Origin: Heliocybe sulcata
Taxonomy: Eukaryota; Basidiomycota; Agaricomycetes; Gloeophyllales; Gloeophyllaceae
Length of the DNA: 64,000 bases
Direction of reading: 5' to 3'
NCBI GenBank assembly: GCA_004369045.1
Contig: ML213545.1
Coordinates: 21,775 to 85,774 of the forward strand
Within the stretch, counting starts at the first letter, position 1. The number at the start of each line of letters is the position of its first letter. Below the pieces are notes generated by a model. The model saw nothing but the letters and a program-made list of their open reading frames with translations, did no database searches and was not told where the DNA came from. This document shows, piece by piece, positions 1 to 64,000 of the stretch. Position numbers and translations under genes: made by a program.

Positions 1-2
1 AG

Positions 3-122
3 AGACGGGGCAGCTCCTCCAAGCGTGCCATCGCAGAAACAAACGAGGAGCAGAGGAAGACTCAGCGCAAGTCTCAGACTGGCGACGCTACGAGTTCTCG
101 GCTGAAGATACTCGAGGAGTAA
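3..122 (+). CDS. 3' end of an unidentified gene (partial)
   Basis: An open frame enters from the left edge and ends at TAA 120-122. The 39 visible residues are polar and charged (Ser/Lys/Arg/Glu-rich), as in a disordered C-terminal tail. There is no domain to identify. It could be the last exon of a gene lying mostly outside the window. Composition and the clean stop are the only support, so the call is tentative. Confidence 0.35.
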   Translation, partial: RRGSSSKRAIAETNEEQRKTQRKSQTGDATSSRLKILEE

Positions 123-656
123 GTAGGCCCTGCGGAGGGTTGTATCAGTGCTCTGTGATTTCACGCACTCCTCGAATCCTTTGTATATTTATGCTTCCGG
201 GTAACGCGCGCGTCTGTCCGTTCTCTTCAGGTTGATTCCGATTTCCGTATCATTTATTTATTCTTCCTCCCCACCGGGGCGCTTCAAATTTAAAGATATC
301 TAGTCGTGATCGATTGTACAGCTATGCTTCTGTGTATCTCATGCCCCTCAGTCCGTACAGTATTGGTTGATGTTTAATGTCATTTATTTATTTTAATGCT
401 CCGCGGTGCCAATCGTCAAGCTCAAGGCTCAAGGCCTCACAGAGGTCGACTTCAGAATTTGAGGAATTGGTTTATACATCGCTCCTCTTGTATCGATCCT
501 ACAGTTTGGACATCCCATGGGCGCGTTCGCGTACTGATAGTCGACCTCACTCAGTTTCCTTCGATCACACAAGAGAAGGAGCCATGGTGTCCGAGCCGCG
601 CACGAATCGATACCGACGCAACGTCGTAATCATATTGCTCGCGGCATAATCATAAC
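123..656. other. intergenic, no gene seen
   Basis: AT-richer than its neighbours. It probably holds the 3' UTRs of the left-edge gene and of RIX7, which converge here. Short open frames overlap in several frames without recognisable motifs. Confidence 0.5.
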
Positions 657-3284
<2,628 letters not shown>

Positions 3285-4055
3285 CCCAGACGGCTGAACG
3301 AAGTAAAGTTGAAGGACGCGTTGAGGACGCGACTTGAATAAATTTTGGCGAGCTTTGTTTCGGGGTCCTAGCCAATACGTCAAGACCCCGAACAGCTCAT
3401 AGTGATCAGTATTTGTGGCCAGAGGGCAGTGGGCTCAGAACGCTAGCGAGCAGGCCACACAATTGAAGTTAAGATATCTAGTCGTGCCCGGATTGACCGT
3501 CGTGCTTTTCTGACGGTGGCTAACTCTACTCTAGTGCTCTTTTTTGGTCTTCGCGGCCAAAGGTGGAGGATCCCCCAAGGAAAATGGGCACGACCTGAGT
3601 CACTTTTGGCCTATAACAACGCCCTCGATCCAGAATATCTGCTCCATGTCCTCCCTCCCGAGCTCTCTGGCGACAACTTCATTTGATACCTACTGTCTGA
3701 ATTGTCCTCATCTCCATTCCCAGTCTCCTCTGAGTATACCACTTCTGATTACCTGATTCCGAACGAGACTGTCCAGTGCGCGCAGCTCTCAGTCCTCATT
3801 CTCCTTCTCTAGCTAACAGGTCACGCTCCGGCAATATCCCTTTCTCGGCTGCTTGCTAGGGTTTCACTGCGACTACGACTCATCGCACTCATCTTACGAG
3901 ATATTTCCTGATGAACGCGGAGGTCACCTATCGTACGACAACGCAATTGTCACGGCAAGAACACAACAATCTCCACCTATTTCTGCGAGTCTATTGGCGA
4001 GCAGGGCTTTATACATTTCCCCGACGGCAACATTTCCATCGCAATAGCGCAAACC
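3285..4055. other. intergenic, upstream region of RIX7
   Basis: The region upstream of the RIX7 start. Short open frames occur on + but have no motif or start context. I see no RNA gene and no repeat. Confidence 0.45.
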
Positions 4056-4390
4056 CTACACCTTCTGATGCGGCGCGCCCCACTGACTCCCCTTCGTCCA
4101 CGCCTCGTACTTCTCCCAGTCATGTATCATAAAGCACTGCTGCCTGCTCGCAATAACAACGCGCGGGCTGCGATCGCAGAGCTCTGCATCGTACTCAGTA
4201 ATCAACGCGGCGCGCTTATCCTCATCCACAGTGGGAGTGGAGTAGATCTCGGAGATGGCGCTGACGAGGTTGGCCACCTCGAGGACGGTTTATGAAGTCA
4301 TCCGGAGACGTTCGAGTGCATCGTCAAGAGGCAACAGTATTTGACTCTGGAGGATCAAAGTCCGAAATGTCTCAGCGACCGGACTCTAGC
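4056..4390 (-). pseudogene. C-terminal remnant of an unidentified gene
   Basis: One minus-strand frame reads about 110 residues of protein-like sequence, interrupted only by a single TAA near 4295. The part after the stop is rich in aromatic and charged residues (for example HDWEKYEAWTKGSQWG) and ends cleanly at 4056. No start codon or intron is apparent. It reads like the tail of a broken gene whose upstream part is gone. The family was not recognised. It lies 3' of the MYND gene and could be a decayed relative, but nothing proves that. Confidence 0.4.
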
Positions 4391-4572
4391 GCGTTCCGTT
4401 GGCGAGCGTAAAGGGACAGTTCTCTTTTGGCGGACGTCAATGTATAATGGCACCTTCCTAGCTATACAGCATTTTGAACGCAGTACGACGATAATCCAAG
4501 GTCATTCGGGAACGAGAAGGCACATATGCAAATATGCAAAGACTGGAGAACGGGTATGCCCGCCCTCTCGCA

Positions 4573-5571
4573 TCACGTCTTGCAATCGCGCTTGTGATGC
4601 TTCCAATCGCCGCGCTGACAAGCCCTAGGCGGAGCGCAATACCTCGCCTTCTTACACCGACCACAACTCAAAACCAGCCGATCTTCTCTCCCGCAGAACG
4701 CACAACACACATCGCCCCTCCTCATCCGCCTCGCGTCTTCCTCCTGGACCACACGCTTCAACGTCCTGTCCTTATGCTTCTGAGTAACGGTCCCCAACAG
4801 GCTCCTCGGGCACGTGTGCCCGCTGTTCTCCACGACATCGACGTTCCCGCCGTGCGCGAGGAACCAGCGCAGGGCATCTACTGCGCGGGGGAGGTCCCGC
4901 GCGTCCCAGACCATGCAGATCTCGTGCGCGGGGACCTCGCCGTAGCGGTTCCGGTGGTTGACGTCGCCGCCCGCGTCGTACAGGAGCCGCGCCAGCTCCG
5001 GGTCGAACGCGGGCTTGGTGGAGACGCTGTGCGCGAGGGCGGTGGTGCCGGAGACGTCTGCGCCGTCGACGGGCAGTTGGGCTACTTGGCGATGGCGAGG
5101 TGGCTGGACGCGAGCTGGGTGGCGAGGAGGAGCACGTTGTAGATGGGGACGTTTGTGGGGCCCCAGCGCAGCCCGTAGAGGTCGGCTGACGCGGACGTGC
5201 GCCCGAGATCGTCTGGTTGGCCGGCTGCCTTGTGCTTTTCGACGCGGGGTTTGGAAATCCCTTTTCACACCCTCGAGATCGCCCATGAGCAAGGAGCGGC
5301 CGTAGGTATCGAGATCACATGTCGGGTCGAGATAGCGGGAGGTGGCGTAGTTGCGCAGGCGTTGCGCTTCCGCGCCTTTGACGGGTCCGTCGCTGGGTGT
5401 CCTGTGAGTCTCGTGCTACTGGAATAGATATTGGCAGACCTGGTGATGAGTTCGTCTGTAGATCTGAGTAGACAGGATATGATCAGGCAGTTGTTACCGA
5501 GTGAGTAAGTCGCGTGAGTGGCATGGAGCGTACCTCCCTTGCCCTTTGTCCAGGCCCTGCGTAACTGACAT
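4573..5571 (-). pseudogene. MYND zinc-finger / ankyrin-type protein with two frameshifts
   Basis: The N-terminus starts at ATG 5571 (MSVTQGLDKG...) and two short introns join it to a body containing GPVKGAEAQRLRNYAT. Then come ankyrin-like helices (VNHRNRYGEVPAHEI) and a C-terminal MYND finger (CAFC...CGRC...YC...CQRGDWKHHKRDC). Family knowledge: MYND fingers mediate protein-protein contacts. Two indels break the frame. One is at an AAAAGGG run near 5261-5268 (one extra base). The second is near 5080-5087 (one base short). The 170 bases between them read as normal protein (GLRWGPTNVPIYNVLLLATQ) in the alternate frame, so the two errors cancel. The finger also has five residues instead of the usual three between the YC and CQ cysteines. 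This is either a recent pseudogene or a gene hit by two sequencing errors. The finger and its flanks are otherwise well kept. Confidence 0.7.
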
Positions 5572-6825
5572 GATTTCTGCCCTTATCCTTGCTTCGTCGC
5601 GTGTCACACGTCTCATAATATCAAGAAATTTGGTTGGATGGTGTATATGTAAATGAGAGACTCAGACGACTAGAACCGCAGTTCGAGATCAAGAGACGCG
5701 ATGTGATGTGACGGGAAAAGCGTGCGACGACGCGTAGCAATCACGTGGTGCGAACACTCGTCTCAAAGTATCCCTATCGAGTGCGCATTTGGCAAGTCCG
5801 CAGTATAGAGGTTGCAGCTGTACATGTTGTGAGTTTGACTCCACGCAGCAAGGATATCGACCCTCGGGTTCGAATGCGTAGGTACAGTACTTGTGTAAGG
5901 ATGGCTACACTACGATTTTGCCACGGTCGCCCTTTTATGTCTGTCCATTCTATAGTCTCCTTTGATATTCTGTCCCAACTGTCTTCTCTGGGGTATAGTG
6001 CACATTGGGAGGTTGGTTTCCGTACGACGACGAGAGGAGAACAGGCTTCTTCCACAACCGAAGGTCTGTCCTGTCGATACGCGAACGTAGCTATGCTATT
6101 CATATTCATGCATTTCGTCTTGCGATCTGGATGTATACAAAGTATGTCATCTAAAGCAGCGCACATTCTGGAAGGAAATAGCGCGAAGGACGGATACAGC
6201 CAATCTCCGAGCTTGCAGGAGGATAATCCATCTACTTTTGCGAGACGTCGCCGCTCCGTAGCGAAGTGTATCTCCGTATGAGCAAGAAACGGCTCTTGCA
6301 TTTCAGCATGTTGTAGTTTAATGAGAGCTTATTTAACGTTTAGTCAGTAAATACCCGTGCGGAGAAGAACAAGTCGCAACTTGACAGTTACTGACAGAGA
6401 ATTGGCAGTGATTTGGACCCCTAGGGTGTATACAGCGTGAGCAGGCATTTATGTGGACACGTTGACTGTACCTGCGCGTGGTAAACAAGTGATTGATCCA
6501 AAATAACAAGACTGTAGCTCACGGGCGTCGCAAATAGGATTCCCCGCAGTCATGGTAGCGTTTGGGACACCCGTGTGAGGCGTCAAGAAACCACAATCAG
6601 TTGGAAAGACCGGAGCGTCGCATGGACGACGCGGACAGGTAGCGATGAGAAGTGCTGCCAGATTGGTGAGATGACCTCGGTCGGTAAAGACAATCTCTAT
6701 TATCACTGTCAACGGGTATATGAGCGACTCTGGGCCTGGAATAGAGGAAGCGAAAGGCCTCACCAGAACCCCGGGGATAGTCCTTCCACGATGCACATGA
6801 CGTCGGCAAAGTTGATCCGTTAACG
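5572..6825. other. gene-poor stretch
   Basis: Both strands are open for about 530 bases at 5745-6300, but neither translation has a motif, a signal peptide or a plausible intron structure. I see no RNA gene or clear repeat. Confidence 0.4.
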
Positions 6826-7777
6826 TTAAGATACAAGCTTTAAGAGTGTGACAATCGAGTTCCGCTGCGAGATGAAGTGGCGGTACGCGAAGGCGACACG
6901 ATTGACGTGACTTGTAGGTGTCGGTGGGTGCGAAAAGTCAATCTTGAGCTCGGGATCTTCTGCTGGCAGTTTAAGCTTCGGGACTACCTCTGATCGCCGA
7001 CCGGGCTTGCTGCGACGGTATGCATCCATACCTTCAAGTATCTTCGCCTCTCGTTGCAAAAGAAGTGTCGATGGGCCTGTGAGGAGTCTTAATGATCAGA
7101 TGTTCGGCCATAACAAAACCTACGGTCCTGGACACGGAACAGAAACGAGATCTGCGCAAACGTAAGGGCGATACACGCCACTTGTGGGTGCGTATGGGTC
7201 CATAAATTTAGACCGACGCCTAATTATAGCAAAGTCCGCTCCGGATTCGAGTGAAATAACCGTGCTGAAAACCATCGAGCATATGAACCACGTACAACAG
7301 AGGTTATCTTTCTGACGCACCTCACATTCAACCATCCCAGTGCCCTTTGCTTGTACTCGGATGGCTGCCACGAAGCCCTGCCCTAACGCCGGCCCGCGCA
7401 CCCCGACCCGATCTCCCGGTCCACGCCGTTGGTCCCAGTTTATCCACAAAATAGCGCCCACTTTGCCATTGTCCCGCCCAACCCAGCAACGCCACAGGGT
7501 CGCCATTTCCAATCCCACCTCGTGTCCGCAGCGTGGTCGTGGCGAAGAAGGCCTGGGCAGCTTCGCGTGGGAGCGATCGCACCAGCACGCCCGGATGTCG
7601 ATCTCTGCCCAAACTGAGCGTCCCCGCTAATTATAGCGCTGTGGCGAGCACTCTCGAGCATGTTATACGACTTGTTCATCGTCTATGCTCATCATTTATC
7701 GCAATGGCCAAAAAAACCGGCTCATCGACGGACTGGAGGGAGAATACCTCGCAGGACGCAAGGCTGCAGTGATCGAC

Positions 7778-7888
7778 CGGCACAGCGGTGCCGTGGCCAA
7801 AGGTCAAAGTGCAGGACCGCCTTCCTAGCACTTTGACATCAAGACGGGACCCACAAACCGTTCTTTGTGACGCCCACAAGGCTTAAAA
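7778..7888 (+). promoter_or_regulatory. Promoter of zinc-finger gene A: two palindromes plus TATA-like box
   Basis: Palindrome 1 (7778-7793) is CGGCACAGCGGTGCCG, a CGG-N10-CCG arrangement. Palindrome 2 has arms GTCAAAGTGC (7803-7812) and GCACTTTGAC (7828-7837). A TATA-like CTTAAAAG follows at about 7882. The same three elements in the same order and spacing precede copies B and C, although the surrounding sequence has diverged. That conservation is the evidence for function; no binding protein is known. Confidence 0.65.
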
Positions 7889-8085
7889 GTCGCCTGCAAT
7901 TTCCCCTTGCCCATATCCCCCCACTTCCGAGCACCTATCGCCTCCGCGTCCGATACCTCCCTTTACGCGTTAGCCCTCTGCTGAATACGCGATCAACATC
8001 ACTTCGACGCCACTCGCCACACTCGCGCTCGACGCCACTCCGCCCAACGCACACCCTCGCATCCAACACAAGTCCACGACTCACC

Positions 8086-9782
8086 ATGCCCGACTCACCT
8101 CCGCCCACCACCCCCAAACCAGGCGCCGCCTCGCCGCCCCAAGACCCCGACACATTCGACATCTGGTCCTGGCTCAAATTCACCGACGACAAGGTACGCC
8201 TCCCCCTCTCCTCCAACCAAACCCACACTAACTCGCCACACAGACCCCAGAGCCAGTCGAAACCCCCGCAGACACACCCGACCCCTGGCTCGCCATCGCC
8301 GACTTCTGCACCGCCGTCCTCCCCCCTCCCTCCGCCACCGCCCAACCCGCCCTCCGCCGGCGCACCCTCGACGACGCCCGCGTCCTCGGCAACCCCGCCG
8401 AGATCATGGGCCCCCCCGTCCAGTCCACCCACTCCACCGCATCCGCACCGCCACCCATCTCGCCTCCCCTGCCCTTGCCCGTCCCCGAAACCACATCCTT
8501 CTCACCGGCGCCCCAGCCCAGCCATCTAACCTGGTCCGCAGACCTGACCATGGCAGACTTTGAGTTCAACATGGTCAGCCGCGCGGACCTCTTCCTCACC
8601 GCGCCAGCACTCACTCACCGCTCGCGCGAGCCCACGCCTTTCACCTTCCGCGAGCCCACGCCCTTCACCTTCCGCACGCCCATCCCCACCTCCCGCCGCT
8701 CCGTCACCCCACCCCGCGCCTCTCTCTTCTCAGACAACTCCGACGCGCGCTCCGCACAGGGCGGCAGAAAAGTCATCGAGATCTCAGACGACTCAGACGA
8801 CGAGCAACGCACCCGCACCCGCACCCCTCCCCCTCCCTCCCTTCCTTACCCGTCCTCTTCCAGACGCGCCAGGACTCCTCCGTTCACGCCGACTAGGAAC
8901 GCCACCCCAGGCCCAGGCCCTTCGACAGTCGCTCGCCGCCAACACCCCCCCGCACCCGCCTCTCCTCCCCCCACTCCACGGCCCTACACAGGCGGCAAGG
9001 CTCCCCGCAACCTCGAGCTCCACCGCCAAACGCCCTACCCACCCTCAAAGCCCCATCCCCAGCCCAAGAACAAGGGCAAGCAGCGTGCCCCCGCCGACGA
9101 CGACGACGAGCCCACGCAGACAAAGCGAAAAGGCAAGCAGAAGGAAACGCCACTCGAGGCGGACGTACCGCGCCCGGTCCTCGCGCTCAACTTCGACCCC
9201 GCAGACTACGACTTGTCCTTGTCCGCTCAAGACGAGGGAGAGGAGGAGGAGGAAGAGGAGGAGGAGGAGCGGCGCGCCTCCTCGTCGGCGGTACAGCTCG
9301 AGGACACCGAGGAGGACGAGTACGAGCCGAGCGACGACAGCGACGACGAGCGCGACGGCAGCTGGTCTCCGAGCGGCAGTGGCAGCGGCAGCGGCACCCA
9401 AAAACGCAAGGCGTCCAAACCCAAGCCCTCCACCTCTCCCGCCCGTCCCTCCAAAAAGCAACGCACCCTCCCCTCTCCCGCCCAGCTGCGCAAAACCACG
9501 CGGCACGGCGCCTCCGAGTGGCTCTGCCCGCACGCGGGCTGCGGGCACCGCACCAAGGCCAAGGGCGACATGGACCGGCACCTGCAGAGCGCGGCGCACA
9601 TGGCGCCCGCGTGGGCGTGCAAGCGGTGCGGGCACCCGTTCCAGAGGCATGATTCGATGAAGAGGCATTGTGAGGGGCGGGCGTGTCCCGGGGGGAGGCA
9701 TGCGGTGGGGGAGTGTGATGGGGCGCATGAGCATGGGTGTGAGGACGAGGAGGAGGAGGAGGAGGAGGGGGGGAGGCGGTGA
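8086..9782 (+). CDS. Two-finger C2H2/C2HC zinc-finger protein, copy A
   Basis: About 548 residues from two exons, 8086-8193 and 8244-9782, with intron 8194-8243 (GTACGC...CACAG) in phase 0. ATG 8086 is chosen because the spliced first exon aligns with those of copies B and C. Most of the protein is disordered: Pro/Ser-rich, with a repeated EPTPFTF unit, a basic KGKQR segment and Asp/Glu runs. The conserved YTGGKAPRNLELHRQ motif sits in the middle. The C-terminus carries two fingers: CPHAGC-x12-H-x5-H, and CKRC-x12-H-x5-C, each preceded by Trp. An acidic tail follows. A nuclear DNA-binding role is inferred from the fingers and composition; no named family was recognised. Codon use is much GC-richer than in copies B and C. 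No disruption. Confidence 0.8.
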
Positions 9783-11135
9783 TGGAGGGTGCCACCAAGA
9801 GGGGGGCGGTCGAGTCCTATGGGTTTGGGTACGGCTTTTGTTCGCGCAAGTGGCATTCTTCGGTTTCGATGGATGATTTCGCTTACCTTTTGTATTGTTC
9901 GTCGCGGCTATCATTCACGTTTTTCTCTCTTCGCTATTGTTCATTGTCCACATCGTGTAGTTTAGTTTCCTGCTTCGGTCGTATTATCTTGGTGTAGTTT
10001 ATTGACGTCCTGTTGTATTTCTTTCTTATTCATTCTCTTGGATTCAAATTCGGGCTTCAACTCAGTGAACGCACACCAGCTGGGACGAACGCAGACCGTG
10101 GGTCCAAACACAACATAGGGACTGTCGTGTCCATGAGCAGCGCCGCCATCTCGCACTAAAACGATGATGATCCCGAGCGACTAGATCGCGAAAAGAACAG
10201 CAGATTAGGAACGAACGTCGGTAGACAAGATTACTCGAGGTCCGTCCGTATTGGCAGCGACTGCTCCTCCTTCGCCAGCGCATCCCAGTCTGCCGATCAA
10301 GTTATAGCATGCTGAACAGACCACTACGCGGAGAGCCGAGTGAAGGATAAATGGAGTACCGCACCGTAAACGTGACTGGAAAGCACCAGAAGAAGTCCAG
10401 AAGGGTCACTGGGTCTTCACGAAGAGGGAATGACGTGAAGCTGCTTGAACACCGCTGCGTAAAGGAGGAAGAGCTTGTGAATCCACGGGCGCCAACCAAA
10501 TAGACCCGCGAGCAACGGGAACGCAGACGATCTTCGCCGTACGGAGGAGGGTGCCGTGGAGTCTCGGTTTTCCAGTCAGGATAACGATCTTCTTGGGAGG
10601 CCTCTGAGTAGATCGAGAAGAGGAGAGTCATACAAGATGAGCAGCGATACCGACATCGACCTCGCTGTTCTCTCTAATCCGAGAGACAGTGCATCAGATG
10701 CACAGCACCGACGGGACCAAAGAGACCGATGCCTACCTGTCGCGGTATAGATGCGTCTCCACGACGCCCGTCGGTCATCTACTGTAATCGCACCTCCTCT
10801 ACCGCTTCGGCAGCATCTCCACCGCCATTTATACGTCTACCAGGAGCAGGGGCCTGTGCTTGTAGCATAACAGAAGTAGCCCGTTTCCATAGTTTGTGGG
10901 TCCCCTCTTGACGGGCGCCTAATCGACGACGGGCGAAGAAACCTCAGGTGCGGAGCGTAACGCGATTCTCTCATGCATACGCTGGCTCAGAGACGGCAGG
11001 AGCTTCAGCAAAGAGCTAGAAGATGTTGCAGGCTCAGCGGGGGACGGCGAGAAGGCAGGTAAGAGTGGAATAAGAACACGTCAATATTCAATATTCAATA
11101 CCAGCGACTGCCGGCATTGGCCGATGGCCCTTGCC

Positions 11136-12489
11136 CCTCCCCGCCACCTTGTTCGATCCGGGCTCTAGTGAAAGCCGTCACGCACGCGTGCAAACAACGA
11201 AACTTTCCGCTCGGGGCGAAAGGTCGTCTGTCATCACATTTACATGCAAGCCTAGGTTGCGCTCGTTTATGCCGATTGCCTTCACAGGTATGGTTTGAGC
11301 GACTACTATCCCAAATATTAAGAGCAAGCGCGAGCGACGAAATGGATCGAGCGGAACGTCCACTGGCTTAATGTTTCTACTTGCTCACTGCACATGAATA
11401 TTAATAGCCGGAACAGATCGATTCCATGGCAGACGTAGAATGAACGTGAGCCCAACGACCCTACTCACGCTGAACCCGAGTCTACGAGGGTAGTACCCTC
11501 ATCCTCGTCAGTCCTGACCTGAATTCCGCTTGTCATGCTTTCAGAATGCCCACCTTGATCTACGCTTACATTTGTGCAGTACGTCTCCCCCTCCTCCCGC
11601 CTCACACTCATTCTTCTCCCTTTCCCTCAGAGGTGCCGAATCCCAGCCACTCGCATCGCAATTGCACCTCTATATCCATGCCTCTTGTGCCATCCCGGAT
11701 TATAGTCTCTACTCCATCCGCTATCCCAGCTAGACAAATGTGTGCTTCTTCTATCCCTACAAAGCATCTCTCTACAGAAGACAAGCGCCAGCGCCCACAC
11801 AACTTCTCACAAGCTCTACGATTCAGAATGGACTAGCCATACTGCCTTCAAAATCAAAAGCACGACTCAAAATGCGAGCTTATCTCTCCTCGCACATCTG
11901 TACGCAACGCTCCTCTGCCAGGCACAGACTGTTTCCTAACGGCTCATTATCCTCTACTCCAAATTCATCGCGACAAACGCCCTTGCTCCCCAACACCCTC
12001 ACCCCTTTCTTATTCCCAACCCGCTCACTGTCTTTTCACCACCACCATTACCTCCCTCGCGTGAAGCACGTCTATCAAGCGCCTCACCTCCACGCCCACT
12101 CATTGCTACTACGCTTCCGCCGCCTGCGAATACACACATTTGTGCGTACGAACATATTTAAGCTCACCCGACACCGCGTGTCCTTATGTGCCACTCTACT
12201 TACAGAGCCCCGAGCGATCTTCAGGCACACGTCGGATCAGTGTTTACTCAGCTTCTACTCTGCTGACACCGAACCTCCCCGGTCATCACGGCGATGCTGA
12301 GGCAGGTTTGTACCAGCGGGGATAGCAGCCGTTCTCGGTCCTCAATACTTGTGGGGAAGATCTCTCCCATGGTGCACGTTCATCTTTCCTAGGTCTCTGC
12401 CTTTAAAAGAGGAGCACAAGCGTCTCTATCATTCGCCATCCCCACGACAGCGGAGCACCAGAACCCCTCCTACCCGCTCTCACTCCCAG
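11136..12489. other. intergenic, weak coding-like traces only
   Basis: Open frames exist at 11546-11836 and 11740-12300 on +, but they lack a signal peptide, known motif or convincing splicing. They are His/Pro/Ser-rich, as expected for C-rich noncoding DNA. Pyrimidine-rich stretches near 12400-12480 are consistent with the promoter of the next gene. Confidence 0.4.
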
Positions 12490-13089
12490 ATGCGTCTCGC
12501 CTTCGTTGCATCCGCTCTCTCTGCGCTCGCAGCGCCCGTCCTGGGCGTTGTCATCAGTACGCCCACTAACAACTCCCCATCTCACTTTCTTCAACTAACG
12601 TCACACATCCAACAGCCACAACAGAAACAGTATCTTACATCCAGACCTGCCCCTACTTCGTCTACACGCCCTACTGGACAGTCACCGACGCAAGCGTCAC
12701 GAAAACCCTATCTCTCCCATCCACGTACGTACCTACTCTCTCATCAACGAACACATCTGATCAGCCTGCGACGGTAGGACCACCTCAACCTTTTACGTCA
12801 CCGAGTTCAGCCTGAGCGGCATCCCCATCTTCACCTTACCGACCCCGCCCGCTTCCCTCGATCCCAGCGCAACATATACAACCACCGTCGTAGACTACGT
12901 GCGTGTCGAATTGCGCCACCAATTGCTCTTGCGTTGACTTGTTATTGTCTGTAGCCGTGCACCACGACAGAGGGCGTCGCGACGATTCCCACCACGAAGA
13001 CCGTCTATAGCGGTACGACCACCACCACGGCGTGGGCCGCGACTGAGACTGTCACGAGCGTTGTGGCGACGTTGACGTATTTTGGTTAG
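12490..13089 (+). CDS. Small Thr-rich secreted protein
   Basis: Spliced from four exons. Exon 1 encodes a textbook signal peptide (MRLAFVASALSALAAPVLG). Introns start GTACGC (12555), GTACGTAC (about 12724) and GTGCGTG (about 12900), and end CAACAG, GGTAG and CTGTAG. The mature protein is about 135 residues, rich in Thr/Ser/Tyr, with few cysteines (QTCPYF and YPCTT) and a Thr run before the end (TAWAATETVTSVVATLTYFG). Such composition suggests O-glycosylation and a cell-wall or extracellular location. No family was recognised. A decayed relative lies just downstream at 13709-14045. The model is supported by frame continuity over all three introns. Confidence 0.7.
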
Positions 13090-13708
13090 GATGGGAAGGG
13101 AATGGGTATTGTTTGTCGTCTTTAGTTAGTATTGTCGAGCAATGTGCCACATTCGTGAACGTGCAATGAAGAATGGCTAAGCCGACGGCATCTCGTTTGG
13201 GCCGAGTAAAAGCGCCCGAGGGTTAACGCCCTCTCTACCTTCATCTGGCCCACACTCCTTGCTCCAGGTACCTCCGGGACCGAGCTCAGCGACAGGCCTC
13301 AGGAAGAAACATCCCCATCCGGGTTCGGCATCTATGCATGGTGTCAACAGACTGCCCCATGGCCCATGGGTGTCCTCTCGGTTGTATCAACACGAGAAAG
13401 GGGATCCTCTGTCTCACAAGACAGCCTAAGTGTTATCCGTACCTGGTCGATGATCGACTGTCGACTCGTCTAGCACCCGAGTTCAATCGGCGATGGCGAC
13501 CGCACTATGGTCATATCGAGTGCAGTTTCCGAAGACCGCTGACCACTTAAGGGGACGAGATTCATCGGACTTGTTGGCTCGCATGCTAAGCATCAACCTG
13601 AAAACCAACGATCAAAAGAGGCACATAAGAGACGCGGCCCACTGCCATTGCTTGGCCTCAGTATGTGGTGTATCTCCTCTCATAGTCCGAGGGTCTCATT
13701 CGCAGCAG
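13090..13708. other. spacer between the secreted-protein gene and its pseudogene
   Basis: No open frame with motifs. It presumably holds the 3' UTR and terminator of the upstream gene, plus the decayed promoter of the tandem copy. Confidence 0.4.
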
Positions 13709-14045
13709 ATCCGTCTTTTCGCTCTCGCACCCGCACTGCGCGTGCAAGTCAGTGAGTCCTTCCACGTACTGCTCTTGCTCTCAGCGCATATCGCCCCACT
13801 ATACAGCCTCCACATGGACGACACCTACATCCAGACTTGCCCCCACACAATCTTCTACCCGCCCCGACGATAAAAGCAGCTTCTACCACAGAGACCATCT
13901 CTCTACCGTACACCATCCTCCTGACAGCCCATGACAAAACAAACTGAGCGTCTCTCCGTTCTAACACGACGAACACATTCTCAGTGGCATAATTCTCCCT
14001 GTCTTCTACGAGCCCACGCCGACTGTCGTCTACTATGCCAGTGCC
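13709..14045 (+). pseudogene. Decayed tandem copy of the Thr-rich secreted protein gene
   Basis: At 13709 the sequence CAGATCCGTCTTTTCGC matches the start of the upstream gene (CAGATGCGTCTCGCC), but the ATG has become ATC. The donor context CAAGTCA/GTGAGT and acceptor CTCTCAG follow at the expected places. The next piece encodes TYIQTCPHTIFY, matching SYIQTCPYFVYT of the intact copy. After that the frame stops. A further piece near 13995-14040 encodes LPVFYEPTPTVVYYA, resembling exon 3. This is a tandem duplicate that has lost its start and its frame. Confidence 0.6.
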
Positions 14046-14505
14046 CGCGCCGCCTCTTTAATCTTTCTGCCGCTGATGTAGATGGCTGCCAAGGCTTGCA
14101 CGACGTTTGAAAAGACTGTGATCTTGTCGATCTCCTTGGTAGCACCTCGCCCCTGGATCTCTTGGATGCTCGGAGGTCGATTGTCCCGAGTCTGGCCTCC
14201 AGTTCGAAGGTGGGATAACCTCTTCGCTCCTTTTCTCGAGGAGAGTGCGAGCGTCCACCCCGGCTAATAATCCTGCGTCAATACAACCTCGCGGGTCTGT
14301 TGAACGGTCCACGCCCCGCACTGGAACGGGACTCCCAAGCCATCGGTCAACGGATACCCCCATTCGCTCCGGATCCATCGATAGTAGGGATATCGGACAG
14401 CCCACTAGCATTCCGCTGGCCAGGCTGCCGCAGACAGACACCATCAAGCCAGGCATACTCTACGCCTAGACGGTGCAGTCCATCGCACACTGCTTCACTG
14501 GCGAC
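14046..14505. other. no gene seen
   Basis: Frames overlap on both strands without motifs. Nothing supportable. Confidence 0.4.
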
Positions 14506-15230
14506 TCATGACGCATGACCATTTACAGGGGCGTCAAGGCCAGTGGGACACGACGACATATCCCTCAGTCCCCGTAGACCAGACGGGTGGCATCGATACC
14601 CGCAGTACGCATATGGGACCACTGTAAATCCCGCAACCCCCGGGAATCTCAACTCCCATCGGAGGAAGTCGTCGCTGGTTACGGAGTTCTGGAGGCGTGC
14701 CAGCTTGTCCTCATCCCCAAGTGTGATCTGTAGCGTGTCCAGGTTTCGTGAGGACTCTGGGGAATGCCCAGCTCCCAAAGCCGTAGCGGTGTGTGCTGTA
14801 TAAGAGAGATCCTCAGCAGCGCCTTCACACCGCACTCTGCTTTCCAGTCGATGTGCCAGGGGTCCAAGGTACCTCTGAGATTGAGACCTGGCTCTCTGCA
14901 ATCGAGAAAAGCGTCCTCGGGGGATAAGATGTCCGCCTCCCACCCACCCGGCGGTATATGTCGGAGCTGGACGTCTTCGTTCCGCCGGAGAAGGCTCCAT
15001 GGAAAACACGTCTTCACCGACTCGAGGTAAATACTTACTGACTCGACCAATCCACCAGCCCGGTCCATTAGCTGAAAAGGCCCACCAGGCTATCTCTTGG
15101 GAAGGAATAATGCGAGGTCGTATGCTTCGACTAGCTCGAGTAGATGTGTCGACGAGGGTGATTCACCAAGAACGCCAACCCATGGTAGACTCAGCCGGCA
15201 GAGAACACGGGATAAGCGCCAGTACATGAT
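14506..15230 (-). pseudogene. Possible decayed gene of unknown family
   Basis: On the minus strand, protein-like stretches follow each other in different frames. First THLLELVEAYDLALFLP, then AWWAFSANGPGWWIGRVSKY, then GGWEADILSPEDAFLDC with LDPWHIDWKAECGVKALL, then DEDKLARLQNSVTSDDFLRW. Each looks like real coding sequence (hydrophobic pattern, Trp-rich), but no intron set that I can see joins them all in frame. The first piece vaguely recalls the end of a BTB domain, which is too weak to name it. This is either a degenerate gene or one with introns I have not resolved. Confidence 0.3.
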
Positions 15231-15526
15231 GCAGAGGTGCCTTTTCTCGCGTACGGTCTTCCAGCGTCGAAACAGAAATAATAGTCATTTCCCTGATGCG
15301 CTGGGTCGACTAGTCGGTATCTATACGTAGTGGGCGAGACAAAAGCAAGCGTCAACTGTCCCGGCTGCAACAAACGTGCGCAAGCGGTGCTCCTCCGAGT
15401 CGTAGTCGTGTTCGGAATATATAGTCTAATGTACAATCGATAATCCACTTCTTCGTAATCTCCATCAATCCTATCCATCGTCCTCCGCAACGTGCATCAA
15501 ACAACCACGCACCTCCTCACGCCTCC
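15231..15526. other. intergenic
   Basis: 3' flank of PPE1. No gene or repeat seen. Confidence 0.4.
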
Positions 15527-17351
15527 TCACGCCTCCCCCACCCGCTTCACGACCCCGCCCCTCAGGCCGGGTACGTCCACCCGCTCGTTGCGCCTCCAGA
15601 ACTCCACCACCAGCTCCGCCACGCGCGCGGGCGCGTCCTGCAATAACACAATAACACATTAGAACCTCGGGAGAAGAGGGACGCAGAACGGGATGGGGAG
15701 CGCACCTCGTGCACGACGTGCCCCACCCCGCCGACCACTTCGAGCTGGAACTTGCCTTGCATCTGGCCGATCATGAGGGGTTTGTCGAGGCTAGAGAATG
15801 AGAGCGATGTGTAAGGGGGGTGGTGTGGAGATGGGGGAGGGGAGACGCACCGGTCCGTCCCGGCGAGGATGAGCAGCCTCGCGGCGCGCGTGGCGAGGAA
15901 CTTGGACGAGAGGGATGTGAACCAGCCTGCTCGTTGTATCGCAGGGGATGGGATGGGTCGTAACATAGTAAGATAGGCATAATACAAGAGGAAGAGGGAA
16001 TATAAATGATTGAGCGCATACAGGCATGAGCTGAAGATTGACGCACTTTCCCAGTACTCTGCTGTACTGCGCAGCGGGGTCCTCCATACGTATTTTTTGG
16101 GGCCTGGTGGATCGTGTGAGTGAGGAGGTGCGAGGTGTAGTGAAAGGAGAGAGGAGGTGCGAGAATGCAACTCATGAAGAACCGCCTCAGCTCGTTACCA
16201 ATCATAAAGTACCCAGCATCCACTAAGCCTAGCCCCAAGCATTCAACAGCCATATGAGCGGAGTACTTACCCGACGTAGAAGGCACGACGATAGAGGGCA
16301 CCGACACGCGCGCAGAGGCGGGGTTGTGGATCTGGTTCGCTTGGATGCTGGGTGTTCGTGTGAGTATACTCTGCATAACCAGGGAGAGAGAGGACAAGGA
16401 GACGCACTGCCACCCCACTGCCTCTTCGACGCTATCGAACCCCTCCGGACGCGCGTTGAGGATCTGGGGCATGTACGGGAGCGCCTCGAGCGCTGTGCCT
16501 ACGCGGACGAGTCAGCGTTCATGCAAGTGAAAGAGAAAGCACGTGCCTTCGACGACGTCCAGGACTGCGACGCCCAGGACGGTGTACCCTGCGCTGAGGA
16601 GGTGCGGGGAGGCGTGCACGACGACGGCGCCGCCCATGCTGTGGCCTACGAGCTAGGGATGGGGTGGGAGGAGGGGATGGGGGTAGGCGAGGATGACGCA
16701 CCAGTAGCGCTGGGGCTGTCTTCGGATCTGGGAACACGGTCTTGACGAGCTCAGTCAGGTCTTCTGCGAGTACGCCGATGGAAAGGTCCTCGTCCGACGC
16801 TCCGTCAATCGGGACAGTCTTCCCTAAACCACCAAACACCGTTACCTCCCACCCTAATATGAGACACAGGCAGACGCACCGTGCCTCCGCGCGTCCACCG
16901 CCAACACCCCCAGCTCGCCCCGGCTCTGGCGCTCCACCTCCTTCGCAAAGCACGCAAAGCTCAGGCCCGAGAACCCCGCGCCGTGGTGGCACACCGCAAC
17001 CGCCCCGTTAGAGGTGGAGGCGGGTGTGGGCGGGGTGTAGTAAACGCGAAAGTCGAGCTGCCGGGACGGGGCAGAGACTTGGTTGGCGGAGGCGAAGTAG
17101 GAAGCAGCGGAGAGCGGGGCGTAGGCGGGGTTGGGCGTGGTGGGCGTGCGCCGCGGGCTGCGGGGTGTTAGAGGAGGTGAGCATGGGAGAGGAGGGAGGA
17201 CGCACAGGGCGGTGGGCGGGCGCATCTCGCCGAGGGAGCTGCGGGCTTCTTCTTCCTCGTCGACGTCTTCTTCGTCGTCGTCGGGGTGGGGAGGCAGCTG
17301 AGGCAGCTTGGAGATGCGTGCTTGCAGGGCGGAGCGGTAGAGATCGGACAT
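15527..17351 (-). CDS. PPE1: Protein phosphatase methylesterase 1 (PPE1)
   Basis: Alpha/beta hydrolase that removes the C-terminal methyl ester from the PP2A catalytic subunit (family knowledge). Starting at ATG 17351 (MSDLYRSALQARISKLP), the N-terminus has an acidic DDDEEDVDEEEE tract. Then come the core strand DFRVYYTP and the oxyanion segment CHHGAGFSGLSF. The nucleophile elbow is VGHSMGG (serine near 16635). After it come LDVVEG and LAGTDRLDKPLMIGQMQGKFQ. The histidine region is GGVGHVVHED near 15705-15730. About nine introns of 50-70 bases split the gene, and exons join in frame. The protein ends at VVKRVGEA with TGA 15529-15527. All three catalytic elements are present and I see no break. 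It lies head-to-tail with GET4 on the same strand. Confidence 0.92.
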
Positions 17352-18276
17352 GGTGGTTGTGGCTGAGGAGAATGCACGATCGATCTGTGGCTGAGTTGGG
17401 TGCACGTGACATTGTGGCGTGCAGCAGCTGGTAATGTCTGCAGCTCTCATCAAGTATCTCGATACACTTCGCAGTCCTCTGTATCTCTGTGCTCGTACCC
17501 GATAGTATTCATTCTTCCCGGGTGCTGCGTACTTTCAGGTCGCACTTGTAACCTTGACAGTCTACGGCTTCGTGATATACTACGCTGCCCTCGCCTCCAC
17601 AACTCAACATCCTAGTCCTCTCTCCCATCAATGTTCGGTGGCACCACAACAAGTTCTCTGTCCGCGTGTACAGGCTGGACATCATCGCAGCATTCAGGCT
17701 CCCTCGTACTCCCAAGACGCGAACAAGAAGAAACCTGCGACCTCCACCCGTTACTCTCCTAACATCAACGAATGCCATGCCCACTAGGCGCAGAACTCGT
17801 GTCCGTATTACTGCTGCAAGGTCGAGTCGTCACGCGCGCGTCAGTACCAGTAATTCCCCGAGTCATAGTCCGAGCTCGTACGCTCAAATTCCGTATAGCA
17901 TGTCGAGGACTATGGTATTTCTGAGAAGTCGTAGTGTTCAGAGATGGCGCATTTTCGTAGAGGATACCGACATTATTTATAACAACACCCAGCTGCTTTA
18001 CTTCGTGAAAATCCGATGACAGAAGAGCGATTCGTCACTAGATATCCAGATGGCCGAAAGACAGGTCTCTGTAGGCATAGTAAACAAACTGTCTTGCACA
18101 CATGCATGCATATACGAGCCCACATTTGCGTATACAAACACGAATGGACAGTATTAAGCGAATCCGACACGCCAAATCTCTCCACTAACACAACCTCGAT
18201 GCCGTTGACCCGCACCCTTCACTCACATATGCTCCCCAAAAACAAAACCCACCCAGATCAACGCACACCACCAACT
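17352..18276. other. intergenic between GET4 and PPE1
   Basis: About 900 bases with PPE1 promoter potential on the minus strand. Several pyrimidine-rich stretches at 17590-17780 give spurious open frames. No gene, RNA or repeat supported. Confidence 0.4.
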
Positions 18277-19620
18277 TCAATCCAACCCCGCCGCCCCCGT
18301 CCCGGGACTTAAGACCCTCCTCACACTCTGCTGCCCCCCACCCGGCGCGCCCCCAAAAAGCGACGCCATCACATCCCCCAGCGGGTTCGCAGCCTGCGTG
18401 CGCGGCGGCGGGATCGCAAAGTACAGCGTCGCGATATCGTGCAGCGCCTACACAATCGACTTAATACCACGGCAAAAAGGAGGAAGGGAAGAAGGGAAAG
18501 AAGGCACGCACAGCTCTGACGCCCGGATCTGCTAGGAGCCCCCCGCGCGCGCCGTACGTCCCGCACAGGCGCACCCACGCCTCGCGCATCGTCTTGCTCT
18601 TGTCGCCGTTTGCGCGCTGGCACGCTAATACCGCGAGCTGGGAGAAGTTCCACGCCGCGTCTGTGGTGAACGCGATGCTATCAGCTGTATCGGCGTCTTT
18701 CCTGGGGACGGAGAGGGCGGAGGAGGAGAGGGACGGGCGCGAGGAGAGGAGGGTGCTGGTGAATGTGGTGATGAACGCGCGCGCGGCGAGGATGTTGCCG
18801 TTTTGGAGGTGCCTTTGTGTATATTAGGTCCGATCAGCAGGGAAGGATAGAGGGGAAGGAGGAGGAGGGATGGAGCTTACGGGATGACCCCGCGCAAGGC
18901 AAAGGCCCCTGGGGGCGCGGACGTCGCCTCGCACCACTCGGCCATCATCTGCCCCAGGAGGCGGGCGCTGTCGCGGAGCCCGGCGGCGAGGAGGTGCGGC
19001 TCTGCGGTGTCGAACGCGCCCTCTGGTCCGACGTGTCAAGCGGGGAGGCAACAGAGAGAAGAGGGGACGGACCTTTGTAGAGGAGCTCGCCGATGTAGTG
19101 GTGCAGCGCCGGGTCGCCGGCGGGGCAGGGCCCGTGTTTCGCTGACCAGCTGACGCATGGACGATCGATGAGGGCAAGGACGGGGGTGTATACTACATAG
19201 GAGAGACGTACGCGATGGACTTGTCGATTGTCGTCTTCCGCCAGGATCCTCCAGGCCCCGTGAGCGCGATCAACTGCGTGAGCCTGCCTACACCCCTCCC
19301 ATTCTCAGCCCAATCCCCACCCCACCCCCCACACGAACAAACGCACCTCGGCTCTCCTCGCCCACTGTCTCCTGCTTCTGCTCGTACACATCAATCAAGA
19401 ACCCAGCGAGATCCGTCCCGCTGCCCTGCTGCCCCGCGGTGAGCAGCGCGCGCGCGCTCTGGAAGAGCACGGCGATGGCGGTGGAGTATTGGGAGGCTTT
19501 GGCGTAGCGCGAGGCGAAGGTGCGGGCTTTTTGGTGCGCTTCGTAGGCTTGGCCGGAGGTGATGAGGGGGAGGATGGCGGAGAGGGCGCGGTCGGGGGAG
19601 GGGGAGGGGGAGGGGGGCAT
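18277..19620 (-). CDS. GET4: GET4-like subunit of the GET pathway (tail-anchored protein insertion)
   Basis: Get4 bridges Get3 to the ribosome-associated Get5/Sgt2 complex and delivers tail-anchored proteins to the ER (family knowledge). The helical-repeat protein starts MPPSPSPSPDRALSAILPLI, with LITSGQAYEAHQKARTFASRYAKASQYSTAIAVLFQSARALL, then GTDLAGFLIDVYEQKQ. Later exons carry LHHYIGELLYK, FDTAEPHLLAAG, AWNFSQLAVLACQR and LRDSARLLGQMMAEW. The tail ASLFGGAPGGGQ is typical of fungal Get4. About six short introns; stop TGA 18279-18277. A divergent promoter of about 990 bases is shared with the acyl-CoA dehydrogenase gene. The call rests on overall architecture and several family-typical segments. 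Confidence 0.88.
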
Positions 19621-20609
19621 TGCGCGAGATAAGATGGAGGAAGAGAGAGAGCTTGATGGCTTCGGGAGTTGCCGGGCTTCGTTCGCTCACGCCTGCTTAC
19701 TGTGATGTGGAGATCTGTTCTTTACGCGTTAAACGTTAAGGAACTGGATCAGGCGAGTCGTATTTAATCCGTACACAGAAACAACGTTAACGAGTCCTCT
19801 AGAGTACTGCACTCTCTTCGTCTGTTCGATGCTCGGCTTTTCGCATACTCGAACAGGTCTGTGGGTACCAAGTCTGCTGCCCAATGAAAATCGCCGTCAA
19901 TATTATGCAGTGCCATGTCGTGACTCCGTTGTCTCCGTGAATAGACACTGTGGCTAATCATGAATTGAAACTCGAGCGGATGGTGAGTGAGCGGCTCGGG
20001 GTAGCGTACAGCACGCCTCCACTACGAGATATATTATTTGCCAAGTCCATGGTTGACATGCGAATGAGTGCAGGAAACCTCTACCCAGCTTCCGGAATGG
20101 GTAAGCAAACGAGAGCGAGAAACGCACGAGCAAGGTGAGGACGCGACTGTCATAATTTAAAGCTGGTCCCACCTTCGAGGGTCTAAGGAATAGCAGTAAA
20201 GTAGCCAAGCTATAGTCAGTACTTGGCCCTTGCTCGCCATAGTTCCTTTACCGCACTCGTCTGGTCGTAAAGCAGCAGCATCGAGAACAGACACACGCGA
20301 GAGCGGTGGCGGGCAGACGACGTGCTGGCGAAAACAATTCATATAATTGGTTGCAGGAATGCGGCAATTACGATAGGCGGGCCATACGGCGTCGACAATT
20401 GCAACTTGCATCGTCGTAACTACAGCAGAAAGTCTGTGGCCATGGGATTGCTTGTGATTTAGGAATGCCACCTGACCGAGAAATACGGCGGCCACGTGGC
20501 CCGATCAATGTCCAGCGGCGACCACGCATGTGATTGCCCACCCCCACCGCTATATCTGCCGCTCCCTGCGGGCGAGCCATCACTCCTACTCACCCACCTC
20601 GACAACGCC
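19621..20609. other. divergent promoter region, GET4 / acyl-CoA dehydrogenase
   Basis: Probably holds both promoters. No open frame with recognisable content and no clear repeat. Confidence 0.45.
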
Positions 20610-23030
20610 ATGGCCGACAAGCAGCTCAAAGTATTCACCCGCGAGGAAGTAGAGAAGGTATGTATTCATCCCTCACGACCCGCACACCTAACTGACAGGC
20701 GCAGCACAACACCGATGGTGACCTGGTGAGCACCCAAGGGAGGCGGGGGAAACAGGCACTGACAGAAACCAGTGGATCATCATCGACGCAAAGGTATACG
20801 ACATCACCCGCTTCAAGGCCATGCACCCCGGCGGCCTCTCCGTCCTCACAGACCCCGAAATCGGTGCGCCCTTCTCCCCCTCCCCCTCCCGCTCACCCCT
20901 GAGGCCTGACCCCTTGCCAGCCGGCCAGGACGCCACAGACGCCTTCTACGGCCTCCACCGCCACGAGGTCCTCGAGCGCCCGCAGTACGCCCGCCTCCAG
21001 GTCGGGACCATCAAAGACGAGCAGCCCGCCATCGTCGCCCGCGTCAAGGGCGAGCTCAGCAAAGTCCCGTATGCGGAGCCGACGTGGCTCAGCGAGGGCT
21101 ATTACAGCCCGTATTACAAGGACACCCACCGCGCGCTGCAGAAGGCCCTAAGGGAGTTTGTGGACGAGGTGGTGTACCCGGATGCCCAGGTGCGTGTAAT
21201 CTCGGGCTTTGGTGAGGTGCTGGGTACTCAGAAATATTGGCAGGCGAGGGAAGAGGATAATAAGCGCCCGAGTTTGTCGGTTATTGACGAGATGGCAAAG
21301 AGAGAGCTTCATGCGATGCGCATGGGTCCCGGGAAGCACCTCAAAGGCCGCACACTCATGGGCGGCATCGTCAAGCCCGAGGAGGTGAGTTTCGCCCTCC
21401 CTCCCGTTCTATGCACACTAATCGTGTATGTAGTTTGATTACTTCCACGAGGTATGCATCCTCTCTCTGCTCTAAGCGCTTACCAACCCTTTTCCCTTTC
21501 CCTTTCCTGCCCGCACCTGACATGCAGCTCGTCATCACCCAAGAATTCACACGCATCGGCGCACGCGGGTACGGCGACGGCCTCCAGGGCGGCGTCATCA
21601 TCGGCCTCCCGCCCGTGATCAACTTTGCGCGGCCGGAGCTGCGGGACAGGGTCGTCGCGGAGGTGTTGAGCGGTGCGTGGTTTCTCTCTCTTGCATTATT
21701 TTCTCTCTCCTGAACTCACCTTCTTCGCAGGTAAGAAATTCATCTCGCTCGCCATCTCGGAAGCCCATGCAGGGAGCGACGTTATGGGTCTCCAGACGCG
21801 CGCTACGAAGAGCGAGGACGGGAAAGAGTGGATTATTAACGGGACGAAGAAGTGGATCACGAACGGGACGTTTTCGGATTAGTGAGTCTTTCTCCTCCCT
21901 CTAACTCACGACGTGTGGGGCTGATGGGCTTTGGGTAGCTTTACGGTTGGATGCAGAACGGAGGTGAGCGTCTGACTCGAAGAGATCGTGATAGGGCGAG
22001 GGCGAGCGCTTACGGGGTGGGCAGGAGGGACTGACGGTGATACTCGTCCCGCGCACGGAGGGCGTCGAGACGAAGCCGATCAAGACGAGCTACAGCACAA
22101 CGGCGGGGACGGCGTACATCACCTTTGACAACGTGCGCGTGCCGGTGGAGAACACGCTCGGCCCGGAGGGCGGAGGGGTGTTTGTGATTCTCAGGTGCGG
22201 TTTGGTCCTTTCGAGATGGAGATGGATGACTGACGGGTTGGGCAGCAACTTTAACCATGAGCGGTGGGTGATGTGCTGTTCGTCTGCGCGCTCGCAGAGA
22301 GCGATTGTGGAGGAGTGTATGAAGTGGGCGAATCAGAGGAAGGCGTTTGGGAGGCCTTTGGCGAGGTGAGTGCGGCTCCGCTTTGGATATAATTTTCGTT
22401 GGTGTCTTTTACTCCCGAAAGATATTGGCGGTTTGTTCGTTGTCGAGTTTTCTACGGTTTATATTTCAGTGTGATTGGACCTTGTATTCGAGTTCGTTCC
22501 TACGCAGTAAGCGCACGAAACTGACTCTTTGTCTTCGTTCATAGCCAAGCAGTCATCCGGAATAAGCTCGCGGGCATGATCGCGCGGACAGAGAGCGTGC
22601 AAGCGTGGCTCGAGAACGTGACATGGCAGATGTGCAACATGGTGCGTCTCCTCCCCTCCCCTCCTCCCCCCCTCCCTTCTCACATGCCCACCCCCAACTG
22701 CAGACATACAAAGAACAAGCCCAGAAGCTCGCAGGCCAAATCGGGCTGCTGAAGATGTACTCGACGCGCAGCGCACAGGAGACCGCGCAGGACGCTGTAC
22801 AGATTTTCGGCGGGCGCGGGATCACGCGTGGCGGGATGGGGAGATTTATCGAGCATGTGCGTTTCCCCTTCCCTTTTGCTTTACGTGATGCTTTTTTTGA
22901 CTGGGGATGGGGTGGGTAGTTTCATAGGACGGTGCCGTTTGATTCGTTGTTGGGTGGTGCGGAGGATGTGCTTGGTGATTTGGGGGTGAGGCAGGCGATT
23001 AAGGCGATGCCGAAGAATGCGAGGCTGTGA
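20610..23030 (+). CDS. Cytochrome b5-acyl-CoA dehydrogenase fusion
   Basis: The N-terminal ~95 residues are a cytochrome b5 domain: [20 protein letters not shown], heme-binding HPGG (MHPGGLSVL) and the second heme histidine in YGLHRHEVL. The rest is a flavin acyl-CoA dehydrogenase: [18 protein letters not shown], the FAD/substrate loop [37 protein letters not shown], and the C-terminal [16 protein letters not shown]. Family knowledge: it would oxidise an acyl-CoA at the alpha-beta bond, with b5 as a possible electron partner. About eleven short introns; ATG 20610 ([16 protein letters not shown]) and TGA 23028-23030. No peroxisomal SKL-type end (it ends NARL). The domain fusion is known in fungi. 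The substrate cannot be told from sequence. Confidence 0.92.
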
Positions 23031-23426
23031 GTGTGGGAGGTGGTGTGCGAGGGTTTGTTGTATTGTATGTACGGTGTAGAGTTTAATGCGTGTGGTTTGG
23101 TTTGACGCATAGGACTTTGTAGGTTCTTGTGTTAGGGAAAGCAGTGCTGCTGCAGGAGCCTCGGACTGCGCTGGTTATCAGATGTTGAAGCGTGCAAGTA
23201 GTTTTGCCCGTGAAGGTTTAAGTCTATCGATCCGTGCTACAATTTTAGATGCTTCCCTACACCGGATGCAGAAATACGGATGGAGCTGTATGAATAGCAG
23301 AGACTATCTAAGACGTCGACGAGCTGTTGAAGCCATAGTGTCTAGATCTACTCTCTATCGCGACAGAGGTCTGGTCACTCAGCTGTTGAAGCGAAGCGCA
23401 AAGTCGCGGCTACGGTCGACATAGCA
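23031..23426. other. convergent 3' spacer
   Basis: Lies between two converging genes. No gene or repeat seen. Confidence 0.45.
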
Positions 23427-25267
23427 TCAATTCTTCAGAGCAGCAGCACTCTCCGCCACGATGTCCCTGAACCGCTGCGTCCCCTCCTTCACAGCCCTCT
23501 CCACCTCCTCTTCGCACCTCTCCTCCCACGCCGGACTCGCTCTCAAGCCCTTCCACGCCGTCCCGTCCAATACTGCCCACCACTCTTCCCGGTAGGGATG
23601 CCCGCGTAGCTCCACGGCTTCTCGGTGTACACATGCGAGGTGGAGGTGTCGAGAACCTGCGCCATGCGCGGGGACACGGGCCCGGTAAAGTGGACGATGG
23701 CGGGGGACTGCAGCTTGTTGAGCGCGAGCGCGGCGCGTTGGGTGGGGTGGACGTAGGAGTGGGGGGAGGGGGAGGAGCCGAGGTTCTGCGCGTTCCACTT
23801 GAGGTCGAGGGCGGTCCAGTAGGGCCGGGAGAAGGTGTTCAGGGCGTCTTGGTCCGGGTGACGCATGTTCTGCATTTCGGAGGCGAGGGTCTCGAGTTTG
23901 GAGAGGTCGGGACGGAGTTTGGGGATCTGGATGTGAGGACGGTGGCTTTGTCATGTGGTTTTGGAGATGTAGAAGAGGTGGCTTACGTCTAGAAGAAGTA
24001 CTCCAGCGTTGAAGTAGGCGTCCTTTGGCACACCAGGGTGACCGAGTGGGTAGCGAATATCAGGGACGGCGGCGATGGCGTTGCCCCGCATGTCGGTGCG
24101 CCAGAGCTCGCCGAGGCTCTTCCGACACAAGATGTCCGCGTCAAGGTAGAGAACCTTTTCAATGGGCACTACCTTGATCAGATCCACTTTGGCCCAAGGT
24201 GTACCGAGCTTGGACGCTAGGCTGTTCTCGGGCAATGAGAGGAAGGAGAGTGTGACGGTGGCCGTGGCGGAAGCGGATGGCGGCAAGGATGTCTGGATGC
24301 GCTCCTTGTCGAGCTCTGAGAGCCCACAGTCAAGTATGTACACCGTGACTGGCTCGTCGGCGTGCTCGGCCAAGCTGCGAATGGCTACAGCAGCTGCCAT
24401 CGCGTACTTTGAGTCGACAGTGAACGCCACGGACATGGTTGCCGGGGGCGCAGTGTGGCCGTTCACTTTCTCCTCTACCGCTTGCATCCTGGAGGTCTCG
24501 TACGACAGAGGATGCGCCGCGGGGTTGTCGCTGTAGAGTGTCCTCACGAGCGTGGCTTCGTCGGTGTAGCCTTTGGCGAGGAAGCCGAGGCGCAGGTCGA
24601 TGGTTTTGCGGATGATCATCTGGTAGGCGTCCGAGAGCTTCTCGTATTGTCCGGCGTGAAGGTCTAGGAAGGCGTCTATGCCGCGTCTGGGGTGATGAAT
24701 ACTGGCAACAATATCAGTCATCGATAGAGTGGATTCTTGAAAGTGAACAGTCTACCTGGTCTCTGGCTCTCGTTCCCACCTGTAATCGTCGAAAATGATG
24801 ATGGATCCGTTACGAGCCAGCCGCCAAGCCAGCTCGCCGTCGAGGAAGGTATCGTCTCCCTCATGAGACCCATCAATGTGAATCCAGTCAAAGCCAGGCT
24901 CAGGCGAAGCTATAGACTCGTTCAGGAGCGTCATAAGGCCCGGGGCACTAAAGTCGTCGACAATCCTGTACGCCTTGCTGCACCGCTCGAGATTGCGCTT
25001 CATGAGATCGTAGCGTTGACGACCCGCGTCTGTGTGCAAAAGGTCAAAGTGGTCGACGCATACGATCTCGCCGTCCGCTTTACAGAGGTTCTCTGCGAAG
25101 AAGACGGCGGATCGGCCCTCCCAGGAGCCGACCTCGAGGATGCGCGGAGAGTCGATCTTGACGAAGGGGAAGAGAGTGGCCCATGTGTACTGGTGGAACG
25201 AGGACCAGTCTTGACTGGCGGTGAATTCGTACTTGTCGGAGGATTGCTGGGAAGAGGTACCGTTCAT
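23427..25267 (-). CDS. Methyltransferase-glycosyltransferase family 8 fusion (late frameshift)
   Basis: From ATG 25267, the first ~170 residues form a class I SAM methyltransferase: RILEVGSWEGRSAVFF (motif I), CVDHFD, DWIHIDGSH and IIIFDDYRWE. An intron near 24694-24751 joins it to a GT8 glycosyltransferase: SVAFTVDSKYAMAAAVAIRSL, the metal-binding DxD in VLYLDADILC, YFNAGVLLLDV, DQDALN, and VHFTGPV...EKPWSYAG. Family knowledge: GT8 enzymes transfer sugars from nucleotide-sugars with retention. Near 23603 a one-base loss in a G-run shifts the frame. The normal end (HPYREEWWAVLDGTAWKG through AALKN, TGA 23427) is intact only in the next frame; unshifted reading stops at 23543. Either a sequencing slip or a recent lesion trimming about 39 residues. 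Acceptor and donor substrates are unknown. Confidence 0.82.
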
Positions 25268-27274
25268 ACTGGAATCGGTGTGGAGGCGATGATTGTCTGA
25301 CTGTACTTACAGAGACTTATATGTAGTTGGAACTGTTGACTCGTCAAGTAAGTCCGCGGAGAAGAGAAAGAATAAGAAGGATGATAGGGAGAGTACGGCA
25401 TCGCAATTCTCCATGCGAAGCTTGCTTCTGGATTCTGAGTTATTTAGCTAACCCTCTTCACCAGAGACCCATTAAAGTTGGAACTTTTCTCCGCAGATTT
25501 CAACTCTGCAGACTCTCATCATCCCAATGCGGACGAGTATGAAAACATCGAACCGTTGGCACTCTAAAGGCGCACTCGTGAACTCACCAAATACGATACG
25601 AGGTGGGATAGGTTACATACCTTTCTCGCCGGAACGCCGGAGTTTTGATTATGGATTCCCAGTTCTTCAACTGGCCTCTTCACCAGGAGCCGTCAAATCT
25701 GGAACTTTTCTCCGCAGATTTGAACTCTGCAGACTCTTATCATCCCAATGCGGCGAGCTTGAATATATCGAACCGCCGGCACTCCAAAGGCGCATACGTG
25801 AACTCACCAAATACGATATGAGGTAGGACAGGGTCCCTACTTTTTTTGCCGATACGCCGGTCGTCCTCCTGCCTTGTTGAAGACTTTAGGTGGGATCATT
25901 AGTTAGGCTTCGGTGCAGCTATTCTTCCTAGATAGCCATTCCATTTGGGTAATGCGAGACGCCGAGCTCTGTTTCGGTTCTTTGGTTTTGCGAGAATTCT
26001 AGATCTGTCTTTAATGGTCCCACATCTATGAATATGGCATCAGTGACCATAACGGGTGTACAGAGAATCAAGCACCTTGATCATCTTCGAACCTCTGTGG
26101 TAGAATAGGTGCTGAGACGTTGGACGGTAAGACGGATCCGGGGAACAGACGGCCTGCATCCTCTGCCGTACAGGACTCAAAGACGGACGCTCCGTTGATT
26201 CGGTGTCATTGTTGCTATATCTTCCTGCAACGCCGCTATCTTCCTGTAAAGCCGCTTCACTGAGTTATGATAATGACGGAGAGATACAGGGCTGAGACGG
26301 CGTGGAAGGGAAGATCTGGCAACTAAGGAACCTATATAGCATACCTTTCCGCGTAGCAAGATACTTGGAAATGTAATTGAGCACAGATGTTGGATGCGAC
26401 GACTGCAGGTTGCTTCCTATGCGGAAATCCCCGGGCTGGGTTTAGGAAATACCCGAGTACCATTCACATCAGTGTTCGCTTCATCACGCTGTATTCCCGC
26501 TCAAGCGGCGCAGCCCAACATTTCGTTTCTGTTGGGCTTATGGTAGGTTATTCTAGGGATAAGCAAATGTACGGTGGATACTCGGCTCCAGTTCATACAT
26601 TTACAGGAGATATTCCACCGCCGGGCTAGGCGCCAGCTTGTCTATTCCGACCAAGGCAGGTACCAGGTAACACAGCCATGGCCCTCTCTTTAGTGAGCAA
26701 ACTGATAGCAACTCTCTCACCAGAGCAGCCTCTAAGGATTGCGCAATTGAATCCATTTATCACTGACTTCCATTCTCTTCCAGTGTATCTAACACCCTGA
26801 GTTCGTATCCGCTCCAGATGGGGTTCTCCACACGAGTTTTCGTGCTTGACTGCGATCACTTCGATTCTCTGACGCATGCTGCCCCCCTCGAAGGCGTTAG
26901 GGTGCGTCTCTTTGAAATAGAGACGGCCACCGACTCGTTATCTACCATAGTTATCCAGCACCGTCCAGGATCTACTTCTCATGTGCGTCAACGTAGGTAC
27001 GGGGGTTCCGATCCTTACTGGGGCTAGAGTCACATCAATGATGTTACAGAACAATTGTCTGTTAATTTATAATTGCCGCAGACTCAGTGTGTAAAAAACG
27101 TATATCGCAAGGGGGTCCAACATATGAAGCCTACAGCTGAAGACAATAAAGAGAGTATCTACGGTACGGATGTCTAAGCGAGCAAAATTCTAAGCCATAA
27201 CATGCCTCTTCTAACTTTCTAATCTCACGACCAGCCGAACAATACAAGTAAGGAGCCGATGACCGAGTGAAGCA
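25268..27274. other. 2 kb gene-free stretch with a tandem repeat
   Basis: Contains the 221-bp-period duplication annotated separately. Otherwise it has only short frames without motifs. Possibly old gene debris around 26820-27030 (a hydrophobic-charged alternating frame), but nothing nameable. Confidence 0.4.
25454..25835. repeat. Tandem duplication, two copies at 221-bp period
   Basis: Copy 1 starts at 25454 and copy 2 at 25675, both with CCTCTTCACCA. They share GGAACTTTTCTCCGCAGATT, TCATCCCAATGCGG and GTGAACTCACCAAATACGAT, and are about 85-90% alike by eye over roughly 160 bases. The spacer between them is unlike. Each copy also encodes a possible peptide (LQRRIRELTKYDMR in copy 2), but the frames differ, so coding capacity is doubtful. 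Confidence 0.75.
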
Positions 27275-29198
27275 TTACGCTGAGTGGATAGGACGACTGG
27301 GCGCTAGGAACCACATAACACCAGAAGCAGCGAGAAGGGCCACCACAGCCGGTTCGACGACCCAAATACCCTTTTTTGTCGCTATAATCCCAACAATCAC
27401 TGGTTCTTTCCGTCAGCAATTTGCCGAGAAATGAGCACCATTCGAATCTTACAAGGGAAGAAGGCGCTCCCGGACTGGCCGATACTGCACATCACCGAAA
27501 AGGCGTCGGCGTGCATCGATCTAGGGACGAGGTGGGATGCCATGACAATGCCCGCCGTGTAGAACGTCGAGACGGCTAGTCCAATGAGAGCAGTAGCGGC
27601 GGCTGTTGAGGAATAAGATGGCACTGCCCAGGCGATGGCTTCTAACGCGAGCGCGAATGCCAGGTAGACGAATACCGCTCGCCGTTCGCCCATACGCACG
27701 TTCAAGACCGGAAGGACCATTCGTCCTACGGCAAGCCCGAGGTAGAAGGTACTGGCGACCCATGAGGCGCTGCTTGGAGAGCCATTGCGAACCTAATCGA
27801 GTGAGCAAGGATTAGTTAGGGTCGAAAGTGGGATAAAGAGCGCTATCCCCACTTTCAGAACGTAAGTGACGATCCACCCGCCTCTGCAATTGGCATCAGA
27901 CCATTATCCATCCTCCGATGTGACTGACGTACATAGACTCTTCGGCACTGAGTATTCGTGAGATAACAGCTCGCGATGTTGCGAAGAAGCAGTACGTACC
28001 CGACGTAGAACATTTCGAACAGTGCGAGAGTCCATACAGTACGGCTTCGCAAAGTATCTCGAAGACCGTACTGTCGGGTTGTGGAGATTATCTCTTCGGG
28101 TGTCTGGGGCAGCGAATGCAGTGTTCTAAAAGAAAACCACACTAGCGCAAGTACAGGCACGCTCATTCCCAGGCACGTCATGTAGAAGAAGTGATACTGG
28201 ATCCCCGGTACTGGTAAGCTTCCGGTTCGATAGGAATAGTTAGTACGTACGGGTACTCCTTTTGTTACCATTGTAGTCGCAACCAGCGGAGAAGCAAATG
28301 CTCCGAGGCCAAAGATACCGTGGAGTACTCCAGTATAGACGAGCGGCTTGGGAAGAAGGGCAAAGTACGCGTTGATCAAACTCAGCTGTAGAGGTTGGTC
28401 AATAGTCGTTCTATGATGTCGATAGTTTGAGGTGACCTTACCTCCCCGGCGAATGCGAAACCGAAGAAGCAGAATCCGAAGCACATAGGAACAAAGCTTG
28501 CTTGCTGACAGCTGTTCAGAATGCTCTGTGTGGATATCAGCTCTAGCCGAAACAGCGAGCTACACTGATAACGTACTCCAACAAGCCCGAAAACGACCGC
28601 ACAGATGAGCGTCGGTCCGTACCCTATCCTCCTGGAAGCAGGACCGATGCTAAGAGCCGCTACCGTGTATCCCAAGAACGTGCAGATGAACAGGATGGCA
28701 ACCTCGGAGTAATCGAGACCGTAGGCCTTCTCGATGTAGGGAAGCAAGGCTCCGGTCGCGCCCATACTGTAGCAACGAAGGGTGTGAGTGGTAATCTCGG
28801 CTCAGGGCGACGGGTACTGACTTCCATCCACCGAGGAATAGGGTGACAGCCGAGGTGAACATACGCATATTCCTCAGGGAAGCAGTCTCAGACCAGTTGT
28901 CCGTCGCAAGAACGGGCGTGACTGGCCCGGGCCCTGCTACCGGCGGCGGTTGCTGGATTTCTTTCTCATTGCCGACCACGGATGGTGTAAGGAAAGCTTT
29001 GATCTCGACCTCTGGAGTAGCTACGAGTGAAGCTGCATTCGAGGACTGACCAACCTTCTCGTCATAGGCAAGAGACGGGAGATTAGACACGAGGAGCTTA
29101 TCGACGTCGCCAGTGGAAAGTTTCGGCGTACTGAGGAGTGTCGGGGTGCTCGCTCCACTGTACTTCCCGACGTCGTTTAGCGGACCTTCCGTGGACAT
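27275..29198 (-). CDS. Major facilitator superfamily transporter (MCT-like)
   Basis: Starts at ATG 29198 with a ~110-residue hydrophilic N-tail, then 12 predicted membrane segments over several exons. Recognisable pieces: MGATGALLPYIEKAYGL, ILFICTFLGYTVAALSIGPASRRIGYGPTL, FGFAFAGE, LSLINAYFALLP, GVLHGIFGLGAFASPLVAT, and a second half with YLGLAVGRMVLPVLNVRMGERRAVFVYL and GLAVSTFYTAGIVMASHLVPR. It closes with LIVGIIATKKGIWVVEPAVVALLAASGVMWFLAPSR. The last intron (GTAAGATTCG...GAACCAG) joins FFP to LIVG in frame. The fold and the fungal BSC6-like pattern support a plasma-membrane or organellar solute carrier; the substrate is not inferable. The exon around 27880-28010 is the least certain part. 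Confidence 0.82.
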
Positions 29199-31053
29199 CT
29201 CGAAGCTGGAGGAAGCTTTGCGGGGTGGAAGATGGACTGGGGTTTGCTACACATAATAGAATCATTTATGACTTTCGTACGAGTCGGCCAACGTTGATGG
29301 CCTTGTAAGCCGAGGGCAAACCGTACTCCATACTCGTAGAGAAAACGCGTTCTGGAAACGGTCCGCAGCAGAGGATTGGATCTTGGACGAAGGAAGCCGG
29401 CGGTGGACCGAGATCTAACTAACGCAGAGGCCCGACAGTTTACGTTCAGATGGATAACGAGTAAGATGGAGTTGTCTGGGCCCGATCGCCGAGGCATCTG
29501 TGTGCATTGCTTACGACAGTCCTGGGGAATCCCAGCGGAGTGGTTGGCCCATGCAGCAGGTCAGGGTCGATGGACCGCAGAAATAGGGCCATAATGAATA
29601 TCGCAACGCGGGCAAGGAGAAGATCAGGCACCCGATTGGTGGGATATGCAGGATCTCCGGCCTCCGGTAGCAGTGAATGCTATACAGGAAGCGCTACAAA
29701 TATAAGCACCTACTCCGTCATTATATCATATCTGCAATCAGCAAGAGACCGATCCTATTTCCAGATGAAAGTGACTTGCCGACGAGGCCCCATGGGACTT
29801 TATGAAGAATCTAGTCTGTTTCAGTTTGCGAATAGAGATGAAGGGTAGTTTAGCACCGGAAAAGACTACCTTTAGATAGATAACCCGCGTCGATAACCAC
29901 GTCCTAGTTTTGACATGTGAGTCCATCATTTACTCTAGAGCGCTTTAGTGACGCACTATGGACAACCCCGTTCGGCTTGTCTCCTTCCCCGCCACCTGCG
30001 GGGTTAGGCGGATAAGCTTTGACTTTCCTGATTCACGCCTTGAGCGACTTCGGGGCCAGAGTCTGGACAACGTTCGAAGAACGGCATGAGTACGATACGC
30101 GAAGTATACGTACAATCTGTGATGAAATGCACACATAGATAACTGTTGCTCGGATGCAGCCTTCGCTGTACTCGGTAACAATTGCAACGGTCTTCTCAAG
30201 TGCACACGCGTCGTTTACCCTGTAGTACCCAATACTGACGGTAGCTATCGGATAGTGACTATGGCGGCATTGGTCCCAGTTGGCTACTCCAAGATGATGA
30301 AGTTAAGGCCGCCACTGTACCCTTGCACCGAGAGCGTGCGTGGAGGCCCAGGGTCTGTGAAGGTCGTAACATAAATCACACAAAGCACTGACCTTAGATG
30401 AGGTCTTTGGGCTGTAGGTTACGTGCCACTAATGCCGCACCTGAGGCCTGAGCGCTGAGCTCCCTGCGCGGTCCGAGAGCATCTACTGAGGTTCGTATAG
30501 AGCAGGATCTCGGCAGGAGAAGCAGTGCGCCGCAAAAACGCTGGTCGTATCGTTGCTGAACGAAGCCAGATAGAATGTAGGCAAGTATGCTGGGGTCGAA
30601 CCGCAGGAGATGTTTCTGAAGCCGTCCCACTCTGAGATCTGATTATGGATCAATCACTACGCGAAGCCGGTATAGATATAGGCAAAGTCCTGTTTCAGAC
30701 AGAGTTCCAAGCAGCGGCATCGATAATGCCAGTACCAGAAAGCCTATAGCTAGTCACATCAACCGAATGACACGTAGTCTGACTGGATCCGTAGAGCGAC
30801 TGGCGTGATTTAGATCCTGAAATCGCCATAACAAGAGACTGGGAACGCCGAGTGATTCTTCCAGTATCAAAAATATAGGCAGGATAAGAATTTCTCGAGG
30901 GTCAAGCAGGACTTTTATGTCGTGATTCCTCTCGCACAGTCCGTAAAGCTTAGTAGGATTCAGATCACGTGGCTTCCACGTGGAACATGGCTTTGCCCGC
31001 CCGCAACTTTGCCGCAACCTACTATCCTTACAGCACGACTTCTCGTTGTCTCT
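29199..31053. other. gene-free stretch
   Basis: The MFS gene and the release-factor gene diverge from it. Short open frames on both strands carry no motifs. I looked for tRNA genes near GGGTCGAACC (30598): a B-box-like word is present but no A box or acceptor stem, so none is called. Confidence 0.4.
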
Positions 31054-31820
31054 ATGTCGTTTCTTGCTTTTTCTGATAGTCTAAAGGTCTCCGTATCTCT
31101 CGCACTTCAATCTGGCACCTTTGTTCGGCACTCTCACACGTTACCTAAACCGCCAAATCTCCAGTTGCTCGAGACTTCAAGTGATATGCAAAGCGCTCGA
31201 AATTGGGCAGCTAAATTCAAGGAACAATCGATACCAAGAAGTCTCATAGATCTCAGTTTTGCGAGGAGCTCTGGACCGGGTGGTCAGGTATGCTTTGCTG
31301 GTCGTCCTCAACTGTAGTCATTTGAAAAGCGACCGAATACGATCCACACTTTTCAACCGGTGTAGAATGTGAATAAAGTCAACACAAAGGCAGACGTACG
31401 ATGTTCGATTAAGGAGCCGTGGATACCGCCATGGTCTCACAAGGCGCTACGAGCTTCGGTACGTCCACCTAACCCACTAGTCGCGTCTCGACTGTGAATG
31501 AATCGTTGAAGTCGTACTATGTGGCATCTAGTGATACGATACATGTCACATCCACTGTGCACCGGTCTCAATCTCAGAACGTAGACGACTGTCTAGGAAA
31601 GGCAAGTTTGACTATGTAGGTCTGAAAGACTACCAAGTGACCGCTATTGCAGCTCCGCGCCATCATCGTCGATGCAGCAACTACGATGATAAAGACGGAA
31701 CCTTCTGAAGCACAGAGGGAACGCGTCCGACAACTTCAAGCTAAGTCGGATAGGAGACGCCGTGAGGAGAAGATGTACCAGAAGAAGAAGAAGGAAAGTC
31801 GTAGCGGGAGTTGGGATTGA
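31054..31820 (+). CDS. Mitochondrial class I release-factor domain protein (ICT1/Pth4-like)
   Basis: A codon-independent peptidyl-tRNA hydrolase. Family knowledge: ICT1/Pth4 proteins rescue stalled mitochondrial ribosomes. From ATG 31054 the first ~40 residues could be a mitochondrial targeting segment. The RF-1 domain follows: SLIDLSFARSSGPGGQ, with the catalytic GGQ at the exon 1 edge, joined by intron 1 (GTATGC...GTGTAG) to NVNKVNTKADVRC. Exon 3 has YYVASSDTIHVTSTVHRSQSQN. The tail is Lys/Arg-rich (QKKKKESRSGSWD), as expected for binding the ribosomal mRNA channel. Intron 3 (31602-31652) begins GC rather than GT (AAAG/GCAAGT...TTGCAG); no nearby GT donor keeps the frame. At about 200 residues, length is normal for the family. 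Confidence 0.88.
31602..31652 (+). other. GC-AG intron in the release-factor gene
   Basis: Donor AAAG/GCAAGT, acceptor TTGCAG. Joining at these sites gives DCLGKLRAII in frame. The closest GT (in AAGTTTG) would shift the frame. Confidence 0.75.
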
Positions 31821-32068
31821 GGTACGTGGTGCGCCCAACCTTCCACATTTGAGTCGCGAGGTTAAAGAGATACGGTTTCTGATATTAAGCGTTCGATGAT
31901 ACACACTTCAGCGCTTTAGCCGGGAATAAGCGCTATTATTGGTGCTATTAATCTACAATACCAGCAAATACGTAGTAAATTACATGCGACATCATATCGG
32001 GTCCGTGAAGATTGGACGAAGTCCATTAACATTTCCGTGTCGTATAAGGGAGTGTGAAGCCTCGTCGC
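31821..32068. other. convergent 3' spacer
   Basis: AT-rich spacer between the release-factor gene and the laccase, holding both 3' ends. No gene seen. Confidence 0.45.
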
Positions 32069-34617
32069 TTAATGGTGAGTCTGATTCCCTGTCAGGATGG
32101 AACTTGGGCACAGGTCGTACCAAGCCTCTGTCGAGAATGTCAGTGCCGGGCGTAAATGACGTATTCAAAAAATACTGACTGGGAATAGGTGAGTTTGTTG
32201 CGACAACCTGGTCAGGTTCTTCCGCCATCACGACCGCGAAACCGCTGAAAGAACGTTACTTTAAGGGACGTACGGAGCGTTTTTAATATGTGTACTCACT
32301 CATTAAGATGGTAGTCGATGTGGCTAAGCGCGGCCCCATAAGTACTTTTCCGAGTTGCGTTTCCAGGAACAGACACTCACCAATGCATGAACCAGGGCCC
32401 GGGGTTGTCTGTCCTGAAGCGGATCGTCGTCCGGTCGCTGTCGGTATTGCCAATAGACACAGTGTCGCGGATGACCGGGTTATCAAAGTTGTAGCTTGCG
32501 TTACCGGCACTACGGACAACCCAGAAGGTGTGCTGTCGCAGTGCATGTCAGTCGCTGAGAAGGTGCGTCGTCGTAAACACTTACGCCGTGAAGGTGGATG
32601 GGGTGCTATATAAAATTCTGTCAGTACAGCCAGCGCGATGGTATGAAGGGGATAAGACGTACGGGACTAGGACCAGTATTGTTCGCGTAGAACGAGATCT
32701 CTATCGTCGAGTTCCTGGGTAGTGGGTAGACACTGCCCGTCGGCAGGAGTTCCTGCGCCTTGTAATTCCCATTCAGGATCTGTAGCATTACAGGCAAGGG
32801 AGGGTTCTGGTAAGTCGTGCCGTTCACATGGAAGGCTGTGTCGCTTATATCCTAGTACAAGCTTCAGTTGAGCATCCTCTGGAACTTCGATTACGGATAC
32901 GTACGAATGTGGTGTTGAAGAAGAACGACTTGTCGACGGCGCCTGGGGCGCAACCTCCGGGCTAGAATTCGTTAGGCTAAAGATTGGATTGCAGCGATAG
33001 AGCTACGTACTGTCTTCACGTGATGGAGAGGCTGGTAAAAGCCGTTAGCACGATGCTTACAACTGGACTCGTTGAGACGTACGTGAAGGTCAGTCTCCAG
33101 GAGAGGCTTCTTCGGAGTGCTGACAACGGTAGCGTTTGGCAGAGAAAGAGGAACGCTTTTGTATCGAAGTATGGCCGCGTTGAGTGAAGAGTCATTCGAG
33201 TTTACCGTTGAACCCAGGTTCGGGTTCGCATGCACCCCTACACGGAATGTAAGCCAGGACACGAGGCGGGTACGAAGCTTACTCACAGTAGTTGGCAGGC
33301 TTTTGATTCGCATGAAGCTGTCCAGCAAGTTAGTATGGAAAAGACGCGATGACTTGGTAGCAGCCATACAATGAAGGAGTATCTTTGGCCTACAACAGAG
33401 GAATGAATATGGGTGCGTAGCGCGGATTCGTGTGTATGTCACGTACCCGCGTGGATCTGAATCTGATCAACCTCAGATACGGATTCGACAGTAACACCAT
33501 CAGCTTCAATAACGGTCATCTTATGTCCGTCAATGGTGAAGTTGTAGTACGGGTCGCAGGACGTATTGATCAGGCGGAATCGGTACCTGTGAAGAGTGTG
33601 AATTACAGCGTTGACGGTGCTTATGTCTTGTAGCGTACCGCTTGCCGTGCTCGACCTCAATCTGTGAGAGGTAATCCGTTCCATTATAGGTCATATCGAT
33701 AGTTCGACCTTTTCCGTTTATAGTCGTGGCGTCGTTCGTGCTAGAGAACCAAGTATCAGTCAAATGAACGATGGCTGATAGAAAAGGTGACGTACGGAAA
33801 TGGGAACGTCTGGTTCAAGGCCAGAGGTTGATGATACCTGCAAGATACTATGAATACTGCAACCAGACTACTGCACCTATCAATGCTCACCAGTCCGCAA
33901 GGGTGATGACAGTGGTTTCTGCAAGGCACAATTGCCGGTGAGCCGTGGCAACTGAAGGACAAGCGGATAATCTTACCATCATCGACGTCGTAATCGTCAT
34001 AGTACGGATCATCAGGATCATAAATAACCAATGGACCCCTCAGACCGTCGCAGTACTGGGTTCCGATATGAGAATGGTACCAGAAAGTACCGGCTTGCCT
34101 CGGGGACGTGAAGTTGTATAGGAAGTGGTCGCCTGGATCAATAGGGCACTGGCTGACCCAAGCGGCGCCATCGGACCATGCTGTCTTGTGCTGTAACATG
34201 CCGTGCCAATGCTGCAGAGTGCGATGAGAGTTGAATAGCCGATACACCAAGAGCTTCACATACTATGGTTGTAGACGTCTCCATCGTCCTGTTATCGAGC
34301 TTGTCAGTGGTATTGAGGAGAAACCTTTGTCCCTGGGAGAAAGCGACGCGTTAGTTTCATGTGAGTGACACGAGCTCGCTACTCGCCTTCTCCGCAGAGA
34401 TTAGTGGAGCGGGGAAGACACCGTTTACAAGTACAGCACTGGCACATATCCCGTCAGTGTATCCTCTCCAGCCTACGATATGTGCTACTCACGAGCGATT
34501 ATGACCATCGGGTGATATAAATTTATTAACGACGTCAAGATTCGTGATGTGGTCTTTTGCGAAGGTTCCCGTAGCCAGGGCAAGCGTGAGTAGGATAGAA
34601 AAAGAAGCAAAAGACAT
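32069..34617 (-). CDS. Laccase (multicopper oxidase), intron-rich
   Basis: Secreted phenol oxidase that reduces O2 to water (family knowledge). Signal peptide [20 protein letters not shown] starts at ATG 34617. All four copper-ligand blocks are present: [34 protein letters not shown] (split by an intron) and HC/HIDYHLNDGFAVV (split after the type-1 Cys). The axial position is Phe, as in high-potential fungal laccases. Other family segments: [46 protein letters not shown] and [10 protein letters not shown]. At least 15 introns. The last (GTCAGT...CTCGACAG) restores the normal end [11 protein letters not shown] and TAA 32071-32069; read-through gives an unrelated tail. HPIHLHG replaces the common HPFHLHG. 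One intron (34333-34386) has a GC donor. No frame break was found. Confidence 0.9.
34333..34386 (-). other. GC-AG intron in the laccase gene
   Basis: Donor GAGAAG/GCGAGT and acceptor TCTCCCAG give [16 protein letters not shown], matching the laccase pattern around this site. The only nearby GT donor would change residues and phase. Confidence 0.7.
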
Positions 34618-36056
34618 TTAGATTAGGCGAATTTGTCGCCAAGATTAAACTGTGTGTACTGGATTGAAGAGTTAGAAGGTAAGACTCGATGTTGGTGGAT
34701 GAAAGCGATCCTCCCGCTCGGTTTATAAACTGCTGGGCGCCCAATCACTCACTCTGAGACAGACACTTGTCCGGAAGGAGGTGGACATTGTGAGGGCAGT
34801 GTAGACAGAGTCATACGCGCCGACGCTGCATCGCATCGTCAACTAGACGAACCATGCACATTGTTTCATGCTGCGATGCTAGAAAGACGGGGCGCCCTTG
34901 GTGGTGGCGCTGCTGGATAGTCAGGGACGGAAGTCGATAATGCGATCATGAAGGCTCACCTGAGGTTGCTGTGGCCAACGAGACTAGATAATGGAAAGCC
35001 TCTGGGAGATTACCCTGACGCGGTCGTCGACCTACACTATCGTTGGCTAGCGTAGCATATCCAATACCAATGGAGAGGATGTTTTTTCCAGCCAAAAGAC
35101 TCATCGAGGGAGCTTCGATATCTCCTAAGTCTGCAATCAATATGTTATTAGTTTCATCGTGAAATGCATCGAACAGGTCTAGCACAGCGCTTACCACGGA
35201 GAGTCCACCGGACATTTGAGAGAGCGACGCTAGTACTGCGACTGCGTTTGCTAGACTATTGCGAATATGCACTGGTTCCTCGCTCATTGTGAGTCACTAA
35301 GAATTATCGCCGACCACAGCGGCGCGGTCTACCATGCGCATCAAACCCGGGGATTACCCTCTGGCGGAGGCTCCAACATGGCCAAGCATGTCTGCAAACA
35401 GGCTCAGTGCTAGTATGATACCTGCTAGTAGCAGCCGGCACTATGGATAACACTCATGAGGTACAGCGATGGGGCGTGAACTACGGATGCATCGAAGTGG
35501 CGGCCAAGAGCCTTCAACTGGTGCAAGTTGTGGCGTAGGATCGGCACGGCCCGGCTAAGCAGGGAAACGTTCGCGGGGAAGAACGGGATCCGGGAAAGGA
35601 AGGTTCCTCCACGTTCAACCTCTACCATCATTCTATTGGCGGTATCTGTGCCGTAGGTAGGAGCCCTTCAGCAACGCTAGTGATGCACTAAACTCGCTTC
35701 CGTGCTGAACCAAGCTGGCCCATAACAGCCTACCTTTCCAGCTTGGACAGAAACGCATCAAGCAGTCCCGGCAAAGTAGGATTTATCTGTGGCGTAGGAG
35801 AAGGGCCAATACGCCCGCCGTGGCTTTTGCGGTATTTTCTCCTTGCCGATATGCTCATGAGCTGTGTCTCGTACAATGATCCAACGCGTTGGGATCGGAA
35901 GTTCAATAATCTCGGATGAAGATGGCGTGGCCAAGAGCGCGCGCGCTTTTTTAGCCTGAAACACAAGCACAGGTTGGCAGAGCCTTACTAGATATAAGAT
36001 GGCGTCCTTACCAAAAGATGTCCAGGTCTTCAAGTCGCTTACCGCACGAAACAGCC
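34618..36056. other. gene-poor stretch with two doubtful fragments
   Basis: A 113-codon frame at 34946-35287 (-) starts MSEEPVHIRNSLANAV and vaguely recalls fungal tetratricopeptide repeats (ARRPRQGNLPEAF-like pattern). A second minus-strand frame at 35758-36000 (AKKARALLATPSSSEIIELPIPTRWIIVRD) follows a plausible 56-base intron but would run into the promoter of the gene at 36057. Neither can be named; both could be decayed genes. Confidence 0.3.
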
Positions 36057-36498
36057 ATGAATCTCTTATATGCAATATTGCTCGCCTTCGTGGCCACGCT
36101 GGTGGCCGCTGCACCCTGGACGGTTCGTAGTATTATGCTCCTTCATCTGGAGAAGCGATATTGATTGACACTTTCAGGACGATGGAGTATCTACTACTCA
36201 AACCCATAGTCAAAAGCACCATACGCGCTTGCGCGGAGAGAAACATCTACCGCCTGAGAAGACGGTCACTGAGACGGTGACGGTGACTGTGTCCGAGTCG
36301 CCTGCGCCTACCGTAGCCAGCACCACCGCGACTCCCAGTGTTGTGGTATTCTCTGCGGAGCGTATCTACAACACCATAGTGAGCAGCCAGCTCACTCAGC
36401 AGACGAGTACGATCACTTGGACGCAGACCCGTGTCTCGGCGCCGGCGCCCACATCTACGGCGACGACGACGGCAAGTACTGTAATTACTATCCAATGA
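36057..36498 (+). CDS. Small Thr/Ser-rich secreted protein
   Basis: Two exons, 36057-36122 and 36178-36498, with intron 36123-36177 (GTTCGT...TTTCAG) in phase 0; 128 residues. Signal peptide MNLLYAILLAFVATLVAAAP. The mature part starts with a His/Lys/Arg-rich segment (HSQKHHTRLRGEKH), which could be a dibasic processing site. It then becomes Thr/Val/Ser-rich (TVTETVTVTVSESPAPT), ending ASTVITIQ. There are no cysteines. The composition resembles cell-wall or O-mannosylated proteins. No family recognised. Similar style to the gene at 12490 but not clearly homologous. Confidence 0.65.
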
Positions 36499-37464
36499 TT
36501 GCTGCATGTGAGGGGCTTGTCTTATTCTCCACATCATGGTCGACTGATATGGTGGCTGTAGTATAGGCACCTGAATGGCGCACACGCTTCTCTTAGTCCA
36601 CGTTATATTCCCTCTACGTGATTGTACCCTCCGATGTCCTATGCTATATCCGGTTCTAATTGACTTATTCGCCTGAGGTGGGCGCGTCTGGAAGCTGTGG
36701 ATGAAATTTAATATTGAACGATAGCATATGACTGACGATGTACAACGCTAATATTCTCGCGCCGAAAGTTGATGCACGGCTATAGACACGAGTCAGACAC
36801 TAGTTATCTGTGCTGGTATCATTCATACAGGGTTTCGGGATAGACATGGTGTAGTAATGCGAGGAATCTGCGAGCATGGGCTCAAGGATCGCGATTGGAT
36901 GAAGAGCAAGTAGAAGAACGATGGGTTGGATGTATACACCATGGCAGAAGGTCAGCCGATTTCCGCGGGCTCATGCTGCGTAAGGCTCGTCACGCCCGCT
37001 TTTGTTGTCAAAGACGATCATGCGATGTACATCAAGAGCGTCTCCTTCCATCTCGCGTCTAGTAGCTGTGTCACGCGACCGAGGCCTCCCCGCGAGGTTT
37101 CCGGGAACGCTTGCTATCTTCATGGACGCTCTTCTTTGCAAAAGGAGAAGAATACAATGCTACAGTACACGGCCATCAATGTATAAAGAAAAAGTGGAAC
37201 AAAACGGCGGGGTGCGAGGCACGCTAGAGCGCGAGTAAGGTAGAAGGCCGTCGCGAGGTCTCGCACCTTGGTGACGTTCCAAGACCGGTGTCCTGTGGGT
37301 ATCGATCTTGCTCACCTCCTTTGTCACTTTAGCACAACGATCACATCCGAAAGGGCATCGGATACCCTCGTCGGCTGATGATCCAGTCGGAGATGGGATC
37401 CGTGCGTATATCCGGACATGCGGCAGGAACGTCACCTGGACGAGTTAAACAAGTGCCAATGGTA
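36499..37464. other. intergenic, nothing recognised
   Basis: AT-rich near 36600-36850. No open frame with motifs, no RNA gene and no internal repeat noticed. Confidence 0.4.
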
Positions 37465-38333
37465 TAGGATACAGGCTTCTCGATGTCCGCTGACAGATTG
37501 CGTGGCAGTACGCGAAGACGATACAATTGACGTGAATTGTGAGAGTCAGTGTCAGCGAAAATCCAATCTCCAGCTTGGGGATCTTCTACTCGCAGTTTGA
37601 GCTTCGGAGCAATGTCTGATCGCCGACTGGGATAGAAACCAAAGCTCGCAGGATTGTTGCGACAACTTCGAGGACTTGCGTCTCTCGGTCGGAATGGAGT
37701 GTTGATTGGATTCAAATGAGTCGTCGTGGGTCAACCTGACTGTGAGAAGGGTCTTGAGCACGAGATGGAAGTGAGATCTGGGCAAACGTAAGGGCCATAC
37801 GCGCAGCGTGTGGGTGCCTATGGGGCCATAGACTTATACGAATACCTAACACCGAGCTCTAGCTAGATGACTGTGGTGGGAATCATTGAGCATGTTAGTC
37901 GCGTACAAGCACTGTTATTTTAATTGTGCACCTCACGTTCAGACACATTGTTGGACCTTTTCTTGGTAGGATTGTGGTCTGCAAACGACCACGAAGGGCG
38001 AACAATGGACGCCAGCTCTAATACTGGCCCGTGCATCTAGCAAACCCTTGCTCGCCATTGTGTGGTCAAACGCAGTGCAGCGTCAGGCGTCGACATTTGC
38101 AATGCGCCTCGTTTCTGCGGCGTGCTGCAGCGTGCTGATGGCAAAGCCTCCGTGGGACCGCTTGCACTGCATTTTGTAATGACGATCGGTGTCCTAAATA
38201 GGTTTCAACGCTAATTATAGAGATGTGGCGAGCTCCGTTAGACTCGTCTATGGTTAGGATTATCACAAGCAATAGGCAACTGGATGGACTGGAGGAAGGA
38301 TATCTTGCAGGATGGAATAGCGAGGCGATCGAC

Positions 38334-38446
38334 CGGCACAGCTGTGCCGTTGCGAAAGGTCAAAGTGCAGGGGCACCTTCCTAGCACTTTGACATCAGGA
38401 CCAAACCCACAAACCATCCTTTGTGCCACCCCACCGGGTATATAAG
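38334..38446 (+). promoter_or_regulatory. Promoter of zinc-finger gene B: two palindromes plus TATA box
   Basis: Perfect 16-bp palindrome CGGCACAGCTGTGCCG (38334-38349; CGG-N10-CCG with a central CAGCTG). Then GTCAAAGTGC (38359-38368) paired with GCACTTTGAC (38384-38393). Then TATATAAG at 38439-38446. The order and spacing match copies A and C. Confidence 0.7.
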
Positions 38447-38680
38447 CCGTCCAAATTTCCCCTCGGTCCTACCACCCCCCACATCCGAAACTGTCAACTG
38501 CGTGTCTCTCCCAGCCCAACACCTTTACGCATCAGACCTCAGACCTTTGCTCTATACTCGAGATCAATCTCATCTTGACGCCACACCGCCGAACACGCTC
38601 GCCACAGTCGCGCTCGAAACGATCCTGCACAACTCGTACTCACACTACTCTCCAACATAAGACCACCACTTCGATAAGCC

Positions 38681-40619
38681 ATGTCCGAGTCCACCTCGCA
38701 GAACAATACACCGGCATCCCAAGGCGTCGACAACGGGCGAATGCCACCGGGCAATCAACCTGCCACGGGCGACATCGGGTCATTGGACAAATGGGTGCAG
38801 GACGAGGTACGCATTGTCTTATATATGATGAATGAATATAGCCTTACGTGACGCGCACACATCCGAGCCACTCGAAACCTTTATGCCAACATCCACACCT
38901 ACTACAAGCGAATTACCCAGCGATACGACCACACCAGACTCTTGGGAGGCCTTGCATGAGTTCTACACTGCTCTCTTTGGCCCTTCAGCAGACACCGCGC
39001 CAGATGTATCACAGGAAGGGGCTATGAACGACACCACGCCGTTGGGCGGCCCCGCGGATACCATCGGCCCTCCCATCCAGTCATCACAGTATAACTCCAC
39101 TACCATACCGCCGCACCAGCCTGAACACGTCGCCGAGACGGCACCTGTAACATTCACACCTGCACCACAGGGCCCGTTGCCCACCTGGCCAACGGCTTTC
39201 ACGCTGCCCTCCTGGCCAACGGATTTCATGCTGGCCAACTTTGAGCTCAGTACGGTCAGCCCCGCCGATGTCTTCCTATACAGTCTCACCAGCGAAGCAG
39301 CGGAACCTACTCACCACTCACCCGAGCCAACACTGTTCCCATTCCGGGCACCCATCCCTACATCCCGTCGCTCGGTAACACCACCCCATGTCTCTCCGCC
39401 TGCCGACGACGGAGATGACAATAACTATGCATCCTCTGCACGAGAAAGCTTAGATACTGTGATATCCGACAACAAGGACGGAGCTTCTGCAAGGCTGTAC
39501 GCGGGCGGGAAGAGCCAGCGTACCCCAGTTTCGCGCTCGCATCTATGCAGCGCAGCTCGCAGGAGCGACACTCATGTCTTTTCTTCGGCTCCTCACCCGA
39601 CCTCTGGTCACCCTAGACGTGTTGGGTCTCCTCCTCCCATGTTCGTGTCGAGTGAGAGAAGCACCACACTAGGAGCTAGTCCTTCGACTTCCGATCGCCG
39701 CGAACCTTCCTCAGTCGCGCAATGGACCGGGATGCCGGGCCCTGGTCCCTCTACGCTGGCAACTGCCTCTCACCCATCTATGTTGTTAGATAAGTCCCGG
39801 GCCTACACCGGCGGCAAGGTCCCGCGCAACCCCGAGCTCCATCGCCAGACGGTGTACCCCAAGTCCAAGCCCTCGAAGGCCACGAAGGGCAAGACCGGTA
39901 AGGGCAAGCGGCGCGCACAAGACGATGGGGATGAGGACTACGTACCTGAGAGGACGACGAGGAACAGAAAGCACAAGCAGAAGGGGACCGAGGTTCCCCA
40001 GCCCGGCCTCGCGTTGAGCTTCGACATAGCGGACTACGACTTGTCCGAAAGCGAGCCGCTCCTGGCCAGGGTGACACGTTCGAGCGGCAACCCCATCGCT
40101 TCTTCGTCCGGTGTGCAGCTCGAGGACCTACAGCCAGAGGCCATCCACGCCGAGCTTGACGAGGACCAGGACGGTACCGATGAATACAAGCCGAGCGACG
40201 GAAGCGAGAGTGCCAGCACTAGCCCCGAGCCCAACCCGCCGAAACACAGGACCACCGTCGCAGTTGAGAAGTCGAAGAAAAAGCCTCCTCCCGAGAGCTC
40301 CAAGCCCGCCTGTCCCGAGTCCCGCCTCGAGCCGCTCCAGGTGACGCACGACGGCATCACCAAGTGGATTTGCCCGCACGATGGCTGTGATCACCGCACC
40401 ACGTCCAAGGGCGACATGGGCCGCCACATGCAAAGCAGACGCCATGTGGGCCCGCAATTCTTCTGAAAGCGGTGCAACAGGTTGTTCCAGCGCGCCGATC
40501 CGCTGAAGCGACATTGCAAAGGAGGGAAGTGCCCCGGAGGCACGCATAGTCCTGAGGAGTGTGCACCACCACCACGACGAGGGCCTCGAGGAAGAGTGGA
40601 GAGGCAGAAGACTCAATAG
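38681..40619 (+). pseudogene. Zinc-finger protein copy B, truncated by a stop and with a lost splice acceptor
   Basis: Exon 1 (38681-38806) encodes [15 protein letters not shown]... and ends at donor GTACGC. The acceptor used by copies A and C (CAG before Thr) is CAC here (38851-38856 region). The next AG, GAG/CCA at 38867, would rescue the frame with loss of three residues; reading through the intron hits TGA. The body is otherwise collinear with copy C, including [15 protein letters not shown] and finger 1 (CPHDGC...H...H). At 40464-40466 the codon for the first cysteine of finger 2 is TGA. The frame stays open after it to TAG 40617-40619, with the rest of finger 2 ([17 protein letters not shown]) preserved. 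So it is a recent loss: at best a protein with one finger. Confidence 0.8.
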
Positions 40620-41471
40620 ACGAACGCCAGGAAGAGAGGAGCGGACGAAGGTGTCTGCATATAGATTTGGTTACGGGCTTCTGTTTGCGCAAGTAGTATT
40701 GTTCGAGTTCGATTTTCTGGTGATTTCGCTTACATTCGGTCTTGTTCGTCACGGCTATTACCTTTCACTCTCCCCCTATTGTTCATGCTCCATACCGTGT
40801 AGTTTAGCTTCCTGCTTCGTTCTCCTTGTCCGGCCGTATACCCTGTAGTTTATGGGGTTCCTATAGTTTCTTACTTCATCAATTAGATTCTATTTTGAAC
40901 CTGAGCTCACTCACCAATGTCAATTACTACCATAAAGACAGACTGCGGAGTCTGCCAGTCAGATAGATGGTGTGGAGGATACATACGCAAGACGTGCCGA
41001 GCCGTACGAGAGCGCCATACGATCAAGATGGGCAGCGATAGGGACATCGCGCTCATTCCTGTGTCCAACTTGGAACAAGATGACATTAAACGTTCATTAC
41101 CGACTGTTAGAGAAGGCCGATGCTTACCTCTCATAGTATAGACGCGTCCTGAAGATGTCCCTGTCGATGCGGTCGGACTTCCACTGCTACAGTGATCCAC
41201 CGGCACAAAAGCGTAGAGAGAAATACAGTACTGTCATAAACATACCGTTTAGAGGCTTCCAGAGCCTGAGCAAAGAGAAAATCCTGCAACGTCCTAACAA
41301 TGAGCGGGAGACATAAGTAGTATGACGAGACGGTAAAAACAACTTCCGGCATTGGCCGATGCCATCTCTACGCCATCGCTCTACGCCTTGTCGCTCTCGC
41401 TAAGCATCCCAGTATACATTCAGGATCGTTCGAATTGTTTTCGATCCTGCGACATACAACGGCTCACAACT

Positions 41472-42525
41472 ATGTCAATCACTTCCCGGCGCCCTCAGCA
41501 CATCCCAGCACCGCTCTGCCTCGCATGCGCCTCCTCTCTCCCGCCCAAACCGTCCGACTCTGATCTATACCACACCCGGTGCTGCAACCGACCCATATGC
41601 CCCGCTTGCGTTCAGAGGAACCCGAGGTTAACGCGGTACGATCCTTGTCTGGCTTGCTTGGGCGGCGTTCGGGCTGTCAGTAGAAAGACAGGGGAAGAGG
41701 CGAGGAATGTGGATGCGGCGGTGAGAGATGAGGATGTGTTTGTGGTGGGAGAGGAAGAGGAGGAAGGGGATGATGTGTCGCTGAGCGATACGCTTGTGCC
41801 TGAGTCTTCGGACGGGTTGACGGAGGTACTTGCGGCAGAGACTCAGGCTGAGAACCTCCCCGCCAGCTCTATATCTGCTCCGGCAAAGTACTATATCCAG
41901 CCTGGAGACACGCTGCTTGGCATTTCTCTGAAATTCCATGTCGATGTGGGTATACTCCCTATAGCATCTGCTTGGGCCATATATACTCATACGCTTCTTG
42001 CAGGGTCGCCACCTCTGTCGTCTCAATAACCTTCCCACCACTACTCTAACTACGACCCCTCACATCTTACACACCCGCCGTCTCATAACCCTCCCGCTGA
42101 CCGCCAAGACGCAAGGCAAAGCCCACGTCTTCACGGGGGACATCCCGCCAACCTCAGAAGACGCAGTGCGAGACAAGGTCAGGGAAGAGAAACGCAGACG
42201 AGAGGTCGCGCGCAGCCGGTTCCAGACGCTCACGAAGGAAGCAGATTGGGCCGTCGTACAAGCGTACGTGGCGATAGCCGACGACATCGAGGACGAGGAC
42301 GAGTTTGAGGGGAAGCGAAAGGAGGGCGGGGAGGGGAGGAGGCCGTTGGGGGAGATGAATGGGAGCAGTTTGGAGGCCAGGGCGGTATGTCGGTATATGG
42401 ATGATGACGAGTGGGAGGCGCGGGAGGTGAGGGATGGGAGGGCTGTTGCGGTACAGCGTTTCCCGATGTCGGCAGGGGCGAGTGGAAGTGGGTCACGGAG
42501 GGTGTGGGGAGTGTGGAGGCGGTAG
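41472..42525 (+). CDS. LysM-domain protein with N-terminal cysteine cluster
   Basis: From ATG 41472 the first ~70 residues carry paired cysteines (CLAC, CC, CPAC, CLAC) resembling a zinc ribbon. An acidic linker follows. Then a LysM repeat, KYYIQPGDTLLGISLKFHVD/GRHLCRLNNLP, is interrupted by an intron at about 41946-42003 (GTGGGTATAC...TTGCAG). The C-terminal part is charged, with a predicted helix (VREEKRRREVARSRFQTLTKEADWAVVQAYVAI). There is no signal peptide, so despite LysM's chitin/peptidoglycan-binding reputation (family knowledge) this is likely intracellular. Such LysM proteins with no secretion signal are common in fungi and their role is unclear. It converges with the NmrA-like gene. 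No disruption. Confidence 0.82.
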
Positions 42526-42655
42526 AGCAGTTGGTACGTTCATATTGATGATTGCTTTGCGTGGAAGTATTCCTTTCAACTCACAATCAGAGGATACTTC
42601 TAGGTTACATCGCGTCGGCTAGACTGTCGGTACATCTGTTATCTTACAAGGTAAT

Positions 42656-43686
42656 TCATGCCTTTCCAAATTTCGTCTTCAAGTACTCCTCGATACTCGT
42701 TCTGTGCACCTCCGGGAACGACTTGTGGCAATTGAACTCCTCCGGCCTCCACCCCAATCCCGTCCCCTGGCTCCCTTTCACGACGTACCAGAACTGCACG
42801 GGGATTTTGCTACTATCCGCCACTTCCCTCGGTGCCCTGCTTGGTTCCTCAATGACCCTGTGCGCCTCCTCCATCGGTACGTGTATCCTCTGCACCTTCT
42901 TCCCACTATACTCCTCCAACATCTGCGCGATCCTCTCCTGGCTGACGGTGTCGCTCGGAAAGTTGAGCGTTCTATTCTGCGAGTCGTGAGGCCTAGCGAG
43001 CGTGGCAACTACAAAGTTGCCGACATCGGAGATGCTGGACCAGTCGACGGGCGCCGAGGCGTCGCCGAGGATGTACATCTTGTAGACAGGCCCGACGGTG
43101 GACGGGTCTTGTGCCCAGGTGCACCAGATGTGCTCCCAGGATTGGTCGTAAAAGTCGCCGTTGCCGATGATGGTGTAGGAGATGCGTCCTGACGTGATGG
43201 CGGGGTGGCGGGTGAGCCAGTCGGCGAAGCGGGCTTTTTGGTCCCATAACTGATATTTCGGTGTGAGTGCAGGAGTATAGGTGCAATGAGGAGGGAACCT
43301 ACAGGGTGGACATGCCCCCAGTCGTCACCGGGCTTGCGATAGATGTTGTGGAAGCCCCATTCGCTGGGGTAGAAGCGCTTTACGCCGGCCTCGAGGGATG
43401 CTTCGAAGAGGCCCTTTTGTGCGTCGATGACTGGGCCGTTCAGAGCGCTGATGACAACGTCGATGCCCTTTAGTGCGTTGGCTAGGTGCGCGGGGTCGGA
43501 GAGGTCGGCTTCTTGGACGCGGACCGTGTCTGGGAAGGAGGCGGCTTGAGACGAGCCGGGGCGGAGGAAGACGGTTAGGGTGGGATTGTATCCTGAGATT
43601 TGGGGATGGAGGAGGGCTTGAAAGATGTGCTGCCCGATGTTTCCGGTTGCGCCGAAGATGGCGATGTTCTGCAGGTCTGAGGACAT
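42656..43686 (-). CDS. NmrA-like / isoflavone reductase-like NAD(P)-binding protein
   Basis: Atypical short-chain reductase. ATG 43686 (MSSDLQNIAIFGATGNIGQHI) gives the dinucleotide-binding GATGNIG motif at residues ~11-17. An in-frame upstream ATG at 43761 exists but precedes a poor N-terminus, so the shorter start is preferred. Further motifs: VFLRPGS, VQEADLSD, GIDVVISALNG and RFYPSEWGF. One intron near 43252-43303 joins the two halves. The second half has WLTRHPAITSGRISYTIIGNG and ISDVGNFVVATLARP, ending EEYLKTKFGKA. Family knowledge: these enzymes reduce aromatic or isoflavonoid-like substrates or act as redox sensors; the substrate is not inferable. It is complete. Confidence 0.88.
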
Positions 43687-44311
43687 TTTGTGTTTAGGAT
43701 TGTTGAGCTCAAGTGAGGTGGGTGCTCTATATAGCACGGTGTGGGATGAGACGTAGGGCATTTGTCATAGTAGTGCAGCCGTCTAATCGTGCCGCGGTGC
43801 TCGGGTGACCACCTGGTACGTTGTGGTCATGAGTACCCCACGTCGGTGATTAGCTATGTCGAGTTAACTTCCAATTCTCAGATACTCCCCTGAATTGCTC
43901 CTAAGCACGCAGGCGCGTAGGGAAATGACGCCACGGTTCGGAGATCGTTTGGGTAATACCCCTACTACGTGAGGATAGATGCACCTCATGGAACTGCATC
44001 ACATGGTTGCTGGAGTACTAGTGTAGCTTTCCTTTTTGAATAATCCTCTGATAAGGCGAGCTTAGAGATACAGTGACGAGCACCGAGCTGTAGGGTCACC
44101 TACACGAGAGAGTAAAGACTGCTGACCTGATGCTACATAAGTCCTCGAACCGCAGAAACACCAGACGAAGGTCCCATCAATTCGTTGTTTTGTCGTGTTA
44201 GGATCGCAAGGCTTTGCCAAACATGAGCAAATAACAGCTACGCCGTAGCCACCGCAGCGCAGGCAGCGCATCTAATGGTATAGACCTGCTTGTCTCCTAC
44301 CCTCCGCCGCC
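43687..44311. other. divergent promoter region, NmrA-like / ARP3
   Basis: No gene found. A short frame near 44100-44270 on the minus strand was examined as a tRNA candidate and rejected. Confidence 0.45.
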
Positions 44312-45970
44312 ATGTCAGTCCTGGCGCCCATCATTTGCGACAATGGAACTGGTTTCTCGAAAATTGGGTATGTGACTGTAGCGTGCTGGACACTGGGATG
44401 AATCTCATGCGTTGTCCAGGTTCGCGGGCAACTCTGACCCATCCTTGTACGTACTTTTACAAGTTCTGACTGTTTGGAGGCTGAATCTGCATCCAGCGTC
44501 TTTCCTACTGCAATCGCGACGCGAGGCCCTGCATCACAGGCCAGTAGAGGCCCGTCTGTACCAGCGAAGCCCGGTCATCTCGCGTCCAAGCGTGGAGTAG
44601 AGGACTTGGACTTCTTCATCGGCGACGAGGCCGTCGCGAACGCAAAGACACCCGGATACGCCGTCAACTATCCGATCCGCCATGGTATCATCGACAATTG
44701 GGATTACATGGAGCGGTACTGGGAGCAGGTCATCTTCAAGTACCTGCGCTCTGAGCCAGAGGACCACTACTTCCTCCTGGTGCGTCCCCTCCCGCTCTTC
44801 CTCTCCTTCGTCTCACATGGGATAGACCGAGCCGCCACTCAACCCGCCCGAAAATCGCGAGCAAATCGCGGAGATCTTCTTCGAGTCGTTCAACATCAAG
44901 GGCCTCTACATCGCCGTGCAGGCCGTGCTCGCCCTCGCCGCCTCCTGGTCCTCCAACCGCGTCACCGACCGCACCCTCACCGGCACCGTCATCGACTCGG
45001 GCGACGGTGTCACCCACGTCATCCCCTGCGCTGAAGGCTACGTCATCGGCTCCGCCATCAAGCACATCCCTATCGCCGGCCGCGACATCACGCAGTTTGT
45101 GCTCAACTTGATGCGCGAGCGCGGGGAGATGGCGAGCGTCCCGCCAGAGGACCAGCTGAGGGTCGCGGGGAAGGTGAAGGAGAATTATAGCTATGTGTGT
45201 CAGGATATCGTGAAGGAGTTTAGGAAGTACGACGCGGAGCCGTACAAGTACTTTGAGCGGTACGAGGGCGAGCATAGTGTCACTGGCAGGGTGGGATAGC
45301 CATTTTGAGCATGCGATTTGTGGTCGCTGACATTGCTCAGAAATACGGCCTCGACGTCGGCTACGAACGCTTCCTGGCCCCCGAGATCTTCTTCAACCCC
45401 GAAATCTACTCCTCTGACTTCCTAACGCCCCTCCCCGAGGTCGTCGACGGCGTCATCCAGCAGTCGCCCATCGACGTCCGGCGAGGGCTGTACAAGGTCA
45501 GCGAGGTCATTTCGCTCGTACTTCCTTTTATCTCATCGGAGTTGCGTCCAGAACATTGTGCTGTCGGGAGGATCGACAATGTTCCAGCATTTTGGCCAGC
45601 GCCTGAAGCGCGACCTCAAGCACCTCGTCGACCAGCGCCTGGAGGCGACCGCGGTCGCCAGTGGGAGTGTGCAACGGGTGCGTCTGTCCTTCTCTCCTCT
45701 CGTCCTGTGCTCACACACCTCCCCCTCAGTCGTCCGGTGTCGAAGTGGAGGTCATCTCGCACAAGCGCCAGCGGTACGCCGTTTGGTACGGCGGCTCGCT
45801 CCTCGCAGACCTGGTACGCAGTGCTTCGGCTCTCTTGTCGTTGTCTGGAGTCGCATGCTGACATCGATGTGCAGCCCGGCTTCTACCAGGCGTGTCACAC
45901 GAAGGCCCAGTATGACGAGATCGGGCCCAGCATTTGCAGGCGGTACCAGATCTTTGGCAGTGCTACGTAG
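44312..45970 (+). CDS. ARP3: Actin-related protein 3 (ARP2/3 complex)
   Basis: Subunit of the ARP2/3 complex that nucleates branched actin filaments (family knowledge). From ATG 44312: [90 protein letters not shown] (second phosphate loop), [65 protein letters not shown] and [11 protein letters not shown], then TAG 45968-45970. About seven introns, all in frame. Length is normal for the family (~430 residues). Essential housekeeping gene only ~18 kb from the telomere. Converges with SelO. Confidence 0.95.
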
Positions 45971-46187
45971 ATGCATATCATCAGGCCATGTACAGTACTA
46001 CGCATTCCGTTTGCTGCGGAAGAAGTAACGAATAGCATACCCGGTTAATCTCAAGCACGACGTGTATGCCTGAGAGCACGCGCGGCGAACGAATGGCAAG
46101 GTCAAGGACGCATCGCGTTGGTAAGAATACAGGGTACAAGATCGCTTGACGATACAAAGGATGTACATAATCGACGGAAGGCGCGCT

Positions 46188-48763
<2,576 letters not shown>

Positions 48764-50354
48764 TTTGACGATTTCACTACCTCGCATGTAAAGCAGCGTC
48801 TTTCCTCAAGGTAGCTTCGTAGGGTCTGTCACGACTAACCTTCTAGTATGTAGTACCAAGTGTTGCTTGCTCGTCGTGTGTCGTCTGTAGGTTGAAGAAG
48901 GCGTACTCGAGCGGTCTTAACTTACACAGCTCAGAGTTCGCTCCATGATAGCGTCATGTGCATCGTCGCATCGAGTGAACCATTTCCCACTGTAACAGGA
49001 CCTAGCGTGGTATCGTAGAGAGTTCATGTCGAATCTCAACATTGTGCAATTGCCACAGAATCAGCAGGAGGACACAGTTGCATTGCAGTCGAAGTTAGCA
49101 ATCGTAGTGGACTCGGTAGGACGCATCAGTTGCGCCCAGCGCTTAGGGCCTCCCGGAGATAGCCGCGTAAGCGCCCGTACGCACGAACATAAAAATACTC
49201 AGAAAGTACTCTGCAGCGGACCGAAAAACAATTCGAGGGATGAAGCTGAAGATGCAATGTATACTGGGATACTTAAGTTTCAGGCCTCAGACCCGAGGGG
49301 CACGCGCGGAGATTTCCGGCGACGTCAACTACATGGTGGTGCCCCCCAAGCGACTTTACGGGGTCCTGATTTGCGCTTTCCTGCACGATTTGCCCGCGTT
49401 TTGCTGCTGTGGCTTGCACACGCCATGGATAGTCCCATCAAATTTTCATAAGTCTTATATGATCAATAGAATATATGTGGTCCATTTTTTACGGCTGTAG
49501 AATGACCATGTTAAAGGTAATAAATCAGATATCCGTCAAGGACAGGTGCACCACCTGTCCCGATTTGGATGGAGGCCGCGGGTGGCGCGCGTATACGCAA
49601 GGTGTCAAACTTCGGTGGGTGCAGCTTGCCCTTCCAATTCTTCACACTTTGAACCAAGTATACAAAAGTAAATTCCAAACATATATACATATATTCACTC
49701 CTTTTTCTGTAGTCTGCTCTCCCGGGTAAATAAACAGAGTCCCTTTAAACCGAGCTCTTGAAGTTCTGCATGCTGAAGATAAAGCCTAAGGGGCACTACA
49801 GAATGGACACAAGTAAATATACTATTTGTATATGCTTTATTGGCTTCATAATTCCATTGTGATAATGTGGAATGACCTGCGGTCTTCTGGGCACCATGTA
49901 GGAGGTATGTCTTGACTACCCTGAGCAGCCGGTATCGAGCCCAAGTACTAGGGCCCTGTTGCGGCGCGTCATCTGAGCAATGTAAGAATTAAGTATTTAC
50001 TGATGAAGATTAATCCAGTGGCACTGAATTACGGTCAATTCTCGTCAGTTGTCCCATTGTGAGCAATATCCTGGCTGTGGAACATAGGATAATGGGTACC
50101 TCGTCATAATGTATGCTACTGAGTACTGTATTTACCACATAAATCATCTTCCACTACAGCAATATACATTTGCAGGTACATCACGTACAGCAGGACTGCG
50201 TTGTAGAGCGTTACAGGCTGTGGTCAACCCGGAGGCTAACTAGGTAACGCCACAAGTTTCCCTTTTCGGGGTGGTGGTACATGCTTCCGGGGTCCAGATG
50301 CGCTTTCCAGAGTTGATATCGTGCATTTTCTGGCCGCCGGCCCCCTGGTTCTGG
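48764..50354. other. AT-rich stretch between SelO and module C
   Basis: From about 49000 to 50230 the sequence is markedly richer in A+T than the surrounding gene DNA. It has runs such as TATACATATATTC and no credible gene. A 141-codon frame at 49026-49451 lacks motifs. Such a block may be an inserted element or decayed transposon, but I found no convincing terminal repeats. Confidence 0.4.
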
Positions 50355-50768
50355 ATGGCGAGAGCGAGGCGTAGAGATGGCATCGGCCAATGCTGAAAGT
50401 CGCTCGTATTGAGTTTTTCTTACTTCTGTTCATATTTACTCTCTCGCCATATGTCTCCCGCTAGCGCTCATCGTTAGGAGTTTGCAGGGTTTTCTGGCTC
50501 TTTGCTCAAGCTCTAGAAGCCTCTATGTAGCATGCTCGAGAGTACCGTGTCTCTCTCTACGCTTTGTGCCGGTGGATCACTGTAGCAGTGGAAGTCCGAC
50601 CGCATCGACAGGGACATCTTCAGGACGCGTCTATACTATGAGAGGGAAGCATCGGCCTTCTCTAACAGTCTGTAATGCACATTCAATGTAACCTTGTTCC
50701 AGGTTGGACACAAGAATGAGCGCGATGTCCCTATCGCTGCCCATCTTGATTGTATGGCACTCTCGTAC

Positions 50769-51543
50769 GGCTCGGCAATCTTGGGCAATACGACCCCCAG
50801 AAAAAACAGTCCCACGCCACCCTGACTGCGCTTTTAGTGGGAGGATATTGATCAGTGACTGTGGGCAACCTGGCAGAGAGGCAATGAAGCCATAGCTCAA
50901 TTACACTAGTCTAATGTGCTTGAGTAACTGGAAGCAGATAAAGGTGCAATATTGAGGGGTTTGAGGGGTATAAAGTGTATTTGAGTCGGAAAATGGAGGT
51001 AATATATACATTATAGCTCTCAAGACCTGTAAGCAGACATGGTGTAGTGGATAATGTGTACAATTTCGGCTTACGCGGCATGCTGAAGGTTGTTCGTTCG
51101 AGTCTCCTTGTTTGTATGATTTTTATGGTCAGCGCACATGGCGATTCGTCTACACCATAAGATTTTTGACAATTACTGGCACAGTACTATCTTGTGTTCT
51201 ATCTTATATTCTATTCTTGCTTACAGAAAACTTCACAATTCCAGCACACCCCTCGAAGTTAGCGCACGGTCGCATTTGTGGCGCTATGGGCGTTATCTTC
51301 CATTTCGGTAGTTGCGACCTCAGTCCGTGTTGGGAGGATTGCATTTCCTCTTGGAGTGACACTGCCAGTACGACCATGTATCTACCCTGATAAATAATGG
51401 ACTTAGACGATCGACAATCTGCTTCCGCGTCCACGACCACACTTCGCATTTCGCGAACGCGAGCAAACCACGTGCGGCTTGATTAGTCAGCGAGGCGTGG
51501 GACTGTTTTTTCTGGGGGTCATATTGTACAAGTTGGCTCGGCA
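50769..51543. mobile_element. Non-autonomous DNA transposon (MULE-like MITE), with target duplication
   Basis: The element is 50778-51534 (757 bp). Its ends are ~41-bp imperfect inverted repeats: 50778-50818 and 51494-51534, both containing GACCCCCAGAAAAAACAG and TCCCACGCC. It is flanked by the 9-bp direct repeat GGCTCGGCA at 50769-50777 and 51535-51543. Module B carries that sequence once (40993-41001, opposite strand) with flanks matching both sides, so it is the empty site. It has no transposase frame, so it must have moved in trans. A 9-bp duplication with long inverted repeats fits Mutator-like elements best. The class call is inference; the insertion itself is directly visible. Confidence 0.85.
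51033..51124 (+). other. tRNA-like sequence with polymerase III A and B boxes
   Basis: Box A TGGTGTAGTGG (51040-51050) fits TRGYNNARNNG, and box B GTTCGAGTC (51096-51104) fits GWTCRANNC. The flanks GCAGACA (51033-51039) and TGTTTGT (51109-51115) pair over all seven positions as an acceptor stem, including two G-U. TTTTT follows at 51120-51124 as a terminator. The T-stem pairs poorly, and the anticodon arm would have an 11-base loop, so it is not a functional tRNA as drawn. It is a decayed tRNA or the head of a tRNA-derived SINE, lying inside the transposon. Confidence 0.5.
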
Positions 51544-51922
51544 CGTCTTGCGTATGTATCCTCCACACCATCTATCTGACTGGCAGACTCCGCAGTCTGT
51601 CTTTATGGGAGGAATTGACATTGGTGAGTGAGCTCGGGTTCGAACTCAATAGAATCTAATTGACGAAGTAAGAAACTATAGGAACCCCATAAACTACACG
51701 GTATACGGCCGGACAAGGAGAACGAAGCAGGAAGCTAAACTACACGGTATGGAGCATGAACAATAGGGGGAGAGTGAAAGGTAATAGCCGTGACGAACAA
51801 GACCGAATGTAAGTGAAATCACCAGAAAATCAGACCCGAAGAATACTACTTGCGCAAACAGAAGCCCGTAACCAAATCTATATGCAGACACCTTCGTCCG
51901 CTCCTCTCTTCCTGGCGGTCGT

Positions 51923-53833
51923 CTATTGCGTCTTCTGCCTCTCCAACTTTCCTCGAGGCCCTCGTCGTCGTGGTGGTGCGCACTCCTCAGGACTATGCCT
52001 GCCTCCGGGGCACTTCCCTCCTTTGCAATGTCGCTTCAGCGGATCGGCGCGCTGGAACAACCTGTTGCACCTCTTGCACAACCATTGCGGGCCCACATGA
52101 CATCTGCTTTGCATGTGGCGGCCCATGTCGCCCTTGGACGTGGTGCGGTGATCACAGCCATCGTGAGGGCAGATCCACGCGGTGATACCGTCGTGCGTGA
52201 CCTGGAGCGGCTCGAGGCTGGACTCGGAACCGGCGAGCTTGGAGCTCTCGGGAGGAGGGTTCTTGTTCGACTTCTCAACTGCGACGGCGGTCTTGCGTTT
52301 CGGCGCGTTGCGCTTGCGGCCACCGCTGGCGCTGTCGCTTCCGTCGCTCGGCATGTATTCATCGGTACCGTCCTCGTCCTCGTCAAACTCGGCGTGGACG
52401 GCCTGCGGCTCTAGGTCCTCGAGCTGCACACCGGACGAAGAAGCGACGGGGTTGCCGCTCGAACGTGTCACCCTGGCCAGGAGCGGCTCGTTTTCGGACA
52501 AGTCGTAGTCCGCTATGTTGAAGCTCAACGCGGGGACGGGCTTGGGAAACTCGGTCCCCTTCTGCTTTTGCTTCCTGCTCCTCGTCGTCCTCTCAGGTAC
52601 GTAGTCTTCATCCCCGTCGTCGTGTATGCGCCGCTTGCCCTTACCGGTCTTGCCTTGCGTGGCCTTCGACGGCTTGGACTTAGGGTACACCATCTGGCGA
52701 TGGAGCTCGGGGTTGTGCGGGACCTTGCCGCCAGTGTAGGCCCGCGGCATATCGAACGAAGCAGATGGGTCAGAGGCAGTCGCCAGCGCGGGGAGACCAG
52801 GACCCGGCATCGCAGCCCGCTGCGCGACTGAGGATGTTTGTTGGCGGCGATTGACAGTCGAAGAGCCAGGTCCTAGTGTGGTGCTCCTCTGACTAGGTAG
52901 GAACATGGGAGGAGGAGGAGACCTCACTCGTCTAAGGGGGCGAGAGCTCGGGTAAGGGATGGAAGACAAGACAGGAGTGTCGCTCCTGCGACCTGCGCTG
53001 CGAAGGTGCGAGTGCGCGGCTGGGGTACGCTGACTCTTCCCGCCCGCGTACGGCCTTGCAGAAGCTCCGTCCTCGTTGTCGGATATCACAGTGATTTGGT
53101 TTCCTCGTGCAGAGGATGCATAGTTACTGTCATCTCCGTCCTCGGCAGGCGGAGAGCCATGGGGCGGTGTTACCGAGCGACGGGATGTAGGGATGGGCGC
53201 GCGGAATGGGAACAGTGTTGGCTCGGGTGAGCGGTGAGTAGGTTCCGCTGCTTCGCTGGTGAGACTGTATAGGAAGACATCGGCGGGGCTGACCGTACTG
53301 AGCTCAAAGTCGGCCAGCGTGAAATCCGTTGGCCAGGAGGGCAGCGTGAAAGCCGAGGGCAACGGGCCCTGTGGCGCAGGTGTGAATGTTACAGGTGCCG
53401 TCTCGTCGACGTGTTCAGGCTGGTGCGGCGGTATGGTAGTGGAGTTATACTGTGATGACTGGATGGGAGGGCCGATGGTATCCGCGGGGCCGCCCAACGG
53501 CGTGGTGTCGTTCATAGCCCCTTCCTGTGATACATCTGGCGCGGTGTCTGCTGAAGGGCCAAAGAGAGCACTGTAGAACTCATGCAAGGCCTCCCAAGAG
53601 TCTGGTGTGGTCGTATCGCTGGGGTATGCACTTGTGGTAGGTGCCGCAAAGGTTTCGACTGGCTCGGACGTCTGCGCGTCCATAAGGCTATAGTCATTCA
53701 TCATATATAAGACAATGCGTACCTCGTCCAATGACCCGATGTCGCGCGTGGCAGGTTGATTGCCCGGTGGCATTCGCCCATCGTCAGCGCCTTGCGATGC
53801 CGGCGTATTGTTCTGCGAATTGGACTCGGACAT
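51923..53833 (-). CDS. Two-finger C2H2/C2HC zinc-finger protein, copy C (intact)
   Basis: Exon 1 is 53723-53833 ([19 protein letters not shown]...), the intron is 53672-53722 (GTACGC...GCGCAG), and exon 2 runs to 51923; about 619 residues spliced. The 51-base intron has no stop and keeps frame, so retention would add 17 residues. The protein is disordered, with Pro/Ser/Thr-rich N-terminal half, [34 protein letters not shown], a basic [13 protein letters not shown] segment and an acidic region. The fingers are CPHDGC-x12-H-x5-H and CKRC-x12-H-x5-C ([10 protein letters not shown]), then a basic tail. Compared with copy B it keeps the splice acceptor and the finger-2 cysteine, and lacks five residues (KWVQD) at the end of exon 1. 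A DNA-binding role is inferred; no named family. Confidence 0.82.
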
Positions 53834-54055
53834 GGCTATCGAAGTGGTTGTGTTATGTTCGAGAGTAGTGTGAGTACGGGTTGTGCGGGGTGATTTCGAG
53901 CGCGACTGTGGCGAGCGTGTTCGGCGGTGTGGCGTCCAGATGAGATTGATCTCGAGTATGATAGAGCAAAGGTCTTATGCGTATCGGGCTGAGAGAGACA
54001 CGCAGTTGACAGGTTCGGATTCGGGGGGTGGTCGGACCGAGGGGAAATTCAGATG

Positions 54056-54169
54056 GCTTTTATACCTGGTGGGGTGGCACAAAGGATGGTTTGTGGGTTC
54101 GGTCCTGATGTCAAAGTGCTAGGAAGGTGTTCCTGCACTTTGACCTTTCGCGACGGCACAGCTGTGCCG
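54056..54169 (-). promoter_or_regulatory. Promoter of zinc-finger gene C: two palindromes plus TATA-like box
   Basis: On the minus strand: CGGCACAGCTGTGCCG (54154-54169), then GTCAAAGTGC / GCACTTTGAC arms (54135-54144 and 54110-54119), then a TATAAAAG-like word at 54057-54064. Identical order to copies A and B. Confidence 0.7.
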
Positions 54170-55085
54170 GTCGATCGCCTCGCTATGCCATCCTGCAGGA
54201 TATCCTTCCTCTAGTCCATCTATTTTCCTACTGCTTTTGATAATCCTAACCATAGACGATGGCCCGCTCGTGTCTAACGAAGCTCGCCACATCGCTACGC
54301 CACATCTCTATAATTAGCGTTGAAACCCATTTAGGACACCGATCGTCATTACAAAATGCAGTGCAAGCAGTCCCACGGAGGCAGTCCACGAGGCTGCGAA
54401 GGCCTTCTTTCCCATCAGCACGCTGCAGCACGCCGCAGAAACGAGGCGCATTGCAAATGTCGACGCCTGACGCTGCACTGCGTTTGACAGCGCAATGGCG
54501 AGCAAGGGTCTACTAGATGCACGGGCCAGCATTAGAGCCGGCGTCCATTGTTCGCCCTTCGTGGTTGTTTGCAGACTCTGACAATGTGTCTGAACGTGAG
54601 GTGCACAATTAAAGGAACAGCTTTTGTACGCGACTAACATGCTCAATGATTCCCACCATGGTGATCTAACTAGAGCTCTGTGCTAGGTATTCGTCTAAAT
54701 CTATGGACCCATAGGCACCCACAAGCCGCACGTATCGCCCTTACGTTTGCCCAGATCTTACTTTCATCTCGTGGTCAAGACCCTTTCATAGTTAGGTCGG
54801 CCCGCGACGACTTATTACAATCCAATAGACACTCCCATCCCGACCGAGAGATGCAAGTCCTCGAAGGTCGCAGCAAGCAGCCTGCGAGCTCTGGTCCCCA
54901 TCCCAGTCGGCGACCAGACATGGTTCCGAAGCTTAAACTGCGAGCAGAAGATTCTCGAGCTGGAGATTTGATTTCCGCAACCACTGGCAGTCACAACTCA
55001 TGTCAATCGGGTGGTCTTCGCATACCGCCATGCAATCTGGCACCGGACATCGATTTTCGATCTCGTGAAGCTTATATCTTATGAA

Positions 55086-55247
55086 GAATAACGTTATCGG
55101 ATCAAAGTCACCAAGGTCTGTATGAATGCGACGTCTTCGAGGATGATGTGGCCTCTGCTTTTCCTATCTCAGTCCCCATGTCGCTCATATACCCGTTGAC
55201 AGCATCTGACAGAGACTAGTATTACAGATTCAGTCCTCTCAGCAGTC
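55086..55247. other. spacer
   Basis: Short region between module C and the deaminase remnant. It may hold decayed 5' sequence of the latter, which I cannot trace. Confidence 0.35.
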
Positions 55248-55927
55248 GGGCCGCACTGCTGGACTTCCACCATTACCACTTATCGGAGTCATCCAGCCCG
55301 TCTCACCTGATTCGCCCGCTCGCTCACGGCGCAGTGGACATCCTGCCGAACGTCGGAAACATTATGAGCGGCAACACCTCGGACCTGATTGCGGAGTGCG
55401 ACGCGTACGAGCAGCACATGAAGAACTACCTACAGCAGGACCGAGCTCTTTCCGCGCGGGATGGGTGAGGACGGGCACATTGCGTTCAACGAGCCTGGTA
55501 TGTGCCGCTACTCCATCTGCGAATCTTGGTGGGACTAAGTGTAGTATCTCGTCCCTTGTGTCGCGGACACGTATCAAGGCCGTCGCGTATGGCACCATCC
55601 TTGCGAACGCGCACTGCTTCAACAACGATATGGCCGCTGTGCCTCGTACAACGCTCACTGTAGGCGTCGGCACCATCCTTGTTGTGATTCTCGTAACTGG
55701 ACAGAGGAAGGTGTTGGGACTCAGCAAGGCAATCAGTGCGTGATCCCGTGTTCCGGAAGTTATATGTCTCACGACTTTTGCGCGAGTAGCGGAGGGTGCA
55801 TATCACTTGGTGCGTGTCGTGAAGTTGGCATGGCGTACCGCCCTGCTCACGGACCAATGCAGTAGAATATCTGCGTTCCAGCAGCACCGCTGCACGTGGA
55901 TCGTTGTCGACGAAGACGCGACTGCCG
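55248..55927 (+). pseudogene. Decayed glucosamine-6-phosphate deaminase
   Basis: The intact enzyme converts GlcN-6-P to fructose-6-P and ammonia in GlcNAc use (family knowledge). Visible pieces: NIMSGNTSDLIAECDAYEQHM, then LFPRGMGEDGHIAFNEPG (shifted by one base near 55440), a plausible 46-base intron, then SSLVSRTRIKAVAYGTILANAHCFNNDMAAVP, TLTVGVGTILVVILVTGQRKVLGLSKAIS, a stop at about 55741, and WIVVDEDATA near 55900. The N-terminal substrate and catalytic region is missing. The preserved GEDGHIAFNEPG motif makes the identity firm. Confidence 0.82.
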
Positions 55928-56117
55928 GTACGTATCTTCCTCTCTCGTCCTTCCCGATTATGTAGGAGTCCTCTTTCCTCGTCGCACAGAACGCCACGTG
56001 AAGATGGTTAACTACAGATCTATCGAGCTTCTGAGTGTGTGCAGATCGAGGTAGAACAGAGGCACGCCACGTTCCGAGACTATTTTTGACTCTGTGTGGC
56101 ATTACAAGACTGAGGGG

Positions 56118-57249
56118 CCGCTTGTAAAGGTGGTCAGGGAGAGTGGTGTACCGAGGGAGCAGATCTTCTGTAGTGCGTATACGACCCCTACCCCGCGCTG
56201 GTGCGAGCTGCGTAGGCACAGAATTGAAGTATCTTCTTCAATCACTATCTAGCTTTGAAAAGCTTCGACTCAGATCACGGCTATGGATCTACCCTCGAAG
56301 CCGTCCAGGACTGTCTTGATAATTCTCGGTATTGGTGAGCCCTGCAACGCGTTGTAATCCGACTCTCGTCCTGATTTCCTTCCAGATTACCTCGACCTCT
56401 TCCTGATCCATTCCCCGCATTTAGGGAAGACTAGGCATCTTCAGATGTACAAGGTGCTCCTCCGGGCGAAAAAGGAGGGTAAGCTGAAGAGTGCAGGGGT
56501 CAAACTAGTGTGTTTGCACTGCTGTACGTCTACTCGCGGAGAGCTCGTCAACTATTTGCGCTGTCTGTATAGCTTGCTAAAGCATTTTGAGGAAGTCCGC
56601 GATGCCGGGCTGAAGCTACTCGCGGTGAATCAGATCGAGGTGAGGTTACACTATGATTTGCGACGTTCCACGAGTAACTGGTGCTCATTTACATGTATAG
56701 CTACATCCGTTTTGCCAGCAGAAGTCCATCGTCGACTACTGCCGAGCAAATGGCATCGCCGTCCGAACCTTCAGCCTGCTCGTCCGTGGCAAGCTCGACA
56801 ACCCTGCTATTACTTCTGTCTCTTCTAACCTCTTCTCCTTTACGACGATGTGAATGCTTATGCGGTCCTTGATAGTGTAGCAAGACGCCTGCCCAAATTG
56901 CTACCCGCTGGAACTTGTAGCGCGGGTGCATCCCGGGTTCTGCCGCTTCCATTACGCGAGTCGTGCCCAGACCGACTCGGCGACGGTTTACTGCAGGTTT
57001 GTCCCGCTACTCAGGTGTGTCGTGGCGAATGCGGAGGTCTTCGATTATGAGATTACGGAGGAAAATATGAAGAACTTGGATGCGCTGGACAAGGGCATGG
57101 CGGACGCGATCGCTTGCAATCCCGTGGACGCGGCGGAGGATATTGGGGGAGTACCAACTAATTACATGGAGCTGTGGGCATGGAGAACTCAGGGCACCCG
57201 GTTATATGGTCGTTCATCCAGAGCATACAGCTGCATACAGGAATATTGA
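56118..57249 (+). pseudogene. Decayed aldo/keto reductase
   Basis: Pieces in order on +: VVRESGVPREQIF, DYLDLFLIHSPHLGKTRHLQMYKVLLRAKKEGKLKSAGV, KHFEEVRDAGLKLLAVNQIE, KSIVDYCRANGIAV, ending ANAEVFDYEITEENMKNLDALDKGMADA. These match the aldo/keto reductase barrel in the right order, but separate frames and stops interrupt them (for example near 56520 and 56860). The N-terminus with the catalytic Tyr is not found. No intron set repairs all breaks. It lies just downstream of the deaminase remnant on the same strand, with module C on the other side. Confidence 0.75.
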
Positions 57250-57353
57250 TTACTAGCGAGTGGTAGGATCTATGATGCTCACGCTAGACAAATTACCCGG
57301 TGGCGATTGGAGGAATATCAGAAGATGAACTCGTAATCCCGTAAGGCACCGGT

Positions 57354-58963
57354 CTACGCATTTTGGACCAAGCGCGCTTGCTCCTCCTTTCTGACTTGCG
57401 CTATTAGTCGCACCGTATCTTGAACGATACGCCAGAGCTCTGACTTCCCGTCGTTCCGGTTCAACCCAGTGACTACGGTAAGACGGGGAAAGAGCTTGGA
57501 CAGGAGCATCGCCGCACGAACTGGATCGTGGATGTGCGAACTGCCAACGTGCAAGGACTGGAGGTTCGTCGCGTATGGTTGCATCGCTTCCACAGAAAGG
57601 GTCGTATCCGGTACATCGTCCACGGACATGATGAGGGACGTGAGTAGAGGACAGTTGTTAGCGATATGTACCAGACTCTGAAGGCTAGGGCCTCCGCCGT
57701 ACATGCTCCTCGAAGAGAATGGAGAGATGCCTAGTCGCAGGTACTTCAGACGAGGCCAGTTCACGACCAGCTCCTGGATGAAGTCGTCTTCCAATGCGAA
57801 TGAGATTTTAAGACCAATATCCAATTCCTCTAGGTGCTTAGCGGAACTGAAGGCTGTCAAGGCCCGCCACGGGGCCGGATGGTCAGGATTATTTCCGGCA
57901 TACCCAGAGATTCGGAACACACGCAAAGAAGACGTAGATCCCGCACCATTCAAGCAAGCATCTAGTCGGCCCAAGCCATCATACGAGATGTCCTCGCATG
58001 CTAGCTCCAATATCTGTATCCTGCTGGATTGTAGGGCGTCGATGAAGTTCAGACAGTGCTCTAGATAGTGTGCCTTGAGCACAAGTTGTCGAAGCGCCGG
58101 ATAGGAATCCTTAGAGAGAAGTGCGAAACGAGTATCAGGTGAGGCTTCCAGCCGCGGCATCATGTAAATCTCCAGTACTTCGAGGTGCGGCAGAGTTCCC
58201 AAGAGTCCTACATCATGTTTGGTAAGCGGGGTAGGCCACCTGAATGTGCGGAGGCGATCGAGTTGTAGCCCTCCTGCAATGAGGGGTATCTTCTGGGACG
58301 AGGTATTGTTTGGACAATGGACGAAGATAATTTCCTTCAATAATGGAGCAGCAATTTGGATTAAGTCGAGGAAGTATCGCGCGTCATGGCACAACAAACT
58401 GGGTGCGACTCCGAGCTGAAGGGTGAGTCTTCGAAGCCCAGGGCTAAGGAAAGAAGAGATGTATGTGAGACCTGGGTTATTGCGCGAGATATCCCAGGTC
58501 AGCTCTCGCAGATTAGGGAGCAATGGCCCATTCTCAGTATTCAGAGCCAGGATTGTCGTCCTGGTCTCATTACAACCGATCCGGATACTTTGGACTTTCA
58601 TTGCGTAATAATGGAATCTATCCCAGTCAGACTGGCGTATAGGTCTTTGTAAATGCTGGAAACACCACGAGACAGTCAGGACGGGATGACTGGTAGAGAC
58701 TCGCGATGACGACGTACAATATGTCCTGCCGCATCTCTGCTCCAGAGGTCCTCTGGCATACATCTGACGAGATCACCGAGGGAAGAGCCCTGCCGCCAGA
58801 GAACAGTCAATGCCGGGTCAACGAACGCCTTGCAAGTCACGGCCATAGCGTGCAGTGATGCGGCACGCTCAGTCATAGCCACGTCCTCGCACTGGTCGGC
58901 ATCGTCGTCGATGTGACGCGCAATCGCAGCCAATATTTCCAATATGCGAAGAGATTTATGCAT
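57354..58963 (-). CDS. F-box / leucine-rich-repeat-like protein
   Basis: F-box proteins recruit substrates to SCF ubiquitin ligases (family knowledge). ATG 58963: MHKSLRILEILAAIARHIDD, then RAASLHAMAVTCKAFVDPALTVLWRQG, the fungal F-box pattern with the Trp of VLW. An intron (GTCATCC...TTTCCAG, about 58638-58672) joins RHRESLP to HLQRPIRQSDWDRFHYYAMK in frame. About 430 further residues hold irregular leucine-rich repeats (LRTFRWPTPL, LEVLEIYMMPRL, LRQLVLKAHYL, LEELDIGLKI, LKYLRLGISPF, LTSLIMSVDD), ending KEEQARLVQNA at 57354. The exon 2 frame is open over 1.3 kb. Such genes are numerous and fast-changing in mushrooms; the target is unknown. Confidence 0.85.
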
Positions 58964-59439
58964 TTTTATGGGGGAGTGGTCGTTGTCGCGATGTGGTCAA
59001 GGAGTGAAAATGCGACCCACAAGCACACCTTTGAAAATTACCCGCGCCCTCTCGCTCGTTCTCCGCCGTCCAGCACCCCGACCTCATATGTGTTCCTCGC
59101 GACGACGGTTATCTTCGAATTTCTCCTGCCGCACTAGGTCTTTGTCTGGGTCCCCGTGACTCCACTAACGAGGCTGCCATGAACTCCATACAAGTCTCGG
59201 GACATCCTTCGATATGGACGTCGCTCGTGCACACCGTGGCCACGCCGGTGTCCACGACTCTGCCTATGTGGTGAAATAATATGGACGAACTGTTGCGTAC
59301 ACGGGTCATTGGGTTCCAGGTAAGCCAGGATATCAGCATTCGAGCGTATGTAGCCGAATGCATGGGGCTGTCATGCCCGCCGATTCTCTCGACGCTGGCG
59401 GGCCTTGATGGCACTAAACGTTTCTACTGCCGTCTTATG
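58964..59439. other. intergenic, upstream of the F-box gene
   Basis: Promoter side of the F-box gene. Short frames on both strands without motifs. Confidence 0.4.
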
Positions 59440-62400
59440 ACGTTGCTAAATGTTGTCTAGACTATTCTCTGGCATCAGCCGCCCCGCCGTCGCCCACGAC
59501 CCCTCCACCGACATTCGACACGTCACCCGACCCAACCCGACCTCGCGATTGAATACGCGAACGCGCGCTCGACCTCAGTGGTATTATTGAGACTAGGAAC
59601 CCATAATATCTTGGGGAATGTTAGACCATAAGAATCGAGTGCATGCTTCATTTATCCTGATTTTATCTTTGTTTTCTTATGTTTTTGCACCTCCACCCTC
59701 TCCCTCTTTGTTTCCAGGCGTCTTTCTTCGTCAAGGACGCCGCACTCGAGTCAAGTACAACATAGAATGATGGTCAGACACGCGAATCACGAGTGCGCTG
59801 TCTCACCATCGAGTTCTGATTCCTTTCTAGTGCCCTCCCGGCTCGACCAACATTTCCAAATGACGGAACCGTCCCAGCACCCAATCGGCCCCGCACCGCC
59901 TCTCCCTATACCCTCATCAAGCGTCATAACACATGGCATTAGTCCTCAAAGCCCTGCTACCGGCAATCGTCCCCTCTCCACCCCGATACTCTCCACCCCG
60001 ATACTCGACGTTCGCACACGATGGCATCAATACCTGGACATATTCACGTCCGCTGAGCATGTAGAAACACCTAGGACACACCGCCGCTCTTCTCCGGAGT
60101 CACGAGCATGACAGGAACCTGCCGCTTGCCACCATCATCCACGACGAGCTCCTGCGGGACCTGCCTCTCGCACACCCCTGCGTTCGTGGCGCAGGCTCAG
60201 TCACACACGGAACACGTCATGCGGAGGGCTACGGCGCGTACGGACGTTTGCCCAGCACATCGCCCGACTCGTCCATCACCGACGCTACGACGGAGACGAC
60301 GAGCTCGGGGGCATGCTCACGATGCTGCTGAGAAGGCGAAGAAGGCGCGGTCCGGGTGTCGAGTGCGGATAAATCAGCTAGGATCAATGGTTTAATCCCT
60401 AACACGGTCTCCACCTCGTTCCGCCGCCCTCGGACACGAGCATACCGCTGAGTACACCGACCTCGGCGAACTTCTCTGCAGTGGCTGCATCTACCTCCCT
60501 GGAAGCTCCTACGACAACGATGGAGCATCAGCCCCATGCGGACTCCTTTGTGCTCAGAACGCCGCCCTCGTCGCCTTACCTCCTGCCTACGATGTCGCGA
60601 GATAGGAAGTTCTTGTATCTTCGTCTGGCTGTAGCGGGTTCCGCGCGGCCCCGTTCGGCCGGAGCACTTTTTTGTATCAAGTTGATTCTTATAGCAATAT
60701 ATTGATGTCTGTTCCACATTGAAACCTGACCGGGAACGTAGCAATCGTCGTTGCAAAGCTCGCAAGGCAGCCTTGCTCCTGCGGCACAGCCACCAGAGGG
60801 GAGATGGCCTTGCTCCCGACGTTCTGCAGGTCCTCGCGCCAGACCGTTCGCTACAAAAATCGTGGCAGATCCTCCCTTAGGTGTACAAAATCTTCTCCGC
60901 GCCTTTTTCTAGCCCAAATCCCGTCCAGGTCCCAAACCGCGACTCCGTCGGCGACCATGGCCCGCCGCCACATATCCAGTTCCCACGCCTGCCGCAGGCC
61001 TCGAAAGCGTGCAAGTCCGCCTCCTTGGTCGGACCCCCTCATCGCTTGCTTTCTGAATCTAATGATACTGCTTGCTTTGTCCGTCTTGTCTTCCTATGAT
61101 GGTTCTGGCCATTTCTCTACGCATGGCCGGCCCTATTTTGCAGCGGAAGACTTGAGCATCCTCGGCACCGGACACCTTCCTCAAAGCTGGAATTCGTCAC
61201 AGGGGTGGAGAATCAGATGGGTGGACGGTTTGCGAGCCGATGAGTAGGTCTTTCGGTGCGCAGACAGCCTTAAAATCGGCATTCTGTCGCTTGATGCACG
61301 GACTTGCCATGCCCGTCGCGTCTCCCAACGCTGGTGGGCTTTGGCGGTTCCAAACGCTTTTCTGACAGGTTTAAAGTATTATTCAATGCTGTAACGACGA
61401 TCTCCATCCATTCCCTACCCCCACAGTGCCTCAATTGCGCACGCCGACACTCGCCACGTCACCCGACCCGATCCGACCTCGAGACCGAGTACGCCAACGC
61501 GCACTCGATTTCGATGGTCGTCTCGACTCCAGCGATGCTTTGGAATATGAAGAATTTTAGCTTATGTGAGACGGGTGCGTCGTCGCTTTGTTGTGCTTTT
61601 ATATGTATTTTCTTCGTCTTCCCTGTCTGCCTTCCATTATTTCGTCTCCAGCTAACTGGATTTGGAGAGACGGCGGTTCTTGAGTCCTCAACTACACAGA
61701 ATGATGGCCAGATGTGCGTTATGCGAGCGCTCTGTCTGGTCATAGTGTTCTGATCGTTTTTCTACTCCCCTCTTGACCGGACCAACGGTTCCAAGCGGCA
61801 AGATGGTCCCGGCACCCTGTTGGCTCCATAAAACAGCCCAGTACGCCCGTCTCAAGCCACTCCGGTGGAGGCGTTTGACTCAAGAGCCTCACCGCCGTCG
61901 CCGTCGCCGCTCCTTCTCCGCAGACACGAAATCAAGAACGTTCACGCCCACTTGCTTCGAGCATCATGATCGATTAGCGTGATGTATTGGAGTACGGGAC
62001 CGTTTTAAGTATCGAAAATCACTGGTGAGTCTAATTTCTGTTCATTAATCTCTATTTTCTTCGATTTCACTACTCCCATCTGCTTGTGTCAATTCTGCGC
62101 TTCTCTTATTGGGTAAGGATGCCATTATCGAGTGTGATCGTGTTGATCATGACGGCGAAATGCTCGGGCGTCGGTTTCTCCGCCTCGCCGACATTGTTCG
62201 AATTATTATCGGTATATGACCTCGTTGGATGCTGTCGCACCACACTAATACTTATGTTCCCCCCAGTATATTATCTTATAACCATACCAGCTTCTTCTCC
62301 CGTGCTCAGACCCCGCCAGACGCCGTCGTCGCCCCGTATCTTCCTCGGACGCGGAATCAAGAGAGCCAACGCCTGCTCGGTTTGAGCATCATGGGCGACG

Positions 62401-62600
62401 ATCCTCGTGTATCCGAAGTGAGTTCCACTGGAATTGTCGGAAAGTGTCCGTCCGTTCATTTTCTAGACATTATTTTCTCTTTTCTCCTATTTTACGCCTC
62501 CCATGCCCGTTGTTCCTTCTGCGCCTCATATTCTGGGGACAGCGGGTAGCTCCTGAATGCCCTGCTTACACCGACGAAGGAGAGATGTGCCCGCCATGGT
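59440..62600. repeat. Degenerate subtelomeric repeats
   Basis: Two strongly diverged direct copies can be matched. 59480-59585 resembles 61435-61510 (shared CACGTCACCCGACCC, CCGACCTCG and a CGCGCTCGA-like word). 59760-59890 resembles 61690-61815 (AGAATGATGG, GTTCTGAT, CGACCAAC/GGACCAAC). A third partial match links 61865-61975 with 62295-62400 (GAAATCAAGA/GGAATCAAGA and GAGCATCATG). Also CACCCCGATACTC occurs twice in tandem near 59980-60005. No intact gene was recognised inside. Confidence 0.5.
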
Positions 62601-63956
62601 TGCACCTTTTTTTCGTCGAATATCTTTGTTGAATTTTCACCCTCCTTCCTGATCCACATCTACAGTGTTATCTCGACACTTCCTGACTTGCGATTCATAC
62701 CATCCTTACTACCTATGCCATATGCTCAGGATGCCAAAGTCGTTATCCAAGCTCCGCTGTAGCCGTTGCATTCCCTAGGGTCCTTACCTTTGCACCTCTG
62801 CCACGGGTGCAGTGGCAGTGCCACCTGCCGGATCCGGTAACCCCAAAGTCGCGAGACGCGTTGGCCCATTTCCAGCGTGCACCCGTCCGCACCTCGGCGA
62901 CACCGCTGCACTTCTAAAATATGAGTAGACAGTTCGATTCAGAATAAAATAAAGTATCTTTCTGCCAAAGGACCAAGCGAAACATTTAGAATTGCGACCT
63001 CCAGCCCTCGCGCAACGAGCGAGACGAGCATTCTGGCGACGGGCCTGCCTGCCAAATCGGGCAACTGGCCAAGTCGCGAGTCGCGAGGCCGTCGCTCTCG
63101 ACTTCGGAGGGCCTTGCACCCCTGCAAGACCTGCACGCACCCCTGAACATGTATGGGGCATTTTGTGCGCCTTGTACGAAAGTATATACTGGCAAATTTT
63201 CTAAAGAAACCACGAAGGTGTGCGTCGCGCACCCCTCTGACAATGCTCGAAATCGAGCCAATCTGGGCATGCAGACAAGGTTCCCGGCCTCTCCTGCTCG
63301 ACACCTTCGTCCTTTCTCCGAGACGTTTTATACAAAGAATCCCTGTATATACAGGACTCTACATGAATATTTTGGCGATTTACCGTTGAGGCTTTCACCG
63401 TGCACCCCTCGCACATCGTCGGTGCAGAGGTGCTGTGGCGGCGTTTCCCACGAGCGCCGCAGGCCTTTGCGATGTGCCCGACGTCCTCCTCCTGCTCTAG
63501 TCGTACCTTCTGACGGGCGTGCCGCGTATTTCGCGGCGTTCCTTGGTCCTGGCTCTTCATTCTCGGCTCTGCTTTACTCTTTGACTGTTTATAGCCCTCT
63601 GGTCGGACTTCCTCTGGCAGCGGTTTGGTCAAGTCCCCGGCCTCAACAGGTACTTCGACAACGCGCACACCGTGCTCTTCCCGTTGTCCGCTGGATGATC
63701 TGGAGCTCTGGATGTGATGGTTAGAGGTTGTATGAGCTGAGATATGGATTAGAAGGTATGTATATCTGGTGCAGCTCGAATATTTGCGCCGCGACACACG
63801 GGGCCACCATATCCGCCTCGCGCATCGATGCTAGCGCGTTCTGGTGGTCCTAAACTGCTCATTACAGATTACCAACCTTCCAAGCGCTTTACTACGCCCT
63901 CTGAGGATACCCGCCGCCCTCTCTGCCGCCTCCCTCCCCCCCAGCACTGCCCGCCA
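62601..63956. other. telomere-proximal unique sequence
   Basis: Several GCACCCCTC/GCACCCCTG words recur between 63110 and 63410. Frames overlap on both strands without motifs. The last ~60 bases before the telomere are very C-rich (CTCCCTCCCCCCCAGC). Confidence 0.4.
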
Positions 63957-63957
63957 G

Positions 63958-64000
63958 TTAGGTTAGGTTAGGTTAGGTTAGGGTTAGGGTTAGGGTTAGG
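63958..64000 (+). repeat. Right telomere: TTAGG then TTAGGG repeats
   Basis: Four TTAGG pentamers (63958-63977) are followed by three TTAGGG hexamers (63978-63995) and a partial unit to the window end. The G-rich strand runs 5'-3' to the edge, so this is a right chromosome end; the array itself is only 43 bases here because the sequence ends. Confidence 0.97.

Follow-up and report, generated by a model that had tools for sequence, protein, structure and literature searches.

The window, the 64,000-nucleotide stretch of Heliocybe sulcata DNA analysed here, contains a gene module in three copies, the third of them inverted:

6706–11135, + strand: module A, delimited by self-BLAST blocks; open two-exon frame, most diverged and GC-rich
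37478–41387, + strand: module B, a recently disrupted copy
50357–55202, − strand: module C, inverted, with an open frame

In a self-BLAST of the window, B (37480–41003) aligns with inverted C (55053–51535) at 87.9% over 3591 columns, and B 40995–41387 aligns with C 50777–50357 at 82.4%, whereas A matches both in blocks at 67–77%. B and C are thus close and A diverged, as the first-pass annotation had described them, and A is indeed GC-rich (0.661 in the bin 8001–10000). The blocks of A that match B and C comprise two upstream of the gene (6706/6855–7213 and 7724–8048), one covering the fingers and the 3′ end (9505–9980) and a single short one at 8551–8658. Since matching blocks lie both upstream and 3′ of the gene, homology is not restricted to coding sequence; gene, promoter and both flanks, including non-coding DNA, are homologous among the three modules, as that annotation had held. 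Each unit would be a cassette of about 4–5 kb, in which a gene of two exons is preceded by some 1.2 kb of control DNA and followed by some 1 kb of further sequence.

The contig closes with a telomere array, which bears out the label “subtelomere” given to the window:

63957–64000, + strand: telomere repeat TTAGG/TTAGGG, at the contig end

The genome-wide mapping proposed earlier, carried out in this one genome, adds eight copies on five other contigs, for a total of 11 copies on six contigs (eight long copies and three fragments). Telomere repeats terminate contigs C43 and C27, both of which carry family copies inside about 60 kb; outside the window, one copy lies 19–23 kb from a second telomere. 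The copies on C21, C24, C45 and C18 lie about 1.5–44 kb from contig ends; inspection of the C21 end and of the C45 and C18 ends revealed no telomere repeat. A point on the other side is that, of ten contig ends with telomere repeats, only two carry copies recovered in this mapping. The members are concentrated near telomeres, and the family is in this sense subtelomeric.

The gene appears to have two exons, with limits in A and C placed from GT-AG positions in the copy alignment together with the open frames:

8086–9782, + strand: gene A (exon 1 8086–8193, intron 8194–8243, exon 2 8244–9782), predicted 548 aa
38681–40466, + strand: gene B (exon 1 38681–38806), its open frame closed by a stop at 40464–40466
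51923–53833, − strand: gene C (exon 1 53833–53723, intron 53722–53672, exon 2 53671–51923), predicted 619 aa

The frame is open in four of the eight long copies (A, C, one on C21 and one on C27) and disrupted in the other four, B among them. The acceptor of B reads CAC where other copies use CAG, and its stop codon has replaced the initial Cys of finger 2; with these two lesions B has probably ceased to function as a gene. A second C21 copy (C21b) is broken, and the C45 and C18 copies have a frameshift in common. We call the latter two disrupted, with the caveat that an intron bridging the frameshift can be drawn in silico by several GT-AG options, none of them supported by data. Across the six pairings of the four open copies, dN/dS is 0.36–0.51 (exon 2 only), which shows, at the level of sequence, that their coding part is under constraint.

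The gene product, of low sequence complexity, carries two C2H2-type fingers at its C terminus:

9504–9731, + strand: two-finger domain of A, placed by alignment and family search
51980–52207, − strand: two-finger domain of C, placed by the Zif268 match and an AlphaFold model

Six of the long copies (A, C, C21c, C27, C45 and C18) show the spacing C-x4-C and C-x2-C...H-x5-C. Among sequences of solved structures, the best relatives of the finger pair are Zif268 variants (best E 1.8e-8). The best of five AlphaFold models of the C fingers contains two β-β-α units at a mean pLDDT of 79.9, the remaining four having pLDDT values of 47–66. Foldseek matched this finger model weakly to Zif268/EGR1-type fingers, with no match at E 0.001 or better and TM-scores of at most 0.40 among the 50 matches listed. 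Cys/His (or final Cys) spacing and the predicted β-β-α fold assign the pair to the C2H2 type. The likeness to Zif268/EGR1 extends to finger spacing, predicted fold and closest solved-structure sequences, but Zif268/EGR1 has three fingers, whereas the long low-complexity protein of this family has two, at its end, the second of them terminating, unlike those of Zif268/EGR1, in Cys (H-x5-C). Against Pfam, C stays under the cut-off (zf-H2C2_5, 13.9 bits versus 27; zf-C2H2_4, 11.5 versus 27), as does A (zf-H2C2_5, 9.7), and neither matches a Med2 domain at E up to 1. The earlier description “no named family” therefore stands insofar as all Pfam C2H2 matches are sub-threshold, but sequence and predicted fold alike mark the fingers as ordinary C2H2-type. 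DNA binding is the most likely role of the C-terminal pair, and recruitment of other proteins would fall to the long low-complexity part.

A low-complexity, fast-evolving protein behind a shared promoter might also be a selfish meiotic driver or something similar, and the subtelomeric position, quick turnover, common regulatory DNA and breakage of half of the long copies would suit one. The protein nevertheless ends in a conserved finger pair of DNA-binding type, and we regard a driver as highly improbable.

Upstream of the gene lies a 71-bp promoter core, in which a CGG-N10-CCG palindrome is followed by a 10-bp inverted repeat, GTCAAAGTGC-N15-GCACTTTGAC:

7771–7841, + strand: promoter core of A (palindrome 7778–7793, one mismatch; inverted repeat 7803–7837)
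38327–38397, + strand: promoter core of B (palindrome 38334–38349; inverted repeat 38359–38393)
54106–54176, − strand: promoter core of C (palindrome CGGCACAGCTGTGCCG, 54154–54169; inverted repeat 54110–54144)
7882–7889: TATA-like box of A, CTTAAAAG
38439–38446: TATA-like box of B, TATATAAG
54057–54064, − strand: TATA-like box of C, TATAAAAG

Among the four open copies, 65 of 71 core positions are invariant, compared with 182 of 359 in the flanks, taken as nine 50-bp bins (Fisher p 1e-11). A pattern search of the 31.6 Mb genome finds the inverted repeat, at up to three mismatches, in nine places. Seven are family promoters, six of them exact and one, at the stop-bearing copy on C21, with two mismatches; the other two lie outside the family and have three mismatches each, so that up to two mismatches only the seven family sites are recovered. 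The C18 copy has lost its promoter. Conservation of the core exceeds that of the coding part and, judged by the pattern searches, the core is unique to the family in this genome. Core and gene state do not go strictly together, since the disrupted B keeps an exact inverted repeat and the open A has a one-mismatch palindrome. Because one genome was searched, the conservation is measured among paralogues, whose history includes conversion. Gene conversion across the promoter is a disfavoured explanation of the core's conservation, because divergence over the whole promoter is similar to that of the gene (0.31 for the branch of A in the promoter tree versus 0.37 in the gene tree, three of the four inner promoter branches being without resolution).

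A near-frozen core found only in this family suggests joint control of the genes, perhaps exerted by the proteins they encode. Candidate sites for such control are copies of the hexamer GTGGCG:

54282–54293, − strand: block of C containing TGTGGCGAGC, which is identical in all seven aligned upstream regions, with the GTGGCG hexamer
7539–7544 (A) and 38225–38230 (B): corresponding GTGGCG hexamers

GTGGCG occurs eight times upstream of A (1.28 expected) and seven times upstream of the C45 copy (1.33 expected), while none of 674 overlapping segments of the same length on C43 outside the modules reaches seven (maximum five). The single-region p values, 5.7e-5 (A) and 4.5e-4 (C45 copy), lose significance once some 2080 hexamers are corrected for. 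The counts upstream of B (3), C (4), C21c (4) and C27 (3) are inside the range of ordinary segments, and in C, C21c and C27 GTGGCG does not rank among the top eight upstream 6-mers by enrichment. It and the overlapping TCGCCA are the 6-mers that reach three or more occurrences in each of the five upstream regions; no enrichment is seen for the class GNGGC as a whole (67 versus 59). A finger-code guess, derived after the promoter had been inspected, hints at a fit between GTGGCG and the finger contact residues. This fit, together with the over-representation upstream of some copies, makes auto- or cross-regulation plausible. We tentatively name the family's own proteins as the leading single candidate regulator of the core.

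The core might instead be bound by an unrelated host factor, such as a Zn2Cys6 dimer, the genes being ordinary subtelomeric duplicates that do not regulate themselves. The palindrome CGGCACAGCTGTGCCG reads CGG-N10-CCG, the spacing of Zn2Cys6 dimers such as Put3, and would suit a Zn2Cys6 factor equally; moreover, neither palindrome nor inverted repeat matches GNGGCN, and strong GTGGCG enrichment is confined to A and the C45 copy. However, restriction of the inverted repeat to family copies at up to two mismatches would be unusual for the site of a general factor, and one GTGGCG site, that in the TGTGGCGAGC block, is invariant in all seven aligned upstream regions. We regard a host factor acting in this way as the main alternative, though less likely than not.

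Downstream of the gene, the modules contain a further conserved block and, in C, an insertion:

10636–10930, + strand: conserved block 3′ of gene A, matching the C27 copy; no frame common to all copies
50778–51534, no strand assigned: MITE-like insertion of 757 bp in the 3′ part of module C

A short ATG frame in the 3′ block, seemingly common to A, B and C, was considered as a second gene and rejected: in an alignment read by eye it runs into an early stop in C27 and C21b, and we therefore take the block to be non-coding. In A, 20 nt of the promoter (7839–7858) have an inverted match in the 3′ region (10892–10911), which is partly visible in other copies. The MITE-like insertion has terminal inverted repeats of about 48–50 bp and, read by eye, a 9-bp target-site duplication, GGCTCGGCA; B retains the empty site, with the 9-mer present once, and the insertion sequence occurs in eight dispersed places.

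This insertion serves as a positive control for the search for terminal repeats and target-site duplications, neither of which B and C show at their module ends; scanning A, B and C for inverted repeats likewise detected no module-terminal repeats. Nor were fixed ends found: the 5′ end of the module varies by copy, A–C homology extending 149 bp and C–C45 homology 108 bp beyond that of B and C. Similarity between C18 and C45 continues for 3.4 kb past the module, as in a segmental duplication, and these copies differ by four substitutions in 433 bp versus 76 in the adjacent 1060 bp (p 4.5e-8), a stretch that is probably a conversion tract. Copying between chromosome ends by ectopic duplication or conversion is thus indicated by sequence comparison. 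The suggestion of a non-autonomous segment spreading between chromosome ends finds no support in the sense of a mobile element. A mobile element transposing between chromosome ends would account for the recurrence of a whole cassette, gene and both flanks included, in either orientation and on several contigs, and for the nearly equal extent of B and C. Yet the copies found sit near contig ends, and the marks of true transposition are carried by the insertion within C; together with the variable 5′ ends and the shared 3.4 kb, this leaves transposition of the whole module very unlikely. Ectopic duplication with conversion explains the copies better, no terminal repeats, target duplications or fixed ends having been found for the module, whereas the insertion in C has the first two.

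Considered together, these data probably reflect a birth-and-death family of two-finger C2H2 genes near chromosome ends, spread by duplication with a shared promoter, a judgment that leaves self-binding aside. The genes would be transcription-factor-like; copies would arise and spread through ectopic duplication and gene conversion among chromosome ends and then decay quickly, and the family-specific core would keep working copies under one shared regulator. The earlier idea of a regulator set that evolves fast and shares its control regions thus gains support in sequence terms from the Zif268-type fingers, the dN/dS of 0.36–0.51 and the conserved core. A self-wired family at chromosome ends, in which fast-evolving fingers read their own frozen promoter, duplicates automatically join a cross-regulated network and dosage is sensed through the core, is possible, and we propose it with reserve.

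Other subtelomeric and zinc-finger families resemble this one in part. The TLO (Med2) genes of Candida albicans are a subtelomeric family of transcription regulators with 10–15 copies (PMC9713401), but they encode a Mediator subunit rather than a zinc-finger protein, and the parts of that source consulted describe no family-specific promoter palindrome. Subtelomeric RecQ helicase genes of Agaricus bisporus likewise form a multi-copy family at chromosome ends, in which some copies are complete and others truncated (PMC7473861); as far as the portion consulted goes, they are helicases, not zinc-finger regulators with their own promoter module. Basidiomycete C2H2 genes have the same finger type and lineage-specific expansions (PMC12295980), but the main text of that paper contains no word beginning “telomer”, its consulted part describes no shared promoter module, and the finger pair here, unlike those genes, falls under the Pfam cut-offs. 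Among the matches listed from open-licence papers, no title describes the present zinc-finger family.

The core offers a ready sequence tag with which to look for cassettes of this kind elsewhere among the fungi. Descriptions of subtelomeric gene families usually centre on the proteins, whereas here the promoter core appears more conserved than the coding part. The family also offers a clean test of whether promoters of chromosome-end gene families are kept under selection while their proteins diverge. If its proteins bind the core, the family would be a small circuit closed on itself, propagated by duplication and remaining co-regulated.

The three zinc-finger gene modules of the window, here called A, B and C, have their gene and both flanks in common, as the first-pass annotation proposed. 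When the window is compared with itself, B (37480–41387) aligns to inverted C (55053–50357) at 82–88% identity and A matches B and C in blocks at 67–77%, homology extending into non-coding DNA on either side; B and C are the close pair and A the diverged copy. The window is the final 64 kb of an 85,774-bp contig (C43) in a 31.6-Mb assembly of 51 contigs. Its subtelomeric position is confirmed by a TTAGG/TTAGGG array closing its right end, which places A, B and C, measured from their near edges, ∼53, 23 and 9 kb from the telomere. The observation is real and exceeds chance, and its structure is richer than first seen: genome searches with module A and the stop-to-stop frame of C (counts being lower bounds), together with pairwise comparison of loci, identify at least 11 copies on six contigs, extending the family beyond C43.

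Family copies and the insertion within module C
C43, window 6706–11135 (+): module A
C43, window 37478–41387 (+): module B
C43, window 50357–55202 (−): module C
C43, window 50778–51534: MITE-like insertion, 757 bp, inside module C
C21, 541.3–549.2 kb of 551.7 kb: three consecutive copies (a fragment, then two long copies, C21b and C21c)
C27, 350.1–354.5 kb of 373.7 kb: one copy; contig likewise ends in telomere repeats
C45, 23.1–31.8 kb of 76.8 kb: a long copy and a fragment
C18, 41.1–44.4 kb of 649 kb: one copy
C24, ∼1.5 kb from contig end: a fragment

At most ∼18% of the genome lies within 55 kb of any contig end. Telomere repeats occur within ∼60 terminal bases at ten contig ends (C4, C5, C6, C11, C17, C30, C33, C36, C27 and C43), two of which carry copies found here. 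The C24 fragment is a weak match (E 7.9e-5), supported in pairwise comparison by short DNA matches to at least four other copies. The segment adjoining it also matches the window at 47.8–49.2 kb, where a SelO-like frame sits; this gene (46188–49178) has a diverged partial match at C24:439014–439958, beside the family fragment, and the two ends may have exchanged sequence. Short telomere-like repeats on C25, at 88503–88524 (+) and 116626–116642 (−), are possibly interstitial. The window also contains a tandem pair (units of ∼219 bp, 82% identity, 25422–25860). A stretch of C43 starting ∼17 kb outside the window's left edge and running to window position 4500 carries several kilobase-scale duplications, direct and inverted (66–86% identity), amid which lies an AAA-ATPase frame (window 1407–2267, Pfam AAA).

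From the alignment of copies, which have an ATG, a short exon, a 50–53-nt intron and a long exon 2 in common, we infer a two-exon gene. The reading frame is intact throughout in A, C, C21c and the C27 copy (the open copies). In B, CAC stands at the splice acceptor where other copies have CAG, and finger 2 is cut short by a stop in place of its first Cys. C21b is interrupted by stops and changes frame, and one frameshift is common to the C45 and C18 copies. Over exon 2, our own NG86 script gives a dN/dS of 0.36–0.51 (dS 0.58–1.13) for all six pairings of open copies and 0.71 for B versus C; nucleotide identity over the six pairings is 60–74%. Measured as residue composition rather than with a disorder predictor, exon 2 products are poor in order-promoting residues (16–23%) and rich in P, S, T, D, E, K, Q, G, R and N (67–71%). 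The sole recognisable domain, a C-terminal finger pair, stays below Pfam cut-offs in a profile search and matches Zif268 fingers, both natural and engineered (best E 1.8e-8). A genome search with the pair alone, to a limit of E 10, gives 13 matches, of which eight are family copies and the best of the five others has E 0.0036. AlphaFold (76 residues, three sequences) predicts two beta-beta-alpha units, with mean pLDDT 79.9 in the best model and 47–66 in the remaining four. Of 183 Foldseek matches in the PDB (E up to 10), none reaches E 0.001; the best 50 of the 183 are C2H2 finger proteins, almost all in complex with DNA, and their TM-scores do not exceed 0.40.

The gene tree pairs B with C, C45 with C18 and C21b with C21c. 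B and C form an inverted duplication confined to the module, and C18 and C45 a larger duplication extending 3.4 kb past it. Within the C18/C45 finger region 4 of 433 positions differ, compared with 76 of 1060 just upstream (p = 4.5e-8), and dS drops alongside (0.024 versus 0.117), so this region is likely a conversion tract. The proposal that the module is a non-autonomous mobile segment is not borne out: inspection of its ends found neither TIR nor TSD, and the 5′ end varies among copies. In contrast, the 757-bp insertion has TIRs of ∼48–50 bp (48 bp at 89.6% in self-comparison). Read by eye, it is flanked by a 9-bp TSD (GGCTCGGCA), and B shows the corresponding empty site. The insertion occupies eight dispersed genome places counting that in C, one of the seven others being 99% identical, and its TSD length suggests a Mutator-like element.

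The most conspicuous feature of the upstream alignment is a 71-bp promoter core, −343 to −273 from the C start codon, comprising a palindrome of 16 bp (CGGCACAGCTGTGCCG) and an inverted repeat whose 10-bp arms are separated by 15 nt. The four open copies agree at 65 of the 71 core positions; in nine 50-bp bins flanking the core (−550 to −351 and −250 to −1) they agree at 182 of the 359 positions compared (Fisher p = 1e-11). Two additional bins farther out give 47/81; the alignment fails beyond −650, and positions there were excluded. Allowing up to three mismatches, the inverted repeat occurs at nine genome places: seven family sites (six exact, one with two mismatches) and two unrelated places with three mismatches each. 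The reversed control pattern has no match genome-wide, and a second pattern (palindrome plus left arm, up to three mismatches) matches only those seven family copies. C21b, whose gene has stops, carries two changes in the repeat arms; the frameshifted C45 copy has an altered palindrome; and the C18 promoter is gone through a ∼1.1-kb deletion. However, the link between core and gene state is not strict, as open A has one palindrome mismatch and disrupted B an exact core. A TATA-like box lies downstream of the core, so transcripts initiated from that box probably do not include the core. Its conservation argues that the core, common to the family, is maintained by selection. In A, 20 nt of the promoter (7839–7858) match 20 nt of the 3′ region (10892–10911) in inverted orientation at 95%, a match partly seen in other copies.

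The predicted contact residues (finger 1: S/A, G, D, R; finger 2: R, D, small, R) presumably specify GNGGCN under C2H2 recognition rules, a site derived after the promoter had been seen. One form, GTGGCG, totals 29 across six upstream regions; first-order simulations give 4.0 (sd 2.0), and none of 300 attains 29. The regions are homologous, so the six counts are not independent. The hexamer ranks first among 6-mers upstream of A (8 versus 1.28, p = 5.7e-5) and upstream of the C45 copy (7 versus 1.33, p = 4.5e-4), both p values being uncorrected for ∼2080 hexamers and based on fetched sequence as background. Across the five regions ranked (A, C, C21c, C27 and C45), only GTGGCG and the overlapping TCGCCA occur at least three times in each. 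In 674 overlapping segments of C43 taken from outside the modules, each of 1231 bp, GTGGCG never reaches seven (maximum five), and one site is unchanged in 7/7 aligned copies, others in 6/7, 5/7 and 4/7. However, the GNGGC class is not enriched (67 versus 59; 54 of 300 simulations reach 67), GTGGCG falls outside the top eight 6-mers upstream of C, C21c and C27, and counts of 3–4 in B, C, C21c and C27 are not exceptional relative to C43 segments. We consider a full circuit in which the family proteins regulate themselves through this promoter possible but less likely than not. A Zn2Cys6-type factor may bind the palindrome, which has the form CGG-N10-CCG.

Among the nearest known kinds are TLO genes (PMC9713401) and subtelomeric RecQ helicases (PMC7473861). 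C2H2 genes of 30 basidiomycetes are reported to show lineage-specific expansions (PMC12295980), and the main text of that paper has no word starting "telomer". No title on this family was found in open-licence literature among the matches listed. The suggestion of a regulator set with common control regions stands as regards the chromosome-end family, its conserved promoter core and the dN/dS of 0.36–0.51, and the regulator role is putative. The family is, as read from sequence, known in kind and new in combination, its DNA-binding function putative: a chromosome-end set whose proteins probably bind DNA and whose members have a promoter core in common.
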